Source: Terriglobia bacterium | GTDB lineage: Bacteria; Acidobacteriota; Terriglobia; Acidiferrales; UBA7541 | DNA length: 64,000 nt | NCBI GenBank assembly: GCA_020073705.1 | Contig: JAIQES010000015.1 | Coordinates: forward strand, 1-64,000 | Direction of reading: 5' to 3' | In this document: positions 1 to 64,000 of the stretch, piece after piece | How positions within the stretch are numbered: position 1 is the first letter of the stretch | How the letters are laid out: each line of letters opens with the position of its first letter | The notes under the pieces: model-generated | The model's database searches: none | Told to the model about the DNA's origin: nothing | The model's input: only the letters and a program-made list of their open reading frames with translations | Program-made: the position numbers and the translations under genes

Positions 1-1
1 G

Positions 2-169
2 TACGGGCCATATACCAGATTGAATGCCACACCGATCACTACAACTCAGTATACGGACCTCACCGTCGTGCCCGGTCAGATTTACCGCTACTGGGTGACT
101 GCCGTGGATTTGGATACGCTGCAGAGTCCTTTCTCGGATTCAGCATTGGCAATAATTCCCATGCCATAG
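2..169 (+). CDS. C-terminal end of a fibronectin type III domain protein (partial)
   Basis: Frame 2 is open from the window edge to a TAG at 167-169 and encodes about 55 residues. The segment YTDLTVVPGQIYRYWVTAVD is the typical E-F-G strand region of a fibronectin type III domain, and the tail SPFSDSALAIIPMP completes the last strand. FnIII domains occur mostly in secreted or surface proteins of bacteria, often as linkers in carbohydrate-active or adhesive proteins. The start and all upstream domains lie outside the window, so the role of the whole protein cannot be judged. Confidence 0.75.
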   Translation, partial: YGPYTRLNATPITTTQYTDLTVVPGQIYRYWVTAVDLDTLQSPFSDSALAIIPMP

Positions 170-487
170 AATCCCAAGACTGAACAGCGTCCCTCCCTGC
201 ATATTAACTCCTGCGTATCTATTCATCCCGAGGTGAGCTTCGGCACACTGGCGGCACCGACTGCGCACGAAGAATCTGGGCGAAGGTGCGGACCGGAGCA
301 CCCCTCAACTCATTTTCAAGAGAAAGGCTGGACAGTACCCGCCTCTCGCACCTATTGCATCGCGCGTTCAGGGCATGGTAACATCCCGGATTGTGCCGGG
401 CCCGCATCGCCGACCATAGAGTCCCCAAGGCGCTGATCGGCCACAATTACCCACTTGCCGATGCCAACAAGCGCCGGGAGATAATGC
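170..487. other. Intergenic stretch before the hydroxylase operon
   Basis: No convincing gene is seen in these 318 bases. A short inverted repeat CCCGG/CCGGG at 385-400 has no T-run after it, so it is not a convincing terminator. A ribosome binding site-like GGGAG at about 476-480 precedes the ATG at 488. The promoter of the hydroxylase genes should lie here, but no clear -35/-10 pair was found. Confidence 0.4.
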
Positions 488-1369
488 ATGCGAACCTTTG
501 AATTTTTCGCAGTGAAAGATTCCCACGATGCGGTAGCAGTGCTCGCCAAGCACTCCGTGTCCTCCAAGGTCAGGGTCATCGCGGGCGGCACCGATCTGCT
601 GGCCGAACTCAAGTTCTCCCCACAGTCCCCAAACGTAGTCGTCGACATTTCGCGCGCCGAAGACCTGAAATCCATCACGCTGACCGACGACGGGCTCAGC
701 ATCGGCGCGGTGGTCACGCACTCCCAGATTATGCAGTCGCCGATCATCCGCGAGATGTTCCCGGCTTTGGCCAATGCAGCACACGTCATCGGCGCCGTGC
801 AGACGCGGAATCTGGGTACGCTGGGTGGCAATCTGGTGACCGCCGTTCCGTCCATGGATGGTGGCCCTACGTTGATGGCGCTTGAGGCGATCATCAGCAT
901 CGCGGGGCCGGACGGCCGTCGGCAGGTGCCGCTGAACGAATTCTTCGTTGGACCTCGCAAGACCGTTCTCAAAGCGGATGAACTTCTCGCGGAGATCATC
1001 ATCCCCAGGCGGAACCTCGGCAAGCCAACTCACTTTCTGAAGTTCGGTTTGCGTAAGGGACAGGCGCTGGCGCTGGTCAACGCAGCAGCCAGCTTCTGGG
1101 TCGATTGGGAAAAGCACACCTTTGTCGCGCCGCGGATCGCGCTCGGTGCGGTCGCTCCGAAGGTCATCCGGGCACTCCAGGCGGAAGCCTACTTGGAAGG
1201 CCGCGAGATCACCCCAGAAGCGATGGCAGAGGCTGGCCGCATCGCCATCGGCGACGCCAAGCCGATCAGCGATTTCCGCGCGTCCGCCGGGTATCGGCGA
1301 AATCTAGTCGGGGTACTCACCAAACGCGCTCTGGAAGGCGCTTACGCGTTGGCTCAGGCCAAGCGATAG
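488..1369 (+). CDS. Molybdenum hydroxylase, FAD-binding subunit (CoxM/NdhF type)
   Basis: This 293-residue protein is the FAD subunit of a xanthine dehydrogenase-family hydroxylase. It passes electrons from the 2Fe-2S clusters to FAD and on to an acceptor. The N-terminal part has the family's FAD pyrophosphate-binding segment VIAGGTDLLAELK (about residues 34-46) and a second FAD motif, TRNLGTLGGNLVTAVPSMDG (about 105-125). A CO dehydrogenase flavoprotein C-terminal domain fills roughly residues 180-290. The length is normal for the family. It is the first gene of a tight four-gene set, with 11 bases to the next start. The substrate is not shown by this subunit. Confidence 0.93.
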   Translation: MRTFEFFAVKDSHDAVAVLAKHSVSSKVRVIAGGTDLLAELKFSPQSPNVVVDISRAEDLKSITLTDDGLSIGAVVTHSQIMQSPIIREMFPALANAAHVIGAVQTRNLGTLGGNLVTAVPSMDGGPTLMALEAIISIAGPDGRRQVPLNEFFVGPRKTVLKADELLAEIIIPRRNLGKPTHFLKFGLRKGQALALVNAAASFWVDWEKHTFVAPRIALGAVAPKVIRALQAEAYLEGREITPEAMAEAGRIAIGDAKPISDFRASAGYRRNLVGVLTKRALEGAYALAQAKR

Positions 1370-1380
1370 GGAGACATGCA

Positions 1381-1869
1381 ATGGTGACGGTGACGATCAA
1401 TGTAAACGGCGAGAAGCGTACGGCCTCCGTGCCACCGGAAACGACCTTGCTTCGGCTGCTGCGCGACGATTTCAATCTGACCGGCTCCAAGCTCGGATGT
1501 GACGTCGGTGATTGCGGCGCGTGCACGGTGATTGTGGACGGCAAGGCGGTCAACTCTTGCCTAATGCTTGCCGCGCAAGCCGACGGCCGCGACGTACTGA
1601 CCATCGAGGGGCTCGCGACGATGGACCGGCTGCACCCCATCCAAAAGGCCTTCGAGAAATACGCTTCGCTGCAGTGCGGCTTCTGCGGGCCAGGCGTCAT
1701 CATGTCGGCCAAGGCTCTGCTCGACGAGAATCCCGATCCGACGGTGCAGGAGATCCGGGACGCCCTCGGCGGGAATTTGTGCCGGTGCACCGGTTACGTC
1801 AAGATGATTGAGGCCATTCAGGATGCCGCGCGCATTTTGCGTGATGAACCGGTAGAAATCAATCGGTAG
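1381..1869 (+). CDS. Molybdenum hydroxylase, 2Fe-2S subunit (CoxS/NdhS type)
   Basis: This 162-residue iron-sulfur subunit carries two [2Fe-2S] clusters that link the molybdopterin site to FAD. The N-terminal plant-type ferredoxin domain shows C-D-V-G-D-C-G-A-C with a later single Cys (about residues 40-60). The C-terminal helical domain shows QCGFCGPG and NLCRCTGY (about 100-140), the standard pairs of the second cluster. The ATG at 1381 was chosen over an upstream in-frame extension because AGGGAG lies 8-13 bases before it and because the homologous domain begins at once (VTVTINVNG). It lies between the FAD and molybdopterin genes. Confidence 0.94.
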   Translation: MVTVTINVNGEKRTASVPPETTLLRLLRDDFNLTGSKLGCDVGDCGACTVIVDGKAVNSCLMLAAQADGRDVLTIEGLATMDRLHPIQKAFEKYASLQCGFCGPGVIMSAKALLDENPDPTVQEIRDALGGNLCRCTGYVKMIEAIQDAARILRDEPVEINR

Positions 1870-1914
1870 CCGGTAGTTCAGGATCGCGAAGCAAGCGCAG
1901 GAAGGAGCCCAACC

Positions 1915-3369
1915 ATGGACAAAAAACCGACAGTTGCTGAGAAGGTGTCTCCGTTAAAGACCGTGCAGGAGACGCCTAGCGTACTACGCGAGCCGGTGAT
2001 CGCGCCGCTAGTGACCTATCCCATCGAGGTCGTGGTCCCTGAGGTCCGCCAGCAGACCCCCGCTGTCGGTCAGCGGGCGACGCGGCTAGACGGCCATCTG
2101 CATGGGCTCGGCCAGACCAGGTACATCGACGATCTTAGTTTTCCCGGCATGTTGTACGCCAAGATCAAACGCGCGGGAGTCGCCTCGGCCCGCATCAAGA
2201 GCATCGACACGAAAGAGGCCGAAGCCATGCAGGGTGTCATGGCGGTGGTGACGGGCAAGGATGTTCCGTGCAACTCGTTCGGTCCGTCCCTCAAAGACCA
2301 ACCGGTGCTAGCCTACGAACGTGTATTCCACGCGGGCGACGGGGTCGCGGCGGTGGCCGCCGTCACGGAGCAAATCGCGGCGGAGGCGCTCGAAAAGATC
2401 AAGGTCGACTACGAAGTTCTGACCCCTGTGCTCGATCCCCTCGAGTCGTTGAAACTGGAAACACCCGGTGTGCATGCGCCGTCGGCCAACATTTACCAGA
2501 GCAAGATCATCAAGAAGGGCGACATCGAAAAGGGTTTCGCGGCCTCCGATCACATCATCGAGGGTCACTTCCGCACGCAGATGGTCGAGCATGTGCCTCT
2601 GGAGCCGCATGCTACCATCGCGATGTGGGATCCCAACGGTCGCGTCACGATTTATTCGACCCTCGGGCGGATTACGCTCGGCCGCGCTGATGTCGCGCGC
2701 ACTTTGGGAATCCCGGTGAGCCGCATCCGAATCGTCGCTACCATCGTCGGCGGCAATTTCGGCGGCAAGAACGAGATTACGACTGAGCCGGTGCTCGCTC
2801 TGCTCTCGAAAAAGACTGGCCGGCCGGTCAAGAGCGTGTTCACTCGCCCGGATGAGTTCATCGCGTCAACGACGCGTCATCCCCTCATCATGGATTACAA
2901 GACTGGCGTAACCAAAGATGGCAAGATCCAGGCGCGGAAAATACGACTGGTCCTCGATGGCGGCGCCTACTGCTCGTGGAGCGAGACCACGCTCGGTAAG
3001 GCGTGCATCCTGTCGGCCGGACCGTACAACATCGACAATCTATATGCGGAAGCGTACGTCGTCTATACGAATAAGACGATGACCGGCGCGATGCGAGGAT
3101 TCGGCGCCCCGCAGGTCTGCTTCGCCTACGAGTCTCACATGGACGACATCGCTGCCTTGCTCAACATGGACCCGCTGGACATCCGGCTGATCAACGTGTT
3201 TAGCGAAGGGTCGCTCAGTCCGACCGGCCAGACGCTGCAAAGCGTTGCGATCAAGGAATCGCTCTTGCAAGCTGCGAAGCGTTTCGGCTGGAACGGGAAG
3301 GGAAGTGCGGACGCAGGCGCGAACCTGCTTGCGGAAGAAAACGCCAATACGAATATGGTGCGGGCATGA
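1915..3369 (+). CDS. Molybdenum hydroxylase, molybdopterin subunit N-terminal half (NdhL type)
   Basis: This 484-residue protein matches the N-terminal part of the usual roughly 770-residue molybdopterin subunit of the xanthine dehydrogenase family. After an unusual Pro/Val-rich extension of about 55 residues come the hammerhead domain (DGHLHGLGQTRYIDD onward) and the first molybdopterin-binding domain, with GGNFGGKNE and GAMRGFGAPQ. It ends where other family members continue into a second binding domain, and the next gene supplies that half through an ATGA overlap. AAGGAG precedes the ATG. Eubacterium barkeri nicotinate dehydrogenase has the same split (NdhL plus NdhM), so I read this as a real two-gene subunit rather than a frameshift. 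Substrate unknown, probably an N-heterocycle or aldehyde. Confidence 0.9.
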   Translation: MDKKPTVAEKVSPLKTVQETPSVLREPVIAPLVTYPIEVVVPEVRQQTPAVGQRATRLDGHLHGLGQTRYIDDLSFPGMLYAKIKRAGVASARIKSIDTKEAEAMQGVMAVVTGKDVPCNSFGPSLKDQPVLAYERVFHAGDGVAAVAAVTEQIAAEALEKIKVDYEVLTPVLDPLESLKLETPGVHAPSANIYQSKIIKKGDIEKGFAASDHIIEGHFRTQMVEHVPLEPHATIAMWDPNGRVTIYSTLGRITLGRADVARTLGIPVSRIRIVATIVGGNFGGKNEITTEPVLALLSKKTGRPVKSVFTRPDEFIASTTRHPLIMDYKTGVTKDGKIQARKIRLVLDGGAYCSWSETTLGKACILSAGPYNIDNLYAEAYVVYTNKTMTGAMRGFGAPQVCFAYESHMDDIAALLNMDPLDIRLINVFSEGSLSPTGQTLQSVAIKESLLQAAKRFGWNGKGSADAGANLLAEENANTNMVRA

Positions 3370-4382
3370 AGCGGCGCGGACGCGGCATGGCCTGCATGTG
3401 GTATCCAATCGGTTTTACTGTCTCGGCGAATCCAAGCGCCGCAGTGGTGAAGATCGACGAGGACGGGACAGCGACTCTGCTCACGGGCACCGTTGAGACG
3501 GGCCAGGGCTCGCTGACCGTCTTGGCGCAGATCGTCGCGCAAGAACTCGGCATCGCTACCGATGATGTGCAGGTCGTCTCCGCCGATACCGATGCGACCC
3601 CGATGGACACCGGAGCGATCGCGAGCCGCACGACCTATGTGACGGGTAACGCCGCCAGGCTCGCGGCGGAGAAGGCCAAGGAGATCCTGTTCGAGGTTGC
3701 GGCGCCGATGTTGGGTGTGAAGGCCGATCAGTTGGAAGCCAAAGACCACAAGATCGTGGTCAAGGGCTACCCACAGCGCAATGTGCACATCGGCGACGTA
3801 GCGAGTCACGCGCGTGTGGTCATGGGCCAGCCGCCGATCGGCAGCGCTTCCTTCAACCCTGCCACCGTCCCTCTGGACCCGGAAACCGGCCAGGGCAAGC
3901 CGTTCGGCACCTATGTCTATGCCACGCAGATTGCCGAAGTGGACGTCGACGACGAGACCGGCGAAGTGGAAGTGATCCGCATCGTCGCGTCGCATGACTG
4001 CGGCACGCCCATCAATCCGATGCTCGTCGAAGGCCAGGTCGAAGGCGGCATTTCGATGGGGGTAGGGTTCGCGCTAGAGGAAGAAATCCTGTTCGACAGC
4101 CAGGGCCGCCAAATCAATCCCAACCTCACCAACTACATCATACCGACTTCTCTCGACATGCCGGAGGTCGAGGTCGATATCGTGGACAACTACGATCCAA
4201 CTGGTCCCTTTGGCGCGAAGGGTGTCGGCGAGCCAACGCTGGTCCCCACGGCGGCGGCCATCGTGAATGCGATCTACAACGCAGTCGGTGTGCGCATTAC
4301 CTCGCTGCCGGCCACCGCGGAGAAGGTCTTCGCCGCGATCCAGGCGAAGCGCGACGCGCAGCCGAAACAGATTACAGCTTGA
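3366..4382 (+). CDS. Molybdenum hydroxylase, molybdopterin subunit C-terminal half (NdhM type)
   Basis: This 338-residue protein is the second half of the molybdopterin subunit. It starts at an ATGA overlap with the preceding stop, which suggests translational coupling. The sequence opens with KRRGRGMACMWYPIGF, which corresponds to an internal position of unsplit homologues. It contains ETGQGSLTVLAQI and the C-terminal GAKGVGEPTLVP, whose Glu is the expected catalytic base near molybdenum. The two halves should assemble with the FAD and FeS subunits into an L-M-S-F complex. No frameshift signature is visible at the junction, and both halves are complete to their ends. Confidence 0.9.
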   Translation: MKRRGRGMACMWYPIGFTVSANPSAAVVKIDEDGTATLLTGTVETGQGSLTVLAQIVAQELGIATDDVQVVSADTDATPMDTGAIASRTTYVTGNAARLAAEKAKEILFEVAAPMLGVKADQLEAKDHKIVVKGYPQRNVHIGDVASHARVVMGQPPIGSASFNPATVPLDPETGQGKPFGTYVYATQIAEVDVDDETGEVEVIRIVASHDCGTPINPMLVEGQVEGGISMGVGFALEEEILFDSQGRQINPNLTNYIIPTSLDMPEVEVDIVDNYDPTGPFGAKGVGEPTLVPTAAAIVNAIYNAVGVRITSLPATAEKVFAAIQAKRDAQPKQITA

Positions 4383-4400
4383 TTGCTTGGTGGTTAGAGC

Positions 4401-4465
4401 TGCGCGGCTCTGGTGCCTGGTTCAGGAACAGGCGGCCGGAGGTTCAAATCCTCTCGCCCCGACCA
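4401..4465 (+). pseudogene. Degenerate tRNA-Pro remnant
   Basis: The last 40 bases read as the 3' part of a tRNA: a T arm GGAGG-TTCAAAT-CCTCT, an acceptor strand CGCCCCG, discriminator A and CCA. The fragment CCTGG-TTCAGGA-ACAGG resembles a Pro anticodon arm (normally TTCGGGA), with one mismatched stem pair. The matching 5' acceptor strand CGGGGCG is absent and the D-arm region appears shortened. It is therefore a broken copy, not a working tRNA. Such 3' tRNA scraps are often left at attachment sites of integrating elements, which is an inference here. Confidence 0.6.
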
Positions 4466-4759
4466 ATCTTTCCTTCGTTTATCCAGTCACTTCTTTGATC
4501 GTCGGAGGTGCTTAGGGAACTGCGGGAAATCCACCCCCGAACCTTCCAAACGAAAGTGTCGGGCACCCCGAAAGTCAAAACCATAATTCAGCGGTGACAT
4601 GCTGGAGTGATACCATTCGATCGTGAGGTACGGTCAAGAGGAGAAAACGCGAAAGGGCCGGTCACCCGCCCTGAATAATGTCAATCACGCAGATAGTCGA
4701 AATCAAATACGGCCGAGAGTCGAGTAGATCATCTCTAGCAGCACTTTACGTTCTTGCGA

Positions 4760-5425
4760 CTATTGCAGGACCCACTTGCCGGTCTTTCTTACGAAACAAA
4801 AGCCATAACGAGGATAGGGCGTTTCGCCCGATTCGATCCAGACTACGCGCGCCGCACCTACGTATTCCTGTTCTCCACTACCCAAGAAAACCTCGGCTGT
4901 CGAGTCCTTCTTCCATATGGCCTTGCATCTGCACAGAAATCCGTTTGCGCTTACGTCCTCTGTGTTAGTGACCTCTTCAAACGGTGTTCCTTGTTGATCG
5001 ATTCCCCGCAGTCTCAGAGCCACCCTCAAACGAATCCTCACTTGGACGCGGCGCTCTGGTCTTTTTGCCGACAGTACGGCAGCCAATTGAACCTTTAAAT
5101 ACGCAAAATCGATTGGTTTTTGGAAATATCCAACTGCGCCTAACTTCTGGCAAAGAGCCTTGTAGCTGCTCCCGCCATATCCGCTCACAATGAAGATCGG
5201 AATGCGCTGAGTAAAGCTCAGGGAAGCAAGAGTCTGACACACCTCGAAGCCGGAGAAATTCGGCATCATCAAATCCAACAGGATCGCGTCAGGTTTATGC
5301 TCAAGGGTCTTGGCAAGTGCGCTTTCCGGATCACCTGTATCGATAATCTCGTAAGCGTCTTCAAGGCGGTCGCGGAGAAGACGCCGTGTCGCTTCATCGT
5401 CGTCTATGATCAGAATTCGAGACAT
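4760..5425 (-). CDS. Response regulator: receiver domain plus PilZ domain
   Basis: This 221-residue protein has a CheY-type receiver (about residues 1-120): acidic pair D8/D9, phospho-acceptor D51 in LLDLMMP, and K103 in FQKP. A C-terminal PilZ-like domain (about 130-221) has Arg-rich RVQVRIRLR followed by DVSANG, the DxSxxG motif of c-di-GMP-binding PilZ domains. It probably couples a phosphorelay to c-di-GMP or cell-surface functions. The start MSRILIIDD was chosen over a 25-residue longer form because the receiver begins there and GAGG lies upstream. It lies 79 bases after the hybrid kinase on the same strand, so the two are probably partners. Confidence 0.88.
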   Translation of the reverse strand: MSRILIIDDDEATRRLLRDRLEDAYEIIDTGDPESALAKTLEHKPDAILLDLMMPNFSGFEVCQTLASLSFTQRIPIFIVSGYGGSSYKALCQKLGAVGYFQKPIDFAYLKVQLAAVLSAKRPERRVQVRIRLRVALRLRGIDQQGTPFEEVTNTEDVSANGFLCRCKAIWKKDSTAEVFLGSGEQEYVGAARVVWIESGETPYPRYGFCFVRKTGKWVLQ

Positions 5426-5504
5426 GATTTTAGCCTCATCCGAAATCACGACATCCAATCGTGATCTCAACAGATGGGCACAGCCACCGCAACATTCCAA
5501 CTCC

Positions 5505-8500
5505 CTAGACTCCCAGCACCTCTCGTATCTTCCGCAAAAGTGTATCGCGCGTGAAGGGTTTTTGAAGTAATTCCGACTCAGAGCTTACCAGCCCCTGACT
5601 CACATAGGAGTAGCCTGTGTAACCCGACATGTAAAGCACCTTCAGTTCGGGGTGCAGAGCAGCCGCTGGTTTGGCCAGTGCTGGGCCACTCATTCTTGGC
5701 ATCACCACATCAGTGAGCAGGAGGTGAATGGGGCCTTTGTGCTGCCAGGCAATCTCAAGAGCTTCTAACCCGTCGCTTGCTTCCAGAACTGTATAGCCAC
5801 TCTGCTCCAGCAACTCGTGGGTCATCTTTCTGAGCGCTTCTTCGTCTTCGACCAGTAAGATTGTCTCCGTTTCCTTGACAAGTTTGTCTGGTCCAATACT
5901 AGGCTTTTCTTTTTCGGCCTCTCCTTGAACTTGAGGCAAGTAGATTTTAAAGATTGTTCCTTGCCCGAGCTCGCTATACACCCAGACGTAGCCGCCGCTT
6001 TGTTTAACAATCCCGTAGACCGTTGCAAGGCCAAGCCCTGTGCCCTTTCCCTGCTCTTTCGTGGTAAAGAACGGCTCGAAAATATGCGTCTGTGTCTCAG
6101 CGTCCATGCCCATGCCGGTATCTGTGATCACAAGCATAACGAATGAGCCGGGCACCATAGGGGCATGCTGCCGAGCGTAAAAGTCGTCCAAGTCGACGTT
6201 TGCGGTCTCAATCCTCAGCTTTCCGCCGTTCGGCATTGCATCCCGTGCATTCACTGCGAGATTCATAATTACTTGCTCGATCTGTCCCCGATCCACCTTC
6301 ACTAACGCTAGATTCGGCTGACAGTTCGTGATCAGTTCTATGTCCTCGCTAATCAGCCGCTGGAGCATTTTCTGCACGTCCGCCACCACTGAATTCAGGT
6401 TCAAAATCTTTGGTTCAAGCACCTGCTGGCGGCTGAAAGCAAGAAGTTGGCGGGTCAGCGAGGCGCCGCGCTCCCCGGCCTTCTTGATTTCTTCAATCTT
6501 AGGCCGCAGAGGATCGTCTGGTTTCAGACTCTCTTCAACAAGTTCGCTGTAGCCAATGATCACGCCCAGCAGGTTGTTGAAGTCGTGCGCAACGCCACCT
6601 GCCAGTTGGCCGACCGCTTCCATCTTTTGCGCTTGGCGAAACTGCTTCTCCAGGCGCTTCCGCTCGGTGATGTCCGAGAGCATTCCCAGCATTCCGGCGT
6701 TCTTGCCCGCTGCGTCGAACACTGGCGCACTACTCGCCAGCGCCCAGAGTTCGGAGCCGTCTTTACGGCGGTAGCGTAAGTCGCGCTGCACGGCTTCTCC
6801 CATGCGGAGCCGTTCCATGCGCGCACGTGCATCCGCGAGATCGGAGTCGTAAGTAAGATCGAAGAGGGAAAGCCGGCTCAATTCCTCCTCTGAGTAACCC
6901 AGCATTTGCGCCATTTGCCGGTTCGCAAAGATGGTTTTCCCATCCGGGTCCAGCATCCAAATGCCTTCATTCGAGGTTTCCACGATTTGACGGTACTTGC
7001 CCTCGCTTGTTCGCAGCGCTTCTTCCGCCCGCTTGCGGTCGGTGATCACGTCGAATACGGCCACGAAGTGGTCTTGGCGGGGGCAATATACCGAGATCGT
7101 GAACCACATCTTCAAGGCTTCCAGATATATTTCGCACTGTTCAGGCACGCCGGTCCGCGCCACACGGCCATAAAGCTCAAACAAATCGGGAGCAGACTCC
7201 CGAATACCGGGAATGACCTCGGACACCTTTTTCCCAGCCACATCTTTCAACCCGGTCAGTCTTTCGAAGGCTTGGTTGACAGAAAGATAGATGAAGTCCT
7301 GCGGTTGTCCGTCATCGAACAACATCCGGCAATAAGCAAACCCATTGAGCATGTTCTCGAACAGCGAGCGATAATGCCCCTCGCTTTCGCGCAGCTTCTC
7401 CTCTGCCTGCTTCCGCTCGCTGATGTCGCGCGCCACTCCGAAAATGGCGCTGAGATTGCCGGAATCGTCGAATTCCGGCGACACACTGTCTTCGAGCCAC
7501 AGATACTCCCCGGTTGTCTTATGCCGGAGGCGGTAGACTCGGATGCCCGGTCTTTTATTGGAAACAATCTGGTTGGTGGACTCGATTACGCTAGGCACAT
7601 CCTCCGGGTGAAGGATCCGGAACCAGAGCGTGGAGTCCCGCAAAAATTCATCCGGCTCATACCCAAGAATATCCCTCACTTGATCGCTGACTAACTCTAC
7701 CGACCCGCCGGTCGCGATCTCCGTCACCTTTATTGAATAAACGACTTCATGGATGTTTCGAAGGACTTTCCGGAATTTCTCCTCGCTCTGCTGGCGCTCG
7801 GCGATTTCTGCCGTGAGAGCGGCTGTCCTCTCCTCCACAATGTTTTCCATTTGGTGAAGCAAGTGTGTTCGTTCCAGCGCCACCGCCACCTGATTTCCCA
7901 CACTGTAGAGAATTTCCAAATCCTTATCGCCAAAAAGTCCCTTCTCCGGCCCGACCAAATTCATGACTCCTATCACCCGGTTGCCGATCCACAGCGGAAT
8001 GCTGGCGTGCAAGCGCAAGCCGCGCGTATCGCCTTTTGCTTGCCGCAGCCGTTCGCATTCTAGAATGTTCGTTGTCCGGTCGAGTTCGCCCGCGAGGAGT
8101 TTACGACGGCACAGGCATTCCCCTTCAAAAGCTCCTGGGACCTCCAGCGCGGGAGGCAGGCCGTAGGCAGCGGCCAGGCGAAATCCTGTCTCACCCTCCC
8201 GGAGAGAAACCCATCCTGCCTGGACGCCGGGGAACTTTCTGACCTGCTGCATTGTATTGTCGAGTACATCCTGCTCGGTGGTAGCTTCCTTCAACGCATC
8301 CGCAAGATTGTACAGCCCCTTGAGCGATTGATAGGCCCGCGCGAGTTCTCTATTTTCCCGGACGGCGCGGTCAGAGCGCAGGAGCACGAGGTGGAGCAGG
8401 GGCGCGCTGATTGCTATCAGCACCGCCGTATCCACCAGGCTCTCCAGCCAGCCCGCCCGTATGCCGAGATAATAGAACACCACCATCACCAGAAGCTCGG

Positions 8501-8549
8501 CAGTGCCGACGACGGCAAGGATTGCCAGGAGGATCAGTTTTCGGCTCAC
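5505..8549 (-). CDS. Membrane-anchored GAF/PAS hybrid sensor histidine kinase
   Basis: This 1014-residue hybrid kinase starts with two membrane segments (about residues 4-28 and 34-57). A GAF domain follows (about 82-225) with a Cys-rich GECLCRRKLL segment, then a short coiled coil and three PAS domains (about 260-635). The HisKA domain has the phospho-accepting His in GGVAHDFNNLL. The HATPase domain has NLAVNARDAMP and GTGLGLATVYGIV. The C-terminal receiver (about 890-1014) has VEDEE, LLTDVVMP and QKPF. HDFNN-type kinases with a C-terminal receiver usually feed a phosphorelay. The downstream receiver-PilZ protein is a plausible output. The signal is unknown; the GAF and PAS domains could sense a ligand or redox state. 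Confidence 0.92.
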   Translation of the reverse strand: MSRKLILLAILAVVGTAELLVMVVFYYLGIRAGWLESLVDTAVLIAISAPLLHLVLLRSDRAVRENRELARAYQSLKGLYNLADALKEATTEQDVLDNTMQQVRKFPGVQAGWVSLREGETGFRLAAAYGLPPALEVPGAFEGECLCRRKLLAGELDRTTNILECERLRQAKGDTRGLRLHASIPLWIGNRVIGVMNLVGPEKGLFGDKDLEILYSVGNQVAVALERTHLLHQMENIVEERTAALTAEIAERQQSEEKFRKVLRNIHEVVYSIKVTEIATGGSVELVSDQVRDILGYEPDEFLRDSTLWFRILHPEDVPSVIESTNQIVSNKRPGIRVYRLRHKTTGEYLWLEDSVSPEFDDSGNLSAIFGVARDISERKQAEEKLRESEGHYRSLFENMLNGFAYCRMLFDDGQPQDFIYLSVNQAFERLTGLKDVAGKKVSEVIPGIRESAPDLFELYGRVARTGVPEQCEIYLEALKMWFTISVYCPRQDHFVAVFDVITDRKRAEEALRTSEGKYRQIVETSNEGIWMLDPDGKTIFANRQMAQMLGYSEEELSRLSLFDLTYDSDLADARARMERLRMGEAVQRDLRYRRKDGSELWALASSAPVFDAAGKNAGMLGMLSDITERKRLEKQFRQAQKMEAVGQLAGGVAHDFNNLLGVIIGYSELVEESLKPDDPLRPKIEEIKKAGERGASLTRQLLAFSRQQVLEPKILNLNSVVADVQKMLQRLISEDIELITNCQPNLALVKVDRGQIEQVIMNLAVNARDAMPNGGKLRIETANVDLDDFYARQHAPMVPGSFVMLVITDTGMGMDAETQTHIFEPFFTTKEQGKGTGLGLATVYGIVKQSGGYVWVYSELGQGTIFKIYLPQVQGEAEKEKPSIGPDKLVKETETILLVEDEEALRKMTHELLEQSGYTVLEASDGLEALEIAWQHKGPIHLLLTDVVMPRMSGPALAKPAAALHPELKVLYMSGYTGYSYVSQGLVSSESELLQKPFTRDTLLRKIREVLGV

Positions 8550-8876
8550 AAGTCACCTCCGAGCCACGGCGCCTGCACAAAATGTTCGTGTGGGGTATTG
8601 GCATCGCTTGCTGAACATGATGCTGCCGCACCACTGGCTGACGATGATCACGAAATACTACCACCCTTGAGGGAATTTTTCGCCAAATCGACCTTTGTCG
8701 AGAAGCTGTTCCATAACCCAAATGAGCAGCATAGGGTCAGGTATGCCATCCACGACTTGCCAAGGCTGGGCGTGGGATATTCTCAAATTAAACCATAACT
8801 TCGAAGGATACAAAACAAAGCAACGACCCCTTAGACCCGTTCTTGTGGCCCTTACGTCGGAGTGTTACTATGCGCC
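8550..8876. other. Divergent intergenic region between kinase and HxlR genes
   Basis: The hybrid kinase is read leftward and the HxlR gene rightward from this 327-base stretch, so both promoters should lie here. No gene was recognised. A TGGCAT...TTGCT string near 8600 resembles a sigma-54 site, but its GG-GC spacing is two bases too short, so it was not called. Confidence 0.4.
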
Positions 8877-9236
8877 ATGAAATCCAAAGATAGAGTCAGA
8901 ATAGCACCAAGTGACAAGTTGTCAACTAGTTCCGCGTCTCGGAGTCTCAAGCCATGCCCCCTCATGATCGCCTTACGGAAATTGGGCAGCCGGTGGACCC
9001 TGCTGGTGCTGCGCGAGCTGTTGGGTGGGCGCCGGCGTTTCAGCGAGCTTCGGAAGGCGATTCCGCAGGTGCCCGCAAAGTCGCTCGCGCGAGTCCTTGC
9101 AAAGCTGGAAAAAGATGGCTTGGTTCAGCGCACGGTCAATTCCATGCGGCCTCCGCAAGTCTCCTACTCACTTGTTCACAATGACCCTATCTTGCGCCAA
9201 GTCATTGACGCTCTTTTTAGGTATGGAAGTGAATAA
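8877..9236 (+). CDS. HxlR-type winged-helix transcriptional regulator
   Basis: This 119-residue protein is an HxlR-family DNA-binding regulator. It shows the conserved CPLMIALRKLGSRWTLLVLRELLGGRRRFSEL segment (helices 1-2), IPQVPAKSLARVLAKLEKDGLV (recognition helix) and the wing up to VSYSLV. The proximal Cys may be redox-active, as in related regulators. The ATG at 8877 is used; a GTG 15 bases upstream in frame is an alternative. The C terminus RQVIDALFRYGSE is short but complete for the family. Its targets are not evident; neighbours are a divergent kinase and a pseudogene scrap. Confidence 0.88.
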   Translation: MKSKDRVRIAPSDKLSTSSASRSLKPCPLMIALRKLGSRWTLLVLRELLGGRRRFSELRKAIPQVPAKSLARVLAKLEKDGLVQRTVNSMRPPQVSYSLVHNDPILRQVIDALFRYGSE

Positions 9237-9472
9237 TGGCCACGGCGGAAAACTTCCCGAAGTTTGACACAAGTCGGTTTTCTTGGCCAACCCACTACAC
9301 TTATGACCCCCTGAACCAGGTGACTACGGTGACCGAGCAGGACGGCGGCACAATTAGCCGGGTGCGCCAGGCCGCTTGGAAAGCGGATAAGCCACGTCTT
9401 TCTTCGTTGCATCCGCTTGGTCCTTGCGGTATCACCCCTCGTCCGTTCGCAAAACCCGCCTTTCAAGAATGA
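9236..9472 (+). pseudogene. RHS/YD-repeat protein fragment
   Basis: The reading frame starts at a TAATG overlap with the HxlR stop. Its residues 19-39 (about 9290-9352) contain THYTYDPLNQVTTVTEQDGG, which fits the YD/RHS repeat pattern (YxYDxxxRLxxVTxxDGG). Sequence after about residue 42 does not look like a repeat protein and runs into the end of the oppositely oriented amidohydrolase. I take it as a remnant of an RHS-type toxin or wall protein gene, not a working gene. Only a single repeat is visible, so the call is tentative. Confidence 0.4.
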
Positions 9473-10656
9473 CTAAGTTTCTGGCTTGTATGCGAAGAGA
9501 CGACCATCTCCGGACGGCGCAGGCTGTTTGGGTCGGCAAACGGCGAGAAATCAAAGAGGATCAATTCGGCCCGCGCGCCTTTTTCGATATTCACGGAGGG
9601 AGCGTTCCACAGGCGCCGTGGCCGGGACGTGGCCGAACGCAAAACCTCCTCCATGGGAAGCCCGGCGGCGAGAAAATGGAATAGCTCATCAATGAGGGCC
9701 GCACCGTGCTCCACGCCGGGACTGCCGGCATCCGAGCCTGCGACAATTTCCACTCCGGCCTTGTGCGCAAGCGCCACATGTTCAAGATGCGAGTCCAGAA
9801 TCCGACGCAGATTGTCAATCGTCGCCTGCCTCCAACGGGCAAGCTCCGGCCGCGCCCACTGGAAATGCACCGGAGAAAATGTCGGAATCCAGGCGATGCC
9901 CTTGTCCGCCATGCGCGGGAGCAGTTCCCGCGTCATGAAGAAGCCGTGCTCGATCGAGCCGATACCCGCCTCGACGGCCATCTTCAGCCCTTCGGCGCCG
10001 CTGCAATGCGCCAGGGTTTTGCGGCCCTGACGGCGCGCTTCGGCGATGACGCACTGTAATTCTTCCACATTGAATTGCGGCGCGCCTTTGACCGCTCCCG
10101 CTTCGAAGTCGATGATCCCGGTGAGAATCACTTTTACGTCATCGCTGGCCGCTGCCAGTTCCTGAATGACCGCGGGGATTTCCTCGATGGACCCGACGTC
10201 GCGCGCAATGAAACTTCCGTAACGCTTGGCCCTTTTCACGCCCATCCCCGCGGATCGCAAGGAGACAAGAGCCGCGGGGTCCCCGCGCAATTCATCCCGC
10301 ATCGTGTGGTTAATGCCATGGCGGTCGCCGGCGTCGCGCACCAGAGTGACGCCCGAGCGCGACGTTCGCGCGATATTGCGCCACGCCACTCCCATCATCT
10401 CCTCGTGGCCGGCATTCAGGTAGGCATTGCGCTTGTCAGGGTCCAGTTCACCGCCGTCGAGGAATATGTGCACGTGCGCATCAACCAGCCCAGGCATGAC
10501 GAACCCCGTCACCATGTTCACAGGGGCGTCCGGGCTGTTTTGCGCAACGGACTCGATCCGTCCGTCGCGGACGGCGATCAAATAGGGCCCGGCGTTCTCA
10601 GGGTGGAATTTGTCCCCGTCGAAATAGCTCGCCGCGCGAATCAGGATCGATTGCAT
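9463..10656 (-). CDS. Amidohydrolase-superfamily enzyme (imidazolonepropionase/prolidase-like)
   Basis: This 397-residue metal-dependent hydrolase has the amidohydrolase layout: an N-terminal beta-sandwich part, GLVDAHVHIFLDGG (HxH metal ligands, about residues 58-71), later His residues in LAHCSGAEG and SIEHGFF, and the metal-binding Asp in VAGSDAGSPG. The C-terminal part returns to the beta-sandwich (SVNIEKGARAELILFDF). It is the last gene of the corrinoid methyl-transfer operon, 3 bases after the methyl-THF methyltransferase stop. It may act on the substrate or product of that pathway, for example by opening a cyclic amide or cleaving a dipeptide. The substrate cannot be read from the sequence. 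Confidence 0.88.
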   Translation of the reverse strand: MQSILIRAASYFDGDKFHPENAGPYLIAVRDGRIESVAQNSPDAPVNMVTGFVMPGLVDAHVHIFLDGGELDPDKRNAYLNAGHEEMMGVAWRNIARTSRSGVTLVRDAGDRHGINHTMRDELRGDPAALVSLRSAGMGVKRAKRYGSFIARDVGSIEEIPAVIQELAAASDDVKVILTGIIDFEAGAVKGAPQFNVEELQCVIAEARRQGRKTLAHCSGAEGLKMAVEAGIGSIEHGFFMTRELLPRMADKGIAWIPTFSPVHFQWARPELARWRQATIDNLRRILDSHLEHVALAHKAGVEIVAGSDAGSPGVEHGAALIDELFHFLAAGLPMEEVLRSATSRPRRLWNAPSVNIEKGARAELILFDFSPFADPNSLRRPEMVVSSHTSQKLSHS

Positions 10657-10659
10657 GTC

Positions 10660-11550
10660 TTACGCCTTATAGAACTTGCGCACCGCGCGCAGCGCATTGC
10701 TGCCGGTCTGCTCCAGGAAATTCTTGTAAGTTTTCAAGACGTAATTGTCCTCCGGCAGCGGTTGATGGCGCTTCCACGGAGTGCCAATGATGGTGTCGAA
10801 TCCATACGGCACGGCCAGGGTGAGAAAAGCGGACTCGAGGGAGTGCTTCAATTCGGAACCATCTGCTGCCTTCTTAGGCATTTGCTGCGCGATGTTCGTC
10901 AGGCCGCCCATCCTGTGCGTCCCGGCGAGATCGGGATCGTTGCCGATCAACTTGATGGCGTCGAGCGTCGAGCGGTTCAGGCCGGCGGTGTCGGCAATAA
11001 TGGCGCTCACCGATACATCAATCAGGATGTCATCCATAGCCATTCCGTATTCATTGCGCAAGCGCAGCGCGCAGCGTTTGGCCGTCCTGTAAATCTCGTC
11101 AGCTGTCTTGTTTCCCTTGGCGATGCCCTCTTCCACTCTCTCGGAAGCCATGGCGATGACCTTGAACGGACCGAAATGCTTATGCAGATCCATCAAATCC
11201 CATCGGTGCTCCGTGATGGAGTTGATCATTGGCATTTGCCCGCCGGCGCGTGCCCGGTCGTAGGTTTCCAGGCACACCTCCTGCACCTGGGCGCTCGGGA
11301 AGTCGAACGCCAGCGGCGTGGTTACCACCGCCTGGATCGCCCGGATGACCTCGGCCATGAAGGCCGAATCGGTCAGCGCCCGCGCTCCGATATTGATGTC
11401 TAGATACCAGGCGCCGGCTTGGGCCTGCTTCAGGGCCAGTCCCTGCAGGCCGGCGATATCCTCGTTGTCGAAGAAAATCTTCGAGCTCTTGAAGCCCGGA
11501 TTGATGCGTTCGCCGATGATATTGATCTTGAATTCCTGTGGTTCCGTCAT
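10660..11550 (-). CDS. Methyltetrahydrofolate:corrinoid methyltransferase (pterin-binding TIM barrel)
   Basis: This 296-residue protein is a pterin-binding methyltransferase of the AcsE/MeTr and MT II type. It moves a methyl group between the corrinoid protein and tetrahydrofolate. Features are IIGERINPGF, WYLDINIGA (about residues 47-55), PMINSITEHRW, and GGLTNIAQQMP near residue 215, where MeTr enzymes have a key Asn. The TIM barrel fills the whole protein. The start MTEPQEFKIN overlaps the upstream activator stop as ATGA, and AGAGG lies before it. In an O-demethylase-like system it would be methyltransferase II, unloading methyl onto THF. Confidence 0.88.
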   Translation of the reverse strand: MTEPQEFKINIIGERINPGFKSSKIFFDNEDIAGLQGLALKQAQAGAWYLDINIGARALTDSAFMAEVIRAIQAVVTTPLAFDFPSAQVQEVCLETYDRARAGGQMPMINSITEHRWDLMDLHKHFGPFKVIAMASERVEEGIAKGNKTADEIYRTAKRCALRLRNEYGMAMDDILIDVSVSAIIADTAGLNRSTLDAIKLIGNDPDLAGTHRMGGLTNIAQQMPKKAADGSELKHSLESAFLTLAVPYGFDTIIGTPWKRHQPLPEDNYVLKTYKNFLEQTGSNALRAVRKFYKA

Positions 11551-13391
11551 GATGGCCTCTTGATCGCTTTCGGCGAGGGAAACCCGATGTTGCGCAGAAA
11601 GCATTTCTGGAATCCCCCCAGGGAGCTGAGTTCGATGTAGCGGCAGCGCGCAGCCAGCCGCCGCGCTTCCTCGCGCACAGCCCGCGAAGTGAGCGTTTGC
11701 CTGATCCCGGCACCCGCGGCATTGCCCACCTGCTCAAATCGCTCGAGGGGAAGATCCGGGAAAAGCCCGATCTGCTTTCCGCCGGCGACGTCAATGTATG
11801 CGCCAAACGCACCCGCCACGATAAATCGCTCGATCCGGCTCTCTTCAATGCCCATTTCCTTCACCAGCATCTCGATGCCCGTGCGCACGGCCGCCTTGGC
11901 CAATTGGATGGCGCGAATATCATGCTGGAAGAGGTAAACGCCGGGGGCCAGCGTGGCATAGCGCTTGCCCTCGGCCAGGCCGATGTCCGGGTGGTTCATG
12001 GCCAGCCTCCCGCTGTGGTCAATGATTGCGCCGCGATGCATGGCCGCCACTGCATCGAGCACGCCGGAACCGCATAGCCCGATGGCCTTTGTCTTTCCGA
12101 TCACCTCGACGGTGATGCGGCCGTTTTCAATGCGTACCCGTTCGATCGCGCCTTCCGCTGCGCGCATTCCGCAGGAGATGTTCCCGCCTTCGAGCGCGGG
12201 GCCGGACGGGCAGGAGGCCGAAAGTATCTTTCCCTCATGGATCAGCGAAATTTCGGTATTCGTACCGACATCCATTACCAGGCTGGTTGTGGCCGAGTTC
12301 CACTGCTTCTGCGTGGCCAGCAGCGCCATGACGTGGTCCGCGCCGACGAAGCCCCCGATGTTCGGCGCAAAGTGCACACAGGCTCCGGAGGCGATGTTCA
12401 GGCCGAGATCCCGCGCCTTTACGTCGAGCGATTCCCGCACGGCCGCAACGAACGGCGCACGGCCAAGCTGATTTACGGGCAAGCCCAACAGGAGATGATG
12501 CATCGCCGTATTGCAGCCCACGGCGGCGTCAACGATGTCACTCGTCCGGGCGCCAACCGCGCGGCACAGGTCGTTGGCCAGGGTATTCACGGCCATTACA
12601 GCCGCGTGGCGCAACTCCTCCGCCTGCACTTGTCCGCGGGTGGCGTAATTGATCCGGCTGATCAGGTCTGCGCCCCAGGCGACCTGTGGATTCTCAATGC
12701 CCACGCTGACCAGCCGCTGGCCGCTCTGCAAATCTATGAGAAAGCCCGCGACATTGGTCGTACCCAGATCGATGGCCAGCCCCAGTGTCCTGGCCCCCGG
12801 CGGCGCAAAGCCGGTCAGTTCGCAATCGCGTATGCGCAGGGTCACGGCCCATGCATTCTTGCGCAAAAGGCCGGGCAGTTCGCGCGCGGCCAGGGCGTCC
12901 ACCGTGACCAGCTTCTCGCTGGCCGCCCGAAGAACGCGATCCACATCACTGAGGTTGTCGGTCAGGGTTGCTACCGGAACGGTGACCTCGACGCTGCGCA
13001 CGGCCGGGTCCAGCGGGAGACTCTCGGAGCCGCCGCTGTGATCGACTTCAGCCCGCACAACCGGCGCCAGCGAACGCGGCGCGATTTCGACCGTGCAGTC
13101 ACTGTGCGGCGTGGTGCAGCAGGAGCGCACCCATTTCCGGCGGCTGGTTGTCTGCCCTTTCCCATTCTCTGCGGCCGGACTCTTCTCGCCATAAGGGCCC
13201 GCTTGCCCCCTCGTTATTCGAACAGCGCATGCGCCGCAGGTTCCCCGGCCGCCGCACGCGCCGACGATGCGCACCCCAGTGCGCCGCGCCGCCTGAAATA
13301 TGGATTCCCCCGCGCGGCCTTCGATCTCGCGATCAAGGTCGGGAAAGCGCAGCGTGTAGGTTACCGGCACGATCTCCTGGTGTTTCACCAT
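11547..13391 (-). CDS. RACo-type corrinoid activation protein (2Fe-2S plus ASKHA ATPase)
   Basis: This 614-residue protein resembles RACo and O-demethylase activating enzymes, which use ATP to reduce inactive cob(II)alamin in the corrinoid protein. An N-terminal plant-type ferredoxin domain has C46-x5-C52-x2-C55 plus a later Cys (C91, C92 or C99). A linker domain follows. The C-terminal ATPase-like part has DLGTTNVAGFLIDLQSG and VMDVGTNTEISL, the two phosphate-type loops, and GGFVGADHVMALLAT. It ends as ATGA over the methyl-THF methyltransferase start. Start MVKHQEIVPV was chosen because an upstream extension would overlap the preceding gene and lacks homology. Confidence 0.9.
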   Translation of the reverse strand: MVKHQEIVPVTYTLRFPDLDREIEGRAGESIFQAARRTGVRIVGACGGRGTCGACAVRITRGQAGPYGEKSPAAENGKGQTTSRRKWVRSCCTTPHSDCTVEIAPRSLAPVVRAEVDHSGGSESLPLDPAVRSVEVTVPVATLTDNLSDVDRVLRAASEKLVTVDALAARELPGLLRKNAWAVTLRIRDCELTGFAPPGARTLGLAIDLGTTNVAGFLIDLQSGQRLVSVGIENPQVAWGADLISRINYATRGQVQAEELRHAAVMAVNTLANDLCRAVGARTSDIVDAAVGCNTAMHHLLLGLPVNQLGRAPFVAAVRESLDVKARDLGLNIASGACVHFAPNIGGFVGADHVMALLATQKQWNSATTSLVMDVGTNTEISLIHEGKILSASCPSGPALEGGNISCGMRAAEGAIERVRIENGRITVEVIGKTKAIGLCGSGVLDAVAAMHRGAIIDHSGRLAMNHPDIGLAEGKRYATLAPGVYLFQHDIRAIQLAKAAVRTGIEMLVKEMGIEESRIERFIVAGAFGAYIDVAGGKQIGLFPDLPLERFEQVGNAAGAGIRQTLTSRAVREEARRLAARCRYIELSSLGGFQKCFLRNIGFPSPKAIKRPS

Positions 13392-13408
13392 GGTTGCGTT
13401 CTCGCCGC

Positions 13409-14104
13409 TCACGCTACCGTCATCAGGGAACCGCGCACCGCCGCGCATTTTTCGCGGGAACGACATTCATCGCAGCGCGACCACCATGCCGGAGGCAGGC
13501 CGGGTCCCACGCCGTAGATTACCGAGAGGGATTTCAACGGCGTGAGTTGGAGAGTTCTGGTCGCAGTCACACCGATTTTCTCCGCATGCGCCAACCGTAG
13601 AACCGCGTGCTGCGCCTCCAAAGCCAGCCCCGGGTCCCCGGGTCTCAGCTCCCCTGACACGCAAAGCCCGCGCTTCGTCGCATCCAAGAGGAGGCGTTTC
13701 CGCAGGCGGTAACTGCCCTCGCTCAGCATGCGGTTGCCAAGTTCGTCCAGGGCCAGCGCTACAGAGGCGCGCCGCTCCGTCAACAGCGTACTCACCCGCT
13801 CTTCGAGCCCCCGGCCAAGCGTGCACACTCCGAAGGCCAGGGCGGTCAGTTCGCCCTGTTCGGGCACAAGGCGCGGAGCGTCAAACGATTCGCCCCCGGC
13901 CCGGAGAATACCCGCCCGGTAGTTGCCGGAAGACGGCTCCGCGAGGGGTACCACCGAGTAGCTAAGGAAAACCTGTCCCAAGCTCTCGGCGCGGGCAATA
14001 TCCAGCGCTTGCGCGCGAAGCCGCTCGCGAACCGGCGTTGCAGACGCTCCCGGAGGCAGCTTCGCCACCGTTCCCAACACATTGCTGTTCCATGTGACGG
14101 GCAT
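13409..14104 (-). CDS. MetH-activation-domain-like protein
   Basis: This 231-residue protein has no membrane segment or signal peptide. Its C-terminal half resembles the S-adenosylmethionine-binding reactivation domain of cobalamin-dependent methionine synthase: LTPLKSLSVIYGVGPG (about residues 183-198) followed by a Cys-rich tail, CDECRSREKCAA. Stand-alone proteins of this kind occur next to corrinoid proteins and RACo homologues. The likely role is reductive remethylation or stabilisation of the corrinoid, alongside the RACo-type activator. It sits between the UroD-type methyltransferase (12 bases) and RACo (17 bases). The match is by motif only, so a different role is possible. Confidence 0.65.
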   Translation of the reverse strand: MPVTWNSNVLGTVAKLPPGASATPVRERLRAQALDIARAESLGQVFLSYSVVPLAEPSSGNYRAGILRAGGESFDAPRLVPEQGELTALAFGVCTLGRGLEERVSTLLTERRASVALALDELGNRMLSEGSYRLRKRLLLDATKRGLCVSGELRPGDPGLALEAQHAVLRLAHAEKIGVTATRTLQLTPLKSLSVIYGVGPGLPPAWWSRCDECRSREKCAAVRGSLMTVA

Positions 14105-14116
14105 CTCCTGCGCCTC

Positions 14117-15385
14117 TCAGCCGGCGTACTTCCGCGCTGCGTGGAACATCGCGCGTGCGTTTTCGACCGGTGTCTCGTCCGGAAGGCCAAAGGCACAGTC
14201 CAGAATCAGCTTGCCGCCCCTGTTGAATACGTTGTCCACAAGGTGCTTCACCGCGGCATCCACTTCCTCGGGCTTGCCCGTCGTCATCAGCGACGGAGAA
14301 AGATTGCCGCGCAGCGCCACCACATCACCCAACACCTCGAAAGCCTTCACCATATCGGTGCGTTCGAACCAGTAAATGCACTTGCCTGGCGGCACGTCGC
14401 GGATGATTTCCAGGCGCTTGGTGCAGTCCACCTCCCACAGCGGCATGGGAATCAGTCCGGCGTCAATCAAGCCAATCAGCATCTTGCGGAAAGTCGGCCA
14501 CCAGAACGTCTCAAACTGTTTCCCGGACATGAAGGCGTCGGGAGCCCAGTGAGTCGGAATCATGACGATGTCCACGCCGGAGAGCTTTGCGTTGGTGATC
14601 GTCATGCGCGTCAGAAATACCGAAGCCTTCTCCAGCAGCGCGAGCAGTTTGTCCTTGTGCCGAAATAAGTCCTTCATCATTCCCGTGGCCCCGCGAAAAT
14701 AGTCCGCCACAAAGTCGTACGGCGAAACGGAGTGGAAGGCGCTGATCAGCGGGTAGCCCAGACTGTTCATTCTTTTGTTAAACATGGCGCTGTGCGTGGC
14801 GAAGCGATCGACTTCCTCCGCCGCCTTCATCAGGTTCTCCAGCGCCTTGCGCACCGTAGGCTTGCTGAATGGACGAATGCCGTTGACGAGCCGGAGATAG
14901 TGCATGCCCGGAAAGATGGGCAGGTCCTCGATCCCTTCGAACGCGCTGGCCACTCGCGGCAGGTATTTCTGCAGATAGAAGCCCGTTGGATCAAACAGAA
15001 AATCATCGTATTCCTCGGGCTTCATGTACTCCCGGTCGAGGTATTGGTAGGGCTGGCTGTCGCCGACACCGTGGCCTGGCCACTGCAACTGCTTGAATCC
15101 GATGGCTTCGAGCGACCGCCCCATGCAGGTCAGTGCGAAGAGCGGAGCCACGCCATCGGGCTCGAATTCGAGCACCGCGCGCTCTCCAATCGCCATGTTT
15201 TTCTCGTAGTCGTACATCAATTCCTTGTACGTGATGCCGCCGTATTTTGCCAGCCAGAAGGTCGCATGCAGGGCCACCGGCATGCGGTCCGGTTGCTTCA
15301 GCGCGACGCAATCCATGATCCGCTGAAAGCGCTTGTCGTAGGCCTGCTTGATTTCGGGATTCTGCGTTTGTTCCACCGTGGTCAT
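14117..15385 (-). CDS. Uroporphyrinogen decarboxylase-family methyltransferase (MtaA/MT I type)
   Basis: This 422-residue protein has the UroD/MtaA fold used by corrinoid-linked methyltransferases. Segments such as RFQRIMDCVALKQPDRMPVALHATFW, GVDIVMIPTHWAPDAFMSGKQFETFWWP and LRGNLSPSLMTTGKPEEVDAAVKHLVD are typical of the decarboxylase-like barrel. It is longer than housekeeping HemE, and its context is corrinoid chemistry, not haem synthesis. It most likely takes a methyl group from an unknown substrate and hands it to the corrinoid protein, whose stop codon overlaps its ATG (ATGA). A Zn site would be expected; candidate Cys and His residues are C354 and several His, but I could not assign ligands. 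Confidence 0.85.
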   Translation of the reverse strand: MTTVEQTQNPEIKQAYDKRFQRIMDCVALKQPDRMPVALHATFWLAKYGGITYKELMYDYEKNMAIGERAVLEFEPDGVAPLFALTCMGRSLEAIGFKQLQWPGHGVGDSQPYQYLDREYMKPEEYDDFLFDPTGFYLQKYLPRVASAFEGIEDLPIFPGMHYLRLVNGIRPFSKPTVRKALENLMKAAEEVDRFATHSAMFNKRMNSLGYPLISAFHSVSPYDFVADYFRGATGMMKDLFRHKDKLLALLEKASVFLTRMTITNAKLSGVDIVMIPTHWAPDAFMSGKQFETFWWPTFRKMLIGLIDAGLIPMPLWEVDCTKRLEIIRDVPPGKCIYWFERTDMVKAFEVLGDVVALRGNLSPSLMTTGKPEEVDAAVKHLVDNVFNRGGKLILDCAFGLPDETPVENARAMFHAARKYAG

Positions 15386-16035
15386 TTCCCGTCTCCCGTC
15401 CAATTCTTGCAGAGTGCCACAGCCTCCACCGCGTTGACTCCGAAAGCGTCCGCTCCCGTATAACCGCGGACGGTCTCGTCAATCTGCCCTCCGCCGATCA
15501 TGATCTTGAATTCTCTGCGCAGGTTGGCGTCCTCGATCGCGGCGATCGTCTCCTTCATCGAGTCAAAGGCAACCGTCAGGAAGCCGGAAAGCCCCACGAC
15601 GTGAGGCTTGTAGTCGCGGATCTCGTCCAGGAAGGTCTTCACCGGAACGTCCACGCCGATGTCCCGCACCTCGAAGCCATTGATGTCCAGCATGAAGGAG
15701 ACGATGTTCTTGCCGATGTCGTGCAGATCACCGTGCACCGTGCCAATCAGCACACGCGCGAGTTTCTTTGCTTCCTCCCCCGGTTTCTTCTTGATCAGCG
15801 GCTTGGCCACCGCCCCGATGTTCTCCAGCATCTCGCCCGCCAGCACCAGCTCGGGAAGGAAGTACTCCCCGGCTTCAAACCGCTTGCCGACCACGCCCAT
15901 CGCCTCACGGCACAATTCGAGAACGCGCACGGGGTCCGCACCCTCCTCGAGCAGCATGCGGTTGGCGAGAGCCGTGGCCTCTTCCTCGCGCATATCCGCG
16001 AGCCATTCCACAAGGTTGCGCTCCTGTTCGTTCAT
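15382..16035 (-). CDS. Corrinoid protein (MtaC/MtvC type)
   Basis: This 217-residue protein is a methyl carrier. An N-terminal helical cap (about residues 1-90, with GEYFLPELVLAGEML) precedes a B12-binding Rossmann domain. The cobalamin signature is D103-L-H105-D-I-G108, where H105 is the lower cobalt ligand, followed by VGLSGFLTV and MIGGGQ. It lies between the MetV-MetF fusion (33 bases upstream) and the UroD-type methyltransferase (ATGA overlap). It should shuttle methyl from that enzyme to the pterin methyltransferase further along the operon. Length and motifs are normal for the family. Confidence 0.94.
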   Translation of the reverse strand: MNEQERNLVEWLADMREEEATALANRMLLEEGADPVRVLELCREAMGVVGKRFEAGEYFLPELVLAGEMLENIGAVAKPLIKKKPGEEAKKLARVLIGTVHGDLHDIGKNIVSFMLDINGFEVRDIGVDVPVKTFLDEIRDYKPHVVGLSGFLTVAFDSMKETIAAIEDANLRREFKIMIGGGQIDETVRGYTGADAFGVNAVEAVALCKNWTGDGK

Positions 16036-16068
16036 TCTTTTTCCTCCCTTTGCAAAGCACGCGGCCTT

Positions 16069-17469
16069 CTAGGCCACCCTCGTGCGCAAGCCGGATTCGG
16101 CGATCGCGTCTGCAAGCATGTCTTCGTTCTTGTATCCCATCAGGTGCATGCCGGCCACGCCCTCGATTCCCCGCAAGGCAGCGATGGTCTCGAGCAGTAT
16201 CTTTTTCCCCTCAAGCGCCTGGTCCTGGGCATTGGCGACGCGCTGAATGACCTTTTCCGGAACGTGAACGCCGGGAACATGCTGCGCCATCCAGCGTAGA
16301 CCCTTCGCGCTGCGCAGAGCGCCGACGCCCACCAGAATCCGGCAGCGCTCGTGCAATCCGCGCGCGCGCACTTCGCGCATGAAATTCTCCAGCAGCCCCG
16401 GATCGAAGCAGAACTGCGTCTGGATGAACTGCGCCCCAGCATTGATTTTTTTCTCCAGATTGACCACACGGTCCGCGTACGGAGGCATAAAAGGGTTCGC
16501 CGCCGCGCCCAGGAACAGATTCGGCGCGGCATCCAGCTTGCGGCCCGAGGCGAACCGCCCCTCGTCCCGCAAGCCGCGCGCAATGCCCAAGAGGGAAACG
16601 GCGTCCAGATCGAAAACGGCTTTGGCCCCGGGGTGATCGCCGTTGCGGATGTCGTCCCCGGTCAGACACAGAAAGTTGCGCACACCGAGCGCCGCGGCAC
16701 CCAGAAGATCTCCCTGCACCGCCAGCCGGTTGCGGTCCCGGCAGGTCATCTGGCACACCGCTGTGTGGCCGTTAGCAGTCAGCACCGCCGCGCCCGCCAC
16801 GCTCGAGAGGTGGCAGTTCGCACCCGCGCCATCTGTGATGTTCATCGCATCCACGAGGCCCCGGAAATAGGCGGCACGCTTGAGAAGATCGGTGCAATCG
16901 GGGGAATCCGGAGGGGTTATTTCGACTGTGACCAGGAATCGCCCGGACTCGCAGGCGCGTTCGAAGCCGTACTTGGGGCGCTCCAACGCGCGGAGCGCAG
17001 CGCGTTGCTCCACGACTGGCAGACCATTTTCACTAGCGACGATCTGGAGCCAGGTAGATCGCCCGCGATACCTCTGATCCACCGGCGGGAGCAGGAGAGA
17101 CTCGGCGGGGGCCTCGTCCGCCATCCTCTTCCGGCCTTCGGCCACTTCCAGCCATACGCAACGCATCTCGGGCATCACTTCGCATCCCTCGTCAGGACGC
17201 ACGCCGCCACACGGACCGTTGCGCATCTCCTTGCCGCAATTCTCAGGGCACGCCATCCCGGTCGAAGAGAGTGCGCATTGCCCACACATCTGGCAATCGA
17301 AAAAGAGACCCTTCGCAACCCGTTCCAGGGGCAAGAACAGCTTTTCAGAGCGCTCCCGGCCCATCAGGCGCACCACCCCGTCAAAAGATGGCGCGTACCT
17401 CCTGAAAGCTTCATACACCCGTCGCAGCCCGCCGGCATGCCGGACCGACCAGTGCCGTAGCGCTTTCAT
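16069..17469 (-). CDS. metF: MetV-MetF fusion: methylenetetrahydrofolate reductase with Cys-rich N-terminal domain
   Basis: This 466-residue protein joins two parts. The N-terminal 115 residues hold eight Cys (59, 62, 65, 74, 78, 87, 96, 104) in the pattern of the MTHFR-C/MetV zinc or Fe-S domain that is usually a separate protein or a C-terminal unit. The rest is a MetF barrel: VTVEITPPDSPD, MNITDGAGANCHLSSVAGA, FLCLTGDDIRNGDHPGAKAVFDLDAV and FIQTQFCFDPGLLENF. It interconverts methyl-THF and methylene-THF. As the first gene of the corrinoid operon it would let methyl groups delivered to THF enter C1 metabolism. The MetV domain at the N terminus is notable. Confidence 0.9.
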   Translation of the reverse strand: MKALRHWSVRHAGGLRRVYEAFRRYAPSFDGVVRLMGRERSEKLFLPLERVAKGLFFDCQMCGQCALSSTGMACPENCGKEMRNGPCGGVRPDEGCEVMPEMRCVWLEVAEGRKRMADEAPAESLLLPPVDQRYRGRSTWLQIVASENGLPVVEQRAALRALERPKYGFERACESGRFLVTVEITPPDSPDCTDLLKRAAYFRGLVDAMNITDGAGANCHLSSVAGAAVLTANGHTAVCQMTCRDRNRLAVQGDLLGAAALGVRNFLCLTGDDIRNGDHPGAKAVFDLDAVSLLGIARGLRDEGRFASGRKLDAAPNLFLGAAANPFMPPYADRVVNLEKKINAGAQFIQTQFCFDPGLLENFMREVRARGLHERCRILVGVGALRSAKGLRWMAQHVPGVHVPEKVIQRVANAQDQALEGKKILLETIAALRGIEGVAGMHLMGYKNEDMLADAIAESGLRTRVA

Positions 17470-17549
17470 CGGTTACCTGCTTCTGTTCAGTGGCGGTCAG
17501 ACCGGGACACTGAAAGTGAGAATGCGACCCTGATCCCGTCAATTACCTT

Positions 17550-17589
17550 AATATACCTAAGTAGTTGTCTTGTCAACGATATATTGTTG
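17550..17589 (-). promoter_or_regulatory. Predicted promoter with overlapping palindromic operator for the corrinoid operon
   Basis: Read leftward, TTGACA (17571-17576) and TATATT (17550-17555) form a sigma-70-like pair with a 15-base spacer, about 80 bases before the first gene. The 16-base palindrome CAACGATATATTGTTG (17574-17589, one mismatched pair) overlaps the -35. Its shape and AT-rich core fit a MarR-type operator, and a MarR gene lies at 18553. The rest of the 350-base gap (17470-17819) holds further TAAGTA repeats near 17556 and 17605 and a doubtful 47-codon frame at 17620-17763. Confidence 0.45.
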
Positions 17590-17819
17590 CGGTATCACAT
17601 CTCCTTAAGTAAATAAGTAATGTCCTCCTATCGCGAAGATTCAATTCGCTTCATGCGCTGCAACGGCCTGAAAGCCCTCAATGAAAACGGCATTAACGGA
17701 GGCAGGCTTGGGAACCCTGACCCGCGCGCCGCTGAACGTTATAGTCGGCTTGTCGAAGACTGACTTGCTGCAATGTAGTCGTTATCTCACCGTTCTTGGC
17801 AGCGGATGTTCACCGACGG

Positions 17820-18269
17820 CTATTTCTTCGACGGTGTGATATCTGTGACTGGAAGATCCCAGTGGGCCAGCAAGATCTCGAACCGCCGCTGTTCTTCCCG
17901 TGCGTAAGTTTGCTGGTCAGGCCAGAGCTGCTTAATAAGGGATTCTTCCTCAGGATTAGCTGTTGTCGCCACTGTCGGGTTCTTGTACTTAATCGTAACG
18001 CAATAGTCCCAGCGCGCATCCTCAGTCATGTGGTTGGCGGGAGTTTCAATTCTCACAGAAATCATGCGACCGCTCTCCACGATCTTTTTGAGCAGCGGAT
18101 AGTGGTTCTTGAGGAAAAGTTGCAGGAACTCCTGTTGGTGTCCCCATTGCACTTTGTAGAAGTACTCCATGGTGTAGGGCTGGTCAGCCGCAGCTTGCGG
18201 CGGAGCACCTTGGGCAAACAGTGGTTGTGCAAACACTGAAAGCAATAGCGCAAAGAGTATGTTCCTCAT
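17820..18269 (-). CDS. Secreted hypothetical protein, possibly ferredoxin-like fold
   Basis: This 149-residue protein starts with a clear signal peptide (MRNILFALLLSVFAQPLFAQG, cleavage near AQG), so it is exported. The mature part contains YTMEYFYKVQWGHQQEFLQLFLKNHYPLLKKIVESGRMISVRIETP and WDYCVTIKYKN. The beta-helix-helix-beta rhythm suggests a dimeric alpha/beta-barrel (ferredoxin-like) protein. I do not recognise a family with a known function. GGAGG lies 7 bases before the chosen ATG. It lies between the corrinoid operon and the MarR gene and is separated from the operon by a 350-base gap. Confidence 0.8.
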   Translation of the reverse strand: MRNILFALLLSVFAQPLFAQGAPPQAAADQPYTMEYFYKVQWGHQQEFLQLFLKNHYPLLKKIVESGRMISVRIETPANHMTEDARWDYCVTIKYKNPTVATTANPEEESLIKQLWPDQQTYAREEQRRFEILLAHWDLPVTDITPSKK

Positions 18270-18552
18270 GGATCCTCCAATGAGTGAGTGGCCTGAATTA
18301 TAGTCGGTTCGGATAGCGCTCATCAACCTTTGGCGGAACCGTCAAACAACGAGGCGGTTGCGTGCCGGCCTGATCTTTCACAAAGTCGTGATAAGTTCTA
18401 TAAGAGCGGGGTGAACGGATTGCCGTACTGGGGGAGACATTCCCCGATGAATTGTTCGGTTTCTTTTCCCCCAACTTGGTTGCCCGTCCCTGCGCGCATG
18501 GTTACAATCAAGGACCATTGTTTTGCGATGAGATTCGTTGGCTGAGGACCTT

Positions 18553-19125
18553 ATGAAGCGCAGTAAGAAACGGCATGCCGCTCGCCCACCGAGCGACCGC
18601 GATACTCGCATCTCCGACCATGCGATCGATTTCGCCAAATATGTTCCGGCTCATGTCACCTATCTCGCCAACAAGATATCGAGCGGGGCCACAGCGATCT
18701 ACCTCCCGCGTTTCGGAGTAGGAATCACCAAATGGCGAATCATGGCTCTGCTGGCCAGGGAAGCCTGGGTGACGCCCAAACGAGTCTCGGATGTCACGGG
18801 TCTCGACAAGGGTGCGGTCAGCCGCAGCATTCATTCCATGCATGCGGCGGGAATCGTCGAAGTGCGGCCGGACCAATACGATCGCCGAAGTCAGATTCTC
18901 GCACTGACCGCCAAGGGCCTCCGTCTGCACGATCGAATGGTTAAGCTTGCGCGCAAGCGGGAACAGATTCTGCTCGATGGTTTCTCGGAGAAGGAACGTT
19001 CGCTCCTGGTTCAGTTTCTTGCCCGGTTAGAATCACAGATCCCCGCCGCAAATTCCGCGGCAGAGGACACAGAAAACACCACAACTTGTGAAAATGAAGA
19101 GTTCTACATGGGCTTCGGCAAATAG
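18553..19125 (+). CDS. MarR-family transcriptional regulator
   Basis: This 190-residue protein has the MarR winged-helix core: GVGITKWRIMALLAREAWVTPKRVSDVTGLDKGAVSRSIHSMHAAGIVE (HTH) followed by the wing RPDQYDRRSQILALTAKG, including the family's conserved D-R-R. An N-terminal extension of about 40 basic residues and a disordered acidic C terminus are longer than usual. GAGGA stands 5 bases before the ATG. MarR proteins often sense phenolic ligands, which would suit control of a neighbouring methyl-transfer or aromatic pathway. The palindrome at 17574-17589 is a candidate target. That link is inference. Confidence 0.9.
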   Translation: MKRSKKRHAARPPSDRDTRISDHAIDFAKYVPAHVTYLANKISSGATAIYLPRFGVGITKWRIMALLAREAWVTPKRVSDVTGLDKGAVSRSIHSMHAAGIVEVRPDQYDRRSQILALTAKGLRLHDRMVKLARKREQILLDGFSEKERSLLVQFLARLESQIPAANSAAEDTENTTTCENEEFYMGFGK

Positions 19126-19131
19126 TATCCA

Positions 19132-19153
19132 CAACTAAAGGCGGGACAATTTC
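19132..19153. repeat. Solitary copy of an IS terminal repeat
   Basis: CAACTAAAGGCGGGACAATTTC occurs here (22 bases), with near copies at 25422-25443 and 48008-48029. The other two lie next to transposase remnants and fit as terminal inverted repeats of one IS256-type element. This copy has no transposase beside it, so it may be a scar left by an old insertion or deletion just after the MarR gene. Confidence 0.6.
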
Positions 19154-19335
19154 GGGCGCCGATTCGGAAGGCCAATAGAACAACGTGGCAATATTTTTCA
19201 CTTTACCCTATCAATCATTGAGGACTACCGCGAAAGCAAAATGTTACAGATTCAAATTCTACAGCAACCATCCTATCTACATTAAGTTACGAGTCTAAGT
19301 AACCCTGCATGATTTACTTGGGACATGGTTCAATT

Positions 19336-19351
19336 TGGTAGGGTGATTGCA
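19336..19351 (+). promoter_or_regulatory. Sigma-54 type promoter for the sugar transferase gene
   Basis: TGGTAG-GGTGA-TTGCA has GG and GC 12 bases apart, as required for -24/-12 promoters. It lies about 250 bases before the initiating sugar transferase gene. A weak ops-like string, GGCCGCAGCATGT (19392-19404), follows at 41 bases, a distance close to that in the other four units, but differs at two core positions. The upstream 180 bases contain no gene. Confidence 0.6.
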
Positions 19352-19604
19352 GACAAACACTATGTCCTAGCTTCAGTTTCATTAGAAGCATGGCCGCAGC
19401 ATGTTTGTATCCGAACTGGCTGTTTTAGGAAAGGTGGTTTTTCGCTCCAGGCGGTTGACAGCCTGAGCCCGATTGTCGCTCAGGGCGGAGAAAGCAGCAC
19501 GCTTGGAAGCGTGCTGGGCAAAATCCGGTCAACGCTATTATGGCAACTGTCTGAGCGTCGAGGAGGGGAACCTCCACGGAAACACAAATCTCGCGGGAGC
19601 GCAA

Positions 19605-20789
19605 ATGGGAATCAGTCATTCAAAAGTTGCACATCCGACAGAGCAAGGGTCGATCCATGCTGCGGTCCCAAAGAATTCTCATGGTTTTGACCTACGTTCC
19701 GCACATAGAGAGATGACGGCCCTTCCCGAGGAAGCCTTCCATTCCATGTTGATGCTTGAGCGCCGCCGGGCGGAGCGGTCCTCCAAACCATTTGTCCTAA
19801 TGTTACTCGATGCGAATTTCGAAAATGGCTCAGCGGCGAAAATTCTAAACCATGCGCTCGAGGTAATCGTAGTTTCCAAACGAGAGACTGATCTAGTCGG
19901 TTGGTATAAAGAGAGCGCTATTCTTGGCGTCGTCTTCACGGAAGTGAATATGGAGGGGACATGCCCCATCACTGAAATTCTCCGAACAAAGATCGAGGCC
20001 GCTCTTGTTGAGCATCTGGGGCGGGAGAAAGCTGCCAAAATCGCCATTTCTTTTCATGTTTTTCCAGAAAGCTGGGATGGAAATTATTCGGGTTGGGTGG
20101 CGGACTCCAAACTTTATCCCGATCTGAATCGAAAAGTTTCGCGAAAGCGATTTCCTCTTGTTGTGAAGCGCATGATAGATTTTGCCGGCAGCGCAATCTT
20201 ATTGCTGCTGCTGTCCCCAATGCTCGGGGTAATTGCCGCGATCATCAAGTTGACGTCCAAAGGCCCGGTGATTTTCGAGCAGGAACGTCTTGGCCAGTTC
20301 GGAGCGCGCTTCAAGTGCCTGAAGTTTCGTACCATGTACACGAATAATAGTCCGAAGATTCATCAGGAGTACATCCGGCAGTTTATTTCTGGCGTGAAAG
20401 ATTGCGCGAATACGAACAAAGTTCAGGCACCGGTCTACAAGATTACGAACGACCCTCGGGTGACCCCGATCGGCAAGTTCCTGAGAAAGACCAGCCTCGA
20501 TGAGTTTCCTCAGTTCTGGAACGTCCTGCGCGGTGAAATGTCGCTTGTTGGGCCCCGTCCTCCGATTCCCTATGAGTTCGAGATTTATGATATCTGGCAC
20601 CGACGGAGAATACTGGAGGTGAAGCCGGGCGTTACCGGATTGTGGCAAGTGAACGGCCGGAGCCGTATGCGGTTCGACGAGATGGTCCGTTTGGACCTCC
20701 GTTATTGCCAGAACTGGTCTTTGTGGCTCGATCTAAAAATTCTCGTCGCCACGCCCCGAGCTGTTTTCAGCGGGGATGGCGCATGCTGA
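19605..20789 (+). CDS. Initiating sugar phosphate transferase with degenerate GGDEF-like N-terminal domain
   Basis: This 394-residue protein probably starts polysaccharide assembly by moving a sugar phosphate to undecaprenyl phosphate. The C-terminal bacterial sugar transferase domain (about residues 185-390) has one membrane segment (FAGSAILLLLLSPMLGVIAA), then RLGQFGARFKCLKFRTM, RVTPIGKFLRKTSLDEFPQFWNVLRGEMSLVGPRPP and KPGVTGLWQVNGRS. The N-terminal part resembles a GGDEF domain (EEAFHSMLMLERRRAERSS, FVLMLLDAN, RETDLVGWY), but the GGDEF signature is replaced by YKESA, so it is probably a regulatory fold without catalysis. The ATG at 19605 with GGGAG upstream is favoured. It stands alone behind its own sigma-54 type promoter. 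Confidence 0.88.
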   Translation: MGISHSKVAHPTEQGSIHAAVPKNSHGFDLRSAHREMTALPEEAFHSMLMLERRRAERSSKPFVLMLLDANFENGSAAKILNHALEVIVVSKRETDLVGWYKESAILGVVFTEVNMEGTCPITEILRTKIEAALVEHLGREKAAKIAISFHVFPESWDGNYSGWVADSKLYPDLNRKVSRKRFPLVVKRMIDFAGSAILLLLLSPMLGVIAAIIKLTSKGPVIFEQERLGQFGARFKCLKFRTMYTNNSPKIHQEYIRQFISGVKDCANTNKVQAPVYKITNDPRVTPIGKFLRKTSLDEFPQFWNVLRGEMSLVGPRPPIPYEFEIYDIWHRRRILEVKPGVTGLWQVNGRSRMRFDEMVRLDLRYCQNWSLWLDLKILVATPRAVFSGDGAC

Positions 20790-21407
20790 CCTCACAATCT
20801 TCAAGACAAATGGGTAATGGTAATGGGTCATCTCTAACGAGGCAAGGCTCAAAAGGCCTACCGGGAGTTCAGGGACACAAATATCAAATATCATTGATAT
20901 CGTGCTGAACATTGTGGAGGAAGCCGCCGAATATGGTTCGTATTATGGCGGCGATATCCTTGCCTACTCCAAGGATGCGCACAAGTAGAAATACCCCTTT
21001 GCGGCGGAAACCACGCTTAATGGTTTCAATTCTTACCTACGATGACGAATATGGTTGCTCTAGAATATTCTGCATGAATATTGTTTTCAATTACTTACAC
21101 GCTTTTGGCGCATTTTAGTCTAGCATTTCCCCCCATTGGATTGGACGCAAAAAGATAGAAATTTGCACGCATGATGGCATTTGCTTGTTCACGTTGCGCC
21201 GCCATATGGGCCAAACGCTGCAAAACAGGATTTTTTGGAAACAGTTTAGTATATCGTGGAAACGATTTTCTTTCGGCTCAAACTAGCCCCCCGGATAAAG
21301 GACGATGAAGAAATTTGAGCATCTCTATAATTTACGGTAAGTGATTTATTATTAGTGTGATACAGAAGATTAGTGAAACGGTAAGTTCCTTGACATATGT
21401 CCCATTC
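20790..21407. other. Long non-coding stretch upstream of the NusG-paralogue unit
   Basis: About 620 bases separate the sugar transferase gene from the next promoter. No gene with recognisable homology was found. A short frame near 20880-20988 ends in YYGGDILAYSKDAHK but lacks a good start. An AATATT-CTGCATG-AATATT palindrome lies near 21064-21083. AT content rises towards the promoter. The region may hold regulator sites or an undetected small RNA. Confidence 0.4.
21334..21386. repeat. Direct repeat upstream of the sigma-54 promoter
   Basis: ACGGTAAGT occurs at 21334-21342 and again at 21378-21386, exactly 44 bases apart (about four helical turns) and just upstream of the -24/-12 site at 21408. 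It could be a binding site for a regulator or enhancer-binding protein. It could also be chance. Confidence 0.35.
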
Positions 21408-21423
21408 TGGCAGACTGGTTGCA
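21408..21423 (+). promoter_or_regulatory. Sigma-54 type promoter of the NusG-paralogue unit
   Basis: TGGCAG-ACTGG-TTGCA matches the -24/-12 consensus (TGGCAC-N5-TTGCW) with correct spacing. It would drive the NusG paralogue followed by the first WbpB/WbpD/WbpE set. The predicted start site is near 21434, about 20 bases before the ops-like element at 21454. Confidence 0.75.
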
Positions 21424-21453
21424 CATTAATCCTCGCTACCATGTTGCATTAAT

Positions 21454-21466
21454 GGCGGTAGCTTAT
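21454..21466 (+). promoter_or_regulatory. ops/JUMPstart-like element 1
   Basis: GGCGGTAGCTTAT, preceded by TTAAT, matches the enterobacterial ops core GGCGGTAGCNT exactly. It lies 32 bases after the -12 GC and 63 bases before the NusG paralogue ATG, so the regulator may act on its own transcript. Copies lie at 25771, 50611 and 53820. Confidence 0.75.
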
Positions 21467-21529
21467 ATAGAGACCAGCTTTCCCTTCCATTAGTACGATA
21501 GCTGGAGAAAAGGGAGGCTCAAAGATTTC

Positions 21530-22096
21530 ATGAGTCCAGAAATCAAGGGCGAACAGTGGTATGCGCTCCAAGTGAGGAGCCGCTGGGAAAGATCAACCGC
21601 CACGCTCCTGAGCGGGAAGGGCTATGAGACCTTATTGCCAACCTACAAGTCGAAGCGGCGCTGGAGCGGTAGGCTGAAAGAAGTAAGTGCTCCGCTGTTT
21701 CCGGGTTACGTGTTCTGTTCTTTTGACGTTTTCAAGCGGCTCCCGATTCTGGTAACACCTGGAGTGATCGCTGTTGTCGGCAGAGGCCGCGTGCCTGTGC
21801 CAATGGAAGCTTCCGAAATCTCAGCCATCCAAGCGCTTGTTTCCTCCGGGCTACATGCTGAACCCTATCCCTATCTGGAGGTAGGGCAGAAAGTTCGCAT
21901 TGAAAGCGATGCTCTGCGCGGCGTGGAGGGAATCTTGATCGCATTCAGAGGGAGCCGGCGGATCGTGGTTTCGGTGTCCTTATTGCGTCGATCCGTAGCC
22001 TTGGAAATTGACCGGGCTCGCGTCATCCCTGTCCGTGGAACGACTCTGCTGGATCCGCCAACCTCGCAGTCATTGCTTGACGGTGCGATCGCATAA
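21530..22096 (+). CDS. NusG paralogue (RfaH/UpxY-like antiterminator)
   Basis: This 188-residue protein is a specialised NusG paralogue. The NGN domain (about residues 8-115) has WYALQVRSRWERS, LLPTYKSKRRWSGRLKEVSAPLFPGYVF and TPGVIAVVGRGR. The linker and KOW domain (about 128-178) have VGQKVRIESDALRGVEGILIAF. The PLFPGYVF segment is typical of RfaH, UpxY and LoaP-like proteins encoded in polysaccharide loci. Such proteins bind RNA polymerase at a loading site and let it pass terminators in long operons. Ops-like elements start four operons here, including this one. GGGAGG lies 15 bases before the ATG, rather distant. A housekeeping NusG role is unlikely because no SecE or ribosomal genes are nearby. 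Confidence 0.9.
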   Translation: MSPEIKGEQWYALQVRSRWERSTATLLSGKGYETLLPTYKSKRRWSGRLKEVSAPLFPGYVFCSFDVFKRLPILVTPGVIAVVGRGRVPVPMEASEISAIQALVSSGLHAEPYPYLEVGQKVRIESDALRGVEGILIAFRGSRRIVVSVSLLRRSVALEIDRARVIPVRGTTLLDPPTSQSLLDGAIA

Positions 22097-22346
22097 CAGT
22101 AGAGCTGATTCATGTGGTAGTCGGGTCCAGAGTTCTCGTATCAAGCAACGGTTGGGCCGTGTTCTCGGGTGACGGTGCCTGCTTACATCCGAGCGTCGGT
22201 ATTTCCGCAGACGACGTTTGAACTTCTGAGATGTATTCCTAATTTTCTAAATCCGTCTCGATGGTGAACACGCTACCGAATGGGTCTGAAGGAGCCATCC
22301 GGAAATCACTTCTAGTTCAATTCCCTTTTCCCATCACAGGAGAGCC

Positions 22347-23348
22347 ATGATCAGAGTCGGCGTTATCGGTTACGGCTACTGGGGCCCTAATATCGTCAGG
22401 AATCTCCACGCATTGGACTCCACGCACGTCGAAGCCGTTTGCGACAAGAGCGAAGCAGCGCTTTCTCGCGTACGGAAATCCTATCCGGGCGTGAAAACGT
22501 GCCTGGATCCCTCCGAAATCCTAACCTCGCCCGCGATCGATGCTGTGGCGGTCATTACTCCCGTTTGGACTCATTACGAACTGGCCAAGGCGGCGTTGCA
22601 AAATGGGAAGCACGTCTTCGTCGAGAAGCCATTCACCTCGAATGCGAAGCAGGCGGAGGAATTGATCGAACTCGCGGCGCGGAAGAACCTCACGATCATG
22701 GTGGACCATACGTTCTTGTTCACCGGGGCGGTCCGCAAGATCTGCGAGCTGACGGAAAGCGGAGCTCTGGGGGATTTGTATTACTACGATTCTTTGCGAA
22801 TCAATCTGGGATTGTTCCAGCACGATGTCAGCGTAATTTGGGATTTGGCCCCGCATGACCTGTCGATCATGGACCATCTGATCAAGGGCGACCCTGAGGC
22901 TATTGTCGCCACCGGAGAGAAGCACCTGAACGGAGTGGAAGATGTCGCGTTCATGACGATTTATTTCCCTGGGAGCGTTATCGCGCACATCAATGTAAAC
23001 TGGCTCTCACCGGTGAAGATCCGAACGACGCTGATCGGTGGACAGAAGAAGATGCTGGTCTGGAACGATCTCGTGGCGGATGAAAAGATCCGTGTGTACG
23101 ACAAGGGAGTTCAAATCACTTCAGGGGATGGAATTCGAGACCTGCTGGTGAATTACAGGACCGGCGATATGTGGGCGCCGCAGGTGCAACAGTTGGAAGC
23201 CCTCCGTGTGGAGCTGGATTACTTTGCCGACTGCATCACGAATAATAAGACTCCTTTCAACGACGGCCACGCCGGACTGCGCGTCGTGCGGATGCTGGAA
23301 GCGGCTGAAAAGTCGATTCAAAAAAGGGGGGAGTTGATACGCCTGTGA
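22347..23348 (+). CDS. Gfo/Idh/MocA oxidoreductase, WbpB-like (copy 1)
   Basis: This 333-residue NAD-dependent oxidoreductase opens with VGVIGYGYWGPNIVRNL (Rossmann GxGxxG) and has KHVFVEKPFTSN (EKP motif) and IWDLAPHDLSIMDHL (catalytic-type His). The family member WbpB oxidises UDP-GlcNAcA at C3 before amination, and the next two genes complete that module (WbpD and WbpE types). GGAGAG precedes the ATG. Its stop overlaps the next GTG start. It differs clearly from the second WbpB-like domain at 26973, so this is not a recent tandem copy. Confidence 0.87.
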   Translation: MIRVGVIGYGYWGPNIVRNLHALDSTHVEAVCDKSEAALSRVRKSYPGVKTCLDPSEILTSPAIDAVAVITPVWTHYELAKAALQNGKHVFVEKPFTSNAKQAEELIELAARKNLTIMVDHTFLFTGAVRKICELTESGALGDLYYYDSLRINLGLFQHDVSVIWDLAPHDLSIMDHLIKGDPEAIVATGEKHLNGVEDVAFMTIYFPGSVIAHINVNWLSPVKIRTTLIGGQKKMLVWNDLVADEKIRVYDKGVQITSGDGIRDLLVNYRTGDMWAPQVQQLEALRVELDYFADCITNNKTPFNDGHAGLRVVRMLEAAEKSIQKRGELIRL

Positions 23349-23854
23349 ACGAATTTTGCTCGATTACACCCGACGTGAAGCTTGGCAAAGGTGTCAAGCT
23401 GTCCAAATTTATCAACCTGTACGGCTGCGAGATTGGCGATAACACGAAGATTGGTGCATTTGTTGAGATTCAGAAGAATGCAAAGGTGGGCCAAAACTGC
23501 AAGATTTCAAGCCACACGTTTATTTGTGAAGGGGTGACCATTGAAAACGATGCGTTCATTGGTCATGGCGTTACATTTATCAATGATATCTATCCCCGTG
23601 CCACGAACTCGGACGGCCACTTGCAGACAGAGAGCGACTGGAAAGTCGATCGGACACTGGTGAAGAAAGGGGCCTCTGTCGGCTCAGGGGCTACGATTCT
23701 CTCCAATGTTGTGATCGGCGAAAACGCGATCGTTGGCGCGGGCAGTGTGGTGACCCGCGATGTGCCGCCCAACGTCATTGTGGCCGGAAACCCGGCCCGC
23801 ATTTTGCGCGCGATAAAATCCGAAACTACCGCGGAAGTGAGGACCAACGAATGA
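23345..23854 (+). CDS. Left-handed beta-helix acetyltransferase, WbpD-like
   Basis: This 169-residue protein is built from hexapeptide repeats (IGDNTKIGAFVEIQKNAKVG, IGHGVTFIND, SGATILSNVVIGENAIVGAGSVV), giving a trimeric left-handed beta-helix acyltransferase. It ends with DVPPNVIVAGNPARI, the family's closing motif. WbpD acetylates the 3-amino group of UDP-2-acetamido-3-amino uronic acid. The GTG start overlaps the WbpB-like stop (GTGA) and its own stop overlaps the aminotransferase ATG, so the three genes are coupled. The equivalent domain is fused to WbpB in the second set. Confidence 0.88.
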   Translation: MNEFCSITPDVKLGKGVKLSKFINLYGCEIGDNTKIGAFVEIQKNAKVGQNCKISSHTFICEGVTIENDAFIGHGVTFINDIYPRATNSDGHLQTESDWKVDRTLVKKGASVGSGATILSNVVIGENAIVGAGSVVTRDVPPNVIVAGNPARILRAIKSETTAEVRTNE

Positions 23855-25056
23855 CGCAAAATGGAAAGATTCCGTTTGTTGATCTCGTTATACCCCATCG
23901 GGAACTGCAGGAGGAACTCGTAGCCGCTTTTCGAGCGGCACTCGATACAGCCGGCTTTATCGGCGGTCCGGCCGTGGAAGGATTCGAGCGCGAATTTGCC
24001 GCTTTTTGCGACACCAAGCACTGCGTGGGAGTCTCCAGCGGCACGGATGCCTTACGGTTCGCTCTGATCGCCGCCGGCGTCAAGGCCGGACATGTTGTTC
24101 TTACCGTGCCTCTGACGTTTATCGCCACTACAGAGGCCATTTCTCAGGCGGGCGCTCTGCCCGATTTCATCGACATTGACCCGCGCACCTACACGATGGA
24201 CCCGGAAAAACTCCGCCAGTATCTTGAAACGCACTGCGTCTTGGATCCCAAGACGGGGCAATACGTTCATCGGGTTCTGGGACGACCCGTAACGGCCGTT
24301 GTTCCGGTTCACCTCTACGGTCAGAGCGCGGACATGGATCCGATTCTCGCGCTGGCCGAGCGTTACAAGCTGATGGTCATCGAAGACGCTTGCCAGGCGC
24401 ACGGCGCCGAATATTTCTCGAAGAAAGAGAACCGCTGGCGCAAGGCTGGTTCCATGGGGCAAGCGGCCGCGTTCAGCTTTTATCCAGGCAAGAATCTGGG
24501 CGCCTGCGGCGAAGGTGGTTCGGTAACGACAAACGATGAAGGGCTGGCGCGCAAAGTTAGCATGTTGCGGGATCATGGCCAGTCCAAAAAGTATTACCAC
24601 GACATTGAGGGCTATAACGGCCGGCTTGACGCCATCCAGGCGGGCATCCTGCGAGTCAAGTTAAAGCACGTGTCTCTCTGGAATGAACAGCGCCGGATAT
24701 GCGCGCGTCGTTACAACGAACTACTTGCACCCATGAAGGGACTCATCGGTATACCGTACGAACCTTCCTGGTCCAAACCGGTGTATCACCTGTACGTGAT
24801 CCGCATAGCCTACCGTGAGGAGCTGCAAGAGCACCTAACGCACGCCGGAATCGGAACTGGAATCCATTATCCCATTCCAGTTCATCTTCAAAAGGCCTAT
24901 GCATCACGGAACTGGAACCGTGGTGACTTCCCCGTGTCTGAGGAGGCCGCGGACCAGATTCTTTCTCTGGCCATGTATCCCAGCCTGCAATCGCACCAGC
25001 AGAGTCGGGTGGCCGAGGCAATTGCTGAGTTTGCTCAGATTCACTCTGTCATTTAG
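23851..25056 (+). CDS. DegT/DnrJ/EryC1/StrS aminotransferase, WbpE-like (copy 1)
   Basis: This 401-residue PLP-dependent sugar aminotransferase has GVSSGTDALRFALIAAG, VIEDACQAHGAEY and FSFYPGKNLGACGEGGSVTTND, where the Lys of PGKNLGA forms the Schiff base with PLP. In this context it would aminate the 3-keto sugar made by the WbpB-like enzyme. It starts at an ATGA overlap. The sequence holds an insertion (KKENRWRKAGSMGQ) relative to the second copy at 28678. An IS256-type remnant begins 2 bases after its stop on the other strand. Confidence 0.92.
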   Translation: MTQNGKIPFVDLVIPHRELQEELVAAFRAALDTAGFIGGPAVEGFEREFAAFCDTKHCVGVSSGTDALRFALIAAGVKAGHVVLTVPLTFIATTEAISQAGALPDFIDIDPRTYTMDPEKLRQYLETHCVLDPKTGQYVHRVLGRPVTAVVPVHLYGQSADMDPILALAERYKLMVIEDACQAHGAEYFSKKENRWRKAGSMGQAAAFSFYPGKNLGACGEGGSVTTNDEGLARKVSMLRDHGQSKKYYHDIEGYNGRLDAIQAGILRVKLKHVSLWNEQRRICARRYNELLAPMKGLIGIPYEPSWSKPVYHLYVIRIAYREELQEHLTHAGIGTGIHYPIPVHLQKAYASRNWNRGDFPVSEEAADQILSLAMYPSLQSHQQSRVAEAIAEFAQIHSVI

Positions 25057-25058
25057 TT

Positions 25059-25337
25059 TCAGTTCGGTCTTGTTTTCTTTCCTTTCCGCGACCAGCGCAA
25101 GCAACTCGACGCCGAATCCGGCTGGTGGCGCGGTCCTACGCGCCGCGTCACTTCGTCCTCGCTCACTGCCCGGATGATCTTCAACCCCGCCAGCCCGGTC
25201 AGGTGTTTGACCTCGGGCTGCAATTCCTCCCACACTTTCACCAGCGGCAGCGGCAACCGCACTGCCACTTCTTTCCTCTCCATCACCTCGAACTTCTTCG
25301 TGGACTTCTTCACACTGCTCTGGCATCTCTCGGCCAT
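25059..25337 (-). pseudogene. N-terminal remnant of an IS256-type transposase
   Basis: The frame reads MAERCQSSVKKSTKKFEVMERKEVAVRLPLPLVKVWEELQ and continues to DEVTRRVGPRHQPD, which I recognise as the N terminus of a mutator-type (IS256) transposase common in acidobacterial genomes. It breaks off after about 85 residues in SCLRWSRKGKK and lacks the whole DDE core. The terminal repeat lies 85 bases upstream of its start at 25422-25443. A C-terminal remnant of a related element sits at 47785-47979. Recognition is from memory, not a search. Confidence 0.6.
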
Positions 25338-25421
25338 AGCGGCTCTCCTCTCAAAAAAGAGTTTTCACTCCGGACTCTATCCGAGTCCAGGCCGAGAGCC
25401 GCTGCTTTCTCTTTCAGGTTT

Positions 25422-25443
25422 CAACTAAAGGCGGGGCAATTTC
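25422..25443. repeat. Terminal inverted repeat of the IS256-type remnant (left end)
   Basis: CAACTAAAGGCGGGGCAATTTC lies just outside the 5' end of the transposase remnant. Together with GAGAGCCGCT at about 25395 it matches the sequence after the C-terminal remnant at 47993-48029, in the orientation expected for the two ends of one element type. Between here and 25581 no gene was recognised. Confidence 0.6.
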
Positions 25444-25581
25444 GGTGTTTGCCAAGACAGGAAGATTCTGAGATGCAACGGCAACGGTGGCTGGCGAAAC
25501 AAACCCAGGAGCTGCGTCGTGAAGACGCCAAAAAGCCTCCTTGATAACAGATTTTCGCATGGTTCTGAGGTTCCGGAGAAA

Positions 25582-25610
25582 GCGGGAAAATAGTAGAAAT
25601 AGTTTTCCGC
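25582..25610. promoter_or_regulatory. Conserved upstream inverted repeat (candidate enhancer site)
   Basis: GCGGGAAAA and TTTTCCGC flank an 11-base TAGTAGAAATA-type centre. A close copy (GCGGGCAAATAGTAG onward) lies at 50422-50450. Both end 110-114 bases before a -24/-12 promoter, where enhancer-binding proteins of sigma-54 promoters usually bind. Further similarity (TTAACCCCTGNATTT) occurs between site and promoter in both places. Confidence 0.5.
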
Positions 25611-25719
25611 AAAGTGCCTGAGCGGTTCGAGAGTGATCTGCTAATGCTTGACCGAACTGGCCAATTTAGGGTTAACCCCTGCATTTGCAATAACTGGAGG
25701 TCCTACCAATTTCCCAAAT

Positions 25720-25735
25720 TGGCAGCCTGATTGCA
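25720..25735 (+). promoter_or_regulatory. Sigma-54 type promoter of the 20-kb central operon
   Basis: TGGCAG-CCTGA-TTGCA matches the -24/-12 consensus with correct spacing. It precedes a run of genes from 25893 to 45525 with gaps mostly under 60 bases (largest about 135), probably one very long transcript. An ops-like element follows at 25771. Confidence 0.77.
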
Positions 25736-25770
25736 CCATAAAAACTATGTTTTGGCCATATTAGTTTAAT

Positions 25771-25783
25771 GGCGGTAGCTTAT
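25771..25783 (+). promoter_or_regulatory. ops/JUMPstart-like element 2
   Basis: TTTAAT-GGCGGTAGCTTAT-GTAAACC; the core is identical to element 1 over 13 bases and extends on both sides (TTAAT before, TA and CC after). It lies 37 bases after the -12 GC and 109 bases before the first start codon of the longest operon. Confidence 0.77.
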
Positions 25784-25892
25784 GTAAACCGATTTTCGGC
25801 CTCCGCTTCTCAAAATCGACAATGGTAGCCGATTCACCTGATCACTCTAGCATCGGGAAAACCCTACCAACCCGCTTATTTCCAGCAAGCTT

Positions 25893-26951
25893 ATGCAAAT
25901 GAAGATTATGACCATCGTAGGGGCGCGGCCTCAGTTTATCAAGGCTGCGGCGGTAAGCCGGGAACTGCGGAAACGGCACCAGGAGATATTGGTGCATACG
26001 GGACAGCACTATGACTATGAAATGTCCGGCATATTCTTTGACGGGCTGGAGATATCGCCGCCCGATGTGAACTTGAATGTCGGCTCTGGTTCACATGGAA
26101 CCCAAACCGGCGCCATGCTCCAGGGAATTGAACATCTGTTGCTTGCTGAACGGCCGGACTGGCTCCTCGTGTATGGCGATACGAACTCCACTCTAGCCGG
26201 CGCCCTGGCCGCCTCAAAACTGTCCGTGCCCATAGTCCACATCGAAGCCGGACTGCGAAGTTTCAATCGTTGTATGCCGGAAGAGATCAACCGCGTCGTG
26301 GCGGATCATCTGTCGAACCTGCTGCTTTGCCCGAGCGACACGGCCGTCAGTAACCTGGCTGCTGAAGGCATTTCGCGAAACGTGCGCGTCGTCGGCGATG
26401 TAATGCTGGACGTCCTGAACTGGGCCAGAGCACGCGCGGGCGCAAAACCGCCTGAAATTCTGAACCGCCTTGGCTTGAAGAGGAACGCTTACTTGCTGGC
26501 GACTGTGCACCGCAGCGAAAACACGGATGATCTGGCGCGGCTTTCGCACATTCTGAATGCGTTTAATTCTCTCGACGAACCGATAGTCTTCCCTGTTCAT
26601 CCGCGTGCGCGCAAAGCCATCTCCGGGGCGGATTGCCGGCTGAAACCTCACGTCCACTTGATCGATCCTGTGGGCTACCTCGACATGATAAGCCTGACAG
26701 GCTCCGCACGGTTGGTTCTTACAGACTCGGGCGGTTTGCAGAAGGAGGCTTATTGGTTGGGTGTGCCTTGCCTCACACTGCGGGATGAAACGGAATGGGT
26801 GGAGACTGTGGAAGCGGGCTGGAATACTTTGGTGGGATCTGACACGGAGAGAATTGTCGCGACGGTGCATTCATTTGCTCCCATTAATTCCCATCCGGCT
26901 CTTTACGGAGACGGACGGGCAGCGGCCAGGTGCGTTGATTTACTGGAGTAA
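25893..26951 (+). CDS. UDP-GlcNAc 2-epimerase family enzyme (WecB/WbpI type)
   Basis: This 352-residue epimerase has IVGARPQFIKAAAV at the N terminus, VYGDTNSTLAGALAA, VHIEAGLRSFNRCMPEEINR, ATVHRSENTDD and LTDSGGLQKEAYWLGVPCLTLRDETEW, all hallmarks of the non-hydrolysing UDP-GlcNAc 2-epimerases. Beside two WbpB/D/E sets it is best read as the WbpI-type enzyme that turns UDP-2,3-diacetamido glucuronic acid into the manno form. Standard WecB activity cannot be excluded. It is the first gene after a sigma-54 promoter and ops-like element. No strong ribosome site was seen; an ATG 6 bases downstream is possible. Confidence 0.92.
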   Translation: MQMKIMTIVGARPQFIKAAAVSRELRKRHQEILVHTGQHYDYEMSGIFFDGLEISPPDVNLNVGSGSHGTQTGAMLQGIEHLLLAERPDWLLVYGDTNSTLAGALAASKLSVPIVHIEAGLRSFNRCMPEEINRVVADHLSNLLLCPSDTAVSNLAAEGISRNVRVVGDVMLDVLNWARARAGAKPPEILNRLGLKRNAYLLATVHRSENTDDLARLSHILNAFNSLDEPIVFPVHPRARKAISGADCRLKPHVHLIDPVGYLDMISLTGSARLVLTDSGGLQKEAYWLGVPCLTLRDETEWVETVEAGWNTLVGSDTERIVATVHSFAPINSHPALYGDGRAAARCVDLLE

Positions 26952-26972
26952 GTCCCCGAAAGGAAAGAATCC

Positions 26973-28703
26973 ATGCGAAACGGAACAAATGGCGCGTCAA
27001 CAAACGGAAGGTCCAAGGTCAACGTAGCGGTCGTCGGCGTCGGTTACTGGGGCAAGAATCTCGCTCGGAATTTTCATGAACTTGGCGCACTAGGAGTACT
27101 CTGCGACGCGGAAAGATCGGTCGAGGCGGCGTGCAAAGACCGTTACGAGGGTATCAAGTTCTGCTCAGAATTCACGGAGGTCCTCCGCGATACTTCTGTC
27201 CACGCCGTGGTGTTGGCCACGCCCGCAGTGAGCCACTATGAAATGGCCAAGGCAGCGCTTGAAGCCGGGAAGGACGTTCTCGTCGAGAAGCCATTGGCTG
27301 TTGACGTGACGCACGGTGAAGACCTCGTAAAACTTGCCGAGGCTAAACACCGAATCCTGATGGTGGGTCACATTCTCCGGTATCATCCTGCAATCCTACA
27401 ATTGCAGAAGCTGATTCATGACGGCGCTCTTGGAAAGATCAGCTATTTATATTCCAATCGTTTGAACATCGGGAAAATACGGAGTGAGGAGAATATTCTC
27501 TGGAGCTTTGCCCCACACGATATCTCCGTGGTGCTGTCACTCCTCAATGAAATGCCGACTCGCGTTACTTGCCAGGGCGGTGCTTATCTGAATCGCGACA
27601 TTCCCGATGTCACCTTGAGTCACTTCGACTTCCCAAGCGGAGTCCAGGCCCACATTTTCGTCAGCTGGTTACATCCGATCAAAGAGCAACGACTCGTGGT
27701 TGTTGGATCGGAGAAGATGGCCGTTTTCGATGACACAGCGGAACATAAACTTGTTCTGTACCCTCATAAAGTCGAGTGGATAAATCGAATCCCGACTGCG
27801 GTTAAGGCGAAGGGCGAAATCGTCGATTTGGAGGATCAGGAACCACTACGGGCGGAATGTCAGCACTTCCTCGACTGTGTGGAGTCCAGAACTTCTCCCG
27901 TGAGCAACGGCGCGGAAGGACTCCGGGTCTTGCGAGTATTGGATGCCTGTCAACGTGCGCTGGTGAACGGAGGAATTACTCTAGAACCGTCCAACTCTAA
28001 ACCCGAACCGGAGAAAGAACAACTGCCTTACTTCGCGCACGAATCCGCCTATGTGGACAAAGGGGCTGAGATTGGCGCCGGCACAAAGATCTGGCATTTC
28101 TCTCACGTCATGAAAGGCGCCCGAATCGGGGAGCGCAGCGTCATCGGCCAAAACGTGAACGTCGACGCCGGAACAACGATCGGAAACAACGTCAAGATTC
28201 AAAACAATGTTTCGGTTTATACCGGCGTGGTGATTGAAGATGACGTGTTTCTCGGTCCTTCATGTGTCTTGACAAACGTCACGAATCCCCGGTCGCAGGT
28301 AAACAGACACTCCTTGTACGAGACCACGTTGTTGAAGCGCGGGTGTACGATTGGCGCCAATGCGACTATCGTCTGCGGAGTCACGATTGGGCGCTACGCG
28401 TTCGTCGGTGCTGGCGCGGTGGTCACCAAGAACGTGCCCGATTTTGCATTGGTCGTCGGGAATCCAGCCCGCCAAGTGGGGTGGGTGAGTCGTCATGGGC
28501 ACCGACTCGAGTCGCCCGATTCGAATGGGGTGATGGTGTGCGCAGAGAGTGGCTACCGTTACCAGGAAAGCGCGCCCGGCGTTCTGCGGTGTTTGGATTT
28601 GAATGAAGAAGCGCCGCTGCCGGCGGAACTGAGCAAGGGCACCAAGTCCTACAGACAATTGAAAGAGGAGGCTAAGTATGTTGGTACCGCTACTCGATCT
28701 TAA
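26973..28703 (+). CDS. Fused WbpB-like oxidoreductase and WbpD-like acetyltransferase
   Basis: This 576-residue protein joins two enzymes. Residues about 15-335 form a Gfo/Idh/MocA oxidoreductase ([44 protein letters not shown]). Residues about 355-500 form a left-handed beta-helix ([61 protein letters not shown]). A C-terminal tail carries a short Cys-containing segment ([21 protein letters not shown]). The fusion couples oxidation and N-acetylation of a uronic acid sugar with amination by the next gene, whose start overlaps by 26 bases. AAAGGAAAG precedes the ATG. Confidence 0.92.
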
Positions 28704-29862
28704 GGCGCAGTACGCGACAATTAAAGCCGAGGTCCATGCTGCGATCGCAGAGGTAATGGAGTCCCAGCACTTTATCTTGGGACCGAAAGTGGAAGAGTGC
28801 GAGAAGGCGATCGCGTACTACAGCGGCAGCTCATACGCAATCGGGGTTTCGTCGGGTAGCGATGCCCTGTTGGCCTGTCTGATGGCCGAAAACATTGGCC
28901 CCGGCGATGAAGTGATCACCACTCCGTACACATTTTTTGCCACGGTCGGTGCCATTGCCCGCCTGGGAGCCACTCCCGTGTTCGTTGACATCGACCCATT
29001 GACCTACAACATAGATGTATCCCAGATTTCTTCCAAGGTGACCTCCAGAACCCGTGCGATCATCCCGGTGCACCTGTACGGCCAAATGGCCGATATGGAG
29101 GCTGTGATGGCCGTGGCTGAGAAATACGGGCTCGTCGTCATCGAAGATGCCGCCCAAGCGATCGGCGCAGAGTACAAGGGCCGGCGGGCCGGTAGCATCG
29201 GAAACTACGGATGTTTTTCGTTCTTCCCTTCAAAGAACCTCGGAGCCGCCGGCGATGGGGGGATGGTCGTCACCAACGACGCTCAGCGTGCGGAAAGGCT
29301 GAAGTGCCTGCGCGGTCACGGCTCCAAACCGAAATACCATCACAAGATTGTTGGCGGCAATTTCCGGCTCGACGCCATCCAGGCGGCCATTGTATCGGCG
29401 AAGCTGCCTCACCTTGACAAATGGACTGCGGCCCGTCAACGCAACGCGAAAATGTACGACAAGCTCTTCTCAGGAGCGGGAGTGGCGATGAATGCAAGTG
29501 GATCAGGACACGTTGGGTTGCCTAGAGTCGTCATGAACCGGCACATATTCAACCAATACGTGATTCGTGTTTCACGCCGCGACGAGTTGCAGGCCGCATT
29601 GAAGAAGCGAGGGATAGGCACCGAGGTCTATTACCCCGTTCCCATGCACGTGCAAGAGTGCTTTGCTTATTTGGGGAAAAAGGCTGGTTCGTTCCCCGAA
29701 AGCGAGCGGGCAGCCAGAGAGACATTAGCGCTTCCCATTTATCCGGAGCTCTCTGAAGCGCAACTTTGCTATGTGGTTGAGTGCGTCTGCGATTTCTTTG
29801 CTGCGGGAGCATCTTCCAACCAGACCGCCCCAGAGGCCGTGGGATCTCAATTAAAGCGTTGA
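28678..29862 (+). CDS. DegT/DnrJ/EryC1/StrS aminotransferase, WbpE-like (copy 2)
   Basis: This 394-residue PLP aminotransferase has [59 protein letters not shown] and [22 protein letters not shown] (PLP Lys in PSKNLG). It overlaps the fused WbpB-WbpD gene by 26 bases, with GAGGAG inside that gene before its ATG. It completes the second set for a diacetamido uronic acid. It is clearly diverged from copy 1. The two may serve different 3-keto sugars, or one may be a remnant of locus mixing. Confidence 0.93.
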
Positions 29863-29866
29863 TTCA

Positions 29867-31579
29867 ATGATCGGGGTCATTGCCAAGGCAGGTCAGGCGT
29901 CGGTTGTCGAGGAGTTTTTTGAACTCTTCAAGACACCTTGGGAGTTCTACGAGCAAGGGCGATCGTACGACACGGTTGTTGCCACTATTGATGACATTCC
30001 CGAGGTTAATGCCAAATTACTGGTCGTCTATGGCTCAGAAACAAAGAGCACTGACGTACCAGCCGGCATCAAGGTGTGTTCACGAGGCAACGGCGGATCG
30101 CTTAACTACCAGGGAGTTAACCTTCCAATATACGGCGACTGGGCGACGTTTAGCGAAGAAGGCCCCGGCATCCTGCCTTCTGGGATTTCTTCCAGAATGG
30201 CAGGGATTCGTACATCGGTTGCCGGCACTGCCATGATTCGGCTTGGATATGATTTGTTTCAGGAAGTTGAGCATCTGCTTACGGCTGGTCAACCCGTCGA
30301 GCACGCGCACGTTTCGACGCTTGATATCCATGTCAGTGTGCTAAGGGATTCGATCGTGAGGGAAGGGATTCCTCTCCTAGAGATTCCACCTGCGCCCGAA
30401 GGTCACAGCTTTATTGTCTGCCTGACTCACGATATTGATTTCATAGGGATTCGAAACCATAGATTTGATCACACGATGTGGGGATTCCTCTATCGTTCGA
30501 CGATTGGGGCCATTCACAATTTTGTCCGGCGAAGGATTTCGGTCAGGCGTCTTCTTGAGATTTGGCGTGCAGCCGCATCACTCCCGTTCGTATACCTTGG
30601 CTGGACGAAAGACTTCTGGAGCCCGTTTGAGTGGTACCTGCGCGTTGAACACAAATTGCCTGCGACATACTTTTTGATTCCCTTCAAGCAGCGTGCTGGT
30701 GAGTGTGTGCCGGGCCGCCACGCGTCTCGCCGGGCAACCGCCTATGATGTGGGAGATCTCCTTGAGTGGGCAGAAAAACTCAGGAGTGAAGGATGTGAAT
30801 TGGGGGTCCACGGAATTGATGCCTGGCACAGCATTGAGAAAGGGCGCGCTGAATTAGCTAGAATCGCGGAAGTCACGGGGGAGCCTGAGACCGGCATCCG
30901 GGTGCACTGGTTGCTGCAAGATTCGAACACGCCGTCTGTGTTGGAAAAGAGCGGCTACGCTTATGACTCGACCGCGGGGTACAACGAAACCATCGGGTAC
31001 CGCAGCGGAACCACACAGGTGTTCCGTCCCCTGCGAGTAGAATCCCTCCTTGAACTTCCGATGCACATCCAGGATGGGGCTTTGTTTTACCGGGGCAGAC
31101 TCGACCTGCCGGAGTCAGAAGCTGGAAGCCGCTGTGAGGAGTTAGTGAAGAACGCAGGCTTATATGGTGGAGTTCTCACAATCCTTTGGCACGACAGAAG
31201 CCACGGTCCGGAACGATTCTGGGGCGATTTCTATGTCCGATTTGTGGAATCACTAAAATGTACTGACGCGTGGTTCGCTACTGGAACGCAGGCGGTCGGA
31301 TGGTTTAGGAAGCGGCGAAACGTGCGGTTTTCTCGAATCTCGAATGGCAATGGTGCACGAATCGTACTCGATTGTGAAAAAGACAAGCCCTCACCGGCAA
31401 TGCGTCTGAGAGTTTATCGTCGGTCGACGGGAACCACCGATGGACAAAATTTCTGCGATGCTGCAACGACATTTTCAGATGTCCCATGGAGTGGGACGAA
31501 GGTTGCAGAATTCGACTCCTCGCGCGGCAGAACCAAAGAAATACAGATTGGACCAGCCGTTTTCGAGGCTTGCCGATGA
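29867..31579 (+). CDS. Polysaccharide deacetylase-like (CE4/NodB-fold) protein
   Basis: This 570-residue protein has no signal peptide. Residues about 180-470 form a NodB-like domain: FIVCLTHDIDF (metal-binding Asp motif, equivalent to TFDD), ATYFLIPF, CELGVHGIDAWHS (HxxxxH), YDSTAGYNETIGYR and TILWHDRS near the end. The N-terminal 170 residues (IYGDWATFSEEG and so on) and the C-terminal 100 residues are unlike anything I recognise. Cytosolic location with polysaccharide genes suggests deacetylation of a lipid-linked or nucleotide sugar, or of a small precursor. It follows the aminotransferase by 4 bases and overlaps the next glycosyltransferase as ATGA. Confidence 0.75.
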   Translation: MIGVIAKAGQASVVEEFFELFKTPWEFYEQGRSYDTVVATIDDIPEVNAKLLVVYGSETKSTDVPAGIKVCSRGNGGSLNYQGVNLPIYGDWATFSEEGPGILPSGISSRMAGIRTSVAGTAMIRLGYDLFQEVEHLLTAGQPVEHAHVSTLDIHVSVLRDSIVREGIPLLEIPPAPEGHSFIVCLTHDIDFIGIRNHRFDHTMWGFLYRSTIGAIHNFVRRRISVRRLLEIWRAAASLPFVYLGWTKDFWSPFEWYLRVEHKLPATYFLIPFKQRAGECVPGRHASRRATAYDVGDLLEWAEKLRSEGCELGVHGIDAWHSIEKGRAELARIAEVTGEPETGIRVHWLLQDSNTPSVLEKSGYAYDSTAGYNETIGYRSGTTQVFRPLRVESLLELPMHIQDGALFYRGRLDLPESEAGSRCEELVKNAGLYGGVLTILWHDRSHGPERFWGDFYVRFVESLKCTDAWFATGTQAVGWFRKRRNVRFSRISNGNGARIVLDCEKDKPSPAMRLRVYRRSTGTTDGQNFCDAATTFSDVPWSGTKVAEFDSSRGRTKEIQIGPAVFEACR

Positions 31580-32841
31580 AATCCATCTGCATTGTGGTCC
31601 AAAACGTATACGACATTGATGTGCGTGTCCGGCGAAAGGCCGAGGCACTGGTGTCTGCAGGGTACCTCGTGGATGTACTGGCGTTAGCTCCTGAAAATGG
31701 GAAAAGGGCGTACACACTTAACGGTGTGAATGTATACACCATCTCCTTGGGGAAAAAACGGGGCTCATTAGTCCGCTATTTCTACGAATATGCCGCATTC
31801 TTCCTGTGGACATTTATGCGTCTGCCGTTCTTGATGCGAAGAAAACACTATGCCGTCATTGACGTAAACACGTTACCTGACTTTCTTATCTTTGCCGCAA
31901 TTCCTGCCAGATGGATGGGCGCGAAGCTCATTCTAGATATGCACGAGATTACTCCTGAATTCTATATATCCAAGTATGGAATTGCGGGAAACTCGTGGCT
32001 GATTGGGCTCCTGAAGTATCTTGAAAAGATTAGTTTTGACTGTGCAGATTATGTGATCACCATCAATGAGCCAATCCTGGACCTTCTCGTCCGCCGTGGA
32101 CTGACTCGGTCAAAATCCGTCGTAGTCATGAACGCAGTTGACGACGCTAATTTCACGTCAGATGTGCGTTTACCTGCCGAAGAACAAGGTTCAAGCAAGT
32201 TTGTGATGATGTACCACGGGACCCTGACAAGGATCTACGGACTCGATATCGCTGTTGAGGCCTTCAGCATGGCGCACATCGATATGCCCGGAGCCGAGAT
32301 GTGGATTTTGGGGTCCGGTCCCGAAAAAAGCGTGCTCGAGGAGCTTGCTGAACAGCGTGGGTTAGCTTCAAAGGTTCGTCTCGTCGGACGAGTACCGGCA
32401 GAAGACATTCCTTCGTGGCTGAACAAGTGTGACGTTGGACTTCTACCGATCCGCCGTGACGTATTTCTAGATTTTGCCTTTCCCAACAAGCTACCCGAAT
32501 TCATCATCATGGGTAAAGCTGTTCTGATGTCACGTCTGGCAGCGATACGGCACTACTTTAGTGATGATGCGCTCGCCTTCAGTGAGCCGAATGATGCCGC
32601 GGATTTGGCCAAACAGATGGTTCGACTTTACGAAGATCGCCCCCTACGTGCACGACTGGCGACAAAGGCAAAGCAGGAATATGAGCCCATACGTTGGGAA
32701 CTGATGAAGCAGCGATACTTGAAACTCATCGAAGGCACAGAAGGTTCCATATCTGCCGTCGTCCAACGACCGAACCTCACCATAAAAAAAGCTGAGGCCA
32801 TCGAACAATCTCGCGAATCCGCCGAAGGTTCCAATCCTTGA
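31576..32841 (+). CDS. GT4-family glycosyltransferase
   Basis: This 421-residue protein is a GT-B fold glycosyltransferase. The N-terminal half has MKSICIVVQNVYDIDVRVRRKAEAL and LILDMHEITPEFYIS. The donor half has YHGTLTRIYGLDIAVEAF, VRLVGRVPAEDIPSWLNKCDVGLLPI and FPNKLPEFIIMGKAVLMS. These fit GT4-type retaining enzymes, although the usual E-x7-E motif is altered (FPNKLPEFIIMG). The short N-terminal hydrophobic stretch (AAFFLWTFMRLPFL) suggests membrane association. Start at the ATGA overlap is favoured over a 30-residue longer form inside the upstream gene. Confidence 0.88.
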   Translation: MKSICIVVQNVYDIDVRVRRKAEALVSAGYLVDVLALAPENGKRAYTLNGVNVYTISLGKKRGSLVRYFYEYAAFFLWTFMRLPFLMRRKHYAVIDVNTLPDFLIFAAIPARWMGAKLILDMHEITPEFYISKYGIAGNSWLIGLLKYLEKISFDCADYVITINEPILDLLVRRGLTRSKSVVVMNAVDDANFTSDVRLPAEEQGSSKFVMMYHGTLTRIYGLDIAVEAFSMAHIDMPGAEMWILGSGPEKSVLEELAEQRGLASKVRLVGRVPAEDIPSWLNKCDVGLLPIRRDVFLDFAFPNKLPEFIIMGKAVLMSRLAAIRHYFSDDALAFSEPNDAADLAKQMVRLYEDRPLRARLATKAKQEYEPIRWELMKQRYLKLIEGTEGSISAVVQRPNLTIKKAEAIEQSRESAEGSNP

Positions 32842-34250
32842 TCACCGCGACTCAGATGAAATTGGCCGAGAAGCACTTCGCTACCACAAACGAACTCTGG
32901 TCAGCAGTCGAAAAGTTCTGCGTCTGGCTCGATCAGTCTGAAGGCCTGAGCTACGATCCTTATGATGTTTTCGGGACACGATATGGGCGTTGGGCCCGGC
33001 GCCTTTATTATCGCAAGCATCCGCTTGGAGTCATCACGACGGCGCCGGTTATCCTCATGGAGGTGGTCTGCCCGGGGCTACGCGCACTCCTTGTCAACAA
33101 GGACCGGTTTCCCACAGCGGACGCTCAATTGTCGTTGGCGTTCTTGAATTTGTATGAGGCATGCCAGGAGCAGCCAAACGGCAACATGTCAGGGCACGCC
33201 AGCGAAGATCGGTCGCCGCTCTCCTGGCTCATCAAGGCCAAGGACCTCGCGAACGACCTCTTGAAGCAGAGCGTTCCAGGCTATAGCGGGTTTTGCTGGG
33301 GATATCCGTTTGATTGGCAGCACGTGAATGGGCTGATGCTGAAAGGCACCCCGCACATTACTGCGACGCCATATTGCTACGAGGTTTTCACGCGGCTATT
33401 TGACCTTACAGGTGAGAAACATTATCTGGAAATGGCGCATTCTATCGCGGGTTTTGTCTTTGACGACCTGAAGGATACGCCCACGGGAAACAATGCGGCA
33501 GCGTCCAGCTATACTCCACACGATCACAGCAAGGTCATCAATGCCAGCGCATACCGTGCGTTCGTACTCTTTGATGCTGCTCAGCGGTTTCAGGAGGAGA
33601 CTTACCGCGCGAAGGCGCAGAAGAACCTGCAGTTCATTCTGCAAACCCAGCGGCCGGATGGATCCTGGCTCTATGCCATTGACAGTCCTCCCGAAGCCTT
33701 CATTGACCATTTCCATACATGTTTTGTGTTGAAGAATCTTCACAAGATCAATTGCCATTTGCAGAGCGACGAGGTGAAGCGCGCCGTTCAGAACGGGTAC
33801 GAGTACTATCGGAAAGCTCTGTTCGATGGAGAGGACAATCCAAAGACCTATGCCGTGGCCCCACGTGTTGAGATCGTTCGCCTCGAGATGTACAACGTTG
33901 CCGAGGCGATTACGTTGGGAATTCTCCTAAGAAATGACATTCCGGAGGCATTCGCGCTGGCCAAGAGACTTGCTACGCGATTGATTACACAATACCAGCT
34001 TCCATCCGGGCACTGGGTTACGAGGATCTACCGTGGCGGGATTCGGCACACCGTGCCTTTCCTAAGATGGCCGCAGTCCCAGTTGTTTCTAGCTGTCACG
34101 AACCTTCTGCTTGCGCTGGAACAAAGTGAACGAATGGCGAATTACAACAGTAATCGGGAGGATCGCTACCCTATCGGTGCGCCCTGCGCAACGTCGCCCG
34201 TAGGCCGTCGGCCTTCCCAGAATGAACTAAATAAGCAGAGTTGCAAGTAA
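32838..34250 (+). CDS. Alpha/alpha-toroid protein of the polysaccharide locus, function unknown
   Basis: This 470-residue protein is helical with repeated hairpins of the six-hairpin toroid type: SWLIKAKDLANDLL, YCYEVFTRLFDLTGEKHYLEMAHSIAGFVFDDL, YRAKAQKNLQFILQTQRPDGSWLYA and ALAKRLATRLITQYQLPSGHWVTRIYRGG. Such folds occur in unsaturated glucuronyl hydrolases, epimerases and lyases. QRPDGSW also recalls terpene cyclase-like toroids. No signal peptide is present, so it acts in the cytosol. The start appears to be TTG (TTGA overlap) with GAAGG upstream; an ATG 18 bases later is an alternative. Substrate and reaction are not evident. Confidence 0.72.
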   Translation: MITATQMKLAEKHFATTNELWSAVEKFCVWLDQSEGLSYDPYDVFGTRYGRWARRLYYRKHPLGVITTAPVILMEVVCPGLRALLVNKDRFPTADAQLSLAFLNLYEACQEQPNGNMSGHASEDRSPLSWLIKAKDLANDLLKQSVPGYSGFCWGYPFDWQHVNGLMLKGTPHITATPYCYEVFTRLFDLTGEKHYLEMAHSIAGFVFDDLKDTPTGNNAAASSYTPHDHSKVINASAYRAFVLFDAAQRFQEETYRAKAQKNLQFILQTQRPDGSWLYAIDSPPEAFIDHFHTCFVLKNLHKINCHLQSDEVKRAVQNGYEYYRKALFDGEDNPKTYAVAPRVEIVRLEMYNVAEAITLGILLRNDIPEAFALAKRLATRLITQYQLPSGHWVTRIYRGGIRHTVPFLRWPQSQLFLAVTNLLLALEQSERMANYNSNREDRYPIGAPCATSPVGRRPSQNELNKQSCK

Positions 34251-34270
34251 TGCCGAATGACAGGGGATCC

Positions 34271-35347
34271 ATGAAAAAAGTTCTGCTCATCTCTAACCGG
34301 GTGATGCACTATCGGGTATCGACCTACAATTATTTCCACAGGAGATTTCGCGAGTCAGGCTTCGAGTTTTCGGTCATTGCAGACTGTCTCCAAAAGCAAA
34401 ACCAAATACTTCCCGAGTTTGAGTTGCGCGAGTTGCCATTGAATTTTTTAAAGTATAGAAAGGCCATTGTTGACGCACAGCCGGATGCGGTGATTCTGTT
34501 TCTTTGGATGAAAGACTTGATTACATGGCCGCTGATACATTGGCTCAAGCTGCGCAAGATCCCTTTCGCATGGTGGACGAAGGGAGGGAATTGGGACGCT
34601 AGGGAGAGTAGGCTACGCTATCAATTATCCAACTACGTGCATGCTATGAGCGATGCCCTGATTCTTTACTCAGCATCCTGCCGGGAGCTTGTCAAGCCTG
34701 GCCTTCGGTCGAAATCGTTTGTGGCCAACAACACCATTAACTTCAGTGATTTTCCGGCCGTACATGAGAGCAAGGAAGAGATCAAGAAGGAGTTTGGAAT
34801 CCCGTTTGAGAAGGTGGTGATTTTCATTGGGCGGATGGGGGTGGAGAAAGGGAGAAAACGCGTTGATCACCTCATTGACATTTTCCGGGGCCTGGATCGC
34901 AAGGATATTGGCCTAGTGCTAGTGGGTTCTGGTTTGGGCGAGGAGTTGAAAGCACGGATGAATCCTCGGAACACGCTCTACCTCGGTGAGGTCCATGATG
35001 CACAGAACTTGCGAATTAGCAAACTGTGCAAAATGGCGGACGTATGTGCTATCCCGGGCCATGTAGGCCTGGGATTAAACCAGGCTCTATACTGGGGATT
35101 ACCGGTGGTCACCGAGGAGTGCGATCAACCGCCAGAGATCTCCTATCTGAAGCCCGGTCGAAACGGGTTCGTTGTTCCTCATAATGACCTGGCGTCCCTG
35201 CAGGATCGAATGCTCTATTTGCTGGATAACGATCGTGTGCGAGCCGATTTCTCCAGGCATGCTCGCGAAGACATTCTCAACGAGGCTTCCATTGAAGGGA
35301 TGTTCTGCGGCTTCAAGGATTGCGTGAACTACTTAACGCAACGGTAG
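34271..35347 (+). CDS. GT4-type glycosyltransferase
   Basis: This 358-residue GT-B glycosyltransferase starts KKVLLISNRVMHYRVSTYNYF and has VVIFIGRMGVEKGRKRVDHLIDIFRGL, LVLVGSGLGEELKAR and PGHVGLGLNQALYWGLPVVTEECDQPPEISYLKPGRNGFVV, the donor-binding part of GT4 enzymes. The first half contains a hydrophobic patch (ITWPLIHWLKLRKIPFAWW) that could touch the membrane. Of three possible starts, the ATG at 34271 has AGGGG 5 bases upstream and begins at the first beta strand. It follows the toroid gene by 20 bases. Confidence 0.88.
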   Translation: MKKVLLISNRVMHYRVSTYNYFHRRFRESGFEFSVIADCLQKQNQILPEFELRELPLNFLKYRKAIVDAQPDAVILFLWMKDLITWPLIHWLKLRKIPFAWWTKGGNWDARESRLRYQLSNYVHAMSDALILYSASCRELVKPGLRSKSFVANNTINFSDFPAVHESKEEIKKEFGIPFEKVVIFIGRMGVEKGRKRVDHLIDIFRGLDRKDIGLVLVGSGLGEELKARMNPRNTLYLGEVHDAQNLRISKLCKMADVCAIPGHVGLGLNQALYWGLPVVTEECDQPPEISYLKPGRNGFVVPHNDLASLQDRMLYLLDNDRVRADFSRHAREDILNEASIEGMFCGFKDCVNYLTQR

Positions 35348-35467
35348 ACTTTTTGCAATCACTTGCTCGCTGTGGCCTTATCCTGCCGCTGGAGAACCGT
35401 CGATCAGTAAGTTTGCTAAAAGTTTCAGACTAGGAGTGGCGGCACACCGTGCTTGCGATCAGATGCA

Positions 35468-36841
35468 ATGATTGAAGACAGCGCTTCGCCGCACACTTCG
35501 TCACGAAGGGCGGCCCGATTAGCGGTCGAGGTCAACACTCGAAGTCAACGCCCCTGTCCAATGCTCAAGAATCCAAATCTGATCATCGCGCATGCCGAAT
35601 GCAGACAGCCTGCTTCGGAGATCACGCCACCGCTCCTACCGCTGGGGAAGAAGCCCTCAAAGGTGCTGTTGCTCGACGGGTACTCCACTCGGACCCTGGC
35701 GTGCGTCCAGTCATGGGGAAAGAAAGGCCTCGCATTTGCTGTGGGCGGCGAGACGCGATGGGATATGAGCTTATTCTCTCGCTACACAAAGGAAAAGTTC
35801 GTATACACTAGCCCGGAGCGGGATATTCGGAAGTTCATTCAAGACGTTAACCGCTACTGCCACGAGTTTGCGGCCGATTGCGTTTTTCCGACTTCAGAGG
35901 CTGCGATCCTTGCATGTGATAAGCACCGGAATGAATTGTCATTCCCACCCATTATTCCTGGGGAACGCGACATCCAAATGACGTTTAGCAAAGCAAATAC
36001 ACTGAATGTCGCACAATCCCTTGGTATTGCTGTGCCGAAGACCATACATATTACCGATAACCAATGGCGGGCCATTGACGCGAGCGCTCTAAAATTCCCC
36101 GTCGTAATCAAGTCCGAGAGCAGCCAGGTGATGTTCTCGGCCAAAACGAAAACGAGCGAGAGGACAGCCTACGTTTTTTGCAGGCGTGAGCTAGAAAGAG
36201 AATGCGGGTCACGTTTAGCAAACGGCCAATCCGTTTTGCTGCAGGAATTCATTGATGGATATGGTGTTGGCATCTCCGGATTGTTCGCCGGAGGCCGGCC
36301 TATTGTGCTTATTGGGCATCGCAGAATCCGAGAAAGCAATCCATTGGGTGGGCCGAGCGCTGTCGCCGAAACCATTGAAATCGATCCGAGGCTTATGGAG
36401 TCAACCACCGCACTCTTCGAGACGATTGGGTTTAGCGGACCCGCAATGGCCGAATACAAAATCGATCGCCGGACTGGTCAACCATACCTTATGGAGATTA
36501 ACGGCAGATTTTGGGGCACGTTGTTGCTGGCTCCGGCAGCAGGACTTGATCTACCGTACTTGTACTGGAAAATGTTGAACGGGATGGAGATTCAGCCCGA
36601 AGAAAGACGTTACAAAGTCGGGATTAGAGGTCGCTACGTTGTTGGCGACACAAAGTGTCTATTCCTTTGCTTGAAGGGTAATACAAAACGTTGGCCCGGC
36701 GAATTTCCAAAGCGCTGGTTAGCGGTCAAGTCGTACATGGGCTCCTTCTTCGATAAGCAAACCAAGGATCTGCTACTTACCCAAGACGACCCGATGCCAT
36801 TTTTCGCCAGGCTTGTGCAGGATTTTGCCTCGAGGCATTAA
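35468..36841 (+). CDS. ATP-grasp family ligase-like protein
   Basis: This roughly 457-residue protein has an ATP-grasp core. After an unusual N-terminal extension of about 65 residues comes a pre-ATP-grasp Rossmann-like part (KVLLLDGYSTRTLACVQSWGKKGL, CVFPTSEAAILAC). The ATP-grasp domain has AVPKTIHI, FPVVIKSESS, VLLQEFIDGYGVGISGLF and AEYKIDRRTGQPYLMEINGRFWG (Mg/ATP-binding ExN). Such enzymes join a carboxylate to an amine, so this one may attach an amino acid to a uronic acid in the polysaccharide. The start is uncertain: a TTG at 35453 and an ATG at 35561 are alternatives, none with a clear ribosome site. Its stop overlaps the next gene as TAATG. Confidence 0.82.
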   Translation: MIEDSASPHTSSRRAARLAVEVNTRSQRPCPMLKNPNLIIAHAECRQPASEITPPLLPLGKKPSKVLLLDGYSTRTLACVQSWGKKGLAFAVGGETRWDMSLFSRYTKEKFVYTSPERDIRKFIQDVNRYCHEFAADCVFPTSEAAILACDKHRNELSFPPIIPGERDIQMTFSKANTLNVAQSLGIAVPKTIHITDNQWRAIDASALKFPVVIKSESSQVMFSAKTKTSERTAYVFCRRELERECGSRLANGQSVLLQEFIDGYGVGISGLFAGGRPIVLIGHRRIRESNPLGGPSAVAETIEIDPRLMESTTALFETIGFSGPAMAEYKIDRRTGQPYLMEINGRFWGTLLLAPAAGLDLPYLYWKMLNGMEIQPEERRYKVGIRGRYVVGDTKCLFLCLKGNTKRWPGEFPKRWLAVKSYMGSFFDKQTKDLLLTQDDPMPFFARLVQDFASRH

Positions 36842-37677
36842 TGATGCCTGATTTTATTCAGGGCACATTCCACTTTCACTCAACGTACTCCCATGACGGC
36901 AGGAGTACCCTGTCCGAGATCGCAACGGTTCTTAGCGGAAAGGGCTTTTCGTTTTGCATCATGACTGAGCACTTTGAGGACTTTGACGAACCCAAATTCA
37001 ATCGGTATATCCAGGAAATTAACGCGCTCAGCAAGACCAACGGCTTCCTCCTTATCCCCGGTATGGAGGTGGACCTCTCAGGGTTGCACACTATTGTTTT
37101 TCCCGTACGAGACTACGCAGAGCTCGTGCAGTTAGCATCGGAAGACAGGCAGAACCAGCCTGCTATGTTTAAAGTGTTGGCCCATCCTTCGAAGTATGCG
37201 TTTGAAAGAGTTGCCGGACACTTAGAGAAGTACAAAATCGACGGTATCGAGTTATGGAATCAACAAGCGGATGGCAGCTATGTCCCACCCTTCCGATTTC
37301 TTGAATCGTTGAAGACTCAGCCGGAACGCGCCCAGTACCGATACTTCTTTGGCTGTGATATTCATAATGTAAGTTTGACGGTGAGAAATGTCATTTCTCT
37401 TAAGACGCCGCGACCCCAGACGGCGCAAGCAATCATCAATGCACTAATCAGCGGAGATTTCATATCGCGAAATAATCCTACCGGGATTGAATATCGCAAC
37501 GGCTCTAACGGAAGCTACTTTGACACCTGGCTGCAGACGCTTCTCAACAAACCCTATCATCAAGGTAAGCTCCTGCTTTATGTGCGCCGCTGCCTGAGAT
37601 CCTGCTACAAGATACTTCCGAAACGTGTGCAACATTCGTTGAATGATATTAAGAACTTTGTCAGAAATCAGATATGA
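36841..37677 (+). CDS. PHP-domain metal-dependent phosphoesterase
   Basis: This 278-residue protein has the PHP metal ligands: TFHFHSTYSHDG (HxHxxxSHDG, residues 9-20), MTEHFEDF, IPGMEVDLSG, LAHPSKYAF and a later FFGCDIHNVS. PHP enzymes hydrolyse phosphoesters, and in polysaccharide loci some act as phosphotyrosine phosphatases of the CpsB/YwqE type. No BY-kinase is seen in the window, so a role on a sugar or lipid phosphate is equally possible. The C-terminal 60 residues are basic. It starts within the stop of the ATP-grasp gene (TAATG). Confidence 0.82.
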   Translation: MMPDFIQGTFHFHSTYSHDGRSTLSEIATVLSGKGFSFCIMTEHFEDFDEPKFNRYIQEINALSKTNGFLLIPGMEVDLSGLHTIVFPVRDYAELVQLASEDRQNQPAMFKVLAHPSKYAFERVAGHLEKYKIDGIELWNQQADGSYVPPFRFLESLKTQPERAQYRYFFGCDIHNVSLTVRNVISLKTPRPQTAQAIINALISGDFISRNNPTGIEYRNGSNGSYFDTWLQTLLNKPYHQGKLLLYVRRCLRSCYKILPKRVQHSLNDIKNFVRNQI

Positions 37678-37713
37678 GATGTACGTCAGAGCTAAACTCC
37701 AGGAGGGGTTTGC

Positions 37714-38736
37714 GTGATCGATTTTGTTTTCACACTGGATTATGAGATCTATGGAAATGGCGCAGGTACGCTAAAGGAACTGGTTTACGAGCCTGGCGAG
37801 CAACTCAAGGAAATATTCCGAAAATGGGACGCACGTTTCGTCGCTTTCGTTGAGGTCGCCGAGTTTGAAAGGATAGAGGCGTGCGGTGCGGACCCTTCGA
37901 TGGACCTTGTCAAGAGGCAGATACAAAGTTTTCATGAGGATGGTTTTGAAATCGCATTGCACTTGCATCCACAATGGTGCAATGCTCGATATGAGAAGGG
38001 GCGCTGGTGGCCCGACTATAGCGAATACAATCTCTGCACGTTGCCTCGAACGAGGATAACCGAAATTGTCGAGCGGTCACTCGATTATTTAAGATACGTT
38101 GTAGGTCAATCCGATTTTACACCACTGTCCTTTCGTGCAGGCAACTGGTTGTTTCAGCCGACTAAGACTGCAGCGAGTATCATGGCCGAAAAGGGTATCA
38201 AGGTAGACTCTTCGGTGTTCAAAGGTGGGCTGCAGCACAATCACGGTTTGGACTACAGGCCGGCGTTGAAAAATGACTATTACTGGCCATTCCGAGATGA
38301 TGTCAACGAACCAGATGCAACGGGTCCATGGATAGAAGTGCCCATCTATACGGAGATGGTTCCCCCTTGGAGAATGTCAACTAGGAAGCGCCTAAGCTTT
38401 GGCAACAAGTTCAGTATTGCCGGCGGAAATGCTCAGCGAAGGTTGAATCGCATCCGCGACTTTCTTCGGTTTCAATATCCGCTCAAACTTGATTTCTGTC
38501 GGATGACACTGGACGAGTTAACAGCGATGATGGGCAGGCTCATTCGGGAAGATCGGGAGAGGCCGGATGTATACAGACCTCTCGTCGCTATTGGGCACAC
38601 AAAAGACTTAATCGACCCGGGAACGGTCGATGCATTCCTTGGCTTCTTGCGCACAAACGCAATCCCAGTGTCCACTTTCGAGACTATCTATCCTAAACTT
38701 CTTCCGGTGAAGGATCGAACGGCATCAGTGCGGTAG
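37714..38736 (+). CDS. Polysaccharide deacetylase-like (NodB-fold) protein
   Basis: This 340-residue protein opens with DFVFTLDYEIYGNG (metal-binding LDYE in place of TFDD) and shows FVEVAEFERIEACG, GFEIALHLHPQW (HxHP, metal His), SFRAGNWLFQPTKTAASIMAEKGIKVDSSVFKGG and VAIGHTKDLID. It matches the CE4-like family often found in polysaccharide loci. No signal peptide is present. The GTG start has a strong GGAGG 8 bases upstream. It is the third member of a deacetylase, ATP-grasp, PHP group (29867-38736), which suggests a tailored amino sugar or amide. Confidence 0.82.
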   Translation: MIDFVFTLDYEIYGNGAGTLKELVYEPGEQLKEIFRKWDARFVAFVEVAEFERIEACGADPSMDLVKRQIQSFHEDGFEIALHLHPQWCNARYEKGRWWPDYSEYNLCTLPRTRITEIVERSLDYLRYVVGQSDFTPLSFRAGNWLFQPTKTAASIMAEKGIKVDSSVFKGGLQHNHGLDYRPALKNDYYWPFRDDVNEPDATGPWIEVPIYTEMVPPWRMSTRKRLSFGNKFSIAGGNAQRRLNRIRDFLRFQYPLKLDFCRMTLDELTAMMGRLIREDRERPDVYRPLVAIGHTKDLIDPGTVDAFLGFLRTNAIPVSTFETIYPKLLPVKDRTASVR

Positions 38737-38870
38737 CGCGAATTTCGTAGGCGACGTCATCATTTCCGATGCACGATGAAAGCAAGTCTCTGAGATTGGG
38801 TGAGGCGACGCCTAGAGAGTTTTCTTCATCGTTCTCATTTTATACGGGCACTGAATAACATGGAGTGCTA

Positions 38871-40187
38871 GTGAAAATCAGCGTTTTTGGCATGGGCTAT
38901 GTGGGTTGCGTGAGTGCGGCGTGTCTTGCCGAATTGGGGCATCATATTGTGGCGGTGGAGCCCGACCCCACAAAGGTGGGGATGATCAACCAAGGCAAGA
39001 GCCCCATCATCGAGACTCGGATAGATGAACTCATTGCAGCGGTTGTTGCAAGGGGGCAACTGCGGGCGTGTTCGGACTGGTCTACCGCGGTCCAGGATAC
39101 CGAGCTGGCTATCGTGTGCGTCGGCACACCGAGCCAGGCCAATGGGAATATCGATCTGGGCTCCATTTTGCGCGTCTGCGAACAGATCGGCCAGGCGCTC
39201 GTTTCCAAACAGGAGTACTTCACCGTAGTGATCCGAAGCACCGTCATTCCAGGCACGGTGCAGGACACTGTCATACCTACGTTGGAAAGCCGTTCTGGAA
39301 AAAAGGTCGGGGTTGATTTTGGCGTCTGCATGAACCCGGAGTTCCTTCGTGAAGGCACGTCTGTTTCTGACTTCTATAATCCTCCGAAGACCATCATCGG
39401 TGAATTTGACAAGAAATCTGGGGATAAAGTGGCCGAACTCTACAAGGATTTGCCCGGGCCGCTGGTTCGAACACAATTGAGGGTGGCGGAAATGGTCAAA
39501 TACGCCGATAACTCGTTTCACGCTCTCAAGATTTGTTTTGCCAACGAGATAGGTAATATTGCACAGGCCATGGGTATCGACAGCCACAAGCTCATGGAGA
39601 TCTTCTGCCTGGATACAAAGCTAAATCTGTCGCCTTACTACTTGAAGCCCGGATTTGCTTTCGGGGGATCTTGTCTGCCGAAGGATTTACGGTCCATTTC
39701 ATATCATGCTAAGGCCAGGGACATCGCTGCGCCCGTTCTGAGCTCTATTCTTGAAAGCAATGAATATCAGATTAGAAAAGTCGTTAACAAATTGATGTCC
39801 TACAAACGGCGCTCTTTGGGGTTCCTGGGACTGAGTTTCAAGGAAGGTACGGACGATCTGCGCGAAAGTCCAATCGTCGAGGTCATTGAAACGATGATTG
39901 GCAAGGGCTACAAAGTCCGGATCCATGACCATAATGTGTCTCTGGCGAAACTCATAGGGGCGAACAAACAATACATAGAAAGAGAGATACCACATATCTC
40001 TGAACTGCTCTGTTCCTCTCCAGAAGAGCTTGTTTCACAAAGTGACGTCCTGGTGATCGCGAGCAAGAATGAGGCTTATTCCAAGCTGTTGCAGAACATA
40101 AACGGGAATAAGAGCATCATTGACCTAGTGAGGCTCTTTACGCCCGAGCATCATCCAAAGACGGAATACTATGGGATCTGCTGGTGA
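38871..40187 (+). CDS. Nucleotide-sugar 6-dehydrogenase, AlgD/GDP-mannose dehydrogenase-like
   Basis: This 438-residue enzyme has KISVFGMGYVGCVSAACLAELGH (Rossmann), NPEFLREGTSVSDF, VKYADNSFHALKICFANEIG and PGFAFGGSCLPKDLRS, which holds the catalytic Cys. It oxidises a sugar nucleotide C6 alcohol to the acid in two NAD-dependent steps. The GGSCLPKD form is typical of GDP-mannose (AlgD) and UDP-glucose enzymes; WbpA-type UDP-GlcNAc dehydrogenases usually read GGHCIP. So it is probably not the source of UDP-GlcNAcA for the WbpB/D/E sets. The GTG at 38871 with GGAG upstream is preferred over a GTG 6 bases earlier. Confidence 0.92.
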   Translation: MKISVFGMGYVGCVSAACLAELGHHIVAVEPDPTKVGMINQGKSPIIETRIDELIAAVVARGQLRACSDWSTAVQDTELAIVCVGTPSQANGNIDLGSILRVCEQIGQALVSKQEYFTVVIRSTVIPGTVQDTVIPTLESRSGKKVGVDFGVCMNPEFLREGTSVSDFYNPPKTIIGEFDKKSGDKVAELYKDLPGPLVRTQLRVAEMVKYADNSFHALKICFANEIGNIAQAMGIDSHKLMEIFCLDTKLNLSPYYLKPGFAFGGSCLPKDLRSISYHAKARDIAAPVLSSILESNEYQIRKVVNKLMSYKRRSLGFLGLSFKEGTDDLRESPIVEVIETMIGKGYKVRIHDHNVSLAKLIGANKQYIEREIPHISELLCSSPEELVSQSDVLVIASKNEAYSKLLQNINGNKSIIDLVRLFTPEHHPKTEYYGICW

Positions 40188-40278
40188 TCTTGGTGCTGGC
40201 AGCCACCCACATCGCCCGCCCGATTAAGCACCGAGATGACTCGGTTAGGTGTGGGCGAGAATCCTTTCCTGGAACGCG

Positions 40279-41184
40279 ATGACCGAAGAGCAACCACATA
40301 TTTCTGTCTGCATCTGCACCTATAAGCGGCCAGACTTTCTCAAGCGCTTGTTGGGTGAACTCGGCGGCCAGAATACGAACGGCCTATTCACGTATTCGAT
40401 CGTGGTTGCCGAGAACGATCATTTACGATCTGCCGAACGCGCAGTGACAGATTTCGCGGTTGCGTCCTCCGTTCCTATCAAGTACTGCGTTGAGCCTCGG
40501 CAGAATATCGCGCAGGCGCGGAACAAGGCGATCATGAACGCCAAAGGGGACTTCGTCGCTTTCATCGATGACGATGAGTTTCCCACTAAACAGTGGTTGC
40601 TGACCCTGTTTAAGACGCTAAAGGAGTACAAGGTTGATGGTGTGCTTGGACCTGTAAAACCGTACTTTGACGCCGAAGCGCCACAGTGGGTCATCCAGGG
40701 CGGATTCTACGATCGGCCTATGCACCGGACCGGATTACTCCTCGACTGGAGCAAATGCCGAACTGGCAACGTACTACTAAAAAGCCAACTCTTCGCGGAA
40801 GACGCTCAGCCGTTCAGGCCTGAGTTTCTGTCGGGAGAGGATCAGGACTTCTTCAAGAGAATGATAGAAAAGGGGTGCGCGTTTATCTGGTGCAACGAGG
40901 CCGTCGTGTACGAAGTCGTTCCGCCGGTACGTTGGAAACGCAGTTTTCTGGTGAGACGGGCTTTGATGAAGGGAGTATTCTCGCTGCACAATCACGGTTC
41001 CTCCCCGCTGCGAATCCTGGAATCACTCATGGCCGTGCCAGCGTACGCGGCCGCACTGCTGGTTGTGCTTCTCTTAGGACAGGCTCGTTTTATGAGTTAC
41101 GTATACAAGTTCTGTTATCACGTAGGCAGGCTCCTTGCACTCGTGGGCGTCAACCCGATCAGACAGCCATACGTCACTGATTAG
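40279..41184 (+). CDS. GT2-family glycosyltransferase with C-terminal membrane segment
   Basis: This 301-residue GT-A glycosyltransferase has ISVCICTYKRPDFLKRLL, IVVAENDHLRSAE, ARNKAIMNAKGDFVAFIDDDEFP (DDD metal motif), VDGVLGPVKPYF and FLSGEDQDFFKRMIEKGCAFIWC (acceptor-side ED-x-D). A C-terminal hydrophobic stretch (PAYAAALLVVLLLGQARF) anchors it to the inner membrane. The start MTEEQPHISV is used; an upstream in-frame extension has no support. It lies about 90 bases after the dehydrogenase gene. Confidence 0.9.
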   Translation: MTEEQPHISVCICTYKRPDFLKRLLGELGGQNTNGLFTYSIVVAENDHLRSAERAVTDFAVASSVPIKYCVEPRQNIAQARNKAIMNAKGDFVAFIDDDEFPTKQWLLTLFKTLKEYKVDGVLGPVKPYFDAEAPQWVIQGGFYDRPMHRTGLLLDWSKCRTGNVLLKSQLFAEDAQPFRPEFLSGEDQDFFKRMIEKGCAFIWCNEAVVYEVVPPVRWKRSFLVRRALMKGVFSLHNHGSSPLRILESLMAVPAYAAALLVVLLLGQARFMSYVYKFCYHVGRLLALVGVNPIRQPYVTD

Positions 41185-41232
41185 CATGGACGTAAGGGCC
41201 ACACCTACGACCGAGATACGGAGCGCACAACG

Positions 41233-42189
41233 ATGAACAAAGATTACGTCGACATCCAAGTAAAAGGGAAGCCCGTTAGGGTCCCGGCAGCATTTATTAA
41301 TGGCAGTACAGTAATCGCCGCTGGAAGATGGTTGAAGATCGCTAACGTTATGGATGAGCAACTGCTCGATGGCGAAACTGTCCCAGATCCGGAGTCGTTT
41401 ATAGCTGGATTGAGAGACTCCGATCTGAGGGCCGACATTTTTACCTTTGCACAAAAACTGCCAGATATTACCCCAAAGCACAGATATCATTTGGAGTGGG
41501 ACAATGCTGCAGCAATTCCAATAACCAGATTCTCAGATTGGTGGGAAAGGCGTGCAAAGCCCGACGTTAGAGCAGCTGTTAAGCGGGCAAAGAAACTCGG
41601 CGTCGTCGTCAAGTTGTCAGAATTCAATGATGCTTTCGTCGAAGGCATATGCCGCATCTACAATGAAAGCGCAGTGCGACAAGGGAAACCATTTCACCAC
41701 TATCGGAAGGACTTCGAAACTGTAAAGCGAGAGAACTCAACATATCTCGAGAGGAGTGCCTTTCTAGGGGCGTATTACAACGAGGAATTAATCGGTTTCA
41801 TCAGATTTGTATACGTGGGGAATACAGCGACCACGGTTCAAGTTATCGGTCAAAGAGCGCATTTTGACAAGAAGCCAATGAATGCACTGATAGCAAAGGC
41901 AGTTGAGGTTTGCGAACAGAAACGGTTGTCTCACCTTGTGTACGGAAGTTATATTTACAAGGGCCGGAATAGTTCACTCACCGAATTTAAGCGGCGAAAC
42001 GGCTTCGAACAAGTTCTGCTTCCGAGGTATTACATCCCGCTGACACTAAAAGGAAAGATAGCGCTAAAGTTAAATCTTCATCGTCCGCTGGCAGATCATG
42101 TCCCTCAACCGCTGGTCGTCCAGCTCAAAAGAATCCAGCGACTCTGGAGCAACTTTAAACTGGAGTCCGAGACGGAAGCTTCCTCGTAG
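41233..42189 (+). CDS. GNAT/FemAB-like acyltransferase-type protein
   Basis: This 318-residue protein resembles peptidyl- or acyltransferases of the FemAB/GNAT fold found in exopolysaccharide loci. Key segments are WWERRAKPDVRAAVKRAKKLGVVVKL, ICRIYNESAVRQGKPFHHYRKDFETVKRE, AFLGAYYNEELIGFIRFVYV (GNAT beta strands) and LIAKAVEVCEQKRLSHLVYGSYIYKGRN. It could add an acyl or aminoacyl group to an amino sugar. No membrane segment is visible. Start at the ATG after ACAACG lacks a clear ribosome site. Its stop lies 6 bases before the asparagine-synthase-like gene. Confidence 0.72.
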   Translation: MNKDYVDIQVKGKPVRVPAAFINGSTVIAAGRWLKIANVMDEQLLDGETVPDPESFIAGLRDSDLRADIFTFAQKLPDITPKHRYHLEWDNAAAIPITRFSDWWERRAKPDVRAAVKRAKKLGVVVKLSEFNDAFVEGICRIYNESAVRQGKPFHHYRKDFETVKRENSTYLERSAFLGAYYNEELIGFIRFVYVGNTATTVQVIGQRAHFDKKPMNALIAKAVEVCEQKRLSHLVYGSYIYKGRNSSLTEFKRRNGFEQVLLPRYYIPLTLKGKIALKLNLHRPLADHVPQPLVVQLKRIQRLWSNFKLESETEASS

Positions 42190-42195
42190 GAACCG

Positions 42196-44070
42196 ATGCC
42201 GGGAATCGTTGGTCTTATCACAAAGATGCCGCGTGAATGGGCTGAGCCGCAGCTGCTGCGGATGGTTGAGGCCCTTCGCCATGAGTCCGTCTACGAGACA
42301 GGAACGTGGATTGATGAGTCCCTTGGAGTATACGTAGGGTGGGCCGTACGGAAGAACTCCTTCTCCGATGGAATGCCACTCTACAACGAACGGAAAGATG
42401 TTGTTCTGGTCTTCTCCGGCGAAGAGTTTCCCGAACCAGGGACCACTCGCCGCCTCAAAGAGCGAGGGCATTCGCTCAATGTGGAAGGACCCTCATATCT
42501 CGTACACCTCTATGAGGAGAATCCTGTTTTTCCGGCGTACCTGAACGGAATGTTCCACGGCCTACTCACGGACCGGACCCGTGGCACGACAACGTTGTTC
42601 AACGACCGGTACGGGATGCACCGGCTCTACTATCACGAATCGACGGATGCCTTCTATTTCGCCGCGGAAGCCAAGGCCATTCTCAGGGTCCGGCCCGAAC
42701 TTCGGACGACAGACCCGCGGGGCTTGGGCGAGTTCATCGCTTGCGGCTGTGTATTGGATAATCGGACCATTTTCCAGGGAATCCACGTCCTGCCGACCGC
42801 TTCGGCCTGGACTTTTCGCAACTCCTCGATCGAACGAAAAGACAATTATTTCCAGCCGCGGGAATGGGAGGAACAAGACCCACTGGAGCCGGAGCAGTAT
42901 TACCAGGAACTCCGGGATGTTTTCTCGCGAAACCTCCCACGGTATTTCAGTGGTAGTGAGCGAATCGCGATGTCCCTAACCGGCGGCTTGGACACCCGGA
43001 TGATCATGGCGTGGAGAAAACCGGCTCCGGGATCCTTACCCTGTTACTCCTTCGGAGGAACGTTCCGCGATTGTCATGATGTCCGGCTAGCGCGGCAAGT
43101 GGCGAATGTGTGCCAGCAGTCCCACAGCGTGATCCGTGTCGGAGACGAGTTCCTCTCTCGCTTCCCCCGTTACGCGGAGCGTACGGTATATCTCACCGAC
43201 GGATGCACCGACGTGAGTCATTCGGCTGATCTCTATGTGAATGAGCGGGCGGCGGAGATCGCTCCCGTACGGATGACGGGAAACTACGGCGGTGAGGTAC
43301 TCCGGCGGGTGCGGGCGTTCAAGCCGGTGGAGCCCACCCCAGCGCTTTTCTGTCCGGAGCTTCTCTCTCACGTCGGTGCGGCCAAAGAGACATATGCTCA
43401 ACTTATTAAAGTGCACCCGCTTTCCTTTGCCGTGTTCCGGCAGGCCCCCTGGCACCACTACGGCCTTCTCGCGCTGGAGCAGACCCAGCTCTCTCTGCGG
43501 TCTCCCTATTTGGACAACGGCTTCGTCCGGACGGTTTTCCGCGCCCCGGTGTCGGCGCTTGCGAACAATGACATTAGCCTGCGGTTGATCGCCGATGGGG
43601 ACGCGGCTCTCCGGCGGATCCGGACAGACCGCGGCTTTGGCGGAGACAAGGGACGGGTTTCCGCCGCAGCTTCGAGGGGCCTACTTGAGTTCACGTTCAA
43701 AGCGGAGTATGCCTACGACTACGGTATGCCCCAGTGGGTGGCTCGGATCGATCATCTGTTCTCGCCACTCCACCTCGAACGGTTCTTCCTCGGCAGGCAC
43801 AAGTTCTACCATTTCCGCGTCTGGTACCGGGATGCCCTGTCCAGGTACGTTCAGGAGATGCTGCTCGACCCGCGGACGCTTTCCCGGCCTTACCTCCAAC
43901 GGAATACGCTTGAAGCCATGGTCCGGGGCCATCTGAAAGGTGACAGGAACTACACCACCGCAATCCACAAGGTACTGACTCTCGAGCTGCTGCATCGCCT
44001 TTTCCTCGACTCGACTCCCGAGATGACTCAGCTTCAACCTGCCTCCAATGTCTTTGCGGGGGGTAGGTGA
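42196..44070 (+). CDS. Asparagine synthase-like protein lacking the catalytic Cys
   Basis: This 624-residue protein has the AsnB layout: an N-terminal glutaminase-like domain (MPGIVGLITK, LFNDRYGMHRLYYHES, FAAEAKAIL) and a C-terminal synthetase domain with the pyrophosphate loop SLTGGLDTRM (normally SGGLDS) and LSLRSPYLDNGFVRTVF. Residue 2 is Pro where active glutaminases have the nucleophile Cys (MCGI). It therefore cannot hydrolyse glutamine in the normal way and may use free ammonia or another amine to amidate a carboxylate, for example a uronic acid. Codon use here is more GC-rich than in the preceding gene. It abuts the polymerase gene (stop followed directly by ATG). Confidence 0.88.
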   Translation: MPGIVGLITKMPREWAEPQLLRMVEALRHESVYETGTWIDESLGVYVGWAVRKNSFSDGMPLYNERKDVVLVFSGEEFPEPGTTRRLKERGHSLNVEGPSYLVHLYEENPVFPAYLNGMFHGLLTDRTRGTTTLFNDRYGMHRLYYHESTDAFYFAAEAKAILRVRPELRTTDPRGLGEFIACGCVLDNRTIFQGIHVLPTASAWTFRNSSIERKDNYFQPREWEEQDPLEPEQYYQELRDVFSRNLPRYFSGSERIAMSLTGGLDTRMIMAWRKPAPGSLPCYSFGGTFRDCHDVRLARQVANVCQQSHSVIRVGDEFLSRFPRYAERTVYLTDGCTDVSHSADLYVNERAAEIAPVRMTGNYGGEVLRRVRAFKPVEPTPALFCPELLSHVGAAKETYAQLIKVHPLSFAVFRQAPWHHYGLLALEQTQLSLRSPYLDNGFVRTVFRAPVSALANNDISLRLIADGDAALRRIRTDRGFGGDKGRVSAAASRGLLEFTFKAEYAYDYGMPQWVARIDHLFSPLHLERFFLGRHKFYHFRVWYRDALSRYVQEMLLDPRTLSRPYLQRNTLEAMVRGHLKGDRNYTTAIHKVLTLELLHRLFLDSTPEMTQLQPASNVFAGGR

Positions 44071-45525
44071 ATGTCCCCGCAGATCGCCGCTATTGTTTGC
44101 GTTGTTGGGATCTTAGGACTCTTCGTCCTCGATCGCGACAGTGAGTCCCGGACTTCCACTGCCCTTTGGCTTCCGGTGGTGTGGCTGTGGATTATCGGGT
44201 CGCGAGAGGTATCTCAGTGGCTAGCTGTGTTTGGTATTGGAAAGCGAGCAGGAGAAATCGGCGGACAGGACCACCTTGAAGGCAGCCCTGTTGACGCCTG
44301 GTTGTTTACAACGCTGTTGTTTCTTGGCGTAGTCGTCCTTGTAAAAAGAGGACCTGTCGTCGTGCGGCTGCTGCGGGCGAATGCACCGATCCTCTTGTTC
44401 TTCCTCTATTGCGGCTTGAGCGTCCTCTGGTCCGACTACCCAGGCGTTGCGTTTAAGCGGTGGTTCAAGGCCGTGGGCGATATAGTCATGGTCTTAATTG
44501 TCCTGACCGATCCGGACCGGCTCGCTGCGCTCAAGCGGGTCCTCTCACGGGTGAGTTTTCTCCTCATACCCCTATCCATTCTGCTTATCAAGTACTTCCC
44601 CGAGGTGGGAAAGGCATTCAAGCATTATGGTGTGGCGGATTACTTCGGCGTCACAACGAATAAGGGCCTCCTCGGAGCAACCTGCCTGATCTTCGGACTG
44701 GGATCCCTGTGGCGTTTTCTCGCCGCATACCTGAACCGAGGAATCGCACACCGGACCCGACACCTAGTCGTTCACGGTGCCCTGCTGGTGATGGTGCTGT
44801 GGCTCTTTTCGATGGCCCGCTCGATGACCAGCCTGGCCTGTTTCCTGCTGGGAAGCTCGCTCATCGTGGCAACGAGCTTTCGTGCCGTAGTTCGGAGGCC
44901 TTCGGTCGTGCACTTCTTCGTAACGGCAGTGGTGCTCATTCCCTTCTCTGTATTGATCTTAGGTGTCGGTGGGGGGGAGACCCTGGAGGCAATCGGAAAG
45001 GACTCGACGCTCACCGGTCGGACTAACATCTGGCATCTGGTGCTCAGCCTGAGCGGCAATCCGTTATTGGGAACCGGGTTCGAGAGCTTTTGGCTCGGGC
45101 CCCGGCTTGAGAAGATTTATAGCGCCTACTGGTGGCATCCGAATGAGGCCCACAACGGCTACATAGAAGTCTATTTGAACCTTGGATGGATTGGATTGGC
45201 CCTGCTGGCCACACTTATAGTTACGGGTTATCGAAAAGTCATCCGCGGGCTTCGTCTGGATCTGGATATAGGTAGGCTGATGCTCGCCTATTTTGTTGTC
45301 GCGCTGGTGTACAGCTTCACTGAAGCCGGGTTCAGGATGCTGAGCCTCACAATGGATTTCTTTCTTATGGCGATGATGTCACTTCCTGCGGCCCCCGTCC
45401 CGGAGGCTTCAGTTTGGGGTCAACGCCGCGTTGACACGCGCGACCTCGTCGAGAGCCTGTCTGCACACCCGACCACGCACCTTGCTGCGCGGCTCACAGG
45501 CAACCAGTTGGTGAGGAAAAGATGA
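44071..45525 (+). CDS. O-antigen polymerase/ligase family membrane protein (Wzy/WaaL type)
   Basis: This 484-residue integral membrane protein has about ten to twelve hydrophobic segments. The conserved O-antigen ligase/polymerase stretch is near residues 305-370: STLTGRTNIWHLVLSLSGNPLLGTGFESFW, then HPNEAHNGYIEVYLNLGWIGL, where EAHNGY is the family's periplasmic loop motif. It would polymerise repeat units or transfer the chain. AVLWSDYPGVAFKRW-type motifs early on (LSVLWSDYPGVAFKRWFK) also fit. It begins right after the asparagine-synthase-like stop and ends the central operon except for a truncated gene. Confidence 0.9.
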   Translation: MSPQIAAIVCVVGILGLFVLDRDSESRTSTALWLPVVWLWIIGSREVSQWLAVFGIGKRAGEIGGQDHLEGSPVDAWLFTTLLFLGVVVLVKRGPVVVRLLRANAPILLFFLYCGLSVLWSDYPGVAFKRWFKAVGDIVMVLIVLTDPDRLAALKRVLSRVSFLLIPLSILLIKYFPEVGKAFKHYGVADYFGVTTNKGLLGATCLIFGLGSLWRFLAAYLNRGIAHRTRHLVVHGALLVMVLWLFSMARSMTSLACFLLGSSLIVATSFRAVVRRPSVVHFFVTAVVLIPFSVLILGVGGGETLEAIGKDSTLTGRTNIWHLVLSLSGNPLLGTGFESFWLGPRLEKIYSAYWWHPNEAHNGYIEVYLNLGWIGLALLATLIVTGYRKVIRGLRLDLDIGRLMLAYFVVALVYSFTEAGFRMLSLTMDFFLMAMMSLPAAPVPEASVWGQRRVDTRDLVESLSAHPTTHLAARLTGNQLVRKR

Positions 45526-45581
45526 AAATCGCCCATCTGGTGCTTGCGCACAACAATCGGAGCTTCTCCAGAGGACAATAG
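45522..45581 (+). pseudogene. N-terminal stub of a glycosyltransferase gene
   Basis: An ATGA overlap with the polymerase stop starts the frame MKIAHLVLAHNNRSFSRGQ, which stops at TAG. MKIAHLVLAHN is the typical first strand of core-2/I-branching-like glycosyltransferases, and AGGAAAAG lies before the ATG. The rest of the gene is missing: the following 120 bases and the opposed beta-helix gene show no continuation. The operon probably once extended further and was cut by a rearrangement. Confidence 0.5.
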
Positions 45582-45706
45582 GAAAGCTCTCGTCCCACCC
45601 CCGCAATGATTAATGACCATCACGTGGCTTTTTTTTCGAAACGCAAGAGAAAGTATGTCCCAATGACTCCTACGGTCCTGGAGAGTCATTGGAGGGTAAG
45701 ATCAGA

Positions 45707-47560
45707 TCAATTGACAATGGCCTTAAGATTCAATGGAGGGGCGGGCCGCGCCACAGAGGCATAGCATACACTCGGATCAAAGATGCCAGTGTTTATGGTT
45801 CCATTGGAGGTGGTAGCGTTGAAACAATCCATCGCTGGGATGGTGTTCGCATATCCTCCCGTCCCGGTGATATTCCCTCCGGTCACATCCGGCCCGATTG
45901 CGGGCCACGCATGACTGCCCCACCAGCTAGGCTTGGAACTGAGAAAGAACGAAGCTGGAAGCGTATGCGTTGTGCTTCCATCCCAGGTAAAAGTACCGGC
46001 CGAGCAATCGTACACCCCGTGAATGAATGCTGTGGTTACAGCGGGGCCACCGCCTGTGGCGCTGACAGCACCATCATTGGACTGGTCGTAACCCACGCGA
46101 ACGCAGACTCCGTTACTGAAACCGCTCGCGGGGTTGATCTTAATTCCGGCAAAGCCTTGAGACGCGCTTCTGGCCGAACCCGTAATCAATCCCACAAGGT
46201 TCGTGTATTGCGAGTCCTGTCCGACGTCGAAGCCGAAATCATTGCCGGTTTCCCATTGGAAACTTCCCGTTTGCAGCGCGCCCCTCGCGTTCAGGGGAGG
46301 AATATATTTCCGGGTTGCCATGGCGTACGACCTGAAGATGGTTGAGTGGCTCGATGAGCCCCAGTAGTCGTCGAGCGTAACCAACTGGTCGATGTTTCCC
46401 TCAAATAGATTCATCATCGGATGCGCGCCGTGGAAATCGATATCGCTAATCATCCAGGTTACCTGACTCTGATGGTAGTTCCCATCGAAGTAATTATAGG
46501 CGACAACGTTTCCAGACGATCCCCACTCAAACATGACGCCTACGTGTTGCCGCCAGAAGATGTTGTTGATGACGAGGTTGTTGCTCGAATCGAAGGCCAC
46601 GTCCAATTGATTGTCGGTTCCACCTGGCCCGTGATTGAAACCGTCGTGGAAGAACGAGTCGCGCACCTCGCAATTCAGAGTAAAAAACAGGTAAAGATGC
46701 GCGTTGTCCGCGAAGTCGTCCTCCACTCCCTTTACCCAGCAGCCATAGCAGCCCATCATCATAATCATTTCCGTGTAGCCGGTGTTGTTGGCGTAAAGTT
46801 TCAAATTTTCAAGGCCAGCGTTCGTTGTCGGCGTTTGGGTGAAGGGGTGGGCGCGAGGAGAATTTGTATAGCCGATATAAAGGCCGGGGCTGATCGTCAG
46901 CACTGTTCCCGCTACATTCGTAACCCTGACTATCTGGCCCGAGTCCCCTTCGAAACCTGCGTTGCACCAACTACAGTTTCCTCCGTTACCTGATTCGGTC
47001 ATGTAGCTCAAATTGGTCTGTGTAAGCAGGAGCAACGTGCCGGTGCTGATTCCAGACGCGCTCGCTACGGTAATAGAAGTAGAGCCTTGCGAGGTGCCTG
47101 CTGTTATGTTGGTATACGTCGATGGCGATGCAGGCCGCGTACCGCTGCTACTGCAGTGGCCGGAGCCAAAGCAAATGGCTGATTCCGATGAGCCATGCAA
47201 GTCGAGCGTGGTTTGGCCAGCTCCGGAACCGCGTAGGGCCATGTTGCTTTTTATTATAAGCTGCGTATTGATGCGAAACGTACCAGCGGAGAGAAGAACA
47301 TACTGATTCGTTCCACAAGCATTGATCGCCGCTTGAATGCCAGCGGTGGCGTCCGATGCCCCGTTGCCATAGGTTGAGGCTTGAACCGTCGAGCCGCATT
47401 GCGTCCATGAGTCGCTTGGGATTCCACCAGGAACCCCAGCCTGACTCCAATCAATCGCGCGGGTGGGATCGAGGATTCCAGACCATGCTTGTGCGTGGAC
47501 CACACCTGGAGCGAGCGCGAGCATAATGAGGGAAAACAAAAGCGTCTGCGTGCCTTTCAT
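45707..47560 (-). CDS. Secreted right-handed beta-helix protein (pectate lyase-like fold)
   Basis: This 617-residue protein has a signal peptide (MKGTQTLLFSLIMLALAPGVVHAQA). The mature part starts like pectin-lyase-fold proteins (NGASDATAGIQAAINACGTNQYVLLSAGTFRINTQLIIKSNMALRGSGAGQTTL) and continues with parallel beta-helix coils (ENLKLYANNTGYTEMIMMMGCYGCWVKGVEDDF, NVVAYNYFDGN). It lacks a recognised catalytic set, so it may be a polysaccharide lyase, a hydrolase or a structural surface protein. It is convergent with the central operon and separate from it. AGGAGA stands before the chosen ATG. Confidence 0.85.
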   Translation of the reverse strand: MKGTQTLLFSLIMLALAPGVVHAQAWSGILDPTRAIDWSQAGVPGGIPSDSWTQCGSTVQASTYGNGASDATAGIQAAINACGTNQYVLLSAGTFRINTQLIIKSNMALRGSGAGQTTLDLHGSSESAICFGSGHCSSSGTRPASPSTYTNITAGTSQGSTSITVASASGISTGTLLLLTQTNLSYMTESGNGGNCSWCNAGFEGDSGQIVRVTNVAGTVLTISPGLYIGYTNSPRAHPFTQTPTTNAGLENLKLYANNTGYTEMIMMMGCYGCWVKGVEDDFADNAHLYLFFTLNCEVRDSFFHDGFNHGPGGTDNQLDVAFDSSNNLVINNIFWRQHVGVMFEWGSSGNVVAYNYFDGNYHQSQVTWMISDIDFHGAHPMMNLFEGNIDQLVTLDDYWGSSSHSTIFRSYAMATRKYIPPLNARGALQTGSFQWETGNDFGFDVGQDSQYTNLVGLITGSARSASQGFAGIKINPASGFSNGVCVRVGYDQSNDGAVSATGGGPAVTTAFIHGVYDCSAGTFTWDGSTTHTLPASFFLSSKPSWWGSHAWPAIGPDVTGGNITGTGGYANTIPAMDCFNATTSNGTINTGIFDPSVCYASVARPAPPLNLKAIVN

Positions 47561-47597
47561 TTGGTCTCCTAAACGCCCGGATGGATTAGCCACCCGT

Positions 47598-47628
47598 CTC
47601 ACACTTGCGTGAGAGTAAAGCAATTATA
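47598..47628 (-). promoter_or_regulatory. -10 box and stem-loops in the leader of the beta-helix gene
   Basis: Read leftward, TATAAT (47623-47628) is followed by CTCAC-GCAAGT-GTGAG (47598-47613) and then GGGTGG-CTAAT-CCATCC (about 47580-47595), two adjacent hairpins before the ribosome site. No good -35 was seen. The leader is compact and structured, but it does not match a riboswitch class that I know. Confidence 0.35.
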
Positions 47629-47784
47629 CTTCTTTTCTACCCTATCAGATTACGTGTAGGATTAACGTCAAATCTACTGGCAAAGGGTACAGTTTACGAC
47701 CAGGGTGATGACCAGTACCTTAGCGGCAGGCAGCGACTTACACGGCCAAAAGATCTGCAGCCGCTACTGCTTCGTTCCGACGAG

Positions 47785-47979
47785 TTGTGTCTTTCCACTG
47801 TCGAGCGCGTGGCACGGAACGTGAAGCGCTGGCCAGCCGGGGACCACGCGCTGCGCTGGACCGCAACCGGGTTACTCGAAGCGGAAAAGAAATTCCGGCG
47901 GGGGAAAGACTACCGGAAACTGGGAATCCTGCAGCGCAAACTGAATCCGTCGTTGACTCAGCAGGAGCAGGTTGCGTAA
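47785..47979 (+). pseudogene. C-terminal remnant of an IS256-type transposase
   Basis: About 64 residues, VERVARNVKRWPAGDHALRWTATGLLEAEKKFRRGKDYRKLGILQRKLNPSLTQQEQVA with a preceding Leu/Ser segment, resemble the C terminus of mutator-type transposases (RNVKRW...RW...GLLEAEKKFRR). The catalytic core is absent. The terminal repeat at 48008-48029 follows 29 bases after the stop. It probably belongs to the same element type as the N-terminal remnant at 25059-25337. The sequence from 47629 to 47784 shows nothing else recognisable. Confidence 0.6.
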
Positions 47980-48007
47980 GGGGCCCGAAGTCGAGAGCCG
48001 CTTCTTT

Positions 48008-48029
48008 CAACTAAACCGGGGACAATTTC
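48008..48029. repeat. Terminal inverted repeat of the IS256-type remnant (right end)
   Basis: CAACTAAACCGGGGACAATTTC, preceded by GAGAGCCGCTTCTTT, matches the left end at 25395-25443 in inverted relation to the transposase direction. It marks the right boundary of the remnant. Confidence 0.6.
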
Positions 48030-48158
48030 ATTAAATGCATGTTTTGAAGCTCTTATGGCGACGTTCTCAAATCGGAGAGGCCAAAATCAACAACCTTGGG
48101 AGCTACCCTGCGTCGTTAATTCCAGAGCAACAATTCATGGTCAAGCAAGGAGGTCGGC

Positions 48159-50279
48159 ATGAGGTACATGACAACAGGTATACTGCGGCCTTTCCCGGTG
48201 ATTGAACTCCTCATTAGAGTCGGAGAGTGGGGAGGCATCGCCCGTTTGGCAAGAGCGCTTTCGAAAGTCTCGCGAGTTGGCGTGCGCGTGTCTCTTTTGA
48301 TCGGTGCTCTGTATTTCTTTGCAGGTTTGCCGACATGTTATGCAAGTGATGTCGTTTATGTTCGCGGGAAGCTGCAGCATCCCGCTGAGGACGCGACGAT
48401 CAGGAGACTGGTTGATTTTTATGGCCTCACGCTTTACACAGTTGACGTTGACCCCCAGGATGCAGTCAATCGCGCAATTTCGCGAATGAAGAGCCCCGCT
48501 ACCCTCGCTGTCATTACCTCTCAAGATGCGCTTTCAGAACTGGACCGGAGACAGGTCCAGGAGGCTCTACGCAGGCCGAAGGGGCCGGGCATTCCGATAT
48601 TGGTGTTTGGAGTCGCAACCCAAAAAGATGCGAACGAACTAAAAAACTGGTCGAGCGGCGCCCTTGGGGAGTGCGCTCCGCTCACAAGAGATTTTCGACC
48701 GAAGGTTCTGGAAGTGGGAAGAATAGGGGAGCTGTCTCGTACACTGGCTGGCCTGGTACTCCCGGCGGTGGCTTCCCCCACATGCAACTTGCAATTCAGA
48801 CCTACGTCCGAGATACAGGCCCCGCTAATCACGCGAGAGGACGGAGGGGCAAATGCCGCTGTCTTAGTTCGCGTTCGATCAAAGACGGCTGAGACATTCT
48901 TTGTTCCGCAGATGGAGCCGCTGGACCTTTCGCGGCGTGACGAATCCAGAAGTCTGCCTGAAGAGTTTTCCTCTATGGCGCCGTTCATCTTGTTTCTGTC
49001 CTATGCGGCTGGAGATTTCGGATGGCACATGGACGGGAGCTACGCCAACTTAACAATCGATGATGCGTGGCTAACTCAACCGTACGGTCATGTTAACTAC
49101 CCTGCTCTGCTAAACGAAATGGAGAAACACAATTTCCATATGACCATCGCATTCATTCCTTGGAATTTCGATCGTAGTGAACCTAAGGTCGTCACTCTCT
49201 TTCGTACACACCCGGAGCGCTTCTCCATCACTGTGCATGGCAACAACCACGACCACATGGAATTCGGCGACTACGCTGTTAACCCACTTCAGGATCAGCT
49301 CGCGGACCTTAAACAGGGCCTCGCAAGAATGGAACGATTCCGCGTCCTGACGGGACTTCCCTATGATCGATTCATAGTTTTCCCCCACGGCATCCCACCA
49401 GAAGAGACGTTCGCGATGTTCAAAAGATATAACTTCCTGGGAACGGCGAACCTTGCGGACGTCCCTTCGGACGTCACTTTTCCGACCGATCCAGCATTCT
49501 TGCTGAGGCCGTACACCACCGCTTTTGCGAATTTCCTTAGCTTGTCTCGCTATCCCGTCCAAGCGCAGGTCCCTCGATTGGAGCTCGCGATCCAGTCCTT
49601 TTTGGGCAATCCATTGTTGTTTTACGGTCATGAGGATCTTTTTGTAGAGGGCATCGGTGCGTTTAACGCATATGCAGACCATGTTAACGAGATTCAACCG
49701 AATACGCAGTGGACGAGCCTAGGCGAGATTGCACGCCACTCGTATCTGGTTCGGCGGCGTGAGGATGGTGCCTTCGACGTTCGAATGCTAGCCAATGAAA
49801 TGGATCTTAGGAATCCAGCGGATCGCGACGCAGTGTTCTACATTACACGGGAGGAAGACTCATCGGCTATTCATTCGTTAACGAGCGACGGCGCCCCTGT
49901 TGCTTTTGAGCGGTCCAAAAACATGGTTGCCCTTCGTCTGCTAATTCCAGCGCATCAAGTCAGGAAGCTTCGTCTCTCATATCAGAATGATCTGGACCCC
50001 TCCCGTGAGGACATCGGCAAGAGCGGCGTCCGCTTATACGCCCTCCGATGGATCTCTGACTTCCGCGATATGTACCTTTCTAAATTTTCCTTAGGCCGGG
50101 TCATCAAACGTTACTATTACCGTCAAGGCTGGGACTCAATCGAACTGCACTTGGAGCAGGAATGGTGGGTTTACTTGTGTATCGTGTTAGTATTTGCAGG
50201 TCTCTGGTATCGCCTGCGGAGAGCCAGAGAACAAGCTGCGAGGAAACCTTCGAAGAGCCCTCCGTGTGAACATGTTTGA
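48159..50279 (+). CDS. Membrane-associated deacetylase-like protein
   Basis: This 706-residue protein has a hydrophobic N-terminal segment (VSLLIGALYFFAGLPTCYAS) after a basic lead, a large extracytoplasmic part and a C-terminal membrane helix (WVYLCIVLVFAGLWYRLRR). Residues about 300-480 look like a NodB-type deacetylase: ANLTIDDAWLTQPYG (metal-binding DD), FHMTIAFIPWNF, SITVHGNNHDHMEFG (HxxxH-type) and YDRFIVFPHG. It probably modifies the exported polysaccharide in the periplasm. AGGAGG lies 5 bases before the ATG. It lies between an IS remnant and the next sigma-54 unit and is the only gene of its unit. No sigma-54 site was found before it. Confidence 0.78.
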   Translation: MRYMTTGILRPFPVIELLIRVGEWGGIARLARALSKVSRVGVRVSLLIGALYFFAGLPTCYASDVVYVRGKLQHPAEDATIRRLVDFYGLTLYTVDVDPQDAVNRAISRMKSPATLAVITSQDALSELDRRQVQEALRRPKGPGIPILVFGVATQKDANELKNWSSGALGECAPLTRDFRPKVLEVGRIGELSRTLAGLVLPAVASPTCNLQFRPTSEIQAPLITREDGGANAAVLVRVRSKTAETFFVPQMEPLDLSRRDESRSLPEEFSSMAPFILFLSYAAGDFGWHMDGSYANLTIDDAWLTQPYGHVNYPALLNEMEKHNFHMTIAFIPWNFDRSEPKVVTLFRTHPERFSITVHGNNHDHMEFGDYAVNPLQDQLADLKQGLARMERFRVLTGLPYDRFIVFPHGIPPEETFAMFKRYNFLGTANLADVPSDVTFPTDPAFLLRPYTTAFANFLSLSRYPVQAQVPRLELAIQSFLGNPLLFYGHEDLFVEGIGAFNAYADHVNEIQPNTQWTSLGEIARHSYLVRRREDGAFDVRMLANEMDLRNPADRDAVFYITREEDSSAIHSLTSDGAPVAFERSKNMVALRLLIPAHQVRKLRLSYQNDLDPSREDIGKSGVRLYALRWISDFRDMYLSKFSLGRVIKRYYYRQGWDSIELHLEQEWWVYLCIVLVFAGLWYRLRRAREQAARKPSKSPPCEHV

Positions 50280-50421
50280 GACCGTTTTAGCACTCTTAAT
50301 TCATGAGCAGGGCGAGAAAGAAAAGAGCAGAGATGAACGGGAATTCTCTTGGTGTTCTTTCCGCGGGGTCTTTGGCGGGCGCGGAACGGAGCGGAGGCGA
50401 GCCGGAGCGTAGCGGAAGGAA

Positions 50422-50450
50422 GCGGGCAAATAGTAGTAATACTTTTTCGC
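50422..50450. promoter_or_regulatory. Second copy of the conserved upstream inverted repeat
   Basis: GCGGGCAAATAGTAG followed by TAATACTTTTTCGC matches the site at 25582-25610 at most positions. It ends 113 bases before the -24 element at 50564, against 109 bases in the other copy. This is a candidate binding site for a sigma-54 enhancer-binding protein. Confidence 0.5.
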
Positions 50451-50563
50451 AAATTGCCGGAACTCCTCATGATTTTAGTCTGGGGGCGTTCGAGCAAATC
50501 TTGCAATTGAGCCTTAACCCCTGTATTTACAGCAAGTAACTCCTGCAATTCCTCGGATGGCGC

Positions 50564-50579
50564 TGGCATGTTGATTGCA
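50564..50579 (+). promoter_or_regulatory. Sigma-54 type promoter of the epimerase-flippase unit
   Basis: TGGCAT-GTTGA-TTGCA matches the -24/-12 consensus with correct spacing, in the 496-base gap after the deacetylase-like gene. Nothing else coding was seen in that gap. Confidence 0.73.
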
Positions 50580-50610
50580 TCATGGGAAATGTGGTTTTGA
50601 CCATATCCAA

Positions 50611-50623
50611 GGCAGTAGCTTAT
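50611..50623 (+). promoter_or_regulatory. ops/JUMPstart-like element 3
   Basis: GGCAGTAGCTTAT-CTACACC differs from elements 1 and 2 by one base in the core (A for G at position 4). It lies 33 bases after the -12 GC and 152 bases before the epimerase ATG. A second partial copy, GGCGGTAG, occurs at 50743-50750. Confidence 0.68.
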
Positions 50624-50775
50624 CTACACCTTAGCGGCCCAGTTTCTCTCTTGCGCGTTTTGCGCCTCAGCCTAAGCAGCATGGCGGACTGATCGGAAGA
50701 TTCTTACGCCCTGACGGTATGGTCTCAGCTTATACAAGGTGCGGCGGTAGATAGGAAATTTCGGGGAGGATTTGC

Positions 50776-51825
50776 ATGAGAATACTGTTGACTGGCCATA
50801 AAGGTTATATCGGCGGAGTGGCGCGGCCAATGCTGCGTTCCGCCGGACATGAAGTGGTCGGCCTCGACACGGATCTCTTCGCGGGTTGCGATTTCGGGCA
50901 ACCCACCCTAGAGATTCCCGAGGTTCGCAAGGACCTCCGTAACCTGACGAAGGCTGACCTCGAGGGTTTCGATGCTGTGGTGCATTTGGCCGCATTATCG
51001 AATGATCCCCTGAGCGACCTCAATCCCGGCCTTACCTATGACATTAACTACAAAGCATCCGTGCGGCTGGCCGAACTGGCTAAGCAGGCGGGCGTACAGC
51101 GCTTCGTCTTCTCCTCCTCTTGCAGCACTTACGGTTCGTCCGGTGACGTGTTCCTCGACGAATCAGGCGCGCTCAATCCTGTGACTCCTTATGGCGAATC
51201 CAAGGTTTTGTTCGAGCGCGACGTAGCGCGGCTGGCAGACGATCACTTCAGCCCGACTTATATGAGAAATGCGACTGCCTACGGTGTGTCTCCGCGCCTC
51301 CGGCTGGACCTGGTGTTGAACGACTTTGTGGCGGCGGCGTTTACTACTGGCCGCATTTATATTAAGAGTGACGGTACGCCCTGGCGTCCGATCGTGCACA
51401 TTCGCGACATCATCGCGGCCATGCTGTGCGTCCTTGAGGCTCCCCAAAGCGCCATCCATAATGCGACCTTCAACGTCGGCCAGACGCAGGAAAACTACCG
51501 CATCAGCGAACTGGCTGACATCGTCGCTGAAACCGTGCCCGGCTCCCACATTGAGTATGCTCCCGGCGGCGGCCCTGACAAGCGCTGCTACCGCGTCAAT
51601 TGCGACAAGATCCGGAGCGTACTGCCCGACTTCCGACCGCAGTGGACAGCTCGCACGGGTGCGCAAGAGCTCTATGACGCCTATCGCGCCGCTGGACTCA
51701 CCTCTGAAGATGTGAAAAGCGGCCGCTATTTCCGGATTAACCACATCCAGCGCCTACTGAAAGCCGGGCAGTTGGACACTTCACTGCATTGGCAAGTACC
51801 GCAGGATATGGCAATATCGTCCTGA
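50776..51825 (+). CDS. NAD-dependent sugar epimerase/dehydratase (extended SDR)
   Basis: This 349-residue extended short-chain dehydrogenase has [12 protein letters not shown] (NAD-binding GxxGxxG), [27 protein letters not shown] and YGESKVLFE (catalytic YxxxK, with Ser in the SCS segment). The C-terminal half has [17 protein letters not shown] and [19 protein letters not shown], which bind the nucleotide sugar. The exact sugar reaction (4-epimerase, 4,6-dehydratase or reductase) is not clear. A strong GGGGAGG precedes the ATG. It is the first gene of its unit, followed after about 160 bases by the flippase. Confidence 0.88.
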
Positions 51826-51989
51826 TTGTGCCGTGAAACGCCGGTTCTTCAGCGATAGACAAGGATTCTCTCGTCTCCCATGAACTCAGGGCTTCCGGAG
51901 CGAGTGCGTCACCGGTATCAATACAATGAAGTTAGCCTCGATTTTCCTTTATCTATGTCCGGCTAGAATTTGACGATTCGGTGTTTCTT

Positions 51990-53552
51990 ATGATGGGTGA
52001 AAAGTTAAGCTCAACAGCCCGTAAGCTGCTCTCGGGCTCCGTGCTCCGACTGGCTAACCTTGTCGCAGCAGGCGCATCTTCGTTTCTCCTCATGCCGTTC
52101 ATTGTGCATCACCTCGGGGATCGTCTTTATGGATTCTGGACCCTCGCAGCTGCATTCATCGGCTATTACGGTGTACTAGATTTCGGTATCACAAGCGCCG
52201 TCTCTCAATACATATGTGTAGCGATCGGGCGCAACGATCAGTCCGAGTGCCGTACTGTTTTTAACACGGCTTTTCGCATTCAGTCGTTGATAGGAGGCGT
52301 TGCCCTGCTCGTGACCGCTGCAATAGCAGCCGCCGCTCCATGGTTCTGCCATAATCCTACCGATGCCGCTCTATTCCGGAAAGTTATCATTATCCTGGGT
52401 GTGAATATGGCAATTGGGTTTCCGGTGCGAACTTTTGCGGGCGTTCTAGAGGCTCAACTACGATTTGATGTTCAGTCCGGACTCGGAATTTTTGGATTAG
52501 CGCTGCGCTCAGGATTGATGGTGTGGGCGATCTTAAAGGGCGGCGGGCTGCTTGCATTGGCTTGGATGGTGTTATTTGCGACTGTTCCGGTGATCATCCT
52601 GCAGATCTGGTTTGCGCGGCGGGAGGCCCCATGGGCTCGAATCGATCATTCGCCCGTCGGGTCGAAAATAGCCAAACGCCTTTTTTCCTACAGCATCTAT
52701 ACCTTTCTGGGGATGATCGGGGACATGTTCCGGTTTCAACTAGGTCCTGCTGTCATCGCGAGTTTCATTGGGTTGGCGGCCGTCACACACTACAGAGTTG
52801 CCAGCGTATTTACATCCTATTACGTTAATTCCGTAATCTGTGCAGTAGGCATGGTTCAGCCGGTTTTGAGCCGGCTTCACGGCGCGCAGGACCGAAATGG
52901 CCTCGAGAAAGTATTTTTCTTCGCGACAAGAGCCTCACTTTGCATCTCCATTTTTATCGGCTTCAGCCTCATCGGTTGGGGAAAACCATTCATCGCTCGC
53001 TGGATGGGCCCGAAATATCAGGACGCATACTGGCCGCTAGTGGCTTTATCGCTCGCGGTCCTGCTTGACGTAGGCCAGTCTCCATCAATAAACATGCTGT
53101 ATGCCACGTTTAAGCATCGATTCTATACATACTTAAATTGCGCAGAGGGCCTTATCAATCTGGTGTGCAGTTTGTTGCTGGTTCGACCCCTTGGAGTTCT
53201 TGGCGTGGCGCTGGGCATGTTGATTGGAGCATTTCTTATTCGTATCGTGGCGCAGCCGTTTTGGGTGTGCAAGGTTAGTGGACTCCACTTCGGCGATTAC
53301 ATGAGATTTATGGGAAACACTGTGCTCCGCTGCTCGTGTCTCATGGGTGCAGTGATTGCGATTGTGTCCTGGGGTTTGAGACCGAGCTACCCTTGGTTGG
53401 TCGGTTCCGCGATTTGCGCTACAGCGACCTATGCAGCAGGATCTTGGTTTTTTGTCTTCAATCAGCGAGAACGTGAACAATTGCTTTCGGTCGTAACCCG
53501 TCGCAGCCATGAACAGGCCAAGTTGGCATCGATCAGCGCGGCAATTCAATGA
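51990..53552 (+). CDS. Wzx-type polysaccharide flippase
   Basis: This roughly 520-residue integral membrane protein has twelve or more hydrophobic segments (for example VAAGASSFLLMPFIVHHL, FWTLAAAFIGYYGVLDFGITSAVSQYI, VALLVTAAIAAAAPWF, LCISIFIGFSLIGWGKPFIARWMG). The N-terminal helix pair with LGDRLYGFWTLAAAFIGYYGVLDFGI is typical of MATE-like O-unit translocases (Wzx/RfbX). It would flip lipid-linked repeat units to the periplasm for the Wzy-type polymerase. The start is uncertain; a GTG 9 bases upstream or the next ATG are alternatives, and no strong ribosome site is present. Confidence 0.88.
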   Translation: MMGEKLSSTARKLLSGSVLRLANLVAAGASSFLLMPFIVHHLGDRLYGFWTLAAAFIGYYGVLDFGITSAVSQYICVAIGRNDQSECRTVFNTAFRIQSLIGGVALLVTAAIAAAAPWFCHNPTDAALFRKVIIILGVNMAIGFPVRTFAGVLEAQLRFDVQSGLGIFGLALRSGLMVWAILKGGGLLALAWMVLFATVPVIILQIWFARREAPWARIDHSPVGSKIAKRLFSYSIYTFLGMIGDMFRFQLGPAVIASFIGLAAVTHYRVASVFTSYYVNSVICAVGMVQPVLSRLHGAQDRNGLEKVFFFATRASLCISIFIGFSLIGWGKPFIARWMGPKYQDAYWPLVALSLAVLLDVGQSPSINMLYATFKHRFYTYLNCAEGLINLVCSLLLVRPLGVLGVALGMLIGAFLIRIVAQPFWVCKVSGLHFGDYMRFMGNTVLRCSCLMGAVIAIVSWGLRPSYPWLVGSAICATATYAAGSWFFVFNQREREQLLSVVTRRSHEQAKLASISAAIQ

Positions 53553-53721
53553 ATAAGATGATCGCTGACAGTGTCTGCCACGTCTTGCTAGAGATTGCAT
53601 CGTCTTGACGAATCCGTTCGCACATTGTAGTAACAGTTTTCCCTCGTATGGGCAATAGAAACGATCCGTATCAGAGACATAGCTAGATCCCCTCAGCCTA
53701 CCTCTAACCAATTTGCTGTCA

Positions 53722-53752
53722 ATAGGTTAGCTATACTTTTCGATGAACCTAT
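53722..53752. repeat. Inverted repeat upstream of the last sigma-54 promoter
   Basis: ATAGGTT (53722-53728) and AACCTAT (53746-53752) form perfect 7-base arms around a 17-base centre, 20 bases before the -24 element. It could bind a regulator, or form a terminator-like hairpin for the flippase transcript, although no T-run follows. Confidence 0.35.
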
Positions 53753-53771
53753 CGACTCATTTTCGGCACTC

Positions 53772-53787
53772 TGGTAGCCCGATTGCA
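53772..53787 (+). promoter_or_regulatory. Sigma-54 type promoter of the last unit
   Basis: TGGTAG-CCCGA-TTGCA has the -24/-12 GG and GC at the right distance. It lies in the 416-base gap between the flippase and the epimerase genes and is followed by an ops-like element at 53820. No gene was seen in the gap. Confidence 0.7.
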
Positions 53788-53819
53788 CATATTCCAATGG
53801 ATGTGCTGGTGACATTAAT

Positions 53820-53832
53820 GGCGGTAGCGTAT
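53820..53832 (+). promoter_or_regulatory. ops/JUMPstart-like element 4
   Basis: TTAAT-GGCGGTAGCGTAT-CTGGAG; its first eleven bases, GGCGGTAGCGT, equal the E. coli ops sequence (GGCGGTAGCGTG...). It lies 34 bases after the -12 GC and 136 bases before the next start codon. Confidence 0.77.
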
Positions 53833-53968
53833 CTGGAGCCCAGGCCAATGGTTAATTGGCTGTCCGCCGAGCCTTGATCCATCTCCTTACGCTCCAGAGA
53901 CTTACGCTAGCGAAGTAACTGTCAAAGCTTCTTAATATCATAAGAAGTACAAACCACGGAGACAGTCG

Positions 53969-54523
53969 GTGATCTTCAAAGAAACAACACTTCCAGGCGC
54001 CTACGTCATCGAGCCGGAAAAAATCAATGACCACCGTGGCTTCTTCACGCGGGTCTGGTGCAAGAGAGAACTCGAGCAGCATGGTCTGAAGAGCGACTTG
54101 GCGCAGTCCAATGTGGGCTTCAGCTATCGTAAAGGCACACTGAGAGGTCTTCACTTCCAGAAGCTCCCGCACGCTGAGGTGAAAATCGTCCGTTGCACCA
54201 GAGGGGCAATCTTCGACGTTATCGTGGACATCCGTCCCGAATCACCCGCTTACAAATGTTGGTTCGGTGTGGAGCTTAGCGAGGACAACAGCAGGATGAT
54301 TTACGTTCCCGAGGGCTTCGCCCAGGGCTATATCACCCTGGTGGACAATACGGAAATGAACTATCACACGTCCGAGATGTTCAGTCCACAGGCGGCTTCC
54401 GGAGTCCGATACGATGATCCCGCGTTCGGCATCGAATGGCCCTTGGTCCCCACGGTAATTTCGGAACAGGATCGCAACTGGCCGCTCATCGAACAGCGGC
54501 GGGAGGCTTACACAAGCATATGA
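53969..54523 (+). CDS. rfbC: dTDP-4-dehydrorhamnose 3,5-epimerase-like enzyme
   Basis: This 184-residue cupin-type epimerase has EKINDHRGFFTRVWCKRELEQHGL, QSNVGFSYRKGTLRGLHFQKLPHAEVKIVRCTRGAIFDVIVDIRPESP (catalytic His in LRGLHFQ) and IYVPEGFAQGYITLVDNTEMNY with the conserved Tyr. It is normal in length. With a cytidylyltransferase of the RfbF type in the same unit and no RmlA or RmlB, the natural substrate may be a CDP-linked 4-keto sugar. The GTG start has GGAG 7 bases upstream. It overlaps the next gene as ATGA. Confidence 0.9.
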   Translation: MIFKETTLPGAYVIEPEKINDHRGFFTRVWCKRELEQHGLKSDLAQSNVGFSYRKGTLRGLHFQKLPHAEVKIVRCTRGAIFDVIVDIRPESPAYKCWFGVELSEDNSRMIYVPEGFAQGYITLVDNTEMNYHTSEMFSPQAASGVRYDDPAFGIEWPLVPTVISEQDRNWPLIEQRREAYTSI

Positions 54524-55875
54524 TCACCGATACCGCGCTTCTAGATCGGGAAGCTAAAGGTCAGCCGATTCGCGTAGGGATGGTTGGGGCTGGTGCGACG
54601 GGCCGTGCGATCGCGATGCAACTTGGCACGCCTGTACCAGGAATGCGCCTCATGGCCATCGCGAATCGGACACCGGCACACGGCGAACGAGCATTCCGAG
54701 AGGGTGGAATAGAGAAATGGCAGCACGCTGGGTCTGCCCACGCAGCTGAAGCTGCAATTTCCCGCGGAATACCTGTTCTGACGGACGATCCCTCCGTGCT
54801 TACCGCCTGCGGAGTCCTCGATATCATCGTGGAAGTGACGGGCACCGTCGAGCCAGCTCTCCGTGTGACCCTCGAGGCGTTCGATCACGGCAAACACGTA
54901 GTCTTGGTGAATGCCGAACTCGATTCTCTCCTCGGTCCCATTCTGAAGGTGAAGGCAGACGAGGCGGGGGTGGTGGTCACCAACACGGACGGCGATGAAC
55001 CGGGGGTGGCTATGACCCTGTTACGCTATCTCCGGTCGCTGGGACTTCGTCCCGTGGCAGCGGGCAACATTAAGGGCATGGTTGACCACTATCGGACCCC
55101 CGAGACCCAGAAGGGGTTTGCCGAGAAATATGACCAGGACCCCCGGAAGGTTACTTCGTTTGCAGATGCCACAAAGCTTTCCATGGAGACGACGGTTTTG
55201 GCGAATGCAACGGGATTCCATGTCGGCCAACGTGGGATGTACGGCCCTGCCTGTGGGAACGTTCGGGAGATGGCGCAGTTACTGCCCGCTGACCAGATGC
55301 TCGCTACCGGCCTAGTAGATTATTCCCTGGGAGCGGTGCCGCACACCGGCGCGTGGGTCATCGTTCACGAGGAAGCTCCTCTCAAGAGGGCTCAATTAAC
55401 GTATTACAGACTTGGCGACGGCCCGTTTTTCTGTTTCTACACACCATTTCATCTGCCCTACCTCCAGATCGTTTCGACCATCGCTCGAGCGGTCATCCAT
55501 AAGGATCCGACCGTAGCCCCGATTGCGGGTCCCGTCTGCGAAGTATTGACGGTTGCCAAGCGAGATCTGAAAGCCGGCGAACGCCTAGACGGTGTCGGCG
55601 GGTTCTGCACATATGGACTCATCGACAACACCGCTGCAGCGCGCGCGCTGACAGCCCTGCCAATTAGCCTCTCGGAAGGCTGTGTATTGCGCCGAGATAT
55701 TTTGAAGGACAATGTAGTCTCGTTCGATGATGTGGACTCTCCCTGTGGCCGACTGGCCGAAACGCTATGGCGGGAACAAGCCGCACGATGGCCGCTCGTG
55801 ACCCGAGAGTCGGAGAAACAATCAATGCTGCACGTGCAGGTGGGACGCCCACTGACTCAAGTTGGACACATCTAA
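54520..55875 (+). CDS. NAD(P)-dependent oxidoreductase with C-terminal SAF domain
   Basis: This 451-residue protein opens with a Rossmann fold (IRVGMVGAGATGRAIAMQL) like that of homoserine dehydrogenase or DapB, with VLDIIVEVTGTVEPAL and HVVLVNAELDSLLGPILK. The C-terminal third has the SAF-type segment CEVLTVAKRDLKAGERLDGVGGFCTYGLID. Proteins of this kind recur in O-antigen loci beside RfbC- and RfbF-like enzymes, but their reaction is not established to my knowledge. It may build a branched or modified sugar or a carboxylated unit. The start is the ATGA overlap with the epimerase stop. Confidence 0.82.
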   Translation: MITDTALLDREAKGQPIRVGMVGAGATGRAIAMQLGTPVPGMRLMAIANRTPAHGERAFREGGIEKWQHAGSAHAAEAAISRGIPVLTDDPSVLTACGVLDIIVEVTGTVEPALRVTLEAFDHGKHVVLVNAELDSLLGPILKVKADEAGVVVTNTDGDEPGVAMTLLRYLRSLGLRPVAAGNIKGMVDHYRTPETQKGFAEKYDQDPRKVTSFADATKLSMETTVLANATGFHVGQRGMYGPACGNVREMAQLLPADQMLATGLVDYSLGAVPHTGAWVIVHEEAPLKRAQLTYYRLGDGPFFCFYTPFHLPYLQIVSTIARAVIHKDPTVAPIAGPVCEVLTVAKRDLKAGERLDGVGGFCTYGLIDNTAAARALTALPISLSEGCVLRRDILKDNVVSFDDVDSPCGRLAETLWREQAARWPLVTRESEKQSMLHVQVGRPLTQVGHI

Positions 55876-56045
55876 GATGAGGGCGTGCTGGGATTCGGGA
55901 TTCGCATCTTGAGGCACTTTGAGAAAATCGGTGCGGACCGATCACGCCAGCGCTGCCCACAGGTCGGCTCACTGAGGGGCCTTACATGCTTCGCAAGGGG
56001 CAGAGACAAGAACTATAAACCAGAGGTTTGTGAAAGGCTCTCTCA

Positions 56046-57368
56046 ATGTCAAACATAGTCATCTTGGGAAGTGGAATGGGCGGGTTTGGCGCCGCGTACC
56101 GGCTCCACGCTGAGGGTATCGCCCCCGTGATGTACGACAGGAACGGCCACCATGGCGGCCACACGTCGTCGTTCCGTTACAACAGTGGCTTTCTTTTCGA
56201 CTTGGGTCCGCACATTTCGTTTACCAAGGATACCCGCATCCAGGACCTTTTCGCCGACAGCGTTGACCAGCAATTCGAGACGAAGCCGCTCAACCTGAAC
56301 AACTACTGGCGCGGCCACTGGCCCCTGCACCCTGTGCAGCTTCACCTGAACGGGTTGCCGGAGGACTTGGTTGTCAAAGTCATTTCCGACTTTGTGGAGG
56401 AGCGCCAGGCACCAGATCGGCCCGTGAAGAATTACGCCGACTGGCTGCTCTCCAGCTTCGGGCGGACGTTCGCGGAACTCTTTCCCATGCAGTACACACG
56501 AAAGTACCACCTCACCACCGCCGACAACATGAGCACCGATTGGCTGGGCCCGCGCATCTACCGGCCGAGTCTTGAGGAAGTGATTCGAGGAGCGATCTCC
56601 GCGACCGCTCCGAACATGCATTACATCACACAGTTCCGGTATCCAACCGATGGTGGATTCGTCTCTTACTTGAAGAAATTCGTTCCGCTGGGAAACCTGA
56701 AACTCAACCACGAGCTAGTATCCATCGATCCTCGCGCACAACAGCTCAATTTTTCGAACGGCCATGTGGATCACTACGATGCGCTGGTCTCTTCGGTGCC
56801 GCTGCCGGATCTCATTCGAATGATACAAGGCGCGCCGCAGGATGTCGTCGATGCCTCCCGGCGCCTGGCATGCTCGACGTGCGTGATTGTGAACGTCGGC
56901 GTAAATCGTGAGGACCTCTCCCCGTGCCACTTGAGCTATTTCTACGATGACGATATCTGTTTCACGCGCCTTAGTTTTCCCCACATGCTTTCTCCCCACA
57001 ACGTTCCCCCGGGCACAGGAAGTATCCAGGCGGAGGTCTACTTCTCCGATAAGTACAAGCCCTTGACTGGGTCCCCGCAGGAGTGGATTGAGCCCGTTAT
57101 CAAGGACCTTCACCGCTGTGGCCTGCTGCGTGACGACGACCGCATCTTGTTCAGCAACGCCTTGTTGCTGCGATATGCCAATATTATCTTCGACCTCGAT
57201 CGTGCGGCTGCACTAAAAACGGTCCATGGTTATCTAGATGATCTGGGTATCGCCTATTGTGGGCGTTACGGAGACTGGGGCTACATGTGGACCGATGAAT
57301 CCTTCAAGAGTGGAGAGAATGCCGCCCAGCGAGCCCTCGAGAGACTGGTACAGTCGCAGGTCAGGTAA
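56046..57368 (+). CDS. FAD-dependent amine oxidase/UDP-galactopyranose mutase-like protein
   Basis: This 440-residue flavoprotein has the dinucleotide-binding start NIVILGSGMGGFGAAYRLHAEG, followed by GGHTSSFRYNSGFLFDLGPHISF, a pattern shared by protoporphyrinogen oxidase-like and UDP-galactopyranose mutase-like proteins. RYPTDGGFVSYLKKFVP and the C-terminal GRYGDWGYMWTDESFKSGENAAQRAL close the FAD site. In sugar loci such enzymes may interconvert ring forms or oxidise a nucleotide sugar; which one applies here is unknown. It is separated from the previous gene by 170 bases without a recognised gene. Confidence 0.85.
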   Translation: MSNIVILGSGMGGFGAAYRLHAEGIAPVMYDRNGHHGGHTSSFRYNSGFLFDLGPHISFTKDTRIQDLFADSVDQQFETKPLNLNNYWRGHWPLHPVQLHLNGLPEDLVVKVISDFVEERQAPDRPVKNYADWLLSSFGRTFAELFPMQYTRKYHLTTADNMSTDWLGPRIYRPSLEEVIRGAISATAPNMHYITQFRYPTDGGFVSYLKKFVPLGNLKLNHELVSIDPRAQQLNFSNGHVDHYDALVSSVPLPDLIRMIQGAPQDVVDASRRLACSTCVIVNVGVNREDLSPCHLSYFYDDDICFTRLSFPHMLSPHNVPPGTGSIQAEVYFSDKYKPLTGSPQEWIEPVIKDLHRCGLLRDDDRILFSNALLLRYANIIFDLDRAAALKTVHGYLDDLGIAYCGRYGDWGYMWTDESFKSGENAAQRALERLVQSQVR

Positions 57369-57556
57369 ACCCGAGCGCACAGGGAGCGAAAGTTAGTGCG
57401 ACTTCCACTCGGGATTTCCGAGTTCTGATTTCTCGCATCGAAAAGCGCGTCATGCCGGGGCGCACGGGAGAGTGCCCTCCCTCTTGCGGCAATGGGCCGA
57501 AGCTCCAATCGCTGGGCGCGGGGCAAGATCGAGGGCGTCGTCTAGGAGAATGTTCG

Positions 57557-58858
57557 ATGAAGGTCGCGTTTGTATTTCCCCCAATGTGGTCGCCCCATGG
57601 GGACGGTGCATTGCAGATCTGGAATCAGGAGGTCACGACACGGCTGTCGAGGCAGTCTGAGGTCTTGGTATATTCCGGTCTTTTTTCGTTTCGGCCTCAC
57701 GATTCTGTGGATGGGGTCAGCTATCGCCGCTTCTCTACGCCTTTGGGTACATTTGTTAAGAACAACCATTATCGCTTATTGAAGCTCTTTCCGTTGATCC
57801 GTTACGCCTTAGGCGTCCAACATCCTATCTTTTCTTCAGATCTTTGGTACCCCGACTATGCACTGCAGGTTGCACGAGATCTCCGCAAACAGGGCTGCGA
57901 CATTGTGCACGTTCATTATTATCCGCAGGTCGCCCATGTCATTAAACGCCTAAATCCAACACTCCCTGTTGTTCTGCATGTCCATGGGGAATGGCTAACA
58001 CAAGTCAAATTTAATAACCTTAATGCGAGGCTCCACGAGCTCGACAGGGTCATTACGATCAGCGAATATTGCACCAAGTTGGTTCGTGCGATGTTCCCGG
58101 AGATCGCGAGTCGCTGCAGGACTTCCCCCATGGGATTATCGCCGGACGCTTTTTCTGGCGCTGACCGAAGTTTCCACTCAAGTAACTCCGGCCCAAAACT
58201 TCTATATGTCGGAAGAATCTCTCCGGAAAAGGGCCTTCACGTTTTGCTGGATGCTTTCGAGTTGATCATTCGAGAATATCCCGACGCCAGTCTTACTATC
58301 GTAGGGCCCGAATCGGTAGCGTCGCGCGATATGATCGTCGATCTCTGTCTGAAAAGAGCTGTCGCCGATAGCCTTGCTCCATTCTATAAAGGCAGCTACC
58401 TTTCGCAACTAAAGCAGAAGCTAAGCCCAGAGGCTGCCAAACGAGTTACATTTACCGGATCCGTTTCCCACAGCGATGTTCCTAGATACTATGAAGAAGC
58501 GGATATTTATATTAGTCCGTCTTTTTACGAATCTTTTGGTATGGCCATAATTGAAGCGATGGCTGCAGGTGTACCAATGGTGGCGGCCCAAGGAGGCGCG
58601 GTGGCAGATTTGGTTTCGGATCGGCGCACTGGTTTGCTTGTCGAGGCAGGCAGTCCGGTGGCCATTAGGGATGCGGTTATCACTCTCTTTACGAACACCA
58701 CACTTCGAAACTCGATATCATGTGCTGCCCGCGAAATGGTTTTGAAACAGTTTTCCTGGGAGACGATTTGCGCGGAGCTTGTCCAAATGTATGGCGAGGT
58801 ACTGGGTAACAAAGCTGCTGGCTTGACCGAATTTGATCGAGAAACCATTCCCGTGTGA
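57557..58858 (+). CDS. GT4-family glycosyltransferase
   Basis: This 433-residue GT-B enzyme has MKVAFVFPPMWSPHGDGALQIWNQEVTTRL, CDIVHVHYYPQVAHVIK, LLYVGRISPEKGLHVLLDAFELI and the donor-binding SPSFYESFGMAIIEAMAAGVPMVAAQGGAVADLV, which includes the full E-x7-E motif. It is a typical GT4 retaining glycosyltransferase acting on the cytoplasmic side of the membrane. GGAGA lies 8 bases before the ATG at 57557. A 35-residue longer form is disfavoured. Its neighbours are the flavoprotein and a dehydrogenase. Confidence 0.92.
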   Translation: MKVAFVFPPMWSPHGDGALQIWNQEVTTRLSRQSEVLVYSGLFSFRPHDSVDGVSYRRFSTPLGTFVKNNHYRLLKLFPLIRYALGVQHPIFSSDLWYPDYALQVARDLRKQGCDIVHVHYYPQVAHVIKRLNPTLPVVLHVHGEWLTQVKFNNLNARLHELDRVITISEYCTKLVRAMFPEIASRCRTSPMGLSPDAFSGADRSFHSSNSGPKLLYVGRISPEKGLHVLLDAFELIIREYPDASLTIVGPESVASRDMIVDLCLKRAVADSLAPFYKGSYLSQLKQKLSPEAAKRVTFTGSVSHSDVPRYYEEADIYISPSFYESFGMAIIEAMAAGVPMVAAQGGAVADLVSDRRTGLLVEAGSPVAIRDAVITLFTNTTLRNSISCAAREMVLKQFSWETICAELVQMYGEVLGNKAAGLTEFDRETIPV

Positions 58859-58915
58859 TTGCGCGAGAAATCCAAGACAATTCCCTGAAATCCCTGAAGA
58901 GGTAGGAGAGCCACC

Positions 58916-60070
58916 ATGCGCGCAGTCGTGATGCGTAAAAACAAATTAGTCGTTGACAATGTTCCCGTTCCGACACCGGGTCCCGGCGAGGTTCTGGTGA
59001 AGACTCTGGCCTGCGGAATTTGCGGCACTGACCTTCACGCATTACGGTTCGCCGAAACCCTGGGCGGAGGCTTGGCCCGCTCCGGCGGTCTGTATGGGAT
59101 GGATCCCAACCGTGACGTTGTGTTGGGTCACGAGTTCTGCGCAGAGGTCGTGGATTACGGGCCCGGCACTCGAAAACGTTTCAAACCGGGTACCCGCGTG
59201 TGCTCGATACCGGTGCTGAAACGCACCAAGGAAGGCGCAAGCATCGGTTACTCGAATGAGCATCCCGGCGGCTTTGGCGAGATGATGCGGCTGAGCGAGA
59301 ACCTTCTGGTCGGAGTGCCCGACGACCTTCCTTCCGAGGTAGCTGCACTGACCGAACCGATGGCGGTTGGTTATCACGCGGTAGCCAAGGCGCGGCTTGA
59401 GAGGTGCGATGTTTCGCTCGTTATCGGATGCGGACCGGTGGGACTTTCGGTGATCGCCGCTCTCAAGCTGAAGGGCACGACGCCGATCGTGGCGGCCGAC
59501 TTGTCGCCTCGCCGCCGACAGTTAGCTGTCGAGATGGGGGCGGACATGGTGATTGATCCTCGGGAGAAGTCGCCGTACGAGCCTGTGATGGCAGCAGAGT
59601 GGCCCCGTCTCGGAAGCGTGATCACGAACCTGGGGAGTTTCCTGGCGAGCGACTTCCCCATAAAGTCGGATATGAAGTATTTGATCAAAAGTTTCTACCG
59701 CGCCTTCGGGTCTGGCAGATTCGCCGGTCGTCCTGCGGTAATATTCGAATGTGCAGGCGTGCCCGGTGTGATCGATGGGATTATGTTCAACGCGCCGCGC
59801 AATGCGAGGATCGTCGTGGCCGGCTTATGTATGGAGCGCGACCATATTTATCCGTGGTTCGGTATCAACAAGCAGCTTAGCCTCCAGTTTGTGCAGGGTT
59901 ATTCCGACGAGGAATTCGCAACAACGCTCCGCAATATCAGAAAGGGCAAGCTCCGGGTTCAGCCCCTGATTACTGGAAAGGTCGGAATCGAGGGTGTGGC
60001 CAAGGCCTTTGAGGAACTCAGGTCGCCGGAACATCACGCGAAGATTCTCGTCGAACCATGGCGTAACTAG
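58916..60070 (+). CDS. Zinc-type alcohol dehydrogenase lacking the structural zinc lobe
   Basis: This 384-residue medium-chain dehydrogenase has LACGICGTDLHA (catalytic zinc Cys), LGHEFCAEVVDYG (His-Glu) and the Rossmann segment VSLVIGCGPVGLSVIAALKLKG. After TRVCSIPVLKR the four Cys of the usual structural zinc lobe are absent, as in some sorbitol- or threonine-type relatives. In this unit it may oxidise or reduce a sugar alcohol or a keto sugar. AGGAGA stands before the ATG. It follows the GT4 gene by 57 bases. Confidence 0.88.
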   Translation: MRAVVMRKNKLVVDNVPVPTPGPGEVLVKTLACGICGTDLHALRFAETLGGGLARSGGLYGMDPNRDVVLGHEFCAEVVDYGPGTRKRFKPGTRVCSIPVLKRTKEGASIGYSNEHPGGFGEMMRLSENLLVGVPDDLPSEVAALTEPMAVGYHAVAKARLERCDVSLVIGCGPVGLSVIAALKLKGTTPIVAADLSPRRRQLAVEMGADMVIDPREKSPYEPVMAAEWPRLGSVITNLGSFLASDFPIKSDMKYLIKSFYRAFGSGRFAGRPAVIFECAGVPGVIDGIMFNAPRNARIVVAGLCMERDHIYPWFGINKQLSLQFVQGYSDEEFATTLRNIRKGKLRVQPLITGKVGIEGVAKAFEELRSPEHHAKILVEPWRN

Positions 60071-60195
60071 GAGCCATCTGGCTGTGTTGACATCCTCGTG
60101 ACCACCAAGAAGATTCGCGTGCGCGAGGAGTTATTGGCGCTCACCCCGGCGCGAAGAACAAGAACTTAGTTATCTAATTTCTTGCGGAGATCCAA

Positions 60196-61353
60196 ATGGG
60201 AACGCAACCTCATAAGCCTCGCGTACTCCTCTTTTCGCAGAGAAATATTTTCGGGAAAGAAATGTTCCGCTTTCCCCATTATGAATTCGAGAATCTAATT
60301 TCCCAGATCGATTCTGTAGAGCTTGTGGCACCGAAGGCCGATCCATCCAGTTTACGGTACAAATTTGCAAAACAGTTCCGGTACCACGTCCCTATCTCTC
60401 CGAATCCAGGCATTCAAAGAATACGGTTTAAGCAGCACTATGACTTATTTTTTGCGGTCTGCGGAACCCCGAAAGACCTGCTCATGGTCGATGCTGTTGG
60501 TAATTGGAGGGACAATTGTAAATCGTCGGTTTGTCTGATAGACGAGTTTTGGGCAAATCAAATTGCGCCCTACCATTCCTTCTTGCGTATCCTCGAGAAG
60601 TTTGATGTTGTCATGCTTTATTACAGTCAAACGGTCAAGCCGCTTAGCGAACGAATTGGATCCAAATGTATCTTTCTGGCGCCCGGCATAGATACGGCCT
60701 TCTTTTGTCCTTATCCGGAACAGCCGAGTCGAGTCGTGGACGTCTATAGTATCGGGCGTAGAGCAGAGCGAACGCACCAACAACTTCTAAAGATGGCGGC
60801 GGGAGATGGCTTATTTTATCTTCATGACAGTATAGCTGGAGGTAATGCCATCGACTCGGCGGAGCACAGAGCTCTCTTTGCCAACGTTGCGAAGAGGAGC
60901 CGATATTTTCTCGTCAACCCAGGATTGATCGACCGGCAGGACGTCCGGGGCAACCAGATTGAGGCTAGCAATAGATACTATGAGGGCGCCGCCTCGGGCA
61001 TGATTCTCGTAGGGGAACGCCCCGATAACGAAGTGTTTGATAAACTTTTCGACTGGCCGGATGCTCTGATTCATCTACCTTATAATTCCAGCGATATAGA
61101 TAAGATTATTAACGAGCTCGATCAACAGCCGGAAAGACAGGACAGAATTCGCCGAACCAATGTGGCGCAAGCCTTGATGCGACACGATTGGGTGTACCGC
61201 TGGGAGGCCGTGCTTAAGACAGTAGGTCTTGAACCGATGCCAGAACTTTTGCAAAGGAAGGAACGTCTCAAAAACCTCGCTGAGGCTGTGTTGCAAAACG
61301 AGACGACGCGGACGCGCGACGCATCAGAACGCGACAAGTCCGTTACAGTTTGA
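60196..61353 (+). CDS. Glycosyltransferase-like protein (GT-B fold, CgeB-like)
   Basis: This 385-residue protein has no clear GT4 signature but shows a GT-B-like layout: RVLLFSQRNIFGKEMFRFP at the start, KCIFLAPGIDTAFFCPYPEQPSRVVDVYSIGRR in the middle, and RYYEGAASGMILVGERPDNEVFDKLFDWPDALIHLPY near the C terminus, which matches the donor-binding end of CgeB/DUF3880-type transferases. The C-terminal 40 residues are charged and probably disordered. GGAG lies 7 bases before the ATG. It probably adds one sugar of the repeat unit. Confidence 0.78.
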   Translation: MGTQPHKPRVLLFSQRNIFGKEMFRFPHYEFENLISQIDSVELVAPKADPSSLRYKFAKQFRYHVPISPNPGIQRIRFKQHYDLFFAVCGTPKDLLMVDAVGNWRDNCKSSVCLIDEFWANQIAPYHSFLRILEKFDVVMLYYSQTVKPLSERIGSKCIFLAPGIDTAFFCPYPEQPSRVVDVYSIGRRAERTHQQLLKMAAGDGLFYLHDSIAGGNAIDSAEHRALFANVAKRSRYFLVNPGLIDRQDVRGNQIEASNRYYEGAASGMILVGERPDNEVFDKLFDWPDALIHLPYNSSDIDKIINELDQQPERQDRIRRTNVAQALMRHDWVYRWEAVLKTVGLEPMPELLQRKERLKNLAEAVLQNETTRTRDASERDKSVTV

Positions 61354-61563
61354 CGATTCGATTTGATGATTTGTTCCCTCGAAGCCCCTAAGGAACCCCA
61401 GAGGCCCTAAGCAAAGGTGACCACGGCCAGTCCCAAGTCTCAATGATCGATGATCGGTAAGAGGTGGCTCTGACCCACGGGGATCAGTGCACGGTTTCTT
61501 GTTTTGGCCGAGTCTAGTTGATGAAGTGCTCGTGTCCCCGCAGCATCATCGAAGGAGGTATTC

Positions 61564-62415
61564 ATGAAGGTTGTCTTGTTCTGTGGGGGTCTAGGAATGC
61601 GTCTCCGAGAGTATTCGGAGACCATCCCCAAGCCCATGGTGACTATCGGTTATCGGCCCATTCTCTGGCATGTCATGAAATACTATGCCCACTACGGTCA
61701 CAAGGACTTCATCTTGTGCTTGGGGCATCGAGCCGACGCTGTCAAGAATTATTTCCTGAATTACAATGAATGCGCCTCCAATGACTTTGTCCTGTCTGGC
61801 GGCGGGAAAAAGCTAGAACTATTTAATAGTGACATCCATGACTGGCGAATTACGTTCGCGGACACAGGGATCAACTCGAATATCGGCCAACGCCTGAAAG
61901 CAGTCGAGAGGTACCTTGAAGGAGAGGAAGAATTCCTGGCCAATTATAGCGATGGTCTCACCGACCTGCCGCTTCCGCAGCAGCTCGAACACTTTCACCA
62001 GCACGGGAAAATTGCAAGCTTTCTCTGCGTCCGGCCGAACCTCAGCTATCACTTGGTTTCGATGCAAGAGGACAGCAGTAGCTTGGTCTCAGGGATCCAC
62101 GCCATGAACAATGGCACCGTGCGGATCAATGGAGGCTTTTTCATTTTCAAAAAGAACATTTTTGATTATATCCGGGAGAAAGAGGAACTTGTAAGCGAGC
62201 CTTTTCAGAGACTCGTCGGAGAAAAACAATTGATTGCCTACTCGTATGATGGCTTCTGGGCGAGCATGGACACCTTTAAAGACAAGCAGCAGTTGGAAAG
62301 CTTATGTGCGGGCGGCGCTGCCCCGTGGGAAGTGTGGAAGAGCAACGGCCAGTGTGGAAGACCAAAGGCGAATCCTAGAGCGAACGTACCGAGTGAGCCT
62401 CCATGCATTCCCTAA
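61564..62415 (+). CDS. rfbF: Glucose-1-phosphate cytidylyltransferase-like nucleotidyltransferase
   Basis: This 283-residue enzyme has the nucleotidyltransferase start VVLFCGGLGMRLREYSETIPKPMVTIG (normally GGxGTRL..KP), ILWHVMKYYAHYGHKDFILCLGH, FLANYSDGLTDLPL (metal Asp) and INGGFFIFKKNIFDYI, all typical of RfbF/glucose-1-phosphate cytidylyltransferases. It would make CDP-glucose or a related CDP-sugar. The first loop has GLGMRL in place of GxGTRL, a Thr-to-Met change worth noting. GAAGGAGG precedes the ATG. No CDP-glucose 4,6-dehydratase (RfbG) is present before the window end. Confidence 0.88.
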   Translation: MKVVLFCGGLGMRLREYSETIPKPMVTIGYRPILWHVMKYYAHYGHKDFILCLGHRADAVKNYFLNYNECASNDFVLSGGGKKLELFNSDIHDWRITFADTGINSNIGQRLKAVERYLEGEEEFLANYSDGLTDLPLPQQLEHFHQHGKIASFLCVRPNLSYHLVSMQEDSSSLVSGIHAMNNGTVRINGGFFIFKKNIFDYIREKEELVSEPFQRLVGEKQLIAYSYDGFWASMDTFKDKQQLESLCAGGAAPWEVWKSNGQCGRPKANPRANVPSEPPCIP

Positions 62416-63053
62416 ACCTGCCCTTCGACGCAGGGTCCGCCCCTAACATCCTGTGTTTGGGAGCACATTCGGACGATATCGAAATTGGTTGTGGCGGTAC
62501 AATCCTCCGCCTAGCCCAGCAGTATCCGAAATGCGTGTTCCACTGGGTCATATTCAGCGCCCTTGGAGTTCGGGCTACTGAGGCGCAACGCGCGGCCGCG
62601 TTGTTTGCCGGAGCCACTGCGATCAGGGGGCCACTGCTCAAGTCATTCGCGGACGGATTTATGCCGTTTGTGGGCGCCGAAGTGAAAGCGGTTTTCGAAG
62701 AGTTAAAGACGACTGCCCCGGACCTCATTTTCACTCACAACCGCGAGGATGCGCACCAGGACCACCGCTTGTTAGCGGAATTGACTTGGAACACGTTTCG
62801 GGACCATTTGATCCTGGAGTACGAAATTCCGAAGTATGACGGTGACTTGGGACAGCCGACCTTGTTCGTGCCACTTGAGTCCGAGGTGTGTGAGAGGAAA
62901 GTTCGCTACATCATGGACAGCTTCCAATCCCAACACACCAAACGCTGGTTTCAACAGAATACATTTCTTTCCCTCATGCGATTGCGGGGGATGGAATGCA
63001 ATGCTCCGAGCGGTTACGCCGAGGCGTTCCACTGCCGCAAGCTGGTGCTGTGA
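62403..63053 (+). CDS. PIG-L family (LmbE-like) deacetylase
   Basis: This 216-residue metal-dependent N-deacetylase has LCLGAHSDDIEIGCGGTIL (Zn ligands His and Asp, related to the PHPDD motif) and FTHNREDAHQDHRLLAE (HxxDxHxDH). PIG-L enzymes remove acetyl groups from GlcNAc-type sugars. It overlaps the cytidylyltransferase gene by 13 bases. It is the last intact gene before the transposase remnant and probably gives a free amino sugar in the final repeat unit or precursor. Confidence 0.9.
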   Translation: MHSLNLPFDAGSAPNILCLGAHSDDIEIGCGGTILRLAQQYPKCVFHWVIFSALGVRATEAQRAAALFAGATAIRGPLLKSFADGFMPFVGAEVKAVFEELKTTAPDLIFTHNREDAHQDHRLLAELTWNTFRDHLILEYEIPKYDGDLGQPTLFVPLESEVCERKVRYIMDSFQSQHTKRWFQQNTFLSLMRLRGMECNAPSGYAEAFHCRKLVL

Positions 63054-63125
63054 AGTGTATGAAACGTGATCTTTATTGGTGGCGTGGAGTGTTGGGATCG
63101 ATAGCGCAGCCGCGGCGACTGATCT

Positions 63126-63830
63126 AGGCCGGGTTCAGGCCATTTTCCAAGGCGCGATTCTTTCCCTCCTGGAGCCTCCTCCGGTCTTCACCAACCGCTG
63201 TTGCAGACTGGTCAGCGACCAGTTCTCGATTCGCTCGGGCAACGCCAGCCGACGCCAAAGATTGCCCAGGTTGTACGCCAGCGCACTCAACCCCAATCGC
63301 ACCTCGTCGCAGCGGAAACCATGGCAGCTCAGCCGGGTCATCTTGACCGCCTGCTTGCCCTCCTTGATCCGCTGCTCCGCTGTTCCCCGCTTGTTGTAGA
63401 AGTGCACTACCGCCCGGCTGTCCGTCTCCAGATTGGTCACAATCAAGCCCACTCGGGGGAGGCACCACTCCCCAGCATGAAACTCCGTCTTCCCCACCAC
63501 CCGCCGCGCTGTCTCCCAACTCGCAGCTTGGTAAAGAAAGCCTTTGTACTACACGATAGGTTTGTGACAACTCGGCCAACCCACCGGGCCCGTTAGCAAC
63601 TCCTCTATATCTCGTTCCACACTATCGTTGGCGGATAACCGGATCGCATATTTCACCCCGCGCTTCTTCCATCGCTTCGTAGATCTCCGGCTTGGCAAAC
63701 GCACCGTCCGCCCGAAACACCACTTCCTTGCCCGTGCTTCGCTGACGCTCGATCTCTGGCAGTAACAACTCTTCCCAATCCTCCGCACTATGCACCTTGC
63801 CCGGACGCAGCTTCGCCGCCAAGCAGTCCC
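63126..63830 (-). pseudogene. Frameshifted IS1380-type transposase remnant
   Basis: Pieces of one transposase are spread over several frames: KEVVFRADGAFAKPEIYEAMEE (63622-63822), VKYAIRLSANDSVERDIEELLTGPVG (frame ending at 63549) and VGLIVTNLETDSRAVVHFYNKRGTAEQRIKEGKQAVKMTRLSCHGFR with LSALAYNLGNLWRRLALP (63135-63500). These match the IS1380 DDE family pattern, including the YNKRGTAEQ segment. At least two frameshifts are visible. The C terminus is altered after RLVKTGGGS, and the N-terminal part is missing or degraded by 63830. It is not functional. No clear terminal repeats were found; 63831-64000 shows nothing else. Confidence 0.75.
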
Positions 63831-64000
63831 CCTAGAAACGAAGCTGGACAAGAATTTGCCAATTAGTGGAACTTCCAAGGATACTCTATAGCCTGCCCGA
63901 TCAAGATCCCATGGATTTTTTCACGTAACCAATTAATAGTAAATCACTTAGAAGATTTTTCCGATATTTTCCCTCCGGTTTCAGAATTGCTAAGGAAGGG

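Follow-up and report, generated by a model that had tools for sequence, protein, structure and literature searches.

A candidate sigma-54 and ops/NusG-paralogue regulon at the polysaccharide operons of an acidobacterium

Introduction

The described systems closest to the locus reported here are RfaH with its ops element in Escherichia coli, UpxY in Bacteroides and LoaP in Bacillota. Bacteroides has one UpxY per operon, and Saba et al. 2024 reportedly describe UpxY as reading non-template DNA together with the upstream duplex at the paused polymerase, helped by RNA hairpins. Francke 2011 (PMC3162934) is said to treat sigma-54 at exopolysaccharide genes as a known theme, the control of the cell exterior; the indexed description of that work mentions no elongation element.

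The ops element is characterised by a C3:G8 pair and a G5/T6 loop and is read by RfaH residues H20, R23, Q24 and R73 (PMC5995543). Monomorphic RfaH homologues are described as ops-independent, as missing some ops-binding residues and as lying beside their targets (PMC13015549). LoaP binds an RNA hairpin, and recruitment of paralogues other than RfaH is called unclear (both from PMC12691694); PMC7593976 calls the recruitment of NusG paralogues encoded in their own operons unknown. Our search of the open-access literature found no RfaH/ops or NusG-paralogue system joined to sigma-54, or in Acidobacteria.

Here, we describe a locus from the genome of a Terriglobia bacterium (GCA_020073705.1, contig JAIQES010000015.1; assigned to the order Candidatus Acidiferrales because named MAGs carry identical sites), contained in a window—the whole stretch of DNA analysed—of 64,000 nt. 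It resembles E. coli RfaH/ops in its GGCGGTAG core followed by Y11 R12 of the pause type, in the position of that core where long surface-polysaccharide operons begin, and in having a NusG paralogue; unlike that system, it encodes the paralogue inside the regulon, uses sigma-54 promoters with an enhancer-like site and places ops only 31–36 nt past the −12. As with Bacteroides UpxY, the paralogue heads a polysaccharide operon and the UpxY model lies closest to it, whereas here one paralogue stands with four elements over 34 kb, behind sigma-54 promoters with an enhancer-like site. LoaP likewise pairs a NusG paralogue with a signal in the leaders of long operons, but LoaP binds an RNA hairpin (PMC12691694) and the window's paralogue, P0001, reaches 55.3 bits on the LoaP model NF033641, below its cut-off of 125. 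We consider it probable, from the sequence evidence below, that the five units form a single regulon controlled at two levels: initiation through an enhancer and sigma-54, and elongation through ops and the NusG paralogue.

Results

Layout of the locus

The locus comprises five units, all on the forward strand:

19185..19199, +, unit 1: enhancer-like site, GTGGCAATATTTTTC
19336..19350, +, unit 1: sigma-54 −24/−12 promoter, exact TGGYA-N6-TTGC
19392..19400, +, unit 1: degenerate ops-like stretch GGCCGCAGC, doubtful (gap 41, 8.5 bits)
19473..20789, +, unit 1: polyprenyl glycosylphosphotransferase (Bac_transf); longest frame, start codon uncertain
21256..21270, +, unit 2: enhancer-like site
21408..21422, +, unit 2: sigma-54 promoter, exact TGGYA-N6-TTGC
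21454..21465, +, unit 2: ops-type element GGCGGTAGCTTA, predicted +21 to +32
21530..22096, +, unit 2: NusG paralogue (UpxY-like), 188 aa, opening the unit
22347..25056, +, unit 2: Gfo/Idh/MocA oxidoreductase, hexapeptide transferase, DegT aminotransferase (Pfam)
25593..25607, +, unit 3: enhancer-like site
25720..25734, +, unit 3: sigma-54 promoter, exact TGGYA-N6-TTGC
25771..25782, +, unit 3: ops-type element GGCGGTAGCTTA, predicted +26 to +37
25893..45525, +, unit 3 (~20 kb): UDP-GlcNAc 2-epimerase, glycosyltransferases, UDP-sugar dehydrogenase, asparagine-synthase-like, O-antigen ligase-like, others
50433..50447, +, unit 4: enhancer-like site
50564..50578, +, unit 4: sigma-54 promoter, exact TGGYA-N6-TTGC
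50611..50622, +, unit 4: ops-type element GGCAGTAGCTTA, fourth base A, predicted +22 to +33
50776..53552, +, unit 4: NDP-sugar epimerase and flippase-like polysaccharide protein
53627..53641, +, unit 5: enhancer-like site
53772..53786, +, unit 5: sigma-54 promoter, exact TGGYA-N6-TTGC
53820..53831, +, unit 5: ops-type element GGCGGTAGCGTA, predicted +23 to +34
53969..63053, +, unit 5: RmlC-type epimerase, DRL oxidoreductase, amine oxidase family, glycosyltransferases, alcohol dehydrogenase, nucleotidyltransferase, PIG-L deacetylase

The operon extents of units 3 and 5 are read from gene order and strand. An earlier note on this DNA had proposed operons of up to 20 kb; the extent of unit 3 (~20 kb) has been corrected to stop near 45525, because a minus-strand pectate-lyase-like gene (45707–47623) comes next on its 3′ side. 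Unit 1 is short, a single sugar-transferase gene behind the common promoter type with no good ops element.

Sigma-54 promoters with an enhancer-like site

The five promoters claimed earlier, at 19336, 21408, 25720, 50564 and 53772, all proved to be exact matches to TGGYA-N6-TTGC (5/5). Taken alone, with at most one mismatch, this pattern is about as frequent in the window as chance predicts (26 matches, 25.0 expected). The genome has one rpoN and 19 strong matches to sigma-54 activators; the window's contig encodes no activator. With the pattern, an upstream activator-type site and a genomic rpoN all present, the five sites can be classed as predicted sigma-54 promoters.

The upstream site, GTRGHAANNNTTTTY, is common to all five promoters and lies 112–137 nt upstream of the −24. 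A motif trained on 31 promoters scored above 7 bits in 30 of them; 29 have it on the same strand and 28 between −165 and −130, while five shuffled sets trained alike gave 10–24 scores above 7 bits and 0–3 in that interval. Searched with a pattern drawn up to cover the five window sites, the pair of enhancer and sigma-54 promoter occurred in the window's genome at the five locus promoters only; across the order it occurred at 24 sites, one of which (L258) may be chance, and the control matched in 0/95 genomes. These data support the view that the enhancer-like site completes the putative promoter, an addition to the earlier reading.

The ops-type element

Behind four of the promoters stand the 13-mers GGCGGTAGCTTAT (at 21454 and 25771), GGCAGTAGCTTAT (at 50611) and GGCGGTAGCGTAT (at 53820). 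The near-fixed distance reported earlier, 32–37 bases past the −12 GC, holds, with gaps of 31, 36, 32 and 33 nt when counted from the C of TTGC; so does the likeness to the ops core, which is exact in three of the four sites and carries G4 -> A in the fourth, the C3:G8 pair and G5/T6 loop being present. A position weight matrix of the element gave unit 1 8.5 bits, against 14.9–26.2 for the other four.

On its own, the 13-mer is no rarity in the window (9 matches with up to two mismatches, 5.7 expected). In the whole genome, GGCGGTAGCTTAT with at most one mismatch has exactly four copies, all at the locus, compared with 14 for its reversal. The composite of a −24/−12 promoter and GGCRGTAGC at 31–36 nt also has four copies in the 3.79 Mb genome, every one inside the locus, with no match for the reversed control. 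This genome search, which the earlier note had proposed as a check, thus found the element to be placed other than at random.

A NusG paralogue closest to UpxY

The gene heading unit 2 had been called RfaH/UpxY-like: it is indeed of the NusG family and nearest to UpxY, but falls far under the RfaH cut-offs. P0001 scored 69 bits on TIGR01955 (cut-off 144.5) and 51.9 on NF006534 (cut-off 124), passing neither RfaH model; its closest model is that of UpxY, NF033644, at 93 bits against a cut-off of 100. The genome's two other NusG paralogues pass NF033644 (118 and 129 bits), as does L059 among relatives (114.6 bits), L039 staying below at 91.3 bits.

Residues K10, H20, R23, Q24 and R73 of E. coli RfaH align with R16, L26, G29, K30 and P77 of P0001. 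Only the K10/R16 pair is similar and, since H20, R23, Q24 and R73 are all replaced, the RfaH pocket is not conserved; the position of E48 is likewise occupied by A. Again in contrast to RfaH, the AlphaFold model (block pLDDT 77–87, whole 64.9, 8 sequences) predicts a beta KOW, not an autoinhibited alpha-helical one. A fold search with the model returned the NusG family, at TM scores kept low by a poorly modelled two-domain arrangement; our reading of the model uses its KOW part alone. P0001 is the first gene of a polysaccharide operon, a UpxY-type feature, and the three genes after it are sugar enzymes by Pfam. By these comparisons, the paralogue is classed as UpxY-like, not RfaH.

The composite in relatives

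Among the 95 genomes of the order Candidatus Acidiferrales, 26 carry the composite, at 35 sites against 10 for the reversed control, so some of the 35 are chance; L008, L011 and L023 were set aside as likely cases. A stricter form of the composite gave 0/395 in other genomes of the phylum. The first gene, at those sites examined, was a NusG paralogue in 13 cases and of sugar type in nine; five short-contig sites (L015, L016, L024, L029, L036) have no annotated first gene.

Conservation extends beyond the search pattern. In 30 of the 35 sites (without L008, L011 and L023, nor G082 and G083, which have no locus sequence), 26 have an A right before TTGC and 29 have a purine at the base ahead of that, while on the ops side there is a T before GG in 24, a pyrimidine at position 11 in 30 and a purine at position 12 in 29. 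The composite also goes with the window-type paralogue: it occurs in 22/44 carrier genomes (best E at most 1e-45, among the matches listed) vs 4/51 others (Fisher p 5e-6), or in 20/44 carriers without two chance-looking sites (p 3e-5). The expectation that, in paralogue-carrying relatives, the element would sit before polysaccharide operons is supported, with sugar genes or a NusG paralogue downstream; and the wider proposal of a sigma-54 plus ops/NusG-paralogue regulon at such operons gains support from a composite that is confined to the locus in its own genome and recurs before sugar genes elsewhere.

Elements, loops and paralogues

The more general core GGCG-N1..2-AGC was found within 250 nt upstream of 74 of 92 paralogue genes, these being the best-ranked part of a longer listing, against 3/92 on the other strand and 5/92 at 250–450 nt. 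It precedes paralogues down to 43% identity. Two-base loops occur only in the window's paralogue clade and one-base loops only in other clades, loop length changing once on the paralogue tree (in a tally that leaves out 14 element-less rows and mislabels L164, whose hairpin-linked element is GGCGAAGC, as AG). Of the 51 two-base elements, 46 have a GT loop; all 22 one-base elements preserve the pause register, counted without near variants and L159, which has too little sequence behind its element; and all 73 elements counted have the pause-type pyrimidine at position 11 from GG. The window's genome itself encodes one paralogue of the two-base-loop kind and two of the one-base-loop kind. Outside the order, the core preceded 13/69 UpxY-like paralogues (10/16 in the same class, 3/53 elsewhere), and a strand control on those 69 plus one row of our own (70) gave 14 forward vs 4 reverse.

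The ops-type core is absent from 11/24 enhancer and sigma-54 sites in the order, and 56/65 paralogue leaders with no recognisable sigma-54 promoter have the element, which supports reading sigma-54 and ops as separable modules. The close paralogue genes L040, L041, L045, L046 and L049 have sigma-54 upstream and no ops core.

Discussion

In the mechanism that we propose, a sigma-54 activator would bind the site 112–137 nt upstream of the −24 and fire the five promoters together. On four units, RNA polymerase would reach the ops-type element, GGCRGTAG-C-N-Y-R at predicted +21 to +37, pause there and take up the NusG paralogue encoded in unit 2, which would thereby feed back on its own operon. 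Riding with polymerase, the paralogue would suppress polarity or termination throughout these polysaccharide operons, of which the longest is ~20 kb. The DNA itself shows three elements in fixed order and closely spaced, how well they are conserved and which genes they precede; we infer that an activator binds, where transcription starts, that polymerase pauses and recruits the paralogue, and that antitermination and processivity follow. Such a regulon, outside Proteobacteria, would combine activator-driven sigma-54 initiation and pause-dependent elongation within each of the promoters concerned, with the exact sites named.

The ops-type elements may further form a diversified address code, an idea to which we give even odds, whereby the loop sends each NusG paralogue to its own operons without crosstalk. 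The constant frame G1 G2 C3 G4 ... A G C ... Y11 R12 could, with the same even balance, set the pause and a non-template DNA mini-hairpin. Loop bases 5–6, read specifically by E. coli RfaH, might then carry the address—GT, TT, TA or AT in one clade, a single A or G in others. As the pause register is constant and the loop changes, swaps of one or two bases make it testable by what means a NusG paralogue reaches the operons that belong to it.

Alternatively, GGCG-loop-AGC might be merely a strong consensus pause, used by a paralogue without DNA specificity that acts in cis through being made beside its targets, a mode already proposed for monomorphic RfaH proteins, loop differences reflecting phylogenetic inertia. 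The invariant pyrimidine in all 73 elements, the unconserved RfaH pocket and E48 and the predicted beta KOW would suit that account, as would monomorphic RfaH homologues that work without ops and adjoin their targets (PMC13015549). A free pause, however, would require neither a near-fixed GT loop nor one whose length shifts a single time in the paralogue phylogeny; elements lie up to 32 kb from the paralogue gene in the window's locus, and in some relatives (e.g. G033) element and window-type paralogue gene are on different contigs. We regard this explanation as unlikely. Very little weight falls on another, that the element is the passenger of a recent duplication of one leader, without function: near-identical leaders do occur in close pairs (L048/L050, L122/L127), but the idea is already contradicted by flanks and spacers that diverge while core, register and unsearched positions stay, the first genes behind the sites are unrelated, and the same core stands before distant paralogues.

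The conserved stretch could also act as RNA—a JUMPstart-like leader structure, a terminator or translation control—and not as non-template DNA, which we think improbable. When the 36 nt ahead of GG were folded to minimum energy, the last pair ended 0–5 nt before GG in 43/54 two-base and 19/23 one-base leaders, and mean z of folding energy was −0.89 and −0.42, respectively. Yet only 20–25 nt of RNA lie ahead of the element in the window's own leaders, and the fold ahead of the unit 2 element is weak (L038, −2.7 kcal/mol). Pairing in 22 leaders aligned in an ungapped register showed no covariation and reached 45.5% of cells vs 44.7% in shuffles, a weak test because the leaders were picked from 77 by hairpin-like looks and their loops vary in length. 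Energies lean towards a hairpin before ops, a candidate feature for which the pair count was not above shuffles and slid controls scored as high or higher. No Rfam match reached the gathering score in the window, L005 or L006; for JUMPstart RNA (RF01707), below-threshold searches of 27 loci gave one weak match, which by our reckoning overlaps the L141 element (22.6 bits against a gathering score of 35; E 0.48), with none up to E 5 in the set of 20 other leader loci among them.

Beyond the order, a scan of the GTDB collection (84,980 species) gave 29 composite stretches, 11 in Acidobacteriota and 18 in other phyla. Eleven of those 18 fall inside a same-strand open frame of at least 60 aa and were taken as chance; a base-count estimate predicts 7–8 chance matches, so a few of the 18 may be real. 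The composite of L071 (Nitrospinota) is intergenic, followed by an FAD oxygenase-like gene, and that of L086 (Hyphomicrobiales), also intergenic, is followed by a PEP-CTERM-type glycosyltransferase-like gene.

Promoters and ops-type elements

The five −24/−12 sites that the earlier note had placed at the heads of the polysaccharide transcription units all match TGGYA-N6-TTGC exactly, and the ops-type element that it had described behind four of them is indeed present, as GGCGGTAGC or GGCAGTAGC, at gaps of 31, 36, 32 and 33 nt.

Gene content of the five units and of the gene between units 3 and 4
Unit 1 (promoter 19336): sugar-phosphate transferase
Unit 2 (promoter 21408): NusG paralogue (P0001, 188 aa, 21530-22096, plus strand) and sugar enzymes
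Unit 3 (promoter 25720): stretch of roughly 20 kb holding glycosyltransferase, epimerase, UDP-sugar dehydrogenase and O-antigen-ligase-like genes
45707-47623, minus strand: pectate-lyase-like gene within the polysaccharide locus, setting the end of unit 3
Unit 4 (promoter 50564): epimerase and flippase-like gene
Unit 5 (promoter 53772): RmlC and further sugar genes

Separately, a cluster at 9463-17469 (minus strand) encodes a RACo-type reductive activator, B12-binding, URO-D-family and pterin-binding proteins and MTHFR, and resembles a corrinoid methyl-transfer (demethylation) system.

Neither the −24/−12 pattern nor the ops-type element is rare on its own. A pattern scan of the genome containing the window (3.79 Mb, 78 contigs, 97% complete) found the composite of the two at four sites, all at this locus, and the reversed-pattern control at none. 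The 13-mer GGCGGTAGCTTAT, allowing up to one mismatch, has copies in this genome only at the same four promoter-linked places.

Conservation among relatives

The composite also recurs in relatives, occurring at 35 places in 26 of the 95 genomes of the order; the reversed control gave 10 places in 10 of the same genomes, and chance therefore accounts for part of the 35. A stricter composite was confined to the window's own genome (three sites) among 396 genomes, the other 395 having been drawn from across the phylum outside the order and yielding none. Two of the loci have site-identical metagenome-assembled genomes (Candidatus Acidiferrales bacterium JOPF097 and Candidatus Acidiferrum typicum), from which the order is taken to be Candidatus Acidiferrales.

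Across 30 sites, conservation extends to bases outside the search pattern: an A directly 5′ of TTGC (26/30), a purine one base further 5′ (29/30), a T preceding the GG of the ops-type element (24/30), and a pyrimidine at ops position 11 (30/30) followed by a purine at position 12 (29/30). The spacer from −12 to the ops-type element measures 31–34 nt in 16 sites, 36–37 nt in three and 40–44 nt in 11; in the order-level sites it is thus bimodal, with modes about one helical turn apart.

Thirteen of the sites, that of P0001 included, have a NusG paralogue as the first gene downstream. Nine other first genes examined encode three NDP-sugar epimerases, a Gfo/Idh/MocA oxidoreductase, RmlC, a sugar transferase, a FemAB/GNAT protein, a methyltransferase and a protein with weak pectate-lyase/glycoside-hydrolase/C5-epimerase scores; five further sites have no annotated first gene, mostly because the contig is too short. 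A sigma-54 site with GGCGGTAGCGT upstream of a PEP-CTERM-type glycosyltransferase-like gene in a Hyphomicrobiales assembly (L086, 3658-3722) is either chance or a parallel case.

An enhancer-like upstream site

Training on the sequence upstream of 31 promoters (26 from relatives, five from the window) gave a 24-nt motif that scores above 7 bits in 30 of them. In 29 it shares the promoter's strand, and in 28 it begins between −165 and −130 with respect to −24. Shuffled controls, five sets put through the same training, had 10–24 regions above 7 bits and just 0–3 within that interval. We read the motif as a putative sigma-54 activator site. Its core GTRGHAANNNTTTTY, placed 110–140 nt upstream of TGGYA-N6-TTGC, picks out exactly the five window promoters in the own genome; as the pattern was drawn up to include them, the informative part is the absence of other matches there. 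In the order, 14 of the 95 genomes have the core plus sigma-54 site, at 24 places in all, and a control pattern matched in none of the 95; a set of 198 genomes from elsewhere in the phylum lacked the pair altogether.

An ops-type core lies behind 13 of these 24 sites (one as GGCAGTAGC, one as GGCGTTAGC) and is missing from 11. Seven ops-less sites with a scanned first gene likewise stand upstream of sugar genes: hexapeptide transferase (in at least one case followed by an aminotransferase), Gfo/Idh/MocA and polysaccharide deacetylase. Seven ops-less leaders (L251, L256, L257, L259, L267, L268 and L272) have in common a TAAGTYAYTKATTTT-like stretch about 40–60 nt downstream of −12, which may be a further leader signal. 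The own genome has one rpoN and 19 strong sigma-54 activator matches, none of them on the window contig.

The NusG paralogue and its leaders

The earlier description of P0001 as RfaH/UpxY-like comes closest in its UpxY half, at 93 bits just below the profile cut-off of 100, and fails for RfaH (69 against 144.5), whose pocket residues are not kept and whose E48 is replaced by A; LoaP (55 against 125) and NusG (37 against 135.7) score lower. Structure prediction gives the KOW domain beta strands (block pLDDT 77–87, in a model that is poor as a whole). On these grounds we call P0001 a UpxY-like specialised NusG, slightly short of the UpxY cut-off, and not RfaH.

Proteins similar to P0001 occur in at least 80 of the 95 genomes (E 1e-6), the weakest matches probably being housekeeping NusG. 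Among the 92 best-ranked paralogue leaders of a longer match list, GGCG-N1..2-AGC lies within 250 nt upstream of the gene in 74, compared with 3/92 on the reverse strand and 5/92 at 250–450 nt upstream; sigma-54-like sites occur in 27, all within the window's paralogue clade.

The loop between GGCG and AGC was set against a quickly built maximum-likelihood tree (93 rows, some of them near-copies, with many inner branches poorly resolved). The 55 rows with a two-base loop, counting near variants, sit within a single clade (SH-aLRT 99), and the 22 with a one-base loop lie elsewhere, a single change in loop length; with all labels counted, element-less rows included, 13 changes are required against a mean of 34.5 for shuffled labels. 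Position 11 from GG is a pyrimidine in 51/51 two-base and 22/22 one-base elements, and position 12 a purine in 39/51 and 22/22, which keeps the spacing between GG and the expected pause step constant though one loop is a base shorter. In E. coli, according to PMC5995543, RfaH touches only the ops loop, which sits on a C3:G8 pair and in which G5 and T6 are read base-specifically, and pausing effects are scored at U11. The clade-variable bases here correspond to those that RfaH reads, and the constant ones correspond to the pause and the pair. Our best inference is that P0001 would act in an RfaH-like way at an ops pause.

The own genome's other two paralogues (contigs C28 and C62) have the one-base loop; their fuller leader pattern has exact own-genome matches only at those two genes, a third match carrying two mismatches. 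Six other-clade leaders, theirs (L003, L002) and L158, L162, L164 and L176, have in common GTCAC...CCCTGTRAGTGAC-N-GGGCGRAGC, with the potential for nested or pseudoknotted pairing directly 5′ of the one-base-loop element. Rfam gave no match for L002, L003, L005 or L006.

Proposed working

Taken one by one, RfaH/ops, UpxY antitermination and sigma-54 control of exopolysaccharides are already known. The open-access literature that we searched held no report of their combination in one promoter type, nor of the enhancer-like site or a fixed-register element family with a changing loop; if Saba et al. (2024), the paper that bears most closely on UpxY recruitment, already describe such Bacteroides elements, the loop observation would become a parallel case.

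In the working that we consider most likely, an activator would bind the upstream site and fire the promoters. Sigma-54 transcripts conventionally start 12 nt after the −12 C, and the RNA would then be about 31–36 nt long with polymerase at element position 11. Polymerase would pause there and take up the paralogue, which would remain on it through long operons. Because unit 2 both encodes the paralogue and carries the element, the system is expected to be self-reinforcing. Such feedback would not be universal, since the paralogue genes of five relatives (L040, L041, L045, L046 and L049) have a sigma-54 site without an ops core, the composite lying elsewhere in the genome in four of them (G016, G017, G019 and G021). 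Several of these five leaders contain an inverted repeat (such as CCGTGA...TCACGG), followed in L040, L041 and L045 by a TAGCTG stretch.

Follow-up and report, generated by a model that had tools for sequence, protein, structure and literature searches.

In E. coli, positions G4 to A7 of the ops element form a loop from which T6 is flipped out and read by RfaH (PMC5995543). Positions 4–8 of this element matter for RfaH and not for pausing, its TG dinucleotide is pause-inducing, and RfaH itself delays RNA polymerase at ops (PMC5995543). In Bacteroides, UpxY keeps transcription from terminating within the 5′ leader that precedes its own gene, upxY (PMC7819879), and a NusG-like C-terminal domain has been suggested for UpbY, a member of the UpxY group (PMC9247905). 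The way in which operon-encoded NusG paralogs are recruited has been described as unknown (PMC7593976). Beta-folded (monomorphic) RfaH homologs acted without ops in E. coli (PMC13015549), and the current model holds that locally encoded paralogs act in cis without sequence recognition, a mode placed before the evolution of ops reading and autoinhibition (PMC7819879, PMC13015549).

We analyzed a 64,000-nt stretch of soil Acidobacteriota (Terriglobia) DNA (hereafter the window) in which a specialized NusG paralog of 188 amino acids is encoded at 21530–22096 (+). Its leader contains a sigma-54-type −24/−12 promoter box at 21408–21423 (+) (TGGCAGACTGGTTGCA, TGGC-N7-TTGCA with 0 mismatches) and an ops element at 21454–21465 (+) (GGCGGTAGCTTA), the first 11 nt of which (21454–21464) read GGCGGTAGCTT. 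The ops element starts 76 nt upstream of the ATG at 21530 and ends ~64 nt upstream of it, and from our reading of the sequence AGGGAGG at 21511–21517 (+) is a possible ribosome-binding site. With −24 and −12 elements at fixed spacing, and with RpoN encoded in this genome, the box is a good candidate sigma-54 promoter. These assignments bear out the preliminary description of the locus, which had placed an ops-like element at 21454 upstream of a NusG paralog and a sigma-54-type promoter upstream of ops. Its claim that the paralog has a sigma-54-type promoter of its own is supported; on the plus strand of the leader we found no sigma-70-like promoter, although one of a further type may be present. 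The short core GGCGGTAG is present in seven copies in the window against 1.36 expected, a number reached in 0 of 100 shuffles. The predicted fold of the window leader is not unusual (z −1.25), and the leader matched no known RNA family. An upstream GCTACC and the GGTAGC of ops could base-pair once transcribed (21435–21462); this pairing was not seen as a common feature among the leaders of relatives. We also considered a recent plasmid origin, which was rejected as plasmids gave no DNA match.

The encoded protein scores 61.4 bits against the Pfam NusG model (PF02357; cut-off 22.2, 1.2e-16, residues 9–100). Its best NCBIfam match is UpxY (NF033644) at 93 bits, below the cut-off of 100, and it also falls below cut-off for the RfaH equivalog (TIGR01955; 69 bits, cut-off 144.5), for LoaP (NF033641; 55.3 bits, cut-off 125) and for the NCBIfam NusG model. 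Because all NCBIfam scores lie below their cut-offs, we class the protein as a specialized NusG paralog of no named subfamily; its placement in a group that we term the ops-1 clade draws on Pfam, NCBIfam, AlphaFold2, Foldseek and a protein tree. AlphaFold2, run with 30 clade members, gave a mean pLDDT of 84, with most of both domains at ~90 or above. The predicted N-terminal domain is nearest to ops-bound RfaH (8pen; 1.8 Å over 96 columns by Foldseek), and at the position of RfaH K10, 50 of 56 ops-bearing members have a basic residue (R or K). The RfaH T6-pocket residues H20, R23 and R73 are not conserved in these members, so recognition cannot equal that of RfaH. The C-terminal domain is predicted as strands forming a beta barrel (pLDDT ~90) with no RfaH-like helical hairpin, although the protein may still switch folds.

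We searched 101 genomes of relatives, one per species and mostly metagenome bins, and found NusG-family matches in 92; a scan of named genomes yielded 80 loci, all from Acidobacteriota and many labeled Acidiferrales, Bryobacterales or Terriglobia. In a first set of 30 homologs, ops with at most one mismatch precedes 25 and exact ops precedes 21, versus 0.02 exact matches expected from shuffles, and no exact ops was found on the opposite strand or within genes of this set. In a larger set of 79 homologs with usable upstream sequence, GGCGGTAGCnT is exact before 37 and present with at most one mismatch before 54, usually 30–130 nt from the aligned start (median 70 nt). The 16 kb of leader sequence holds 37 exact ops, versus 6 in the remaining 1618 kb of these loci on both strands. 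A chance match of ops is rejected by the shuffle, reverse-strand, in-gene and reversed-pattern controls.

Conservation in related genomes, proposed in the preliminary description as the check on this arrangement, holds for most homologs (54 of 79) and fails for some of those close to the window. Twenty-four clade members have no recognizable ops before the NusG gene, and five of these are among the nearest homologs of the window gene (L074, L077, L078, L080 and L082), a subclade that keeps the sigma-54 box and lacks ops at the NusG gene. A sigma-54 box lies 46–66 nt upstream of ops in 24 of 55 leaders, versus 0.32 in shuffles; the leaders lacking the box presumably use other promoters. Two related homologs, L136 and L148, have in common a long conserved leader ending in GTAGCGATAGCT that gave no Rfam match and may contain another structured RNA or an ops variant.

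An ungapped stack of 55 sites confines the information to a 24-nt core, and the leaders are otherwise almost unconserved, so selection acts on this core. It forms a bipartite unit, TGGGACT-N5-GGCGGTAGCnTR, that consists in order of TGGGACT, five looser positions (with A at −2), GGCGGTAGC, any base, T, and G or A. Across the stack, ops positions 4–8 are nearly invariant, T occupies position 11 in 92% of sites, and the G or A that follows it at position 12 aligns the pair with the TG that induces pausing at E. coli ops. The downstream half resembles the RfaH system: GGCGGTAGC followed by T11 lies on the coding strand in the leaders of surface-polysaccharide operons, the putative targets, and is identical to E. 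coli ops at nine consecutive positions and T11. The upstream extension (TGGGACT), present in most relatives, and the sigma-54-type promoter have no counterpart in the RfaH system. Little of the TGGGACT half survives in the window copy or its closest relatives; in the window it can be assigned by position only, from the logo of the 55 sites, to the largely diverged TGTTGCATTAAT at 21442–21453 (+). In one homolog (L110), two tandem bipartite copies precede a single NusG gene, within 60 nt upstream of ops at −34. In the rest of the phylum, 247 genomes gave five one-mismatch matches to the bipartite element, no better than control.

The paralog unit is one of four transcription units in the window that begin with a cassette of sigma-54 box and ops, spaced 46–51 nt from the start of the box (−24) to ops. 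All four lie in a polysaccharide locus at 19–62 kb of the window that encodes glycosyltransferases, a UDP-sugar dehydrogenase and a Wzy-type ligase. Downstream of the paralog, Pfam identifies genes for a MocA-type oxidoreductase, a hexapeptide transferase and a DegT aminotransferase at 22347–25056 (+). The second cassette (box at 25720–25735 (+), ops at 25771–25782 (+)) precedes a UDP-GlcNAc 2-epimerase unit that runs from 25893 onward. The third (box at 50564–50579 (+)) has an ops-like element with one mismatch, GGCAGTAGCTTA, at 50611–50622 (+), and precedes genes for an NAD-dependent epimerase (50776–51825) and a flippase-like protein (51981–53552). The fourth has a box with one mismatch (TGGTAGCCCGATTGCA) at 53772–53787 (+) and ops at 53820–53831 (+), and precedes genes for an RmlC-like protein (53969–54523) and a DRL oxidoreductase (54436–55875). 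This last copy (GGTGACATTAAT) retains more of TGGGACT than the copy in the paralog leader, and the RmlC-like/DRL unit also has a cassette in one relative (L186, genome G046). A further sigma-54-like box (TGGTAGGGTGATTGCA) lies at 19336–19351, upstream of a sugar transferase ORF (19473–20789); it has no good ops, only GGCCGCAGCAT at 19392.

Pattern searches of the 3.79-Mb genome gave six forward and zero reverse matches to TTGCA-N20-48-GGCRGTAGC; four of the six fall in this locus, one per unit, and the remaining two are chance-like (reversed-pattern control: 8). We rejected a genome-wide ops regulon defined by the short core, as GGCGGTAG alone is not enriched across the genome (111 matches vs 394 for the reversed pattern), and only the full cassette is therefore informative.

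Across the 101 genomes, ATGGCGGTAGCYTR gave 35 matches, versus 11 for the reversed control, and ~15 of these lie directly before a NusG-paralog gene. Five intergenic sites, unlinked to or distant from such a gene and some on other contigs, all head polysaccharide genes: an ABC-2 exporter; a sugar transferase and a GT2 gene; RmlC and DRL; a 421-aa protein followed by GT2; and MocA and hexapeptide genes. The RmlC–DRL pair is the counterpart of the unit downstream of 53820 in the window. The MocA–hexapeptide site (L195, genome G041) is a cassette that heads an operon with no NusG gene directly downstream, and its two genes are homologous to those that follow the paralog in the window; the NusG gene of this genome (L074), on that contig too at a distance of ~40 kb, lacks an ops. 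The contig retains two cassettes, both at other operons. Among further ops-like matches, L183, L187 and L188 were set aside for having neither the upstream half nor a sigma-54 box, and L190–L194 because they are located inside ORFs. At 64 of 70 homologous loci, the NusG gene shares its strand with the largest ORF just 3′ of it; we sampled ten loci, and in most of them this ORF is a polysaccharide gene. Because cassettes also head units without a NusG gene, and because same-strand polysaccharide genes follow the paralog, ops is better read as a leader signal of polysaccharide operons, most of which begin with the antiterminator gene, as UpxY operons do.

Four NusG-family genes are present in this genome, one housekeeping and three specialized. 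The two other specialized paralogs have no ops and instead carry GGTTAGGTCACAAAT..CCCTGTAAGTGACnGGGCGAAGC upstream of the start codon, one in a minus-strand leader near 34649–34700 of contig C62 (L002) and the other near 14320–14377 of contig C28 (L003). The motif GGCG[A/G]AGC, which we term ops-2, precedes all 22 sister paralogs examined (these two and 20 from relatives); 16 of the 22 match the pattern exactly, and the others, which have one or two mismatches, were recognized by eye. Compared with ops, the ops-2 core looks as if T6 had been deleted. It is mostly preceded by a CCTGTAAGTSACRGG hairpin, and TGTAAGTSACRGGGCGRAGCY gave 20 matches in 61 genomes, versus 0 in the control, nearly all directly before a sister-type gene. 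Pairing in the hairpin is 86%, versus 46–57% for slid versions, with too few compensatory changes for proof, and we regard a hairpin in ops-2 leaders as probable. In a tree of 103 paralogs, a branch with 99% SH-aLRT support separates the ops-2 group from the rest, and the two assigned element states require one change on the tree; a few borderline labels (L092, L142, L144 and six ops-2 rows) were assigned manually. Candidate specificity residues, identified by correlation, are R18, R70 and P72 in the ops-1 clade and, in the ops-2 clade, H, K and V, each invariant at the respective RfaH position 13, 15 or 17. One of the 22 leaders, L204 (G017:C170), contains TGGGACTCAGAGGGCGGAGCTATG, which joins the ops-1 upstream half to an ops-2 core and is a possible evolutionary intermediate.

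This division raises the prospect, to which we give about even chances, that Acidobacteriota have at least two insulated recruitment systems per cell, with each paralog reading its own ops variant before its own gene. The window clade would read GGCGGTAGCnTR, and the sister clade would read GGCG[A/G]AGC, which is without the T that RfaH flips out. Specificity would come from the non-template DNA loop and a few residues of the NGN domain, without the alpha-helical autoinhibition of RfaH.

Judged from sequence, the window paralog is RfaH-like at the DNA and UpxY-like in gene layout, and by curated cut-offs it is in neither family. It differs from RfaH in lying inside its putative target locus with its own ops, whereas rfaH is a standalone gene that acts on unlinked operons; candidate unlinked targets are nonetheless present in some relatives of the window genome. 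The preliminary description had noted this difference from classical rfaH, and it holds against the standalone enterobacterial gene; the self-leader arrangement itself has a precedent in UpxY, which is reported to act on its own leader (PMC7819879) and whose gene likewise heads a surface-polysaccharide operon. Unlike UpxY operons, this system has a defined and conserved ops-type element, and one paralog appears to serve several units. The beta-folded RfaH homologs (PMC13015549) share with it the predicted beta C-terminal domain, a gene in or beside long polysaccharide operons and the absence of some ops-binding residues; they were ops-independent in E. coli, whereas in the present system no leader feature is as conserved as ops. 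LoaP is similarly a specialized NusG paralog for large biosynthetic clusters, and the probable hairpin of the sister ops-2 leaders adds to the likeness, but the ops-1 element includes no hairpin.

We consider it likely that the locus encodes a local antitermination system in which a NusG paralog is recruited through an RfaH-type ops. From the cassettes and their conservation, the association with polysaccharide leaders, the presence of RpoN, the paralog family and the split of elements by clade, all read directly from sequence, we infer pausing, loading, antitermination and feedback as follows. RNA polymerase with RpoN would start at the sigma-54 promoter and reach ops ~20–35 nt into the transcript. 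Polymerase paused there would expose GGCGGTAGC on the non-template strand, where the paralog would load, and the paralog would then counteract polarity or termination as it travels with polymerase through its own gene and on into the polysaccharide genes. The cassettes at 25771, 50611 and 53820 would let one paralog serve four units. Because the paralog gene sits downstream of its own ops, self-amplification would follow; such positive feedback, which the preliminary description proposed alongside a supply confined to periods of locus expression, is plausible and unproven, with the paralog placed to raise its own output. Several features weaken this explanation: a predicted beta C-terminal domain would not provide the autoinhibition that ties RfaH to ops, beta-folded homologs worked without ops in E. 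coli (PMC13015549), 24 clade members have no recognizable ops at the NusG gene, only 24 of 55 leaders have a sigma-54 box, and the T6-pocket residues of RfaH are not conserved.

The first two of these features are also what favors the main alternative, in which capture of the paralog occurs in cis and involves no DNA recognition, as proposed for the ancestral mode, and the element does no more than pause polymerase, allowing time for the paralog to be captured or for ribosomes to load. The location of the gene within its locus and the missing H20, R23 and R73 fit this alternative as well, and the loss of three of four contact residues together with the predicted beta C-terminal domain makes the strongest case against a plain copy of RfaH. 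We nevertheless regard cis capture as unlikely: the ops positions that in E. coli serve RfaH and not pausing (PMC5995543) are nearly invariant here, cassettes occur at units that lack a NusG gene, including some located on other contigs, and the element type tracks the paralog clade. The near-invariance of positions 4–8 and the cassettes at NusG-less units form the strongest case against it.

The paralog could also limit its own synthesis, by prolonging the ops pause or by competing with the start of translation. Such negative or homeostatic control would fit the delay that RfaH imposes on polymerase at ops (PMC5995543) and the proximity of the element to the start codon, but the same leader serves downstream polysaccharide genes that are expected to be activated, and identical cassettes occur at units without a NusG gene, which makes it improbable. 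Least probable of all is that the element is recognized by a different DNA- or RNA-binding protein and that its placement before NusG paralogs reflects shared polysaccharide control only: the conserved unit does exceed ops by the TGGGACT half, but it matches E. coli ops at nine consecutive positions and T11, adjoins the gene of an RfaH-like protein, and has a paralog-specific variant before the sister genes.

If ops recruits the paralog as we propose, the locus would be a natural counter-case to the model of action in cis without recognition, with ops the most conserved leader feature and a paralog predicted not to switch folds. Four aspects appear to be new: ops at a locally encoded paralog, its coupling to sigma-54 boxes, the bipartite extension and the paralog-matched element variants. 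We found no report on ops, sigma-54 and NusG paralogs in Acidobacteriota in the open-licence literature, which is weak evidence of novelty. A conserved ops at the antiterminator, with its variant in the sister family, yields a testable proposal for how antiterminators encoded at their own loci locate their targets, and the matched variants of the two clades would give a testable recognition code for insulated antitermination systems. Beside the polysaccharide locus, the minus strand of the window at 11547–17469 carries genes of RACo-type corrinoid activator, URO-D and MTHFR type, which suggests that a methyl-transfer (C1) cluster adjoins the locus.
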